From a virus: DNA of 29,424 nucleotides. The stretch's first letter is position 1; the number at the start of each line of letters is the position of its first letter. The stretch is taken from positions 1 to 29,424 of the IMG/VR virus record IMGVR_UViG_3300042934_000187, one strand, 5' to 3'. Shown here piece after piece: positions 1 through 29,424 of the stretch. Both the position numbers and the translations under genes were made by a program. Below the pieces are notes generated by a model, which was given only the letters and a program-made list of their open reading frames with translations, did not search any database and had not been told where the DNA came from.

Positions 1-127
1 GTCGATCACCGCGAGGTCGGCCGTGGTGCCGCCCGAGGAAGCGGTGTGCTGCTTCAGCGTGACGGTCGGGTCGTCGCCAGCGGTGCCCGCGCCCTTGAAC
101 AGGACGATGGAAACGCCGGTGGCGTCC
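1..127. repeat. 127-bp terminal direct repeat, left copy
   Basis: Positions 1-127 are identical to 29298-29424, base for base. The repeat lies inside one continuous gene, and the frame stays open when one copy is removed. This is the signature of a circular molecule assembled as a linear contig with a k-mer overlap, because 127 is a commonly used maximum odd k-mer. It is not evidence of physical terminal repeats in packaged DNA. Confidence 0.95.
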
Positions 128-228
128 TTGAGGGAAACGCGCTTGCCGGTGACCGCAGCGGTCGACAGGTCCACCGGGGCAGCGCCCGTGGAGATGTCGA
201 ACAGGTTGCCGAGTCCTTCGATGGCCAT
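1..228 (-). CDS. Capsid-associated virion protein, N-terminal part (junction-spanning gene)
   Basis: This is the first 76 codons of a gene that runs off the left edge and continues at 29297-29007 once the circle is closed; the complete protein is 172 aa. The start is ATG at 228, with AGAAGGAG five bases upstream. The N-terminus begins MAIEGLGNLFDIS and leads into a beta-rich region (RVSLKDATGVSIVLFKG). The gene lies directly downstream of the major capsid protein, separated by a hairpin. Similar proteins sit in this place in many Streptomyces phage and prophage head operons. A head decoration or capsid-stabilising role is inferred from position; no catalytic motif is seen. Confidence 0.8.
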   Translation of the reverse strand, partial: MAIEGLGNLFDISTGAAPVDLSTAAVTGKRVSLKDATGVSIVLFKGAGTAGDDPTVTLKQHTASSGGTTADLAVID

Positions 229-282
229 GATGGCTCCTTCTGACTGAGTTCAGAGGGCTGGGGCGTCACTGCCAGCCCCGAA

Positions 283-308
283 GCCCGGCGGAGAGGAGTC
301 CGCCGGGC
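283..308 (-). terminator. Hairpin between capsid gene and next gene
   Basis: A perfect 10-bp stem (GCCCGGCGGA with TCCGCCGGGC, 6-base loop) lies between the capsid-associated gene start (228) and the capsid stop (320). There is no T-run, so it is more likely a partial attenuator or an mRNA-stabilising hairpin than a full stop. In either role it could set the ratio of the neighbouring virion proteins. Confidence 0.55.
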
Positions 309-319
309 CCGATCGGGTG

Positions 320-1684
320 TCAGCTGCGGGTCGCGAGCTGGACGAACGGCGACAGGGTGCTGCCGTTGTTCTTCGGGGTGATGGCGCTCTGGAGCCACGG
401 GCGGCCATCGACGCGCTCGGTGATCTTGAAGGCCGTCTTGTCCGAGCTGAACTTGAAGTGCGGGCTGGACGTGGCCGACATGATCTGGCGGTCGCCGATG
501 ATGTAGTACGACAGGTCGACGTAGTTGATGTCACCGGCGGTACCCAGCTGGGAGACCTTCTCCGAGACGATGACCGGACGGCCCAGGATCGTCATCGGGG
601 CGTCACCGGCACCGTTCTGGAGCCAGATCGCCGAGCCACCGGTGCCCACGTTCAGGGCCATCGTGGCGAGCTGCGGGAAGGTGTCCGGGGAGACGATCCA
701 CACCGCGTTGTTGTGCGACGACGGCAGCATCCGGGCGTACATCTTGACGATGTTCTCCCAGACGATCGTCGCGGCAGCCTGACCGGACTCCTTGGCAACC
801 GTGACGGCCGAGGAGGCGTTCAGGAAGCCCTTCGGCTGACCGGTGCCGGTGCCGGAGATGAACGCGTCGTCCTCGTACCACGACATGGCCTCGGGGAAGA
901 CCTGGTCGAAGAACGAACCGAAGGCGACCGCGTCGGCCAGCAGCTCGTTGGGGACCTCGGCGTAGCCGGTGAGCTTCTTGGCCTCCAGGGTCAGCTGGCC
1001 GAAGGTGGCCTGCGACTCCGTCATGGTGCCGCCCTCTTCGGTCCAGTAGCAGACGATGCCGCCGAAGACCGAGGAGACGTTGGACGTGGCGTCCACCATC
1101 GGGATGGGCAGGCGCAGGGAGTCCATCGGCAGGACGCGCGCACGCGACCGGACGATGGAGTTCTCCAGGGCCAGGGAGAGGATCTCCGAGCGCAGGCGCT
1201 CCGGGATCAGGAAGCCACCGTCACCGGGGACCACGGAGCCGAACGAGTTCTGGATCCGCTTGATCTCCTGGGCCTTGTTGCCCAGATCGATCGAGTTGCC
1301 CAGGGACTCCCGGTTGTGCCAGATGGTCTGGAAGAAGTCGGCCGGTCCGTCCACGACGTTGTCGAGGGCGGCGCCCGGGGCCTTCTTGTTGTAGACCTGG
1401 CCCTTGCGGGCCTCGAAGCGCCCGCCGGTGTTGCTGAGGGCGGCCTGGTTCAGGCGCTTGACCTCATTGGTGACCTTGTCCTGGCCGAGCATCTCGGCGA
1501 CGACGAGCTGGGTCTGCTCGCGGACCTGGTCGCCCAGCTCCTTGTCCTTGTTCATGACCACGCGTGCGTAGTTGGTCATGAACTCGTCGAACTGGCCCTC
1601 CTTGAGCAGGGCCGCGACCTTGGTCTGGTCACCGACCATCTCCTCCAGCTCGGAGGCGTTCGTCGGAATTGCGATCTTAGCCAC
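320..1684 (-). CDS. Major capsid protein, HK97 fold
   Basis: This 454-aa protein forms the icosahedral shell. Residues 1 to about 120 are charged and helical and resemble the scaffolding delta domain that is removed by the prohead protease. From about 150 onward comes the HK97-type core: the GGFLIPERLRSEIL segment, a beta-rich region with PNELLADA, the AFISGTGTGQPKGFL loop typical of phage capsid proteins, and a C-terminal FKITERVDG strand. The start is GTG at 1684 with AAGGAGG nine bases upstream; it overlaps the protease stop by 8 bases. Placement after terminase, portal and protease is the standard siphovirus head order. Confidence in the family is high. The exact processing site cannot be read from the sequence. 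Confidence 0.95.
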   Translation of the reverse strand: MAKIAIPTNASELEEMVGDQTKVAALLKEGQFDEFMTNYARVVMNKDKELGDQVREQTQLVVAEMLGQDKVTNEVKRLNQAALSNTGGRFEARKGQVYNKKAPGAALDNVVDGPADFFQTIWHNRESLGNSIDLGNKAQEIKRIQNSFGSVVPGDGGFLIPERLRSEILSLALENSIVRSRARVLPMDSLRLPIPMVDATSNVSSVFGGIVCYWTEEGGTMTESQATFGQLTLEAKKLTGYAEVPNELLADAVAFGSFFDQVFPEAMSWYEDDAFISGTGTGQPKGFLNASSAVTVAKESGQAAATIVWENIVKMYARMLPSSHNNAVWIVSPDTFPQLATMALNVGTGGSAIWLQNGAGDAPMTILGRPVIVSEKVSQLGTAGDINYVDLSYYIIGDRQIMSATSSPHFKFSSDKTAFKITERVDGRPWLQSAITPKNNGSTLSPFVQLATRS

Positions 1685-2477
1685 GTGCAGTCGCCTCCTT
1701 AGCGGCGGTCATGGCGATCCGGAACGCCTCGAAGTCGAAGAGGTCCGGTGCTTCGGTGACGGGCTCCTCGGTGAGGGCCTCGGTGTTCGTCTCGGCAGGC
1801 TCATGACAATCCGGAGCCTGGTTGACGATGGTCTGTGCGCCCTTCTGGGTCGCGTTCTCGACGGGGGCGTCCGCAGTGTCGTCGCCGAGGATTTCGTCGG
1901 CGAGACCGGCCTCCACGGCCTCCTGGTCGGTGTACCAGGTCTCCGCCCGCATCACGGTTCGCCAGTCCTCGACGGTCCCGCCCGCCCTGCGGGCGTACAC
2001 GGAGGCGATGTTGTCGGAGTGCTTGTCGAGCAGCTCCGCCATCTCGGACATCTCAGCCGCGTTCCCGTAGCACATCCCGGCGGCGTCGTGGATCATCATC
2101 ATCGCGTTCGGCGACATGGAGATCTTGTCTCCTGCCATCGCGATAAAGGAGGCGGCGGAGACCGCCCAGCCGTCCACGATGACGTGGATGTTCGCCGGGT
2201 GCTGGCGCAGCGCGTTCAGCATGGCGAGGCCGTCCTGGACGTCGCCGCCGGGGGAGTTGATCCGCAGCGTGATGTCCTTGGCGGTGATGCCGCCGAGGTC
2301 GGTGACGAAGTCGGCGGCGGAGACGCCCCAGTACCCGATCTCGTCGTAGATGGACACCTCGACGCTGGCGCCAGACACGTTCTTGATGTCGTACCAGCGT
2401 CCAGCTCGGGCGTTCGACGGGCGCTGGAAGTTGCGCAGGTGGTAGTTACGCATTCGACTGGCCGGGGGCTTGTGCAT
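1677..2477 (-). CDS. ClpP-type prohead protease
   Basis: This 266-aa serine protease matures the prohead by cutting the capsid delta domain. The ClpP/crotonase-like core spans about residues 30-190. Visible motifs are RINSPGGDV (oxyanion-hole glycines, about 73-81), GWAVSAASFIAMAGD with the likely nucleophile Ser107, and MSPNAMMMIHDA with the likely catalytic His130. TDQEAVEAGLADEI is the usual C-terminal signature of phage ClpP proteases. Residues 190-266 form an acidic Thr/Glu/Pro-rich tail. I chose ATG at 2477 because GGGAGG lies upstream at good distance; this makes the gene overlap the portal 3' end by 32 bases. A later ATG (MRNYHLRNF, eight codons on) is an alternative. Confidence 0.9.
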   Translation of the reverse strand: MHKPPASRMRNYHLRNFQRPSNARAGRWYDIKNVSGASVEVSIYDEIGYWGVSAADFVTDLGGITAKDITLRINSPGGDVQDGLAMLNALRQHPANIHVIVDGWAVSAASFIAMAGDKISMSPNAMMMIHDAAGMCYGNAAEMSEMAELLDKHSDNIASVYARRAGGTVEDWRTVMRAETWYTDQEAVEAGLADEILGDDTADAPVENATQKGAQTIVNQAPDCHEPAETNTEALTEEPVTEAPDLFDFEAFRIAMTAAKEATARG

Positions 2478-3825
2478 TCGGGTCACCTCCCTTTGTGACA
2501 TCGTTGTCGTTCCGCTGGGAAGCGGCGGCCTGCGGCAGTTCGTAGCCGAGCAGCGGCAGGATCGTCGGGGCGAGCGTGGGCGCCCGCGTGACGAGCGTGA
2601 TGAGCAACTCGCGGTGCGGGTCGGATCCCGGCTCGCCGAAGTCCAGCGGGGGCAGCCCCACGGTCTCCAGGGCATCGGGTCCATACACGCCGGAGTCGAT
2701 GAGGGTCTTCGCGGCCAGCGTCTTGGACTCGCGGTCGCGGGCGTCGGCGGCCCGGTCGTCGGGGACCGGATTGACGTAGTCGAACTCGACGTTCTCCCCG
2801 GCGGACCCGAACAGGGGGAGGAACTCGCTGTTCAGGGCGGCCTTGATGCGCTCCAGCAGCGGTACTAGGACCCAGCGGGCGAAGACCACCTCGGCGGCCT
2901 CGGCGTTGGCACGGTTGACGTCGGTTACGGTGCCGAGCAGCGGCTTGGGGAACCCGAACGCCTCTCGGATCTGCTCGCTGTTGAGCTGGGACAGCTCGGC
3001 GAACTGCATCTCGCGGTGCATGGACTGGCGCTCGACCCAGTCCATCTCCTCACCGTCGAGGATCGCCACGCGGTGGGCGTTGGACGGCCCCTTGTGTGCC
3101 TCGTTCCAGCGGAACTGGAGACGGCGGAACTCGTCGTCGTCGAGGTCGCGGTTGATCTTGATGATGCCGCCGGGCTCCGCGCTGTTCAGGAAGAACGCGC
3201 GGTTCCACTCGTCGGAGTACCTGATCGAGTCGATCTTTGCGAGCACGGACTGGACCGGCCCGACCCCCCGGTAGGCGTCAAGTGGGTCGGGTCGGCGGCT
3301 GAAGATGACCTCGTCGGTGCCGAGACGTGTGACAGTCCCGTCGAGGTTCTTGTACTCGTACGCCTCGATGTAGTCGGTGGGGTGCTCCACGATCGCCATG
3401 CGGTCGGGGCGGACCGGCCAGATCTCGGTGGGGGCGGAGAAGCCGTTCATCCGGCCCAGCGCCCACCAGGACTCCCCCGTCAGGCACATGTGCTGCGCCC
3501 ATACCTCGATGAGTTCCTGCCGCGTGTAGAACGGGTTGGGTCGATTCAACACCTTCAGGGCCAGGTGCTGTGTGACCTCGGTCCGGTCGTCCATGCCTTC
3601 GTAGGCGTAGTTGCGGCGGGCGTCGGTGCGCTTGCGGAAGAGCTTCCACTCGACGGCGGACGCGGCCTCGGCGGTGCGGTTGACGATGGCGAAGACGGTT
3701 CCGACGTTCTCCATCGCGCGCAGCGATGGGGTGGATCCACGCTGGCCGAACACCGGGGACACCCGGAAGGACGAGGTGGCGGGGACGGGTGACTTGTTCG
3801 TGAACGCGCCCAGGAGGCTGGTCAC
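2446..3825 (-). CDS. Portal protein, HK97/lambda-type family
   Basis: This 459-aa protein forms the dodecameric ring through which DNA enters and leaves the head. Characteristic portal segments are VFAIVNRTAEAASAVEW near the N-terminus, LNRPNPFYTRQELIE, the GESWWALGR strand, VIFSRRPDPLDAYRGVGPV, FFLNSAEPGGIIK, and FGFPKPLLGTVTDVNRANAE near residue 300. The C-terminal 50 residues are Pro/Gln/Asn-rich and probably disordered. The GTG start at 3825 overlaps the stop of the upstream two-helix protein (GTGA), so the two are probably translationally coupled. Position between terminase and protease is canonical. Confidence 0.95.
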   Translation of the reverse strand: MTSLLGAFTNKSPVPATSSFRVSPVFGQRGSTPSLRAMENVGTVFAIVNRTAEAASAVEWKLFRKRTDARRNYAYEGMDDRTEVTQHLALKVLNRPNPFYTRQELIEVWAQHMCLTGESWWALGRMNGFSAPTEIWPVRPDRMAIVEHPTDYIEAYEYKNLDGTVTRLGTDEVIFSRRPDPLDAYRGVGPVQSVLAKIDSIRYSDEWNRAFFLNSAEPGGIIKINRDLDDDEFRRLQFRWNEAHKGPSNAHRVAILDGEEMDWVERQSMHREMQFAELSQLNSEQIREAFGFPKPLLGTVTDVNRANAEAAEVVFARWVLVPLLERIKAALNSEFLPLFGSAGENVEFDYVNPVPDDRAADARDRESKTLAAKTLIDSGVYGPDALETVGLPPLDFGEPGSDPHRELLITLVTRAPTLAPTILPLLGYELPQAAASQRNDNDVTKGGDPNAQAPGQSNA

Positions 3826-4031
3826 CTGCGCCCCCCTCTCGTCAGGGTCATGTCAATTGCCCGGTCCAACAGTAGCGCAGAAAATCCTCCGACGATATAC
3901 CCGGCTGGCGCAAGGAACAAGGCCACGCCCCAGGTGATCGCCGCAAGTCCTGCGACGGACAGCCACATCGACGCGAGCACACCCAGGTACGTCCGGACCG
4001 CATCAGGCAGCGAGAGCCACATCTTGTTCAT
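3822..4031 (-). CDS. Small two-helix membrane protein between terminase and portal
   Basis: This 69-aa protein has two hydrophobic segments, about residues 15-36 (YLGVLASMWLSVAGLAAITW) and 38-56 (VALFLAPAGYIVGGFSALL). A charged tail ending TRGGRR follows. The start codon overlaps the large terminase stop (TGATG), and its own stop overlaps the portal start (GTGA). It is therefore translated in step with the packaging genes. Two helices with a basic C-terminus fit a class II holin by size and topology, but its position and early coupling to terminase do not settle that. The role is unknown; holin is one hypothesis and packaging-site membrane anchoring another. Confidence 0.75.
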   Translation of the reverse strand: MNKMWLSLPDAVRTYLGVLASMWLSVAGLAAITWGVALFLAPAGYIVGGFSALLLDRAIDMTLTRGGRR

Positions 4032-5350
4032 CAGACTGGATCTCCTGGACGTCGTCGGACCCGGCTCACCAGGTCGTGCTTGGCCACGACGTACCGCATG
4101 GCGTCCATGCCGTGGTCATTGATCTTCAGCGGTGCTTCCTTCGGGGCCTTGGTGCCGGTGTCGTCCCACACGTAGTCGGCGACCTCGTCGATCGTGCAGG
4201 TCGGCTTGCCCGCGTTGCGCAGCTCGACGTCCTCGTGCAGCAGGGCGTCCCGGAAGAAGAAGATCCTGGGCTTGCCATCGGCCAGCACCTCGAAGCGTTT
4301 CTGCGTGGCCTGGATGCCGCGCGAGACGTCCTTCTTCGCCTTGTTCACGTACAGGCCGCCCAGGTGCTTGATCAGGGTGGCCCGGTCCTCGGCGTCGTGG
4401 TCGGCGAGGATGTACGGCTTTGGCTCCCGGGGATACTTCTTGATCTGGTTCATGATCCGCCGGGCGTGATCCTCGACCAGGGTCTTGGAGTGGTAGATCT
4501 CCCGGGTCAGGTACAGGCGCCCGTCCGGATCGACCCGCCACCACTGCGCGACGAACGGGTTGACGAAGCCGAAGTCAATGCTGATGTACAGCGGCCAGTC
4601 GTCCGGGACCTTGAACTTGTCGATGACGTGGACCGACGGATCGAACTCCTCGTAGATCTGACCCTCGGCCGCCACCCACCGGCCCCAGCGCATCCGTTGA
4701 TGTCGGGCGCCTTTCAGGCTGTCGAGGCTGTCGAGATACTCCCGACCCACCGGCGTCCAGTCGGAGCCGTCGTGGTACGCCGGATTGTCCTCGTGCTTGG
4801 AGTACAGGATCTGACAGCGGCCGTCGTCCGCCCGGCGCTTCAGGTGATGCGTCGGAGCGCCCGGGTTGGTGGCCATGATGAGCTGCTGGTAGCTCAAGAC
4901 GTTGTTACGCAGGCGGGTGATGAGGGTGTCGAGATCCTCGTCGGTGACCTCGATCGCCTCGTCCACGAAGACGATGTCGAACTCCGTGGACAGCAGGCGG
5001 GACGCCTTGTCCAGGCCGGACACCAGGATCGTGGAGCCATTGTTGTACCGGAACGCCGGAGGCTCCTGCGCCGAGCCGCCGTAGAAGTGCATCATCCCGG
5101 TACCGATGGCCTCGGCGGCGACCTTCTCCTTGAAGGTCACCAGCGTCGAGGAGGCCAGCGAGGCATGCGTCTTACGGACGATCAGGGCGCGGACCTTGGG
5201 CGTCATCAGGCAGGCCAGGTGGATCTTCATCAGGCAGGCCACCGACTTGCCGGTACCGGCGGCGCCGGACATCAAGACCTCTCGGCCCCGGTACTTGAAC
5301 AGGTCGACGGCCGCCCCGCGCGGCACATACTTCACGGTTGCCGTGCTCAT
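4031..5350 (-). CDS. terL: Terminase large subunit
   Basis: This 439-aa packaging motor and nuclease drives DNA into the prohead. The N-terminal ATPase has a Walker A motif GAAGTGKS (residues 29-36), a Walker B motif VFVDEA (127-132) and the coupling segment QQLIMATNPG. The C-terminal RNase H-like nuclease begins at SIDFG (257-261), followed by acidic residues in ILADHDAEDR and in NDHGMDAMRYV, as expected for metal binding. Length is normal for phage terminases. It starts one base after the small terminase stop and depends on coupling, because only a weak ribosome site is visible. Downstream it overlaps the two-helix protein. Confidence 0.97.
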   Translation of the reverse strand: MSTATVKYVPRGAAVDLFKYRGREVLMSGAAGTGKSVACLMKIHLACLMTPKVRALIVRKTHASLASSTLVTFKEKVAAEAIGTGMMHFYGGSAQEPPAFRYNNGSTILVSGLDKASRLLSTEFDIVFVDEAIEVTDEDLDTLITRLRNNVLSYQQLIMATNPGAPTHHLKRRADDGRCQILYSKHEDNPAYHDGSDWTPVGREYLDSLDSLKGARHQRMRWGRWVAAEGQIYEEFDPSVHVIDKFKVPDDWPLYISIDFGFVNPFVAQWWRVDPDGRLYLTREIYHSKTLVEDHARRIMNQIKKYPREPKPYILADHDAEDRATLIKHLGGLYVNKAKKDVSRGIQATQKRFEVLADGKPRIFFFRDALLHEDVELRNAGKPTCTIDEVADYVWDDTGTKAPKEAPLKINDHGMDAMRYVVAKHDLVSRVRRRPGDPV

Positions 5351-5351
5351 G

Positions 5352-5873
5352 TCACGCCAGATCCGTGACGTCTACGCCGACGACCTCGTACTTCACGGTG
5401 CCGGACTGCTCGACCTTCGTCGGCTGGTCCAGGCCCTCCAGCTTCCGGTACGACTCCGCGATGGACTGCATGCGCTGGAGAGCAGCCAGCTTCGGTGCCG
5501 GATCGATCAGCGGCTGACCGGTCTCCGGGTGGCAGACGACCTTGCCGTGCGCCGTGACGTAGTGGACCTCTTCCTTGATGGCCAGCGCCTCGCGGTACTG
5601 CTCGTCCAGGCGCTGCCGCTCGAACTCCCGGGCCACATCCGTCGCGTCGGCGCGGGCCGCCTTGTACGCGCGCTGAACGCGCAGCCACGCGGTCTGGTGA
5701 GAGGTGCCCATCCGCTCACCGATCTCCCGGTACGTCATGCGCTTGCCGCGCAGCCGTGCCGCCTCGATGTCGAGGGCGCGGACGTCGTCGCGGGTGCGGC
5801 TGCCTTCCGGCTCTTCGCCCTCGCGGAGCATGCCCAGCTCGGCCTTCGGGTCGTCGTCCAGTTCGTCGGCCAT
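5352..5873 (-). CDS. terS: Terminase small subunit
   Basis: This 173-aa DNA-recognition subunit of the packaging machine has a helix-turn-helix at about residues 40-72 (RMTYREIGERMGTSHQTAWLRVQRA). A charged helical segment and a Gly/Val-rich C-terminus that would contact the large subunit follow. I chose ATG at 5873, preceded by GGAGGGCACC, over an in-frame GTG at 5885 that lies inside that ribosome site. It is the first gene of the virion operon, directly behind a promoter and palindromic operator (5893-5956), and is followed after one base by the large subunit. The call rests on fold, size and position. Confidence 0.88.
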   Translation of the reverse strand: MADELDDDPKAELGMLREGEEPEGSRTRDDVRALDIEAARLRGKRMTYREIGERMGTSHQTAWLRVQRAYKAARADATDVAREFERQRLDEQYREALAIKEEVHYVTAHGKVVCHPETGQPLIDPAPKLAALQRMQSIAESYRKLEGLDQPTKVEQSGTVKYEVVGVDVTDLA

Positions 5874-5892
5874 GGTGCCCTCCACTCGCTTA

Positions 5893-5908
5893 TGTCATGG
5901 TCATGACA
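5893..5908. promoter_or_regulatory. Palindromic operator in the leader of the virion operon
   Basis: A perfect 16-bp inverted repeat, TGTCATGGTCATGACA, lies downstream of the -10 element and 20 bases before the small terminase start. Repressor binding here would block the virion operon. Single CATGACA half-sites recur in other intergenic gaps (10898, 12161, 22882, 27117). I do not recognise the cognate regulator. Confidence 0.6.
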
Positions 5909-5926
5909 TGTCAACAGTAGCCGGGA

Positions 5927-5956
5927 AGGATAACGTTGTCATGCACCTGTCGTCAA
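5927..5956 (-). promoter_or_regulatory. Promoter of the virion operon
   Basis: A -35 TTGACG (5956-5951) and a -10 TATCCT (5932-5927) are separated by 18 bases, matching the principal sigma-factor consensus. The spacer contains CATGACAACGTT, which also occurs near the recombinase gene. The predicted start is near 5920, giving a leader of roughly 45 bases that carries the palindromic operator. Confidence 0.6.
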
Positions 5957-5966
5957 GTGGGCACGG

Positions 5967-6003
5967 GAAAGCCCACCCCGGCCAAGCGTCGGGATGGGCT
6001 TTC
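5967..6003 (-). terminator. Terminator of the transfer operon
   Basis: A 14-bp stem with one G-T pair (GAAAGCCCACCCCG with CGGGATGGGCTTTC) lies 15 bases after the stop of the last transfer-operon gene and just upstream of the virion promoter. It separates the transfer and virion transcription units. Confidence 0.75.
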
Positions 6004-6017
6004 TGTCGTCCCTAGGG

Positions 6018-6695
6018 CTATCCGAAGCAGAACATCTTGTGGCAGGTGTAACAGGCGGGACGGCCCTCTTCGTGCTGGCATCCCCGGTCCGTCGGGACCG
6101 TGTGGTAGGCGAACTCGTGGTCGTCGCTCACGTCGAACTCGTGCCCACACCCTTGCGGAACCGGGCACCTCATGGCGCGGCAGGAGACCGAGGGGTGCGT
6201 CCCGTTCTCCAGGGTCAGGCGACAGACCGTCTTCTTCAGGTCGTTCACCTCGGCCAGGCGGCTGCTGGACTTCTCCTGCTCCCGGACGAGGTCGACCCGG
6301 GACACGACGTGACGGGAACGGTCTCGACGGACCCCGTCCTGCCGAGCGTCCTCACGCAGCAGGAACGCAGCGATCGTCACCAGGTCGTCCGTGACGGGGA
6401 AGGTCTGCGTCCTGGTCATGCACGGCTCGTGGAACTTCCGCTTCTCCAGGAACCCGTACTGGAAGACGTACCGCTCGCGGACCTCGGCCTTGCGGATGGT
6501 CTTCCGGCACCGGGCACACCGGGCCATCGGACCCCGGGAACCGGTGCCCCTCGCCGTCGCCGGGGCGTACTCGGCGATCCGGTACCTCGCGACGCGCTTG
6601 GCAATGTCGCTACCGTCGTCGCCGTCGTTCTTGATCTCGTTGCCCCAGACGTCGAACCCGTCGTCGTCGTGCATACCGTAGTAGTCGTTCGCCAT
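6018..6695 (-). CDS. Cys-rich protein at the end of the transfer operon, unknown function
   Basis: This 225-aa protein is not recognised as a named family. Residues 1-35 are very acidic and rich in Asp/Gly. A first metal-binding-like motif, CARC, is at about 59-62, with a later C (HEPC). A second cluster near the C-terminus (CRAMRCPVPQGCGHEF, CQHEE, CYTCHKMFC) looks like one or two zinc ribbons. A basic helical stretch lies between. The ATG at 6695 follows GAGAGGG. It is the last gene of the tra/spd operon, 9 bases after spdB, and is followed by a terminator. A DNA- or protein-binding accessory role in transfer is possible. The 6705-6695 spacing is all that ties it to that function. Confidence 0.8.
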   Translation of the reverse strand: MANDYYGMHDDDGFDVWGNEIKNDGDDGSDIAKRVARYRIAEYAPATARGTGSRGPMARCARCRKTIRKAEVRERYVFQYGFLEKRKFHEPCMTRTQTFPVTDDLVTIAAFLLREDARQDGVRRDRSRHVVSRVDLVREQEKSSSRLAEVNDLKKTVCRLTLENGTHPSVSCRAMRCPVPQGCGHEFDVSDDHEFAYHTVPTDRGCQHEEGRPACYTCHKMFCFG

Positions 6696-6704
6696 GCTTC
6701 CCTC

Positions 6705-7622
6705 TCAGAGGTAGGGGCCGTCGAGCTTCTTGCGCTCCCGGCGGACAGTAGCCGCCACGGAGTCCTTGTTGGCAGTCGGGACGGCGGCCAGGACAGCAGC
6801 CACGACGTCCTTGTTCGGCGAACCGTTCGCGATCTGTTCGCGAACAAGTTCGGCGATGTTCGTCGGTTCGGGAACAGCGAACTCGCTGGTCACAGCCGTG
6901 TTCGCCGCGATGTTCGCGAGCTGTTCGCGAACAGGTTCGGCCGTGATCGCCTCCGTGTTCGCCGGTTCGGGGCGAACCTGTTCGGCCGTGATCGTGGTGC
7001 CCCGCTCGAACTCCAGGGCGGCCAGCAGGCGGGCAGTCTCGTCGTCCATCAGGTACTCGTCCCGCTTGGACTGGGCAAGGGACTTGCGCAGTCCGGCCCG
7101 CTGCTGACGCTGCCGCAGGAGCACCTGGTACTCCTTGTCGAGGCGGACCCTGGTGGTCTCCATGGCGATGAACCACACGCCTTTCGCGGCCAGGGAGACG
7201 GCCGCCCCGATGACGCCGACGAACACCGCGTCCACCAGGTGCCCGTGCCAGACGATCGCCGCCATGGACACCAGGAGCGCGGCGACACCGGCGTTGCGCG
7301 GCAGCTTGATCTTCTCGTCGTCGTACCGGTTCAGGTACTCGGCGACCAGGCACGCCGCCCAGGCCAGGTCGAAGACACCGGCGACGACGTAGCCCCACCC
7401 GGGGGCCAGCTGGTTCAGCATCGACCCGATGGCCACGGTGCCCCAGACGATCGCCCCGACGGTCATCAGGATCGCGGCGACGAACAGGGCCTTGCGCAGC
7501 AGCGCATCCAGGTTGAACGGGATCCGGGGGACGGACTCGGTGTAGTCCTCGTCGAACGTGACGTCCTCGCCGTCCACGCGCTTCGTGACCTCGCGCTGGC
7601 GGGTGACCTGGCGGAGCTTCAT
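6705..7622 (-). CDS. spdB: SpdB-like plasmid spread protein, multipass membrane
   Basis: This 305-aa protein has hydrophobic segments at about residues 44-68, 75-96 and a long pair at 110-153. An amphipathic region with LDKEYQVLLRQRQQRAGL follows, then a polar C-terminal third. This matches the Streptomyces SpdB/DUF2637 class of membrane proteins, which help conjugated plasmids spread between hyphal compartments and interact with TraB. Its ATG overlaps the TraB stop by four bases (ATGA), so the two are coupled. The C-terminal region contains a repeated VREQLAN/VREQIAN motif produced by an array of GTTCG repeats in the DNA (6813-6984). The very C-terminus has a predicted helix of the type seen in small DNA-binding tails. 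Confidence in the family is good; mechanism is known only for relatives. Confidence 0.85.
   Translation of the reverse strand: MKLRQVTRQREVTKRVDGEDVTFDEDYTESVPRIPFNLDALLRKALFVAAILMTVGAIVWGTVAIGSMLNQLAPGWGYVVAGVFDLAWAACLVAEYLNRYDDEKIKLPRNAGVAALLVSMAAIVWHGHLVDAVFVGVIGAAVSLAAKGVWFIAMETTRVRLDKEYQVLLRQRQQRAGLRKSLAQSKRDEYLMDDETARLLAALEFERGTTITAEQVRPEPANTEAITAEPVREQLANIAANTAVTSEFAVPEPTNIAELVREQIANGSPNKDVVAAVLAAVPTANKDSVAATVRRERKKLDGPYL
6813..6984. repeat. Phased GTTCG repeat array inside spdB, candidate TraB recognition locus
   Basis: The pentamer GTTCG occurs 13 times on the plus strand, starting at 6813, 6825, 6836, 6848, 6858, 6866, 6900, 6912, 6923, 6935, 6957, 6965 and 6980. Two blocks share the identical 12-11-12 spacing (6813-6852 and 6900-6939), and each contains the perfect palindrome TGTTCGCGAACA (6835-6846 and 6922-6933). 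The octamer GTTCGCGA occurs four times. Spacing close to one helical turn puts the sites on one DNA face. Streptomyces clt loci contain arrays of 8-bp TraB recognition sequences, so this is the best clt candidate. Confidence 0.6.
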
Positions 7623-9571
7623 GCCTCAGATCCCTTCGTAAGAAGCACAGGTGCGGGCTTCGGTTCTGCGACGGGCTTTTCCACCAACCGGATAGGACCC
7701 CGGCTCTGCCGGATGGCCACGCCGTCCTTGACGAGCTTGTTCACGATCGACGACACCGTCCCGCTGTTCAGGCCGGTAACCTCTTCGATCTCCTTGTTCC
7801 TGGAGGCCCCCTCGCGGAGCGCCTCCAGGACGCGATCCCTGTTGGTGGCGGGAGCGCGGTCCACCGGAGGGACCAGCTGAAGTGCGGGACGGTCCGTGGG
7901 CTCGTGGTCCTGGGCCGGGAGCTGGACCGGCGTAGGTCCACCCTTGGACCAGCTCTTCTGCGGCAGGCGGCGGATGCCGTCATCGTCCAGGGTCCAGGTA
8001 CGGATCAGGCGCGAACCGTAGCCCTTCAAGTAGCCGTGGCCCCGGTACGAGCGGTCCGGCGGGATCTTGTGCGGGGCGTAGTCCGCACAGTCGTCCAGGG
8101 CGGTCTGCGCCTCCTGCTGGTCCGCCACGCGGAGGCTGAAGCGGGTCAGCAGGTTCGGGGCGATCAGGTTGTGCACGCCCGCCGAGTTGCCAGACATGAT
8201 CGGCTTCTGCGTCGCCCACCACAGGACGATCCCCCGAGAACGCCCCAGGCTCGACAGCTCGATCAGCCGCTGGAGACGGTCCTTGTCGTCCTTCACCATG
8301 GCGAGGACGACCTGCCCCTCGTCGACCAGGAGCGTGAGCTGGGTTCCGTCCCAGACGCTGATCCCGCGACGCTTCATGACCGACTTGCGGCGCATCATCT
8401 CGGCGTGGACCTCGTCGATCGCCGCCTCGATCTCGTCGGCCTCGATGGCGACCCGGCAGACCTTCTCCCAGATGTTGGCCTCCTCGCCCTTTCCGTCGAT
8501 GACGATCAGGTCACCGTTCAGGTGGGCGTGGGCCAGCAGCGGACGGGTGGACCAGGATTTGCCCGTACCGGACGCCCCGGCGACCAGGAGCCGCTCGTCG
8601 AACGGGATGTGGACCGTCTCACCGGTCTCGGTGTCCAGTCCCAGGGAGACCATGGACCGGTCCGCAGGCATCAGGGCCGGGGTCCACGCGGACGAAGTGT
8701 GGTCCGCAGCGGACCGGGTGGCCAGCGTGATCTTGGCCCAGCCTCCGCGCGTCCCGGACGTGATCCGCATCCGCAGAGCGGTCCGCGCACCCAGCAGGTT
8801 GCGGACCGAATCGGCCTTCTCGTTCATGGCCTTCACGGTCCACTTGCCGTCCAGCCGTACGTCGCACTGGATACCGCCCACCGTGATCTGCGGGGGAGTG
8901 GTGACCGTGCCGTCCAGACCACGGTCCGACGCGTGCGCCACCCAGAACGCCGGGTCAAGGCGCTCCATGAGCTGCCGCTCCTCCAGCGTGAGTCCGTCGT
9001 CCTCGTACACCTGGACCGACAGGGACCGACGGCCGAGCCACAGCGCGCCCGCGTGCAGCGCGATCAGCCCGGCCGACACCGACGCGGGCCACAGCGTCCA
9101 GTCCTGCGGCGTGGACAGCACGTAGCTGGCCAGGGAGGACGGCACCGCGTGGGAGGCGTGCGTCTGCACCGCTCGGGCCGTGAGAGTCGCCGGGTAGCTG
9201 GCCTTGGCCTGCCTGAGCTTCGCCTCGGCCTCGGCGCGGTGCGCGCGGGCCGCCTTGTACGCCGTGCGCGCGGCGCGGCGGGCGGTGGACAGCGGGTTGG
9301 AGGACTCCTTGCGGGCGGTCGCCCGCTGCGTCTTCGCCTGGGCTGCCGTGGTCCGGGCCGAGTTGTGCGCCTTCTGCGCGTCCATCAGGGCCTTGAGGTT
9401 CTCCGGCGTGCGGAGCTTGAGGCGTCGGTCGGCCTCTTCGCCCCACTTCTGCGCGAACGGGGCGAGCGCGTTCGTCATGGCGTCGAGGGCGTTGGTGGTG
9501 GTGTCGGTCACGGATCCACGAGTCGATTTGGCCCAAGGGGCAGCCTTCGACCATGCTTGCGATACGTCCAC
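7619..9571 (-). CDS. traB: TraB/FtsK-like DNA translocase, conjugative transfer
   Basis: This 650-aa protein is a septal DNA pump. Residues 60-125 form an Ala/Arg/Gln-rich coiled coil, and a membrane segment lies at about 161-180. The FtsK/SpoIIIE motor has Walker A GASGTGKS (332-339), the VIDGKGEE strand and Walker B LLVDEG (414-419). IVLWWATQKP is the typical sensor strand. Residues 577-632 form a winged helix (SRNKEIEEVTGLNSGTVSSIVNKL) equivalent to the gamma domain that reads short DNA repeats in FtsK and TraB. Streptomyces TraB proteins move double-stranded plasmid DNA between hyphae as the only transfer enzyme. The GTG at 9571 follows AAAGGA. Pairing with SpdB supports conjugation rather than chromosome segregation. 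Confidence 0.88.
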   Translation of the reverse strand: MDVSQAWSKAAPWAKSTRGSVTDTTTNALDAMTNALAPFAQKWGEEADRRLKLRTPENLKALMDAQKAHNSARTTAAQAKTQRATARKESSNPLSTARRAARTAYKAARAHRAEAEAKLRQAKASYPATLTARAVQTHASHAVPSSLASYVLSTPQDWTLWPASVSAGLIALHAGALWLGRRSLSVQVYEDDGLTLEERQLMERLDPAFWVAHASDRGLDGTVTTPPQITVGGIQCDVRLDGKWTVKAMNEKADSVRNLLGARTALRMRITSGTRGGWAKITLATRSAADHTSSAWTPALMPADRSMVSLGLDTETGETVHIPFDERLLVAGASGTGKSWSTRPLLAHAHLNGDLIVIDGKGEEANIWEKVCRVAIEADEIEAAIDEVHAEMMRRKSVMKRRGISVWDGTQLTLLVDEGQVVLAMVKDDKDRLQRLIELSSLGRSRGIVLWWATQKPIMSGNSAGVHNLIAPNLLTRFSLRVADQQEAQTALDDCADYAPHKIPPDRSYRGHGYLKGYGSRLIRTWTLDDDGIRRLPQKSWSKGGPTPVQLPAQDHEPTDRPALQLVPPVDRAPATNRDRVLEALREGASRNKEIEEVTGLNSGTVSSIVNKLVKDGVAIRQSRGPIRLVEKPVAEPKPAPVLLTKGSEA

Positions 9572-9647
9572 GAGTGGTCCTTTCAGGGGTTCGTGGATCA
9601 GGGCCGGGCCTCGGTGACACGGGGTCCGGTCCGCTGCATTTGTGCGA

Positions 9648-9733
9648 CCTGACGGTCAGGTTGTTCTCGGAGTGCTTCCTGACCCCTCAGAACTCCCTGA
9701 CCTGCGGTTATGTCTCCTTCCTGATGACCTGAC
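9648..9733. repeat. CCTGAC repeat cluster upstream of traB
   Basis: CCTGAC occurs at 9648, 9678, 9696 and 9728, with CCTGAT at 9720. Two copies sit in palindromes: CCTGACGGTCAGG (9648-9660) and CTGACCCCTCAG (9679-9690). The cluster fills the 181-base gap between the Phd-like gene and traB, which has no convincing coding sequence. The 10-mer CTGACCTGCG (9697-9706) also occurs twice in the origin repeats at 13411 and 13505. It probably binds a regulator of tra expression or a replication/transfer protein. Confidence 0.5.
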
Positions 9734-9752
9734 GGGTATCGGAGAAGAGGGT

Positions 9753-9938
9753 CTACGCGCGCGTGCGCGAGGGCGGCTCGTCCGAAGAGGTCACATGCTC
9801 CGTGATCTGAGGCCGAGGACACAGCATCGCGGCCGGGAGGTTGTACTCAGTGATCAAGAGGCACTCGCCGGTTTCGTTGGCTTCCTTGATGAACCGAGCC
9901 AGGTTGGCTCGAAGTTCTGTGGTCGACACTCGCTTCAT
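9753..9938 (-). CDS. Phd/YefM-like antitoxin-family DNA-binding protein, orphan
   Basis: This protein is 61 aa from ATG at 9938, or 63 aa from ATG at 9944. Residues 1-50 (MKRVSTTELRANLARFIKEA, then GECLLITEYNLPAAML) match the Phd/YefM antitoxin fold: a beta strand and helix that dimerise to bind DNA. The C-terminus is short and polar (TSSDEPPSRTRA), less than the usual toxin-neutralising tail. No Doc, YoeB or RelE-like toxin gene is adjacent. The 9938 start is favoured because the -10 TACGGT ends 6 bases before it, predicting leaderless mRNA. A palindrome overlapping the promoter suggests self-repression. In this position it more likely regulates the tra operon than acts as an antitoxin. Confidence 0.78.
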   Translation of the reverse strand: MKRVSTTELRANLARFIKEANETGECLLITEYNLPAAMLCPRPQITEHVTSSDEPPSRTRA

Positions 9939-9944
9939 AGCCAT

Positions 9945-9973
9945 ACCGTACAAGAAGTTGTACTTATTGTCTA
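9945..9973 (-). promoter_or_regulatory. Promoter with palindromic operator of the Phd-like gene
   Basis: A -35 TAGACA (9973-9968) and -10 TACGGT (9950-9945) are 17 bases apart. The inverted repeat GTACAAGAAGTTGTAC (9948-9963) covers the -10 and spacer, as expected for autorepression by a Phd/YefM protein. Transcription is predicted to begin at or next to the ATG at 9938. Confidence 0.55.
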
Positions 9974-10064
9974 GTTCGCACCCCCGTGATCCATCCGTCA
10001 ACCCATGCCGTAAACTCAGCGGGCGGCCCGACGCACACCGGGCCGGTCCGGTCACCCCGGACAG

Positions 10065-10101
10065 CGCGAAGCCCCCGACGTTCGGTGTCGGGGGCTTCGC
10101 G
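10065..10101 (-). terminator. Terminator of the three-gene operon 10112-10900
   Basis: A perfect 15-bp stem (CGCGAAGCCCCCGAC with its complement, 7-base loop) lies 10 bases after the stop of the 52-aa gene. It lacks a T-run, as is common in high-GC hosts. Confidence 0.8.
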
Positions 10102-10111
10102 TGTACGCGGA

Positions 10112-10270
10112 CTACTTCGGGCAGGACGGGCACTCGTCGGCCAGCAGCAGCGAGTGCTTGCCGACCATGTGGTCGATCCGCAGGGTGATCTCCTGCACCC
10201 GGCCGTCGAAGTACCGGCGGAACTCCGCCAGCTCCTCACGCACCGTCTCACTGTCCTTGTTCTCGGTCAT
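10112..10270 (-). CDS. Small 52-aa protein with C-terminal Cys pair, unknown
   Basis: The protein starts at ATG 10270 behind AGGAGG. Most of it is one charged amphipathic helix (REELAEFRRYFDGRVQEITLRIDHMV) ending in ADECPSCPK, with a CPSC motif. The helix resembles a dimeric coiled coil. It is the last gene of a three-gene operon before a strong terminator. I do not recognise the family. The Cys pair could bind a metal or form a redox pair, which cannot be decided here. Confidence 0.7.
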   Translation of the reverse strand: MTENKDSETVREELAEFRRYFDGRVQEITLRIDHMVGKHSLLLADECPSCPK

Positions 10271-10308
10271 GGTTCCTCCTGGTTCGGTCAGGGGGTTGCC
10301 TTGCTTGA

Positions 10309-10608
10309 TCAGCCCATCAGGGTGTTGATGACGTTCTTGGCGTACACCAGATCCATCACCATGTCGTCGAAGAACGACCGCACGTCCTCGTTCGGGATCG
10401 AGTTGAGGGTCTCGATGTCTTCGTCGGGCAGGGACCACAGAACTTCGTAGATGAGGCCGCTGTCCCAGAACGCCGCCTCCTGGTCGTTCATGTAGACGTC
10501 GCGCATGCGCTTGACCCGCATCGCGGCGTCCAGGCGGAATCTGAACGCCGCCTTCGCCTCCGCGTCCGGCTGGGTACGAATGTTGACCACGTCGGGGATG
10601 ACGGACAT
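10309..10608 (-). CDS. 99-aa hypothetical protein
   Basis: The ATG at 10608 follows AAGGAGACGGAG, a strong ribosome site. The protein is mostly helical and acidic in its C-terminal half (LPDEDIETLNSIPNEDVRSFFDDMVMD), with a basic middle helix (AAMRVKRMRDVYMND). There is no Cys cluster, signal or membrane segment. It is the middle gene of the operon 10900-10112. The mixed charge and size would suit a phage or plasmid accessory regulator, but no family is recognised and no function is assigned. Confidence 0.75.
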   Translation of the reverse strand: MSVIPDVVNIRTQPDAEAKAAFRFRLDAAMRVKRMRDVYMNDQEAAFWDSGLIYEVLWSLPDEDIETLNSIPNEDVRSFFDDMVMDLVYAKNVINTLMG

Positions 10609-10663
10609 CTCCGTCTCCTTGTCTCTCCCCTGTCGGTCGGGCTCTTGCCGAGGGCCCTGGCTT

Positions 10664-10900
10664 CTACATCTTCTTGAAGCGGATGAGCGTTCCGTCCGCC
10701 GTCATCTGCGTCTCCAGCAGGAACCCGTTGCGCTTTGCGTAGTTGCGGGCGGTCGACTGGAAGACAGGGGTCCTGGTCGCGTAGTCGACGCCCTGGTGCA
10801 GGCGCCACCACTCTCCGTCCGTCCAGGACGTCCATGGGTAGACCGCGCGGGCCCCGGGCTTGATCTTCTCGACCCGAGTGGGGTCAGCGTGTTCGGCCAT
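10664..10900 (-). CDS. 78-aa hypothetical protein, first gene of a leaderless operon
   Basis: The protein starts at ATG 10900; the -10 TATGCT ends 6 bases before it, so the message is predicted to be leaderless and no Shine-Dalgarno is seen. The chain is basic and rich in aromatic residues (YPWTSWTDGEWWRLHQGVDY, then TARNYAKRNGFLLETQ), which suggests a compact nucleic-acid or protein-binding fold. Genes of 99 aa and 52 aa follow in the same operon. I do not recognise the family. It may be an early or regulatory gene, since its promoter region carries a CATGACA motif like those of other units. Confidence 0.75.
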   Translation of the reverse strand: MAEHADPTRVEKIKPGARAVYPWTSWTDGEWWRLHQGVDYATRTPVFQSTARNYAKRNGFLLETQMTADGTLIRFKKM

Positions 10901-10906
10901 GACATG

Positions 10907-10935
10907 AGCATATCAATAGACATGTCGATTGGCAA
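10907..10935 (-). promoter_or_regulatory. Leaderless promoter of the operon 10900-10112
   Basis: A -35 TTGCCA (10935-10930) and -10 TATGCT (10912-10907) are 17 bases apart, and the -10 ends 6 bases before ATG at 10900. CATGACATG (10898-10906) and the palindrome GACATGTC (10919-10926) flank the -10 and may be operators. Confidence 0.55.
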
Positions 10936-11009
10936 GTCAAGTTCGGGAGCGGGAGTGGGGTTGTGCCTGAGTCCGATGTGCCGGGGTCGGGTCGTGACCT
11001 GGTTGTAAT

Positions 11010-11040
11010 ACGAGGCCGGGGTGGGGGACCCCGGCCTCGT
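11010..11040 (-). terminator. Terminator of the recombinase gene
   Basis: A perfect 13-bp stem (ACGAGGCCGGGGT with ACCCCGGCCTCGT, 5-base loop) lies 9 bases after the recombinase stop. Confidence 0.8.
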
Positions 11041-11049
11041 CGCGATCTC

Positions 11050-12057
11050 TTATGTGTCCGCATCGTCCAGTCGCTCGGCGATGGACGCGCCCACCGTGTA
11101 CGCGGGGCTGTTGACCAGGCGGCCACGTGCCCGGTCGTACCGGCGCGTGGTGCGCGGGTCCTTGTGGTCCACGCTGTCCTGCATGATGTGCAGCGCTACA
11201 CCCTTGTCCAGGCCGTGGGTGATGTGGCAGTGGCGCAGTACGTGTGGGTGGATGGATCCTGCCTGCGGCAGGGATGCGCGCGTGGCCAGGCGACGCAGCA
11301 TCTTCCACGCCTCGGGCTCACGCATCCGCTCGCCTGTACGCGTGACGAACAGCGGCCCCTCGGTACGGCCTGACAGGTACACCTCAAGGGCGTGAGCGGT
11401 GACCGGGGGCAGCGCCTTCTTCGCGGTCGCCCCACCCTTCAGCGTGACCGTGAGCGTCTTGTGCCCCGCGTCATAGCCCAGGTCGGTCACGTCGGCGCCC
11501 AGGGCTCCGTCGATACGCAGGCCCACGGTGTACAGCAGCAGGCACAGGGCGTAGCTGCGTGCGCTCTGCTTCTTCGCCTCGACCAGCAGCCTGGTCATCT
11601 CATCCTCGGTGAGGCCCTCCGTGTCGGAGTGATCCTGGTCGATCTTCTGACGCTTGACCTTCTTCACCGGGTTGATCTCGGTGGCGTCCACGTCGATCGC
11701 GTAGTCGTAGAAGGAGGAGACCGCAGACATGCGCGCGTTGGCCGTGCTGTTCGGCATGGAGCGCTCTTCCATCATCCGCATGTACGCGTCGCCGTGGGGG
11801 CGGCGAGCGGCCAGGGGGTGCACGCCCACGGAGGAGCAGAAGTCGCTCCAGGCGTGGAAGCCGCGCGCATATGCCCGCCGGGTATTCGGCGACCGTTGCG
11901 CCATCAACCACATGGAGACCAGGCGTGGCAGGTCGTCGGTGTACAGCCGTTCGAGCTTCGTGCGCGCGGACTGCGCCTCGATCGGTTCGATATCCCGAAC
12001 GGGTGCGGAGATCTCGACCAGCTCGGTCGATGGCGTCAACTTCTCATCGTCGCTCAT
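11050..12057 (-). CDS. Tyrosine recombinase / integrase
   Basis: This 335-aa recombinase cuts and rejoins DNA through a tyrosine. The N-terminal SAM-like domain (about 40-125) has the TRRAYARGFHAWSDFC segment of XerC/D-type enzymes. The catalytic domain shows Arg181 (GLRIDGA), Lys207 (LKGGATAKK), His272-Val-Leu-Arg275 (HVLRH), His298 (DSVDHKDP) and nucleophile Tyr307 (RRYDRAR), so the set is complete. It could integrate the element or resolve plasmid dimers. No excisionase and no tRNA-like attachment core is visible nearby, and a replication protein is present, so dimer resolution or optional integration are both open. The gene is monocistronic, leaderless and closed by a strong hairpin. Confidence 0.92.
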   Translation of the reverse strand: MSDDEKLTPSTELVEISAPVRDIEPIEAQSARTKLERLYTDDLPRLVSMWLMAQRSPNTRRAYARGFHAWSDFCSSVGVHPLAARRPHGDAYMRMMEERSMPNSTANARMSAVSSFYDYAIDVDATEINPVKKVKRQKIDQDHSDTEGLTEDEMTRLLVEAKKQSARSYALCLLLYTVGLRIDGALGADVTDLGYDAGHKTLTVTLKGGATAKKALPPVTAHALEVYLSGRTEGPLFVTRTGERMREPEAWKMLRRLATRASLPQAGSIHPHVLRHCHITHGLDKGVALHIMQDSVDHKDPRTTRRYDRARGRLVNSPAYTVGASIAERLDDADT

Positions 12058-12063
12058 GTAGAG

Positions 12064-12094
12064 AAGGATAACAGTAATTATCCTTCCGTGTCAA
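12064..12094 (-). promoter_or_regulatory. Leaderless promoter and operator of the recombinase gene
   Basis: A -35 TTGACA (12094-12089) and -10 TATCCT (12070-12065) are 18 bases apart. The -10 lies 7 bases before ATG at 12057 and no ribosome site is seen. The perfect inverted repeat AAGGATAA-6 bases-TTATCCTT (12064-12085) covers the -10 and spacer, a classical repressor position. One arm (AAGGATAA) recurs at the virion promoter (5926-5933). Confidence 0.65.
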
Positions 12095-12346
12095 CATGAC
12101 GTGTCCCCGTCAAGATGGGCTCCGAATGTCGGTGAGATGCGTCCGATTATCGGACAGGCGCATGACAACGTTGTCAGGCTGGCGTCTAAGTTACCGAAGA
12201 GTAGCAAACGGTCGGCGGGCCCGTCGGCGGGCGAAGGGGTCGACGAAGCAGGAGCGGAAGCAAAAGGTTTCTTACTCGGGAGTCAGCTCGTACCGATTAC
12301 GGCGCGAGATCTGTCACGCATCCCCGACGGTCGTCACCGAAACGCA
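12095..12346. other. Noncoding region with palindromes, possible recombination or control site
   Basis: This is most of the 328-base gap between the recombinase start and the 51-aa gene. It holds the palindrome GTCCGATTATCGGAC (12141-12155), the palindrome TGACAACGTTGTCA (12163-12176) and a tandem GTCGGCGGGC (12211-12220, 12223-12232). I see no convincing gene on either strand. Palindromes beside a tyrosine recombinase could be its target (att or dimer-resolution site) or operators. No tRNA 3' end is recognisable. Confidence 0.45.
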
Positions 12347-12377
12347 ACAGAGCCCCCACCATCGGTGAGGGCTCTGT
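12347..12377 (-). terminator. Terminator of the RHH operon
   Basis: A 14-bp stem with one mismatch (ACAGAGCCCCCACC with GGTGAGGGCTCTGT, 3-base loop) begins 9 bases after the stop of the 51-aa gene. A weakly T-rich stretch follows on the minus strand. Confidence 0.78.
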
Positions 12378-12385
12378 GTGTGTAT

Positions 12386-12541
12386 TCAGTTCTCTTCGGC
12401 CACTTCGATCGCCAGGCTCAGGATGGTGTCCAGCCGGTCCGCCACGTGCAGTACAGCGTGGACCAGGGCCTCCATGGGGTTGTAATCGGGTCCTTCGGGG
12501 TCCAGAACCATGTTCAGGGCTTCCTGACGGTGGTCGATCAC
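12386..12541 (-). CDS. 51-aa helical protein, last gene of the RHH operon
   Basis: The GTG start at 12541 overlaps the preceding stop (GTGA). The protein begins MIDHRQEALNMVLDPEGPDY; the rest is one amphipathic helix (MEALVHAVLHVADRLDTILSLA) ending EVAEEN. It looks like a small helical adaptor or dimerisation unit. The family is not recognised. Coupled translation with three upstream genes and the terminator just downstream make it a real gene. Confidence 0.72.
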   Translation of the reverse strand: MIDHRQEALNMVLDPEGPDYNPMEALVHAVLHVADRLDTILSLAIEVAEEN

Positions 12542-12846
12542 TTGTCGTCCCACCCCTTGGCGTCAACAATCGCCTGATTGTCGTTCAGGCCCGTGACGTA
12601 CCAGCGCTTGGAGTCCGGGTAATCCGGATGGAAGACGCGTGCCTGCTCCAGGGAGTACGGGGCGGCCTGCCCGTTGTCGCTGACGATCAGGGCCTCGGTG
12701 TGGCCGGAGGCGAGGACAACCCACCCGATGACGGGCTCCACGGACCTGGTGTATCCGCCGTCCTCGTTCTCCACGTACGTCTCGGCCAGGTACCCGCCAC
12801 TGGGCAGGAAGCCGATTGCGGGCTCGTCGTAGATGCTGAAGTTCAC
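12538..12846 (-). CDS. 102-aa hypothetical protein in the RHH operon
   Basis: The GTG start at 12846 overlaps the stop of the upstream gene (GTGA) and follows GAAGAGAGC. The sequence is mixed beta/alpha, acidic, with several aromatic residues (FSIYDEPAIGFLPSGGYLAE, PVIGWVVLASGHTEALIV, HPDYPDSKRWYV). It has no Cys, no membrane span and no catalytic motif I recognise. It is the third gene of a four-gene coupled operon. Confidence 0.75.
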   Translation of the reverse strand: MNFSIYDEPAIGFLPSGGYLAETYVENEDGGYTRSVEPVIGWVVLASGHTEALIVSDNGQAAPYSLEQARVFHPDYPDSKRWYVTGLNDNQAIVDAKGWDDK

Positions 12847-13076
12847 TTGCTCTCTTCGGCGCTCAGGAAGGCGAACAGCTTCTCGTTGAACTTCTTCATG
12901 GGCGCGGACCACGCGTGGTCGCAGATGTACTCAAAGTCCGGGGCGGGGCCGAGGCACGTGTCGGGGTCGCAGATCGTCTGGTCGACCCGGCCTACGTACA
13001 CCAGGTCCATCCCGCCGCTGGTCTCGTTCTGGATCTCGTAGATGTTGCCGTCCTGATCCACCGTGCGCTTGGTCAT
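12843..13076 (-). CDS. 77-aa hypothetical protein in the RHH operon
   Basis: The ATG at 13076 overlaps the RHH gene stop (ATGA). The protein opens with strands (VDQDGNIYEIQNE, DLVYVGRVD) and then carries three Cys (ICDPDTC, EYICDHAW) before a short basic helix (MKKFNEKLFAFLS). The Cys/His pattern could hold a metal but is not a standard zinc finger. The family is not recognised. Stop and start overlaps with both neighbours indicate strict co-translation. Confidence 0.75.
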   Translation of the reverse strand: MTKRTVDQDGNIYEIQNETSGGMDLVYVGRVDQTICDPDTCLGPAPDFEYICDHAWSAPMKKFNEKLFAFLSAEESK

Positions 13077-13252
13077 GCTTCCTCCTTGTCCTCTCCCTGA
13101 TTCCCCAGTTCCTTGAGGACGGTCTCGACGACGAAGACGCTCATCGACTTGCCCCGGAGCGCAGCCGCCGCCTTGATCCGGTTCCGGATCGGGTCGGTCG
13201 TGTAGATCGTCATGTTGATCTGGTCCTCGCCAGATCCGTCCTTGTCAGCCAT
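13073..13252 (-). CDS. Ribbon-helix-helix DNA-binding protein, 59 aa
   Basis: The ATG at 13252 follows GGAG. After a polar N-terminal tail (MADKDGSGED) comes a beta strand (INMTIYT) and two helices (DPIRNRIKAAAALRG, SMSVFVVETVLKEL), the CopG/Arc/ParG ribbon-helix-helix pattern. Such dimers bind short operators and commonly control plasmid copy number, partition or transfer. It is the first gene of a four-gene operon and lies next to the origin-like repeats, so control of replication or partition is the leading inference. No ParA partner is present in the element, which argues against a classic partition system. Confidence 0.82.
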   Translation of the reverse strand: MADKDGSGEDQINMTIYTTDPIRNRIKAAAALRGKSMSVFVVETVLKELGNQGEDKEEA

Positions 13253-13263
13253 GACTCCATTTT

Positions 13264-13295
13264 AACGTAAAGCAGTGGCTACGTCTATCCGTCAA
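13264..13295 (-). promoter_or_regulatory. Possible promoter of the RHH operon
   Basis: TTGACG (13295-13290) is a good -35. The best -10-like hexamer, TACGTT (13269-13264), is 20 bases away, longer than ideal. The -35 overlaps a hairpin oriented as a plus-strand terminator. Confidence 0.35.
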
Positions 13296-13327
13296 GGGGC
13301 TCCGAAGGAGCCCTTGTCGTTTGTTTT
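13293..13327 (+). terminator. Plus-strand terminator-like hairpin beside the RHH promoter
   Basis: CAAGGGGCTCC and GGAGCCCTTG pair with one bulged G around a 3-base loop. TCGTTTGTTTT follows on the plus strand, the arrangement of an intrinsic terminator for rightward transcription. No plus-strand gene leads into it, which suggests an antisense or regulatory RNA over the RHH gene, or simple insulation of the origin region. Confidence 0.45.
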
Positions 13328-13345
13328 CGGAGGGGTTAGGGCCGG

Positions 13346-13592
13346 GGGGGACACTACGTGTCCCCCTCCCACGGTTCCTAACTAGGTTTCGCCCTATGGG
13401 CGTAACCCCTCTGACCTGCGAAAAGAGGTTTCGCCCAGGGGGGTTTCGCCCTAGGTTTCGCCCTAGGTTTCGCCCATGATCACGAAAACATGGGCGTAAC
13501 CCCTCTGACCTGCGAAAACGTAGATAGTTAGTCTTGCTAAGGGTCTAACCTCAAAGGGTGTCGGGTGTAACCTCTTATGGGTAGTCGTAACC
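13346..13592. other. Candidate replication origin: iteron-like and inverted repeats
   Basis: This noncoding stretch lies within the 404-base gap between rep and the RHH gene. GGTTTCGCCC occurs five times: 13385, 13427, 13442, 13454 and 13466, the last three exactly 12 bp apart. A 29-bp direct repeat occupies 13396-13424 and 13490-13518, beginning ATGGGCGTAACCCC and ending CTGCGAAAA. GGGCGTAACC within it is a one-mismatch inverted copy of GGTTTCGCCC, so two dyads form (13385-13407 and 13466-13501). TAACC recurs at 13546, 13568 and 13588. A hairpin GGGGGACAC-TAC-GTGTCCCCC lies at 13346-13366. Direct plus inverted repeats next to a rep gene are typical of a theta origin. A transfer or regulatory site is the alternative. 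Confidence 0.6.
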
Positions 13593-13611
13593 CGGTTTAC
13601 CCAGGAAACGA

Positions 13612-13650
13612 AGAAGGCCCCCAATGTCCGTTTAGACATGGGGGCCTTCT
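13612..13650 (-). terminator. Terminator of the rep gene
   Basis: A long stem (AGAAGGCCCCC and ATGTC paired with GACATGGGGGCCTTCT, one bulged A, 6-base loop) lies 6 bases after the rep stop. A T-rich CTTCGTTTCC follows on the minus strand. Confidence 0.85.
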
Positions 13651-13656
13651 GTTCGT

Positions 13657-16428
13657 TCAGCTATCGGTGGTCATACCGGGAGCCACAGCTGCCCGGAACC
13701 GCTTCGGAGGCTTCCCGCCGCTGGACGACGCAGGCAGCTGGTTCGCCGTCGTATCGACGAACGCCAGGCCGTCCTTGAGCATCTTGTCCAGCCGGGCCCG
13801 GATGCGCTTCTCCGGCATCGAGTCCGTACGGTCCTGGAGGAGGACGTACAGGTCGTTCGCGCTCATCGCCGCGTCAGCCTTGCTGAGGGCCTTCCAGATG
13901 GTCCGGATCTCCTCGTCCATGGTGCGCTCGGCCTTGTCCGTCTTTTCGGTCTCCAGCGAGTCGATCTCCCCCTGAAGGTCGATCGACGAGCGCTCCCTGG
14001 AGAAGATCGTGTTCACCTTGCCGTCGCCGCTCGTGGAGTCGTACGTGACGTACGCGGCCAGCTTGTCGCCCTCTCCGGCGTATCCCTGGTTGTCCTTCTT
14101 CAAGACCAGCTTCACAAGGCCCTTGACCCCGATGGTCGGCTTTACGACGACCTCTGCGTTGTACAGAGCGCCCTGCATGGCGGCGAACATGCGGTTCGAC
14201 CCCGCCATGCGGTCCTGGTTTTCGTGGCCGACGTGTCCGAGGAAGAACCCGACCGCTCCACGAACCGTGAACGGCTGCATGAGCGTGCGCAGGACGAGGT
14301 CGGTGCCAGAGGGATGGTTTACCTCGCCGCCGAGCGCTGAGATGGCGGGGGTCAGCGCGTCGAGGGTGACCAGGCCGACGTTCGCCGTGAAGTCGTCGCC
14401 CACCTTGCGCTCCAGCTCCTCGACGGACCGGACGACGCGGAACTGATTTACGAGCTGGTCGCGTGTGACACCGGCGTCCACCAGACGACGGATGATCATA
14501 GGGTTGGCGTTGTTGTCGAACTCCCAGTGCAGGACGTTCTTACCGTTGCGCATCGCCTCGACCTGAAGGCGGGCCTGGATGATCGACTTTCCGATGCCAG
14601 ACTTGCCGTAGATACCGTTCGTGGTGCCCTCGTAGAACAGGCCACATGAGTCGTCGGCGAGGTACCCGAACATCGGTCGTCGGTCAGTCGTGTCTCCGGC
14701 TTCGATCAGGTCGAAGATGTCCCCGAAATCGTCCTCGGGCTCCTCGACGCGAAGCTCTTCAGCGCGGCGCTTCTGGGCCTGCTCGCGTCCCAGGATCTGC
14801 TCGTACGCCCGGACTTCCCAGGAGGGACGGTACGTAGGGTCCTTGAGGGCCTTGGCGGCTTCGATCTGGTTGGCCGTGATGATCGCCTGGCGGCGGGCCA
14901 GCTCGTCGTTGAGGGCCATCTGTCCACCGAGGACATAGTCCTCAGTGGAGTCTTCGGAAGGAGAGGAAGAGGGAACAGGAGGAAGTTCCTCGATCCTCTG
15001 CCCCGGAACGGGAGCTTCCATGACGGTCTCCTTCTCAGTTCCCCGGCCGAACCCTTCCGACCTCAAGTAGCGGGCGCACAGGGAGAGCGCTTCCCGGCCC
15101 GTGAGCATCTCTCCGGTCGTTTCGTTCACGCAGAACCTGGTGGCAGCCAGGTACTGGTACGGATCGACGTACTGACGGTGGAACCCGCCCTCGTCGCGCG
15201 TGACGCCGAGGAGGCCGGGTGCGGAATCGGAGAAGGGGAAGATCTTGGGGCGTCCCTCGTCCTCGTTGTGGCCGAAGGTCCCGGACTGTCCGTCCTTGAT
15301 CTCCTTGTCGGGCCGGGTGAGGTTCTCGACGGGTCCGGCCCAGGAGTGGTGGGTCCAGCCGTCGTCGGCGAGCTGCTGACGGAACCGTCCGTCGGCCCAC
15401 ATGTGGGCGTTGTACGCGTCCCAGGGGGTGTTGCCGTCGACCTGGCCTTCGAAGCCCTGCGCGGACGTCTGGTAGGACTTCTGGGGCTCCTCGGGGAGCA
15501 GCGAGGCCAGCTCGTCCAGCGTGTACGTGGCGCCGGTGTAGTCGGCGTACACGGCCTTGGGGTCGTAGGCGTGGTCGGACTTGCGGTTCACGGATCCGGG
15601 CAGACGCATGAGCCGGTCGAGGTTGCCAACGCTGTCGTGGCTCCAGCCGTGCTTCTTCGCAGCCTGGACGGCTCCGTGCTGCCAGCGGTCAGAAGCCCGC
15701 TGCACGCGGTTGAAGAGGTCGATTCCTTCGGGGCCGTCGGGAATGATGATCGGCTCGTCGAAGAGCCACAGGCCGTTGATGCCTCCACCGGTCATCCAGG
15801 TGACCGACGGTTCGGGGTATCCGGCCTCGGCCCATACCTGTCGGACAGACCTCTCGTCCGGGGGGTTGGGGAGCTTCTTGGCGTCCTTCTTGTGCCCCTT
15901 GGTCCCGAAGTCTCCGTCGAGCCAGAACCCTATGACGGAGCGAATGTTCTTGGCTCCTCCGCGTCCTCCGCACAGCTCGGGACCGACGTGCGCAAGGGTT
16001 GTCATGCGGACGTACCAGGCATCAACCTTGTGGTGCTCGACGTCACTGACGTTGCGTGAGAGGAGACCCTGACGGTCCCCCACTGCGACGAAATCTGCGA
16101 TGAGTTCCTTGTTGACGGTACGTTCAGTGCCGTTGTCGTCAACGTACTCACGACCCATACGGAAGAAGTACGGCTGGGGCGTGCGCTTCCCCTCGACGAA
16201 GGCGCAGACCTCGATGTAACCCGGGATGTCTCCGAGGGTCATTCCGAGGAACCTGGAGACCTCGGAGGTGTTGATCCCGGGGTCATCCTTGATAACGATC
16301 TTGGTGGTGCGTTCGTCGACCTGCGTGGGTACGCTGTCGTTAGAAGATGTAACGATCTCGGCGTTTCGGGTTGACGAACCAGCGTCAGAGGTTGACAGAT
16401 CGTTCGACGGGTCGGTAACTTCAGACAC
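13657..16428 (-). CDS. Replication protein: primase-polymerase plus RecA-like helicase
   Basis: This 923-aa initiator starts replication of the element. After a polar 50-residue tail, residues 140-300 match the archaeo-eukaryotic primase/polymerase fold: metal-binding FWLDGDFG (about 168-175), TGGGINGLWLF (about 213-223) and NLDRLMRLPGSVNRK (about 269-283). A linker with charged helices (about 490-570) leads to a RecA/DnaB-type ATPase with Walker A YGKSGIGKS (about 607-615) and Walker B LVTLDAL (about 685-691). GHVGHENQDRMAGSNRM resembles the arginine/DNA-contact region of RepA-like helicases. The C-terminal 100 residues look like a winged helix. Fusions of this kind drive plasmid, integrative-element and some phage replication. 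The GTG at 16428 follows AAGAAGG. It is monocistronic between two terminators and its 3' end faces the candidate origin. Confidence 0.9.
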   Translation of the reverse strand: MSEVTDPSNDLSTSDAGSSTRNAEIVTSSNDSVPTQVDERTTKIVIKDDPGINTSEVSRFLGMTLGDIPGYIEVCAFVEGKRTPQPYFFRMGREYVDDNGTERTVNKELIADFVAVGDRQGLLSRNVSDVEHHKVDAWYVRMTTLAHVGPELCGGRGGAKNIRSVIGFWLDGDFGTKGHKKDAKKLPNPPDERSVRQVWAEAGYPEPSVTWMTGGGINGLWLFDEPIIIPDGPEGIDLFNRVQRASDRWQHGAVQAAKKHGWSHDSVGNLDRLMRLPGSVNRKSDHAYDPKAVYADYTGATYTLDELASLLPEEPQKSYQTSAQGFEGQVDGNTPWDAYNAHMWADGRFRQQLADDGWTHHSWAGPVENLTRPDKEIKDGQSGTFGHNEDEGRPKIFPFSDSAPGLLGVTRDEGGFHRQYVDPYQYLAATRFCVNETTGEMLTGREALSLCARYLRSEGFGRGTEKETVMEAPVPGQRIEELPPVPSSSPSEDSTEDYVLGGQMALNDELARRQAIITANQIEAAKALKDPTYRPSWEVRAYEQILGREQAQKRRAEELRVEEPEDDFGDIFDLIEAGDTTDRRPMFGYLADDSCGLFYEGTTNGIYGKSGIGKSIIQARLQVEAMRNGKNVLHWEFDNNANPMIIRRLVDAGVTRDQLVNQFRVVRSVEELERKVGDDFTANVGLVTLDALTPAISALGGEVNHPSGTDLVLRTLMQPFTVRGAVGFFLGHVGHENQDRMAGSNRMFAAMQGALYNAEVVVKPTIGVKGLVKLVLKKDNQGYAGEGDKLAAYVTYDSTSGDGKVNTIFSRERSSIDLQGEIDSLETEKTDKAERTMDEEIRTIWKALSKADAAMSANDLYVLLQDRTDSMPEKRIRARLDKMLKDGLAFVDTTANQLPASSSGGKPPKRFRAAVAPGMTTDS

Positions 16429-16498
16429 GTAGGTGCCCTTCTTCGTGCGTAACTGGCGTGGAAACCGAGTTCGATGCGTCGATTGGGCGGTAACGAAT

Positions 16499-16530
16499 AA
16501 CCCCCGAGCCTTCCTACCAGGCCGGGGGTT
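16499..16530 (-). terminator. Terminator of the virion operon
   Basis: AACCCCCG-AGCC pairs with GGCC-GGGGGTT around a short loop, between the last virion-operon gene (stop 16621) and rep. T-rich sequence flanks it on both sides, so it may act bidirectionally. The remaining gap (16531-16620 and 16429-16498) must hold the rep promoter, but I see no clear -35/-10 pair. Confidence 0.8.
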
Positions 16531-16620
16531 TCGTTTTGCCTACCGAGCCTCGCGCGCCAGAGTACCCTCGCTTGATCACCTGCGTCAAGACGTAGTGTAT
16601 TCAACGCCGGTGACGACAGA

Positions 16621-16875
16621 TCACCCGCCAAGCAGCGTGACGAGCCCGCCAGCGCCACCGCCGAGGAAAACCCCGGCACCCATGGCGAACCACTTCGTCT
16701 TCTCCAGCGCGCTGACCCTCGTCTGAAGGTCGTCGATCGCGGCATTCGTCCGCTTGTCGGACTCCACGAGCATGCTCAGCTTCCCGTCGATTCCGACGAG
16801 CTTGGACTCCATCGACCCCTGGAGCTTGGTAATGGCCAGCTCCAGTGCGAGGTCGGGAGTGGGCGGAATAGACAC
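16621..16875 (-). CDS. Coiled-coil protein with C-terminal membrane helix, XhlA/holin-like candidate
   Basis: This 84-aa protein starts at GTG 16875 after AGGGGGA. Residues 10-60 form an amphipathic helix with heptad spacing (ESKLVGIDGKLSMLVE, AAIDDLQTRVSALEKTK). Residues 62-83 are a hydrophobic Gly-rich span (WFAMGAGVFLGGGAGGLVTLL). Coiled coil plus single C-terminal membrane helix is the architecture of XhlA-type lysis proteins and some holin-associated proteins. It is the last gene of the virion operon, the usual place for lysis functions. No endolysin follows. It is the best lysis candidate, but a membrane-anchored tail or chaperone protein remains possible. Confidence 0.8.
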   Translation of the reverse strand: MSIPPTPDLALELAITKLQGSMESKLVGIDGKLSMLVESDKRTNAAIDDLQTRVSALEKTKWFAMGAGVFLGGGAGGLVTLLGG

Positions 16876-16885
16876 AAGAGTCCCC

Positions 16886-17284
16886 CTAGTCCAGATTAAA
16901 TATGGCCTGCAAGCGCAGGTTGGCGTTGGTGTTGATGGTGTCCGAGGCGGTCCGCAGGGTGACGACACCGTCCGTCCCCATGACGAACCCGCCGGACTCC
17001 GCCCCCGAGTCCCACTGCCCTGAGATGGTCGAGTGCTGCGGACGCCACCCGGACGGGGCCGTGCAGACCGTGGTGTCCGTGGTGTTGCCGGTGGTCGCGG
17101 TGATCCCGACACCCGTGTACTCCAGGTACATGTCAAGGATGACGGTGCCTTTGGAGCGGCGCCCGAAGAAGGCGTTGACGGTGAAGTCCGTCGCGGCGGT
17201 CAGGCCGGTCGTCGTCTCGTCGTCGAGCGTGTAGTCGTTCATTCGGTCGGCAGTGATGCGCATGCCCGCAAGCCAGATCGTCAC
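16886..17284 (-). CDS. Small tail/baseplate-associated protein
   Basis: This 132-aa protein starts at GTG 17284 behind GAGGGGGA. It opens with TIWLAGMRITADRMNDYT, a start common to small proteins behind the tail-tip gene in Streptomyces phages and prophages. The rest is beta-rich with many Thr/Gly and a compact strand pattern (GTVILDMYLEYTG, GVVTLRTASDTI). No signal peptide or catalytic motif is visible. It lies 10 bases after the large tail-tip protein. It is probably a virion surface or tail-tip protein; the function is inferred from position and family resemblance. Confidence 0.8.
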   Translation of the reverse strand: MTIWLAGMRITADRMNDYTLDDETTTGLTAATDFTVNAFFGRRSKGTVILDMYLEYTGVGITATTGNTTDTTVCTAPSGWRPQHSTISGQWDSGAESGGFVMGTDGVVTLRTASDTINTNANLRLQAIFNLD

Positions 17285-17294
17285 AGCGTCCCCC

Positions 17295-20048
17295 TCACAG
17301 AACCACGTAGGCAGGCTGGAACAGCCGGACATCTGCGCCCGAACTGTGTGATTTCACAACCCCGTTGACGCTTCGTGTGACCGTGAAGGTCTGGCTGGAC
17401 GAGGTGCCGGTGCACGCCGTCACCGTCATGACCTCGCCGCCCACGACGATGTCGAAGGGGAAGTCGTCGGGGTACGTCGCCGAGTCCACCCACCGGTACG
17501 TCGCCGTGGTGGTCACGTCGATACCGGTCTCGGTGGTGTCCAGGGCCTCGGCCAGCTCGCACCCGTCGGTGTCCACGCGCTCGTAGTCGCCCTCCTCGAC
17601 CTGTCCGGTCAGGTAGGGGTCGTAGGGCACGCAGACGTAGGTGATGTCCCACTCGAACTGAGAGAACGTCTCCTGGTAGCCGATGCACATCAGCTCGATG
17701 TCGTCGGGCGGCAGCCAAGACGGAGGGTTCGTCACGGTGATGCGGTCGCCGACCTCGACGAGGGCCGCGTCCTCCATCAGCTCCGGGTTGCGGGCCAGGT
17801 TGACCCGGACGCTCGGGAAGCGGGCCTTGTCGACGGTTCCCAGGCGGAGCTTCCACCCGGCAATCTGGTCGGCGGCTGCATCAGTGTTCAGGTTCAGTGT
17901 GTGCAGGACGGAGTACCGGCCGATGCCTTCGGGAGGTTCGTTCACCGACATGGCGGTTTCTGTATCGACCGCGTATCCGGTGGCTCCGTACTCCCGTTTG
18001 ACGGCTATGTCGTTGGCGATCCCCTGGTCGTCCTCGACCGGGTCGAAGGGGGCGACCACGTCCGTCTCGTAGTCCAGGGCGAGCCTCGCGCCCTGGTCGT
18101 ACAGGGTGGACCGGTCCCGGTACGCCAGCGCCGTTGAACCGCGACGCTCGAAGAGCAGGCCGCAGTCGGCGTCGGCGCACTCCTGGATCAGGTCCACGAA
18201 CTTCTTTCGGGTCTGCGGCCCGACGGTGATCTGGTCTCCGACCACGCCGGAGACGATGACCGGGATGTCCTCCTCGGACGACAGGCGCTCCATCCGTTCA
18301 CCGGCGGTGTCGCCGACGAACGCCACGGACGGACCCGTGAACGTGGTGTCCGGGGCCGTCCGGAACACGGCCAGGTGTCCTATCCCCATGGCTCCGAGGT
18401 CCGCCGCGTACCCTCCTCCGGGCGGGCTGTGCAGGCGGGACACGCGTCCGATCGTCCCGGCGATCGAGCCGGAGTCGTCGTTGAGACCTGTTCCGTCCAG
18501 GGTGAACCACTGGATGTCCCAGTCGATGTTCCCGCCGTTCTGCTCTGCTCGCACTCGACAGCGTCGCCAGCCCCCGAAGAAGTCTCCTCCGGAGCCGATG
18601 TCGCTGCTGAACAGGGCAGCCCCGTCGGCGTCCTCGCCGCGAAGCCGGGCGTTGGCGTTGTTGAGCATGATGCGCCACGCCTTGACCGTGCCGGTGGTCC
18701 GCACGTACAGCAGGGTCCGCATGGTGGTGTAGTCGGCGGGAATCTTGAAGAGGAATTCGACCTGCCACTCGGTCGACGAGTACGACGGGACCGGGGCGTA
18801 GATCGAGGAGTTTGCGGAGATCTGCGGGAGTGCCGCCGATCCGGCGGGCAGCCCGGAGAACGTCGGGGTTTCGGCGGCGAAGGTCAGGCCCTCGCTGCGT
18901 AGGGGCTTGACGCCGTCGATGGGTGATCCGGAGTCGACGGTGCCGACCTCGTCCTCCATCGGCCAGTACGCGACCACGTCGGCGTTGGCGGGAACAGTTC
19001 GGCGCAGCGCTGACTGAAGTTCAGGCTGGTTCTGCCCGAGCCGTCGCAGTATCCCGGCCGCCTCGATGTGCGTGGTGACGTCGTAACCGCCGGTGTCCCA
19101 GCGCATCGGCCAGGAGGCCACCTCGCCGGTGAATCGGATCTGCCGGTCGGATATGGAGGCGTTTCCTTCCACGGTCCAGGTGCGGCCGGAGGAGTCGCTG
19201 AAGGATGTGGTTCCGGCGCTCTGCGTGGTGAAGTCCGGGTTCGCGACGAGGGTTCCGTCGATGCCGTCGCGCAGCTCGAACTTGTGGACCTTGCCCAGCA
19301 GCTCCTCGAAGGTCAGCGTGGAGATGTCTCCGAGGTGCAGGTCGGCGCTGGAGGAGAAGAGTGAGGTGGTTCCGGAGTTCGTCACGGTGGATCCGAGCTG
19401 GGTCCATGGGCCGCTGATGCTGCGGGCGTAGTAGAACTTCGTGTCGTGCTCGCTCGCCCCGTTGTCGGCGTTAAATGTCACCCGTATCGCGAGACGTCCG
19501 GTGGGTCCGCCCTGGAGGACGTCGGTGGACTCGATGTCCGTGAACGTGGTGCCGTCCTCCGACCAGGAGAACATGAGGGTGCCGCCAGGACCGAGCAGTA
19601 CGCGCCAGGACCGCTGGTTGGTCCCGGCGTTGTACTTCCCCGCCAGCTCGGTGGTGGAGCTGACGTGCCAGTCCTCGATGGACAGCTCCATGCGGATGTC
19701 GATGTCGCTGGTGATGTCGATGGCTGCGGCGTCAGGGGTGGAGGCCCGGTCCCCGGCGTCTCCAGGAAGGTTCAGGTATGGCTCTCCGCCGTTCACCGCC
19801 ACCCGTATGGGGGTGTTGCGCCCCAGGACCCCGTAGTACGGACTGGAGGGGTTCCTGGGGGAGAACCGTCCGTCGGTGTTCTCCAGGGTCAGGGAGCAGC
19901 GTCCGGGGTCCGCAGAGGAGATCTCACGGCCGTACCCGCGCGTGATGGACACGCCCTGGTCGGCTCGGACGTACGACGTAATGTCGGTCCACGTGCCGCC
20001 GATGTTCAGCTCGACCTCGATGTCCAGCGGGGTCTGCGGGAACGCCAT
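17295..20048 (-). CDS. Large tail-tip (minor tail) protein with two lectin-like domains
   Basis: This 917-aa protein begins with a beta-rich hub typical of distal-tail/tip proteins (ELNIGGTWTDITSYVRADQGV, SLTLENTDGRFSPRNPSSPY, about 1-85). A concanavalin-A-like domain at about 90-290 has TPDAAAIDITSDIDI, the DW strand, NQRSWRVLL and WTQLGSTVT. A second one at about 360-575 starts at VVAYWPMEDE. The region about 590-830 resembles tip-protein barrels (KFVDLIQECADADCGLLFERRG). The last 75 residues contain an IVVGGEVMTVTA module that recurs in the connector protein. ATG 20048 follows GGGAGGTAAGCC, directly after the tape measure stop. Lectin domains suggest adsorption to cell-wall glycans; specificity cannot be read. 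Confidence 0.88.
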   Translation of the reverse strand: MAFPQTPLDIEVELNIGGTWTDITSYVRADQGVSITRGYGREISSADPGRCSLTLENTDGRFSPRNPSSPYYGVLGRNTPIRVAVNGGEPYLNLPGDAGDRASTPDAAAIDITSDIDIRMELSIEDWHVSSTTELAGKYNAGTNQRSWRVLLGPGGTLMFSWSEDGTTFTDIESTDVLQGGPTGRLAIRVTFNADNGASEHDTKFYYARSISGPWTQLGSTVTNSGTTSLFSSSADLHLGDISTLTFEELLGKVHKFELRDGIDGTLVANPDFTTQSAGTTSFSDSSGRTWTVEGNASISDRQIRFTGEVASWPMRWDTGGYDVTTHIEAAGILRRLGQNQPELQSALRRTVPANADVVAYWPMEDEVGTVDSGSPIDGVKPLRSEGLTFAAETPTFSGLPAGSAALPQISANSSIYAPVPSYSSTEWQVEFLFKIPADYTTMRTLLYVRTTGTVKAWRIMLNNANARLRGEDADGAALFSSDIGSGGDFFGGWRRCRVRAEQNGGNIDWDIQWFTLDGTGLNDDSGSIAGTIGRVSRLHSPPGGGYAADLGAMGIGHLAVFRTAPDTTFTGPSVAFVGDTAGERMERLSSEEDIPVIVSGVVGDQITVGPQTRKKFVDLIQECADADCGLLFERRGSTALAYRDRSTLYDQGARLALDYETDVVAPFDPVEDDQGIANDIAVKREYGATGYAVDTETAMSVNEPPEGIGRYSVLHTLNLNTDAAADQIAGWKLRLGTVDKARFPSVRVNLARNPELMEDAALVEVGDRITVTNPPSWLPPDDIELMCIGYQETFSQFEWDITYVCVPYDPYLTGQVEEGDYERVDTDGCELAEALDTTETGIDVTTTATYRWVDSATYPDDFPFDIVVGGEVMTVTACTGTSSSQTFTVTRSVNGVVKSHSSGADVRLFQPAYVVL

Positions 20049-20051
20049 GGC

Positions 20052-22301
20052 TTACCTCCCCAGGGCGATCTGGACGTCGCCGCCGCGTACACGGACGGCC
20101 TTGCGGATGATTTCGACGATGAAGTCGTCCATCTGGGTGCCGCCGGACCGGACTTCCAGGACGACGTGGCCTGAAGAGTCACCGCCCTGGGCGAACATCC
20201 GGCGCGTGTCGTCGTTGCTTCGCACGCGGCTTCCAGGGGCGAGGTCGACCAGCTCGGGTCCACGCTCACCAACGAGGGTGAGGTTGTTGCGCGCCCCTCC
20301 GGTGGCGGCGGTTCCGACGATGCCGCCGTGGGCGAAGCCGAGGAAGTCGGCGGCCTTGCCGATGGCGTTGACGGCGACATTTACGGACCCGACGGTGGCA
20401 CCGGAGAGGCTGCGGATCGTTCCCCAGAACGACGAGGTGTCGGCCTTGACCGGGGACGTCTTGGAGGGCGCCTTGGCGCGGAAGACAGACGCCATCTTGT
20501 CGTCGAAGTCGCTCTTGTCGCCCTTGAAGTGCGAGGTCTTCGAGGAGGTCATGTTGCGCAGGGCTTCCTCTGCCTCGGCGACCTTTTCCTTCCAGTTCTT
20601 GATGTTGGCGGTCAGTTCGGCGCGCTTACCGGGGGGCAGGTTCTTGTCCGAGAGTTGCTCCTTGGCGTCCTCGATCTGAGTGTTCCAGTTCGAGATGTCC
20701 AGGCGGAGCTTGTTCTCCTGGAGCTTCGGGGTGACCTTCTCCGCGAACTCCTCGGACTTCTCCTGAGCAGCGGTGAGGCCGTCGATGAACTTGCCCTTGA
20801 AGGTCTCGAATGCCTCCTTGGCGCCCTTCAGCTTGTCGCCGATGCCGGGGATCCATCCGAACGCGGTGGCCGCGCCGGTGATGATGGCGTCCAGGGCGGT
20901 GAGGGCGCCGATGGACATCATGCGGAAGCCTTCGATCAGCAGGGGGAGGGCGTTGACCCCGAAGATCACCATGTCCATGATCGCCTGCGAGATCATGCGG
21001 AAGACTTCCCGGATCTCGGCGCGGTGGTTGTTTGCCCAGTTCGACAGGTCGGTCAGCTTGCCGTTGAAGGCGTCGACCTTCTCTCCGGCGCCGGTCATCT
21101 CGGAGAAGGTGGAGATGAAGGGGCCAGCAATGTAGCTGCCCAGATCCTTCATCAGGGGAAGGATGACCTTCAGGGTGTCGAACATGTTCTTGAGGGGGAT
21201 CACCGCGATGCGCGCGGCGAACTCCAGGCCCTCGCCCAGGGCCTTGATGAGGGGGCGCAGGACCCCTGTGGATTCGTCCATGGCTTCGGAGGCGGATCCA
21301 AATGCGGGCGCCAGAACATTGAGAGCGGGAACGACGGCGTCCATGATGGCCGCCGCGAGGTCACCGAAGAACCGGAACAGAGATCCGAGGATGGGCCCGA
21401 AGGTGTCGGCGAGCGCGCCCGAGAGGCGGCCGAAGGCGGGCAGCACCAGGTTGATGGCGTCGAAGAGGCCCTCGAACATCTTGGCGGAGCCCTCGATGCC
21501 CTGCTCCAGCCCCTTGAACATGCCGGGCAGTCCGATGCTCAGGACGTCGTTGATACCTCCGCCGAGGGCGTCCAGGGTGGGCTTGGACTTGGCGCCGAAG
21601 TCCAGGAAGCTCTGCGTCAGCGTGCCCAGGGAGGAGCCGAACTCCTTGAACCACTCGGAGCCCAGCTTCACGTTCTGGAGCAGTGCCTTCTGGAAGGCGG
21701 GGGACTTGGCGAACTTACCGGCCTTCTCCGCCATGTCGCCCATGGCTTCGCCCGCGATGGAAACAGCGGGCTCCAGCTCCTTCATGGCGACCTTCAAGTC
21801 CTTGAACATGGACTTGACGCCCGGCATGATCGCCTTCGAGGCAGCCTTCTGGAGACCCTCCAGTTCGGGCTTGAGGCTCTTCGCCTCCTCCTTGATGTCG
21901 TCCATGGCGAGCGCGACGACACCTCCGGCCGCGCCCAGGCCCAGCAGCATCGGGGCGAAAGCGCCGATGGCGGGCAGGGCGGACATGCCGATGACGGCGG
22001 AGACACTGCTGAGGGCCGCCGCGAGTCCGGCGCCGCCCGCTCCCCCGCTACCGAGGGATCCGGCGGCGTTGGTGGCCGCCGCCTGCATGGCGCCGAAGTT
22101 CTGGATGATCGTATTGCCCGAGTTGGTGATGGTCTGGGCAACTGAGCTGAAGCTGTTGTGCGTGCTGTTGTCGAAGCTGTTGAACGTGTTGTTGGTGGTG
22201 TTGACCTGCCGCCGGATCTGCTGGAGGCCAGCGTTGACGGCGGCCAGTCCTGCACCGGTCTGGTTGTTGACCGTTACGGTGACGGTCACGTTGTTAGCCA
22301 T
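20052..22301 (-). CDS. Tape measure protein
   Basis: This 749-aa protein sets tail length; at about 1.5 angstrom per residue the tail would be near 110 nm. It has the usual Asn/Ser/Thr-rich N-terminus, then hydrophobic segments (GMSALPAIGAFAPMLLGLGAAGGVVAL, about 105-135). A long helical middle with repeated Pro-hinged motifs (VLPAFGRLSG, VVPALNVLAP, MFDTLKVILPLM) follows. A charged coiled coil lies at about 540-630, and the C-terminus has the phage-typical VGERGPELVDLAPGSRV. It overlaps the end of the frameshifted tail chaperone by 8 bases. No peptidoglycan hydrolase motif is evident, although such domains can be embedded in tape measures. Confidence 0.95.
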   Translation of the reverse strand: MANNVTVTVTVNNQTGAGLAAVNAGLQQIRRQVNTTNNTFNSFDNSTHNSFSSVAQTITNSGNTIIQNFGAMQAAATNAAGSLGSGGAGGAGLAAALSSVSAVIGMSALPAIGAFAPMLLGLGAAGGVVALAMDDIKEEAKSLKPELEGLQKAASKAIMPGVKSMFKDLKVAMKELEPAVSIAGEAMGDMAEKAGKFAKSPAFQKALLQNVKLGSEWFKEFGSSLGTLTQSFLDFGAKSKPTLDALGGGINDVLSIGLPGMFKGLEQGIEGSAKMFEGLFDAINLVLPAFGRLSGALADTFGPILGSLFRFFGDLAAAIMDAVVPALNVLAPAFGSASEAMDESTGVLRPLIKALGEGLEFAARIAVIPLKNMFDTLKVILPLMKDLGSYIAGPFISTFSEMTGAGEKVDAFNGKLTDLSNWANNHRAEIREVFRMISQAIMDMVIFGVNALPLLIEGFRMMSIGALTALDAIITGAATAFGWIPGIGDKLKGAKEAFETFKGKFIDGLTAAQEKSEEFAEKVTPKLQENKLRLDISNWNTQIEDAKEQLSDKNLPPGKRAELTANIKNWKEKVAEAEEALRNMTSSKTSHFKGDKSDFDDKMASVFRAKAPSKTSPVKADTSSFWGTIRSLSGATVGSVNVAVNAIGKAADFLGFAHGGIVGTAATGGARNNLTLVGERGPELVDLAPGSRVRSNDDTRRMFAQGGDSSGHVVLEVRSGGTQMDDFIVEIIRKAVRVRGGDVQIALGR

Positions 22302-22859
22302 ACAGCCCTCCCTCCTGATCCGGCGTTGCTGGCTTGCCCATGTGCTCTATGGCGAGGTACCGGAGGATCTCCGCGTCCTCTGCGAGCAGTTGGCTCGGAA
22401 GACATCCGAACCGCTCGCAGAGGTTGAGGATGAGTTCCGCCTCTACGAGGGGGAGTGGCTTGCCGTTGAAACTTCCATCGGCATTGACGCCTCCAGGGAC
22501 GGCTTGCCACTTGCGGAGTTCTGCTCCAAAGGGGCGGGGACCCCGGCCATCGCGGTGAGCCAGGCGCCGATGATGGTGAGGACGAAGTCGGTGTCGAGCT
22601 TCTTCAGCCCGTCTCGGTCCGTCGGAACGGTGCGTACGCCGTCCTCGGTCAGCTCTTCGAGGTTCCAGGAGACGAGGCAGCCCAGGAAGATGTCGAACAT
22701 CTTCTCGGTGTCCTCGACACTCTCCTGGGTAAGCGACTGGATCCGCTGGATCTCCAGGTAGCCGCCGAGCGGGAGTCCGCGCATCGACACCTGGAGACCC
22801 TCGTATTCGCGGCCTTCGAACTTCAGGTCGTAGGTCTTCGGCGTGATCAGGTAGCCCAT
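22294..22859 (-). CDS. Tail assembly chaperone fusion made by -1 frameshift (gpGT type)
   Basis: Ribosomes that slip back one base at CCCTTTG (22533-22527) read on past the end of the short chaperone to TAA at 22294. The product is 188 aa: 111 residues of the upstream frame and 77 of the second (GAELRKWQAV, then LVEAELILNLCERFGCLPSQ, LLAEDAEILRYLAIEHMGK). The second part resembles the T domain of lambda-type G/GT chaperones, with the FGCLPSQLLAED signature common in actinophages. The fusion ends 8 bases inside the tape measure gene. G and GT coat the tape measure until the tube assembles around it. Confidence 0.85.
22443..22859 (-). CDS. Tail assembly chaperone, unshifted form (gpG type)
   Basis: This 138-aa protein is made when no frameshift occurs. 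The ATG at 22859 has AAGGAGG five bases upstream; an in-frame GTG at 22865 lies within that site and is not used. The body has the strand-rich start YLITPKTYDLKFEGREYEGL and helices (QSLTQESVEDTEKMFDIFL) typical of gpG-like chaperones. The last 27 residues after the slippery site are low-complexity (SMPMEVSTASHSPS), as expected for a short zero-frame tail. Position just before the tape measure is diagnostic. Confidence 0.88.
   Translation of the reverse strand: MGYLITPKTYDLKFEGREYEGLQVSMRGLPLGGYLEIQRIQSLTQESVEDTEKMFDIFLGCLVSWNLEELTEDGVRTVPTDRDGLKKLDTDFVLTIIGAWLTAMAGVPAPLEQNSASGKPSLEASMPMEVSTASHSPS
22527..22533 (-). promoter_or_regulatory. -1 ribosomal frameshift slippery site
   Basis: The minus strand reads C CCT TTG in the chaperone frame, a textbook X XXY YYZ heptamer that re-pairs as CCC TTT after a -1 slip. 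The shifted frame stays open for 77 codons and encodes recognisable chaperone sequence. Confidence 0.85.
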
Positions 22860-22904
22860 GGGCACCTCCTTACGTCAGGGGCATGACATCCCATAAAGGG
22901 ACAA

Positions 22905-23312
22905 CTAGGCCCAAGTCGGGACGTTTCCATCTGCCAGGACGCCAGGAACGGCGAACGTAAGCTCACCGGAGTCCGAGCGGGACAGGGGGTAGTCCGTGAA
23001 CAGCACCTCGTTGGCCAGGGTCTGGCCGGAGACGGTGAGGGTCACGGTGCGTGCGACGGAAGTCGACGGGACCGTCTTGAAGACGTCGTGCGACATGTTC
23101 GAGGCGTCGTTGAAGACACCGTTGAAGGTCACCGAGAAGTCGGCCAGCAGCAGGATCCGCTCGTAGGCCGACTTGTCGATGCCGGTCACGTCCTGGACGC
23201 CACGGGGGGTGGCGAACGACAGGGACGTGAAGTCGTTCTTGATGGCCCGGACGTTGCCGCTCGCATCGTCAACCGACGCGGTAGTCCACCCGAGCCCATT
23301 CTCCTTGCTCAT
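22905..23312 (-). CDS. Tail tube protein, compact form
   Basis: This 135-aa protein starts at ATG 23312 behind AAAGGAGG, one of the strongest ribosome sites in the operon, as expected for an abundant tube protein. Its sequence (VQDVTGIDKSAYERILLLADFS, GVFNDASNMSHDVFKTVPST) matches tail-tube-like proteins of Streptomyces phages. It lies directly upstream of the chaperones and tape measure, the canonical place for the major tail protein. It is homologous to the first 135 residues of the 459-aa protein two genes upstream. The tail tube is probably built from this protein, possibly mixed with the longer one. Confidence 0.88.
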   Translation of the reverse strand: MSKENGLGWTTASVDDASGNVRAIKNDFTSLSFATPRGVQDVTGIDKSAYERILLLADFSVTFNGVFNDASNMSHDVFKTVPSTSVARTVTLTVSGQTLANEVLFTDYPLSRSDSGELTFAVPGVLADGNVPTWA

Positions 23313-23334
23313 GGTTTGTCCTCCTTTGTCCTAT

Positions 23335-23784
23335 TCAGCCGCGCTGGTTGAGGCGGGCGATTTCTTCCTGGTGGGTCGCGAAGTCGTCGACCCACTGATC
23401 CGGTCGGTCATACGTCCGCCGGAATCCGTCCGGGCTCCCCCGGTGGTCACCGCTGCGCCGCACGAACAGCTCCTCGCGGTCGACGCGCGCCTTGTGCTGG
23501 CGGAAGCAGGTCTGTCCGGGACGGAACGAGAACGTCGTCAGGCCGTCCGGTCTCTTGGCCTCCGTGAAGGAGCGCTTGGCCTCCTTGCGGATGTAGTGCG
23601 CCTGGCGCTGCCCCAGCGGGGTGTTCTCGTCCACGTGCGTGTCCCAGCCGTGCACGTACGCGGGGCAGTCCGTCTCCTCGCAGGTCGCTTCGCGCCAGTG
23701 CGTCTTGACGGGGGCGACGATCCCGAAGGTCTCGTACGCCCGCGCGGGCATCTTCGGGTCGATGCGGTTCATCTCGTACGTCAT
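23335..23784 (-). CDS. 149-aa conserved Cys protein of actinophage tail operons, unknown
   Basis: The ATG overlaps the stop of the lectin-bearing tube-like protein (TGATG). The protein has a conserved pattern I recognise from many Streptomyces phages and prophages: THWREATCEETDCPAYVHGW, then QAHYIRKEAKRSF, GQTCFRQH and GDHRGSPDGF. The function is not known. Three Cys and several His may hold a metal. Location between two tube-like genes suggests an assembly factor or minor structural component, but this is positional only. Confidence 0.8.
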   Translation of the reverse strand: MTYEMNRIDPKMPARAYETFGIVAPVKTHWREATCEETDCPAYVHGWDTHVDENTPLGQRQAHYIRKEAKRSFTEAKRPDGLTTFSFRPGQTCFRQHKARVDREELFVRRSGDHRGSPDGFRRTYDRPDQWVDDFATHQEEIARLNQRG

Positions 23785-25163
23785 CAGAAGGTCACCGCCA
23801 CGGGGTTGCGCACCACGTTCACGGCGAACTGGGCGTTGGTGAAGGTTCCGGTGGTCACGACCCGCAGGTAGCGCTCGACGTTCTGTGTGGTCGAGGTGGC
23901 TATTCGTTCGGTGGTGACGCCGGTCGCTGCGGTGAACGACCCACCCGTGACGTCCGTCCAGGCGTCGTTCACGCCGTTGTCGGCGGACTCCTGGAGCTTC
24001 ACGGTCACCGACGTTCCGGTGAAGGCGAACACCTGGAGGTATGCCTGGAGGCCGTAGGGGGTGCGGCTCGTCGGGATCGCCGTGCCGTTCACCGTCCAGG
24101 TCAGCGGAGTCGCGTCCGTGACGCCGGTCGTCGAGGCGACCGGACGGGCGACCGCCGTTCCTTCCAGGCCGTTCTTGACCCAGCCCTCGAAGAACTTGCC
24201 CGCGAAGAAGTCGGAGGTGCCCGCGTTGCGGGAGCCAATCTCCAGGACGGCGGTGGAGGCGTAGACGCTGGTGGCAGTCGCCGTGGTGACCGTCGAGCCG
24301 AGCTGCGTCCAGGTGACTCCGTCGTCCGAGGTGTAGAACTTGACGTCGTACCCGGAGGCGCCGTTGTCGACGTCCAGGGTCGCCCGGACCCACTTCACGG
24401 CACCACTCGCCAGGGCCGACAGGTTGGCCGTGGAGTTCTTCGAGATGGCGGCCGTGCCGTCGTTGGAGAACTGGAGGGCCAGGTTGCCGGTGGTGGTGAG
24501 GACCAGGGCGTAGGAGCGCTGGTTACCGGTGACCGTGTACTTCGAGATGATGTAGCTGTCGGCGGCCGGAGTCCAGTCATCTGCCGCGATCTTGGCGGCG
24601 ATGTCCAGGTCCCCGGTGATGTCCAGCCCGGCAGCGTCCGGCGTGGTGATGGTGTTTCCGGAGGATCCCGGCAGCTGGATATATGCATCCCCACCGGTGA
24701 GGCTGATGGAGCTGCCGTTGGTCGCCGTGGTGTCGGTGCGGATCCCGGCGGTGCCCAGGCGGCCCCACTCCAGGCCGTAGCCGTTGGCCTGCGCCTGGAG
24801 GGCGAAGGTGAAGGCGCCGTCGTCTCCTCGGTTGCCGTCGTAGTTGATCTGCTTGGCGACCATCGAAGCGCAGGGGTTGCCCAACGTGGTGCCACGGCAG
24901 TACATGACGTGCACGTCCGACGTGGGGAGCGTCTTCAGGACGGGGTGAGCCTGGCTCGACGCGTCGTTGAAGTAGCTGGTCCACTCGATACGGCCGTCGC
25001 GCAGACCGCCGATGCGCTCGTAGGCGCTCTTGTTGATGGGCGTGACATCCAGCACGGCAGGACCACCACCGATGGCCCCGAGTGACTGGGTGTCACCAGA
25101 GAGGTCGTATCCGCCGACGAAGAGCGCGTCTCCGAGGCCCGACTGCTTGCTCAGGGTAATCAC
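23784..25163 (-). CDS. Tail-tube-like protein with a lectin-like insert and Ig-like C-terminus
   Basis: This 459-aa protein has three parts. Residues 1-135 are tube-like and share VTPINKSAYERI, YFNDASSQAHPVLKTLPTS and the overall pattern with the 135-aa tube protein. Residues about 155-345 are a concanavalin-A-like domain (TPDAAGLDITGDLDI, NQRSYALVL, DVDNGASGYDVKFY, WTQLGSTVT) nearly the same in motif order as the first lectin domain of the tail tip. The last 110 residues look like an immunoglobulin-type domain (TSVTVKLQESADNG, YLRVVTTGTF). The GTG start at 25163 has an unusually close AAGGAGGGG. It may decorate the tail outside or provide extra receptor contacts. Confidence 0.85.
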   Translation of the reverse strand: MITLSKQSGLGDALFVGGYDLSGDTQSLGAIGGGPAVLDVTPINKSAYERIGGLRDGRIEWTSYFNDASSQAHPVLKTLPTSDVHVMYCRGTTLGNPCASMVAKQINYDGNRGDDGAFTFALQAQANGYGLEWGRLGTAGIRTDTTATNGSSISLTGGDAYIQLPGSSGNTITTPDAAGLDITGDLDIAAKIAADDWTPAADSYIISKYTVTGNQRSYALVLTTTGNLALQFSNDGTAAISKNSTANLSALASGAVKWVRATLDVDNGASGYDVKFYTSDDGVTWTQLGSTVTTATATSVYASTAVLEIGSRNAGTSDFFAGKFFEGWVKNGLEGTAVARPVASTTGVTDATPLTWTVNGTAIPTSRTPYGLQAYLQVFAFTGTSVTVKLQESADNGVNDAWTDVTGGSFTAATGVTTERIATSTTQNVERYLRVVTTGTFTNAQFAVNVVRNPVAVTF

Positions 25164-25170
25164 CCCCTCC

Positions 25171-25632
25171 TTACGGGACCTGGTCCCAGACGTTGTTGAT
25201 GAGGATCGGGACGGTGATGTCCATGACCCGGTAGATCGAGTTGGAGTCGATCTGGAAGTATCCGGTCTCGGCGGACAGTGGGGCGCCGGAACGGCCCAGC
25301 AGGTCGACGGACTCCACGCCTCCGCCGAGGGTGAAGTCGTTGGTGAAGGAGTTGATGACGACGTCCGTGATCTTCAGGAGATTGACGTCGATGGCGTCCT
25401 GCGGCTCCGAGAGCATCGGGGAGTGCAGCCGGATCGACAGCTCGATCCGGGCTGACGTCGTCGACAGTCCGGAGGAGTTGACGGCTGGACCAATGGAGTT
25501 GACCCAGACGGAGGCGGTGACGCCCTTCTTGGGTGCCGCCTTCGGCTCGTGGGTGGTCACCACTCCGAAGACGCCCAGGCGCTTCAGGTGGGAGGACACC
25601 TTTGAGACGAGGTCGGCGGCATTGATACTCAA
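25171..25632 (-). CDS. Tail terminator-like protein
   Basis: This 153-aa protein uses TTG at 25632, behind GGGAGGA, overlapping the upstream stop (TTGA). It contains SHLKRLGVFGVVTTHEPKAA, SVWVNSIGPAVNSSGL, ARIELSIRLHSPML and the C-terminal YRVMDITVPILINNVW. This is a pattern I know from Streptomyces phage operons directly before the major tail protein. Size, position and mixed alpha/beta make-up fit the ring protein that caps the tail at the head side. The specific function is inferred by synteny. Confidence 0.82.
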   Translation of the reverse strand: MSINAADLVSKVSSHLKRLGVFGVVTTHEPKAAPKKGVTASVWVNSIGPAVNSSGLSTTSARIELSIRLHSPMLSEPQDAIDVNLLKITDVVINSFTNDFTLGGGVESVDLLGRSGAPLSAETGYFQIDSNSIYRVMDITVPILINNVWDQVP

Positions 25633-26003
25633 CGGATCCTCCCGATGTTCCGGCGGACGACCCGTTCGGCAATGGACGCGGACCGGCGGTTCACGAGCTG
25701 AGCCACCTTGCGGAAGGTGAAGTAGCCCTTGAACCGGGTACGGTGGCGGTTCTTCCCGGACTCCAGCCACGGCCCGTACGACACGTTGGAGTCGTCGACC
25801 TGCCAGTGGCTTCCGACCTGGTGCAGCCGGATGCGGGACTGGTAGTAGCCGGTCGGGTGCTTCAGGACGCGTTCGAGTCGTGCATGGACCTGGTCCTCGG
25901 CGTAGACGGCGATCTCTTTCTCGATCTGCCGGGAGATGTCCTTGAAAGCGGCCACGGCCCGCCCGTCGAACAGGGGGCCTTCCTCGTTCATACGTACGCC
26001 CAT
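25629..26003 (-). CDS. HK97-gp10-like tail completion protein
   Basis: This 124-aa protein has ATG at 26003; a second in-frame ATG (MNEEG) lies at 25991. The core helix (AVAAFKDISRQIEKEIAVYAEDQVHARLER) and the segment YGPWLESGKNRHRTRFKGYFTF are typical of the HK97 gp10/minor head-tail joining family. The basic C-terminus ends RNIGRIR. It is translated one base after the connector gene stop and overlaps the terminator gene by four bases. It helps complete the neck between head and tail. Confidence 0.85.
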   Translation of the reverse strand: MGVRMNEEGPLFDGRAVAAFKDISRQIEKEIAVYAEDQVHARLERVLKHPTGYYQSRIRLHQVGSHWQVDDSNVSYGPWLESGKNRHRTRFKGYFTFRKVAQLVNRRSASIAERVVRRNIGRIR

Positions 26004-26004
26004 G

Positions 26005-27054
26005 TCACACCGCCCCGACCCGGCCTACGCGCCCGTGGGATCGCAGTACGGACCGGCGGAGGTCGAGCAGTCCTCGGGCGGTGGTGTCCCGCTCCCGGTC
26101 TACCTGGCCGGAGACTCTCGCGTATGCACCGCTGGCCTGCTCCAGGTTGTTGATGGCCTCGGCCATCGCCAGCTCGCGCACCGGCCCAGGGATGTCCCAC
26201 CGGTAGACGGTGGCCCCGGAGTCATGGGTGGCGGCGGACGTACCGAGCGCGCCCCGGGTGACGGTGAGGGTGCGGTACGCGTAGACGGTGGCCCCGGAGG
26301 AGTGGTCGGCGAGGGTGGAACCGTCCCAGGCGCGGATCACGGTGAGGGTATTGCCCGCGATGTCCACGATCCTCATGCGTTCGCTGCCGATCAGGATGAC
26401 CTCGTCGACCGCGAACGTGGTCCCGTCGGCCACGGAGATCCCGACAACGTTGTCCTCACCGGAGACATCGGACTGGAGCGTCTGGCCGGTGGTCAGTGTG
26501 GTCCGGTTGGTGACCAGGAAGCGCTCCGAGTCCACCTTCAGGACGCTGCCGACGCCGATCTGGGCGGCGGTAGCTCCGTCCACCTCGACGGCCGCCTCGG
26601 AGGCGTCCAGGGCTTCCGTGATGGTGCCGACAGCGGTGTTGTCGTCGGTGTATCCCCACAGTCCGGTGATGGCAATGGAACGCTGCCAGGTGTCCTCGAC
26701 GGAGAACGACGCGGAGGATCCCATGTCGACCTCGACACGGTCGTACGGCGGGCCGGAGTTGACGGGCTCCAGGAAGTAGTCCGACGCGGAGAGCGCGGTA
26801 CCACCAGTGGTCAGGGACGTGACGGAGATCAGGTCGTTCTCGTCGAGCCAGAGGCGCCAGGAGCGGGCGTACTGATGGTTGGGCCAGTCGAAGTATCGGG
26901 TCGCCAGGACGGGCGCAAAGCTGCGACGAAGGAAACCCTCAACGGCGCGAGAGGCAGCCTCGATCGCGCGGTCCACCTGCGCGTTGTTGCGCGCAGTTTC
27001 CTTCATGTCAGCGGAGAACTTCACGTCCTCACGCGTGACCAGCCATACGCCCAT
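26005..27054 (-). CDS. Head-tail connector with duplicated beta modules
   Basis: This 349-aa protein starts at ATG 27054 (MGVWLVTREDVKFS); longer forms from upstream ATGs lack a ribosome site. Residues 1 to about 125 are the adaptor part, with an N-terminal helix, the FLRRSFAPVLATRYFDW segment and RVEVDMG. Residues about 165-290 carry beta modules of the type GSERMRIV plus TLTVIRAWDGS, duplicated with TLTVTRGALGT and each followed by HSSGATVY or HDSGATVY. The C-terminal helix (REDLMA-like PVRELAMAEAINNLEQ) resembles gp6-type connectors. Extra beta modules make it longer than a minimal connector. They might project from the neck. Confidence 0.82.
   Translation of the reverse strand: MGVWLVTREDVKFSADMKETARNNAQVDRAIEAASRAVEGFLRRSFAPVLATRYFDWPNHQYARSWRLWLDENDLISVTSLTTGGTALSASDYFLEPVNSGPPYDRVEVDMGSSASFSVEDTWQRSIAITGLWGYTDDNTAVGTITEALDASEAAVEVDGATAAQIGVGSVLKVDSERFLVTNRTTLTTGQTLQSDVSGEDNVVGISVADGTTFAVDEVILIGSERMRIVDIAGNTLTVIRAWDGSTLADHSSGATVYAYRTLTVTRGALGTSAATHDSGATVYRWDIPGPVRELAMAEAINNLEQASGAYARVSGQVDRERDTTARGLLDLRRSVLRSHGRVGRVGAV
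26203..26299. repeat. In-frame duplication inside the connector gene
   Basis: The 19-mer GTAGACGGTGGCCCCGGAG occurs at 26203-26221 and again at 26281-26299, 78 bases apart, which is exactly 26 codons. On the protein it gives two copies of the HxSGATVY motif, so a recent tandem duplication extended the beta region. Confidence 0.7.
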
Positions 27055-27131
27055 CCTGTGCCCTTGCTTTCTTGGCCGTGCGGCCGTCGGCCGCAGGGAG
27101 AGCATGTTGAGTTGTCCATGACAATGCTACC

Positions 27132-27160
27132 GCCTTAGCGCTAGCACCCGCCAGGGTCAA
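27132..27160 (-). promoter_or_regulatory. Possible internal promoter before the connector gene
   Basis: TTGACC (27160-27155) and TAAGGC (27137-27132) are 17 bases apart in the 130-base gap between the 59-aa gene and the connector. The palindrome TTGTCCATGACAA (27112-27124) follows just downstream and contains the CATGACA motif seen at other promoters. This gap is the longest inside the virion operon. Confidence 0.35.
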
Positions 27161-27184
27161 GCTGTTGCGAAGAACTTGCAGGTA

Positions 27185-27364
27185 CTAGTCCTCGGCGTGA
27201 GTGTGCGGGTGCGAGGACTCCGCGTGCTCCAGGGCGTTCTCCAGGAAGGCGATACGCTCCGCCTGCTTCCGGATCGTCAGCTCCGCGACGGCACGGTCGT
27301 ACTGCGCGGGATACAGCTCCTGAAGGGTCGCGAGGACTTCCTCGGGGGTGGCGCTGAGATTCAT
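27185..27364 (-). CDS. 59-aa coiled-coil protein after the fibre-like gene
   Basis: The ATG at 27364 follows GAAGGA at good distance. The protein begins MNLSATPEEVLATLQELYP and continues as an uninterrupted amphipathic helix (AVAELTIRKQAERIAFLENA) ending in a His-rich tail (HPHTHAED). It is a small coiled-coil protein of a kind often found beside tail-fibre genes. It could be an assembly chaperone or trimerisation factor for the upstream fibre-like protein; that is inference. Confidence 0.75.
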   Translation of the reverse strand: MNLSATPEEVLATLQELYPAQYDRAVAELTIRKQAERIAFLENALEHAESSHPHTHAED

Positions 27365-27379
27365 GGGTCAGTCCTTCTT

Positions 27380-28639
27380 CTAGGCAACGCCGAGTGTCGT
27401 GACGGTTCCAGACGAGCCCTTGTACTTGAGGGCGCCGCTCTCCACGTACAGCACGCCGCCGCCGGAGGGCGTCCCGCTGGGTGTGGTGTTGGCGTTGCCG
27501 ATGGCGATCACGCCGACGCCGCTGCCCAGGGACGTGGTGTTCAGGGACAGGCTGGACACGGTGGAGGTCGAGCGGCGGACCACGAATCCCGGCGTCAGGG
27601 TGACGTTGCCGGTGGACCGGGAGATGACCAGTGGGGTGTCCAGCAGCGCGCCGTCGTCGTCGTACCGGGCGACCTGGAAGTTCGTGCCCGCGTTCGTCCC
27701 GGACTCGGTCTCCGAGGTGGCGCGCAGTACCCATCGCCGACCCGAGGTCCCCATGTCCGAGGAGATCGACAGGTGGATCTCCTTGTTGCGGTCGTTGCCG
27801 CCGCCCACCCGCAGGCAGGTCGTCTGTCCGGAGAACGGCCCGGACGTGATGTTCTGCGCCCGGATGGAGAAGTCCGCCAGGTTGGTGCGGATGTTGGTGT
27901 AGTCGACGCCGATCGTCACGTCATCGATGTCGCTGAGGGTGTCAGCGACCTGGTCGATGAACGGAACCTCAAGGCGTCCCTGAAGCTCACCGTTGGAGTC
28001 GGGGATCTCCAGCTCCCAGTGCCCGTGGATCGAGGCGTGGTTGTTGGCCTCGAAGTGGGAGCCGGTCCAGGATATCGGGCGCCACTGAACACCCTCGGCC
28101 AGCGGGTCGCGGGTCGCGGCGACGTACCCGGACTTGTCCGTAGCGGAGACCACCGGCATGTAGTACGCCTGCATGGACTTGGCGTCCGAGCGCATGAGGA
28201 AGTGCCGGATGTTCTCGCCGAAGCTGCTGTAGCTCGCCCGCTGGTACGAGTACAGGTTGATGCGGCCGGTGCCGTCGATGCCGTCCGCGACGTCGTCCGA
28301 GGGGTACGACGAGGAGATGACCAGCCCGGTTGGCTCACGGGAGTTGCCCAGGCCGTGCGGCAGGTTATCGGGGACCGTCGCGTCCGGGGTGGCGGCCACG
28401 GTCAGTGTGCCCTGGAGGCGCTGAGTTTCCCCGCCGGAGGCGGAGATGATGGTCATGGCGGGCACGGACGTGTTCGCGGACTGCACCACCAGCGCCTGTC
28501 CGAGGCCAGACGTTGCGGTGTTCTGCACGTACATGGCGTGCGTTCCGGACGTGCCGGAGGACGGCGTGTGCCGGATGTCAGCACCCGTGAACGAGCTGTC
28601 GGGGTTGCGGATCGAGAGACGATCGCCGTCAAGGCTCAT
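27380..28639 (-). CDS. Tail-fibre-like or head-fibre-like virion protein
   Basis: This 419-aa protein starts at ATG 28639 behind GAGGAGGGCGGC. It is Ser/Thr/Gly-rich and beta-rich throughout. Its end, with NANTTPSGTPSGGGVLYVE then GALKYKGSSGTVTTLG, is a motif common at the C-terminus of actinophage fibre proteins. Repetitive motifs near the N-terminus (ADIRHTPSSGTSGTHAMYVQ) are also fibre-like. The 100-300 region has no glycosidase signature I can identify. It is unusual that a fibre-like gene lies between capsid and connector genes, not after the tail tip, so a head fibre is a real alternative. Confidence 0.78.
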   Translation of the reverse strand: MSLDGDRLSIRNPDSSFTGADIRHTPSSGTSGTHAMYVQNTATSGLGQALVVQSANTSVPAMTIISASGGETQRLQGTLTVAATPDATVPDNLPHGLGNSREPTGLVISSSYPSDDVADGIDGTGRINLYSYQRASYSSFGENIRHFLMRSDAKSMQAYYMPVVSATDKSGYVAATRDPLAEGVQWRPISWTGSHFEANNHASIHGHWELEIPDSNGELQGRLEVPFIDQVADTLSDIDDVTIGVDYTNIRTNLADFSIRAQNITSGPFSGQTTCLRVGGGNDRNKEIHLSISSDMGTSGRRWVLRATSETESGTNAGTNFQVARYDDDGALLDTPLVISRSTGNVTLTPGFVVRRSTSTVSSLSLNTTSLGSGVGVIAIGNANTTPSGTPSGGGVLYVESGALKYKGSSGTVTTLGVA

Positions 28640-28666
28640 GCCGCCCTCCTCACGTGGTCGTACCGG

Positions 28667-28849
28667 TCAGATCACTTGGCCGTCTTGCGGCCAGAAGTAG
28701 TGCTCTTCGAAGGGGCAGAAGAGCTGCCCATTGTCGCCCTGGGCGAGGACTGTGCCGTCGTACGGGCAGGCTTGTGGGGCGCGTCCTCGCTCTTCGTCGA
28801 GGAGCTTCTGACCGTACCGGGCGATTCCGATGAGGGACTCCCAGGACAT
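28667..28849 (-). CDS. 60-aa zinc-ribbon-like protein, overlapping the upstream gene in another frame
   Basis: The ATG at 28849 has a strong ribosome site (GAGGAGCAGGA) inside the upstream gene. The sequence MSWESLIGIARYGQKLLDEE is followed by PQACPYDGTVLAQGDNGQLFCPFE, a CPYDG...FCPF pattern I know from small proteins in Streptomyces phage head operons (usually CPNDG...CPFDG). The gene lies almost entirely within the upstream 108-aa gene but in a different frame, and ends five bases beyond it. Both frames match known patterns, so this looks like a true overlapping pair. Confidence 0.78.
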   Translation of the reverse strand: MSWESLIGIARYGQKLLDEERGRAPQACPYDGTVLAQGDNGQLFCPFEEHYFWPQDGQVI

Positions 28850-28998
28850 TCCTGCTCCTCACCTGCATGGGACGGCCCCCCGTGGACCGTGATCTTGGGC
28901 ATTCCGGTCTCCTCGTGGTCCGTGGATCGGCAGTGCGGGCAGGCCGGGAGGCCCACCGCGTAGGCGGTGGTGCACTCCCGGCATGTGTATGTGGCCAC
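28672..28998 (-). CDS. 108-aa protein: zinc ribbon, MPKITVHGGP motif, Ser/Thr-rich tail
   Basis: The GTG at 28998 begins 9 bases after the capsid-associated gene stop. Residues 1-30 hold two CxxC knuckles (CREC, CPHC), a zinc ribbon. MPKITVHGGPSHA at about residue 33 is a motif found in many Streptomyces phage and prophage proteins of the head operon. The remaining 55 residues are Ser/Thr/Lys/Pro-rich and disordered; 178 bases of this tail also encode the 60-aa protein in another frame. Function is unknown, possibly a small virion or assembly protein. Confidence 0.8.
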   Translation of the reverse strand: MATYTCRECTTAYAVGLPACPHCRSTDHEETGMPKITVHGGPSHAGEEQECPGSPSSESPGTVRSSSTKSEDAPHKPARTTAQSSPRATMGSSSAPSKSTTSGRKTAK

Positions 28999-29006
28999 GC
29001 GGTGCC

Positions 29007-29424
29007 TCAGCTCAGCGGAGCACGCAGGTTGGCGGGCTTACGCTTCACTTCCAGGTTGTGCAGGATGTACAGCACGCTGCCCAGCTGGGCGTTGGTGCCG
29101 ACGTCCGCGACGTCCAGGGATACGTAGGAGTAGCCGTCGGAGAGCTGCTCGGCACGGACCTCGATGACGACGATCTGCTGCTCTTCGGCGGAGGTGGTCG
29201 CGCCGCCCGGGTCGACGATGGTCGCGGCGGCGGTCTGGGCCTTGCGGGTCCAGGTCTCGTCGCCGTCGAGTGTCGCCTCGGCCTTCAGGTAGTAGTGGTC
29301 GATCACCGCGAGGTCGGCCGTGGTGCCGCCCGAGGAAGCGGTGTGCTGCTTCAGCGTGACGGTCGGGTCGTCGCCAGCGGTGCCCGCGCCCTTGAACAGG
29401 ACGATGGAAACGCCGGTGGCGTCC
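29007..29424 (-). CDS. Capsid-associated virion protein, C-terminal part (junction-spanning gene)
   Basis: The frame is open from the right edge of the window to a TGA at 29007. The last 127 bases duplicate positions 1-127, so the real coding sequence is 228 to 1 followed by 29297 to 29007, giving 172 aa in one uninterrupted frame. The C-terminal half contains TRKAQTAAATI, a Glu/Gln-rich stretch and a beta-strand pattern (QQIVVIEVRAEQL, YVSLDVADV) ending LRAPLS. It has no Cys, membrane segment or signal peptide. As the gene after the major capsid protein it is most likely a head decoration or minor capsid protein. The function is positional inference; the reading frame itself is well supported. 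Confidence 0.8.
   Translation of the reverse strand, partial: DATGVSIVLFKGAGTAGDDPTVTLKQHTASSGGTTADLAVIDHYYLKAEATLDGDETWTRKAQTAAATIVDPGGATTSAEEQQIVVIEVRAEQLSDGYSYVSLDVADVGTNAQLGSVLYILHNLEVKRKPANLRAPLS
29298..29424. repeat. 127-bp terminal direct repeat, right copy
   Basis: This is an exact copy of positions 1-127. Removing it leaves a 29,297-bp circle in which the 172-aa capsid-associated gene is intact. Confidence 0.95.

Follow-up and report, generated by a model that had tools for sequence, protein, structure and literature searches.

A candidate Streptomyces phage-plasmid that combines a siphovirus gene set, an exchangeable TraB slot and an SpdB-like gene with an internal repeat array on one small circle

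Introduction

An element with two routes of spread has a precedent in pZL12, a Streptomyces linear plasmid-phage (2010) that papers cite for its transferability and its plasmid/lytic phage cycle; what is new in the element described here is the small circular form. Like our element, pZL12 and the related circular plasmid pSLE1 (86 kb) have phage structural genes and a DNA-transfer ATPase on one plasmid, and in the pZL12-like pSLE1 the gene for the transfer-type ATPase lies just upstream of the terminase, as it does here. Our element is nevertheless smaller (29 kb versus 86–90 kb), differs in its terminase neighbourhood and tail, and was not found to encode the ParAB of pZL12/pSLE1. Its transfer ATPase is a pIJ101-type TraB; the counterpart in pSLE1 carries the annotation of a type IV secretion DNA-transfer protein, with only a weak match to a TraB profile (3e-7). 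Another phage-plasmid, NBC_01259 plasmid unnamed3 (36.7 kb, circular), likewise has capsid, protease, portal, terminase and tail genes, a recombinase of the family found here and, with a repeat array in it, an SpdB-type gene, but has no annotated TraB/FtsK and relies on DnaB-type replication and ParA.

On the plasmid side, the conjugative pIJ101 and an 8.7-kb S. californicus plasmid show the same succession of TraB and spd genes, and the SpdB of pIJ101 is homologous to that of our element; in contrast to it, both are free of phage genes and replicate differently, and the divergent GntR-type korA of these plasmids is replaced here by a Phd-like gene. The spread-family protein SpdA2 of pIJ101 has its DNA target, sps, in its own coding region (PMC4170104), which resembles the situation in our spdB, where binding is putative; SpdA2 is, however, a different protein, which recognises one conserved palindrome, while here a membrane-protein gene carries an array whose motif shifts with the HTH class. 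AICEs combine Int, Rep (of the prim-pol type in some) and an FtsK-type Tra, and transfer double-stranded DNA (PMC3218068). Our element has these three components as well, but differs from AICEs in its virion genes and in that a search with the int-proximal side found no chromosomal attachment site.

The window, i.e., the whole stretch of DNA analysed here, comprises the 29,424 nucleotides of IMG/VR virus record IMGVR_UViG_3300042934_000187.

Results

Within the record, a comparison of the termini identified bases 1–127 as an exact copy of 29298–29424, and the record thus represents a circular map, also compatible with circularly permuted virion DNA. By gene content, the map holds a full set for virion morphogenesis and packaging, from which particles are predicted, with TerS, TerL, portal, protease and capsid genes located at 320–5885. 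A first-pass annotation had placed a terminase-to-tail set, Rep, TraB and SpdB on one small circle, which profiles, motifs and the terminal repeat bear out; the content was right, while the assigned extent of 5352–29297 left the head and packaging genes partly outside.

1..127, no strand: terminal direct repeat, same letters as 29298–29424, closing a circle of 29,297 bp
320..1684, minus strand: HK97-type major capsid protein (PF05065, E 9e-57)
1677..2684, minus strand: ClpP-type head maturation protease (phrog_2976, E 6e-81; PF00574)
2446..3825, minus strand: portal protein (PF04860, E 1e-56)
4031..5350, minus strand: large terminase, TerL (phrog_2, E 4e-40; 94–95% amino acid identity in at least five relatives)
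5352..5885, minus strand: probable small terminase, TerS (HTH matches and place directly upstream of TerL; relatives 88% identical)
16624..17136, minus strand: ORF after the tail genes, holin candidate, with a short coiled-coil/one-TM protein within
17295..20048, minus strand: tail (tip) protein, 917 aa (phrog_5313, E 5e-277)
20052..22301, minus strand: tape measure protein (phrog_305, E 2e-29)
23784..25163, minus strand: tail-region protein, probable major tail protein (phrog_5313 stretch, E 2.5e-22)
25629..26003, minus strand: neck/tail completion-like protein (weak phrog_5 match, E 0.025, and position)
26005..27105, minus strand: head-tail adaptor (phrog_442, E 3e-12)
27380..28639, minus strand: tail-spike/fibre-like protein (phrog_29706, E 7e-6)

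The 917-aa tail protein is 38–39% identical over its full length to those of phiSASD1-like phages and is found in other Streptomyces siphophages too; one domain of the probable major tail protein, whose N-terminal 173 aa are 75% conserved in the relatives G002 and G003, resembles a domain of it. The holin candidate has one TM, belongs to a family of unknown function (phrog_5225) and is 83% conserved in G003 at residues 95–171. Profile searches of the circle's ORFs recognised no endolysin.

The genes and sites assigned to replication and recombination are as follows.

11050..12057, minus strand: Xer-like tyrosine recombinase (PF00589, E 1e-22)
13073..13252, minus strand: ParD/TacA-like ribbon-helix-helix protein adjoining the iterons (PF09386, E 5e-7)
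13320..13620, no strand: iteron-like region beside Rep, repeats at 13383–13518
13657..16428, minus strand: Rep, with a prim-pol-like N-terminus, a P-loop (helicase-like) centre and a C-terminal HTH-like domain

In Rep, prim-pol-type motifs (WLDGDF, DRLMRLPGSVNRK) were read by eye and are accompanied by a Walker A motif (GKSGIGKS) and weak matches to primase PHROGs (phrog_10514, E 7e-6; phrog_28894, E 5e-4); the C-terminal half is 50% identical to one Streptomyces protein. The adjacent region, likely the replication origin, contains GGTTTCGCCCTA tandem repeats (13442–13475) and a 29-bp direct repeat, ATGGGCGTAACCCCTCTGACCTGCGAAAA (13396, 13490). In G003, Rep has been exchanged and the repeats are different as well. 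The first-pass annotation had taken the repeat array as favouring transfer; the array at Rep speaks for plasmid replication instead. The recombinase had been missed by that annotation; its best plasmid relatives (45–46% identity) reside on the phage-plasmids pSLE1 and pSAM1. When the int-proximal region, upstream side only, was searched against 61 Streptomyces genomes, there was no chromosomal att-like match, the alignments being scattered, short and of low score, and no tRNA-type attachment site was found.

Upstream of the terminase genes lie traB, spdB and a candidate regulator.

6705..7622, minus strand: SpdB-like membrane protein, 305 aa, start overlapping the TraB stop
6812..6984, minus strand: eight direct CGAACA sites forming an array in two reading frames, within the stretch of spdB that codes for the linker
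7619..9571, minus strand: TraB, FtsK/SpoIIIE-type translocase, 650 aa, full length with a C-terminal winged HTH
9753..9944, minus strand: Phd/YefM-type small protein, candidate regulator upstream of traB (TIGR01552 above cut-off, PF02604 slightly under cut-off)

TraB has Walker A (GASGTGKS) and Walker B (LLVDEGQ) motifs besides its winged HTH. Judged by alignment, its closest full-length matches are the TraBs of small Streptomyces plasmids: that of the 8.7-kb S. californicus plasmid is 63.6% identical in an alignment covering 92% of the query, and that of pIJ101 is 40% identical with 96% covered, compared with 33–54% identity over an aligned 52–73% for phage FtsK-like proteins. Closely related TraBs thus sit on small plasmids and are not always found in obligate phages. 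Relative to the S. californicus gene, third codon positions diverge most (0.43 vs 0.23–0.28), as expected under purifying selection. In a tree of TraBs, phage proteins such as that of Mischief19 form long branches of unsure placement. We considered the winged HTH, which Mischief19 lacks, as a mark of plasmid proteins, but an HTH-like C-terminus also occurs in Xkcd426, TP1604, Frankenweenie and Quantum, and the domain therefore cannot separate a plasmid from a phage role. Of the repeat clusters examined near traB, CGAACA in spdB and GTCAGG/CCTGAC at 9648–9733, neither could be tied to TraB, and clt was not located among them; the GTCAGG/CCTGAC cluster before traB was dismissed as a special site since several other clusters are at least as strong.

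TraB and Rep patterns matched none of the viral contigs searched, and relatives were therefore reached via portal, TerL and tail. A search for relatives sharing both modules, as suggested in the first-pass annotation, was rewarded: in G003, G004, G006, G032 and G033 the gene order is shared and the slot is again occupied by a TraB-type gene. In the close relative G005 the matching slot is without TraB, but its contig is a fragment. Three different TraBs fill this one slot on near-identical backbones, between conserved neighbours (spdB 90–91%, g99 72%), and their motors are intact. G003 and G004 differ in a block of ~1.1 kb, flanked by DNA that is 95.8% identical towards spdB and 82% identical at the opposite end; within the block the TraB motor is 22–47% identical and the C-terminal winged HTH 93–94%. 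Read from this alignment, the pair has swapped the TraB N-terminus and motor only. Exchange of TraB with retention of the slot favours a maintained transfer function.

By hydropathy, the SpdB-like protein consists of a hydrophobic N-terminal domain, a linker and a C-terminal HTH-like segment. Pfam and NCBIfam gave no match; in hhalign, comparison of its family profile with the aligned sequences of pIJ101 SpdB and relatives gave a probability of 94.7% (E 6e-8), and two negative controls gave no match. The overlapping traB and spdB form one operon. Among 199 Streptomyces genomes, the SpdB family tracks the element's terminase family (8/11 TerL-positive genomes, p 2e-6) and its loci are mostly without an adjoining TraB, so that, contrary to the initial argument, having an SpdB partner is on its own no point in favour of transfer.

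The CGAACA array, which contains two 12-bp palindromes (TGTTCGCGAACA), is the circle's strongest short-repeat cluster, the iterons being weaker, and is retained in G002, G003 and G004. A composition artefact of the repetitive linker was ruled out for spdB, as 0/300 synonymous-codon shuffles matched the array. As a candidate binder of the array, SpdB itself is favoured over TraB, since the array stays unchanged between elements whose TraB winged HTHs are only 26% identical. Across the SpdB family, the array motif varies with the protein's own C-terminal HTH. Arrays (k=6) occurred in 0/30 DUF2637 genes sampled from Streptomyces genomes and are hence not general to this domain. The CGAACA sites may form a binding array encoded in the gene of the binding protein itself, with a possible role in membrane-tethered spreading or in segregation.

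Discussion

The layout supports assignment of the element as a Streptomyces phage-plasmid; Rep, iterons and circular map are all present, and an episomal state is predicted from them. It is plausible that one element may spread both as a virion and by cell-to-cell transfer. We consider it somewhat probable, on balance, that this is an episomal phage-plasmid that joins a virion set to TraB/SpdB transfer drawn from the plasmid pool, with a functional and replaceable slot. Between infections, the circular replicon would be maintained by the prim-pol/helicase Rep at the iterons, with multimers probably resolved by the Xer-like recombinase; upon induction, the packaging, head and tail set would yield a siphovirus particle. 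TraB, presumably a hexamer-type dsDNA translocase from the pIJ101-like plasmid pool and made together with SpdB, would, by analogy with characterised TraB proteins, drive double-stranded copies across hyphal contacts or septa, different TraBs having apparently been exchanged into one functional place. SpdB probably tethers the element's DNA to the membrane by binding the CGAACA array within spdB. More generally, we tentatively propose, at slightly less than even confidence, that the SpdB-type membrane proteins of plasmids, phage-plasmids and phages in Streptomyces anchor DNA in a sequence-specific manner: the C-terminal HTH would bind an array of 6–8-bp sites that lies, in several frames, in the linker-coding DNA of the same gene. 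Such an array would serve as a membrane-tethered centromere or spreading site that the gene itself encodes and takes along, here beside a TraB pump with a freely exchanged motor.

The element might instead be a phage-plasmid whose TraB and SpdB are confined in their action to a single mycelium, where they would carry copies past septa after infection or supply compartments (spreading and stability), with little transfer between mycelia. Three points speak for this reading, which we judge unlikely: spd genes have been linked to spreading and stability within the mycelium (PMC4170104), members of the SpdB family are common in Streptomyces phages that lack TraB, and the array in spdB is reminiscent of sps, which lies within spdA2 and influences stability but not transfer. 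However, this TraB belongs to the lineage found in autonomous conjugative plasmids, and repeated TraB exchange is not obviously explained by spreading alone.

An ordinary temperate or lytic actinophage, its FtsK/TraB-like gene serving a phage purpose and the map reflecting circularly permuted virion DNA, appears improbable. Such a purpose could be, for instance, genome movement to new hyphal compartments, resolving of replicated DNA or an aid in packaging. As the first-pass annotation had pointed out, TraB-like translocases do occur in some actinophages: we found FtsK-like proteins in the Streptomyces phages Mischief19 (54% identity, 56% of the query) and Xkcd426, and the terminase family is encountered in Streptomyces genomes with spdB and no TraB nearby. 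Such a phage is nevertheless hard to reconcile with iterons and a plasmid-like Rep that was exchanged in G003 together with the repeats, with nearest recombinase relatives on extrachromosomal elements, and with nearest full-length TraBs that are plasmid-borne. An assembly chimera of phage and plasmid, conceivable for a metagenome record in which DNA similarity to relatives stops sharply at the TraB gene borders, is largely refuted and highly improbable given the shared order and TraB-type gene in the same slot of five relatives and a 100% match of L003 to 4.2 kb of the packaging region.

If both routes of the proposed two-route phage-plasmid work, a particle moving between colonies and dsDNA transfer within and between mycelia would give the element two independent ways of spreading, which would bear on how phages colonise a multicellular septate host. 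In the TraB exchanges, a conjugation motor has been swapped naturally while the backbone remained constant. The functions of the proteins in plasmid spreading are largely unknown (PMC4170104); the correspondence of motif and HTH in spdB, if true, would give spread proteins a concrete DNA target and be a step toward explaining plasmid spreading.

Circular Map, Virion Genes and Replication

The first 127 bases of the 29,424-base record are identical to the last 127, yielding a circle of 29,297 bases. Either a circular molecule or linear DNA with circularly permuted ends would account for this, and the overlap length suggests an assembler k-mer overlap. Nearly all genes are carried by the minus strand. 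The siphovirus morphogenesis set described in the first-pass annotation is correct as a description, but its range (5352–29297) omits most head genes, as seen from the layout:

320–5885: packaging and head genes (TerS, TerL, portal, ClpP-type protease, capsid)
6705–7622: spdB, SpdB-like membrane protein with C-terminal HTH
7619–9571: traB
17295–28639: tail genes

The 917-aa tail protein finds full-length matches in phiSASD1 and similar Streptomyces siphophages. One domain of the probable major tail protein (23784–25163) also resembles part of this protein. No endolysin was recognised among the window genes; a small one-TM protein encoded downstream of the tail genes is a candidate for the holin.

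Read by eye, Rep (923 aa) has two motifs of prim-pol type, WLDGDF and DRLMRLPGSVNRK; it also has a P-loop (GKSGIGKS) and an HTH-like segment at the C-terminus. GGTTTCGCCC iterons adjoin it, as does a direct repeat of 29 bp. In the related record G003, Rep is largely unrelated and P4-family primase-like, and the iteron-like repeat (ACCCCACA) differs as well. A tyrosine recombinase, overlooked in the first reading, is XerC/D-like by score, with its nearest plasmid relatives in pSLE1, pSAM1 and a phage-plasmid of 36.7 kb that has no annotated TraB; an att-like chromosomal match to the int-proximal region was not found in 61 Streptomyces genomes. We infer that this enzyme acts as a dimer resolvase. 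The element would reside as an episome; its host genus, judging from its relatives, is probably Streptomyces. Two small proteins are Phd/YefM-like (9753–9944, upstream of traB) and ParD-like (13073–13252, beside the iterons).

Exchange of TraB in a Retained Slot

The window TraB (650 aa) aligns almost end to end with plasmid TraBs (63.6% identity to that of an 8.7-kb S. californicus plasmid, 40% to that of pIJ101); alignment with phage FtsK-like proteins is limited to 52–73% of its length. Its closest neighbours in the TraB tree are the protein of the S. californicus plasmid and the long-branched one of Mischief19 (grouping supported at 99/99). The winged HTH alone is not decisive, because actinophage FtsK-like proteins too have winged HTH-like C-termini.

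Relatives reached via portal and TerL share the window's backbone (TerL 94–95% identical in the closest, portal about 80%). Their slot between spdB (90–91% identical) and the small backbone genes on the other side is occupied by other TraBs in G003, G004, G006, G032 and G033, with 24–29% identity to the window TraB; since G004, G006 and G033 are one lineage, sharing one TraB at 100%, we count three distinct TraBs. G003 and G004 have a DNA identity of 95.8% on the side of spdB and of 82% past the slot, yet over ~1.1 kb within traB (12827–13966 of the G003 locus L040 versus the G004 locus L043) the proteins drop to 22–47%; their C-terminal winged HTHs, 93–94% identical, were spared by the exchange. 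The motor has been exchanged into a retained slot, which favours a maintained function and counts against a passing insertion. In G005, another relative, represented by a contig fragment in which no TraB was found, the TraB/Int region is replaced by genes for an SpdB-type protein, additional membrane proteins and a recombinase of the serine type (L044, 6311–10848).

A perfect 15-bp hairpin (CGCGAAGCCCCCGAC/GTCGGGGGCTTCGCG) lies at 10065–10101, with a diverged form in G003 (L040, 14491–14525); situated close to where the exchanged TraB region ends, it probably serves as a terminator.

The SpdB Family and Its Repeat Arrays

The 305-aa SpdB has no match in Pfam or NCBIfam, and a 14-member profile of its family matched an alignment built from pIJ101 SpdB and its relatives with 94.7% probability (E 6e-8), with two control comparisons close to zero. 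That the SpdB partner favours transfer, as had been proposed, is a weak argument: the family, present in 24 of 199 Streptomyces genomes, tracks the element's terminase family (8 of the 11 genomes carrying the latter; p 2e-6), several SpdB loci are phages without TraB, and a TraB-like gene stands beside SpdB in just 4 of 20 loci. At third codon positions, the spdB genes of the window and G003 differ at only 11%, the TerL genes at 26%, suggesting recent spdB exchange or constraint beyond the protein.

It is CGAACA at 6812–6984, in the linker-coding part of spdB, and not the iterons, that forms the strongest short-repeat cluster of the circle. The array holds eight copies in direct orientation, spread over two reading frames, along with two TGTTCGCGAACA palindromes; in 300 synonymous-codon shuffles this level was never reached. 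When 150 genes from related elements were ranked by repeat excess, the top five included spdB of the window, of G003 and of G220, as well as an NBC_01259 gene identified as SpdB-type by eye; DUF2637 genes of Streptomyces genomes (n = 30) showed no such arrays. Element-specific arrays of 6–8-bp repeats in two or three frames occur in spdB of the window and of loci L040, L160, L161, L153, L107 and L045, while some family members have none. This frame-independence argues for a DNA-level site.

The array motif varies by element and tracks the class of HTH with which the encoded SpdB ends. Proteins ending in SV[AE]ATVRRE..KL go with CGAACA (window, G003, G210), those ending in [ST]V.R[YH].R with TCCGGA, which exceeded all 100 shuffles in 8/8 genes versus 2/12 others, at 10.3 sites per kb versus 0.9 elsewhere in the same loci; as the eight genes are related (33–67% identity) and all except three (L127, L130 and L132, first seen after the rule was formed) partly shaped the rule, shared descent contributes to this covariation to some degree. 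CCGTGAGC is common to two plasmid SpdBs that have the same HTH. Repeats of CTGAGC, GTCTCA/TGAGAC and GGCTCA, perhaps one CTCA-core class, were seen in SpdB genes with GVSxATxGRRL-like HTHs (L123 and L125 from Streptomyces genomes; pSLE1, L109:16893–18020).

The CGAACA array is retained while the TraB winged HTH changes, which makes SpdB, rather than TraB, the likelier predicted reader. SpdA2 offers the nearest precedent for a target inside a protein's own gene: it recognises a palindrome, sps, within the spdA2 coding region, with an effect on stability (PMC4170104); SpdB would bind its array in like manner.

Gene content, the circular map, homologies, the exchange of modules and the array statistics are all direct results. 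Taken as a whole, they make the element a probable phage-plasmid carrying a plasmid-derived transfer module; it would form particles and may also transfer its DNA. Papers citing pZL12 present it as an element of this kind, of which the window would represent a new, small circular variant.
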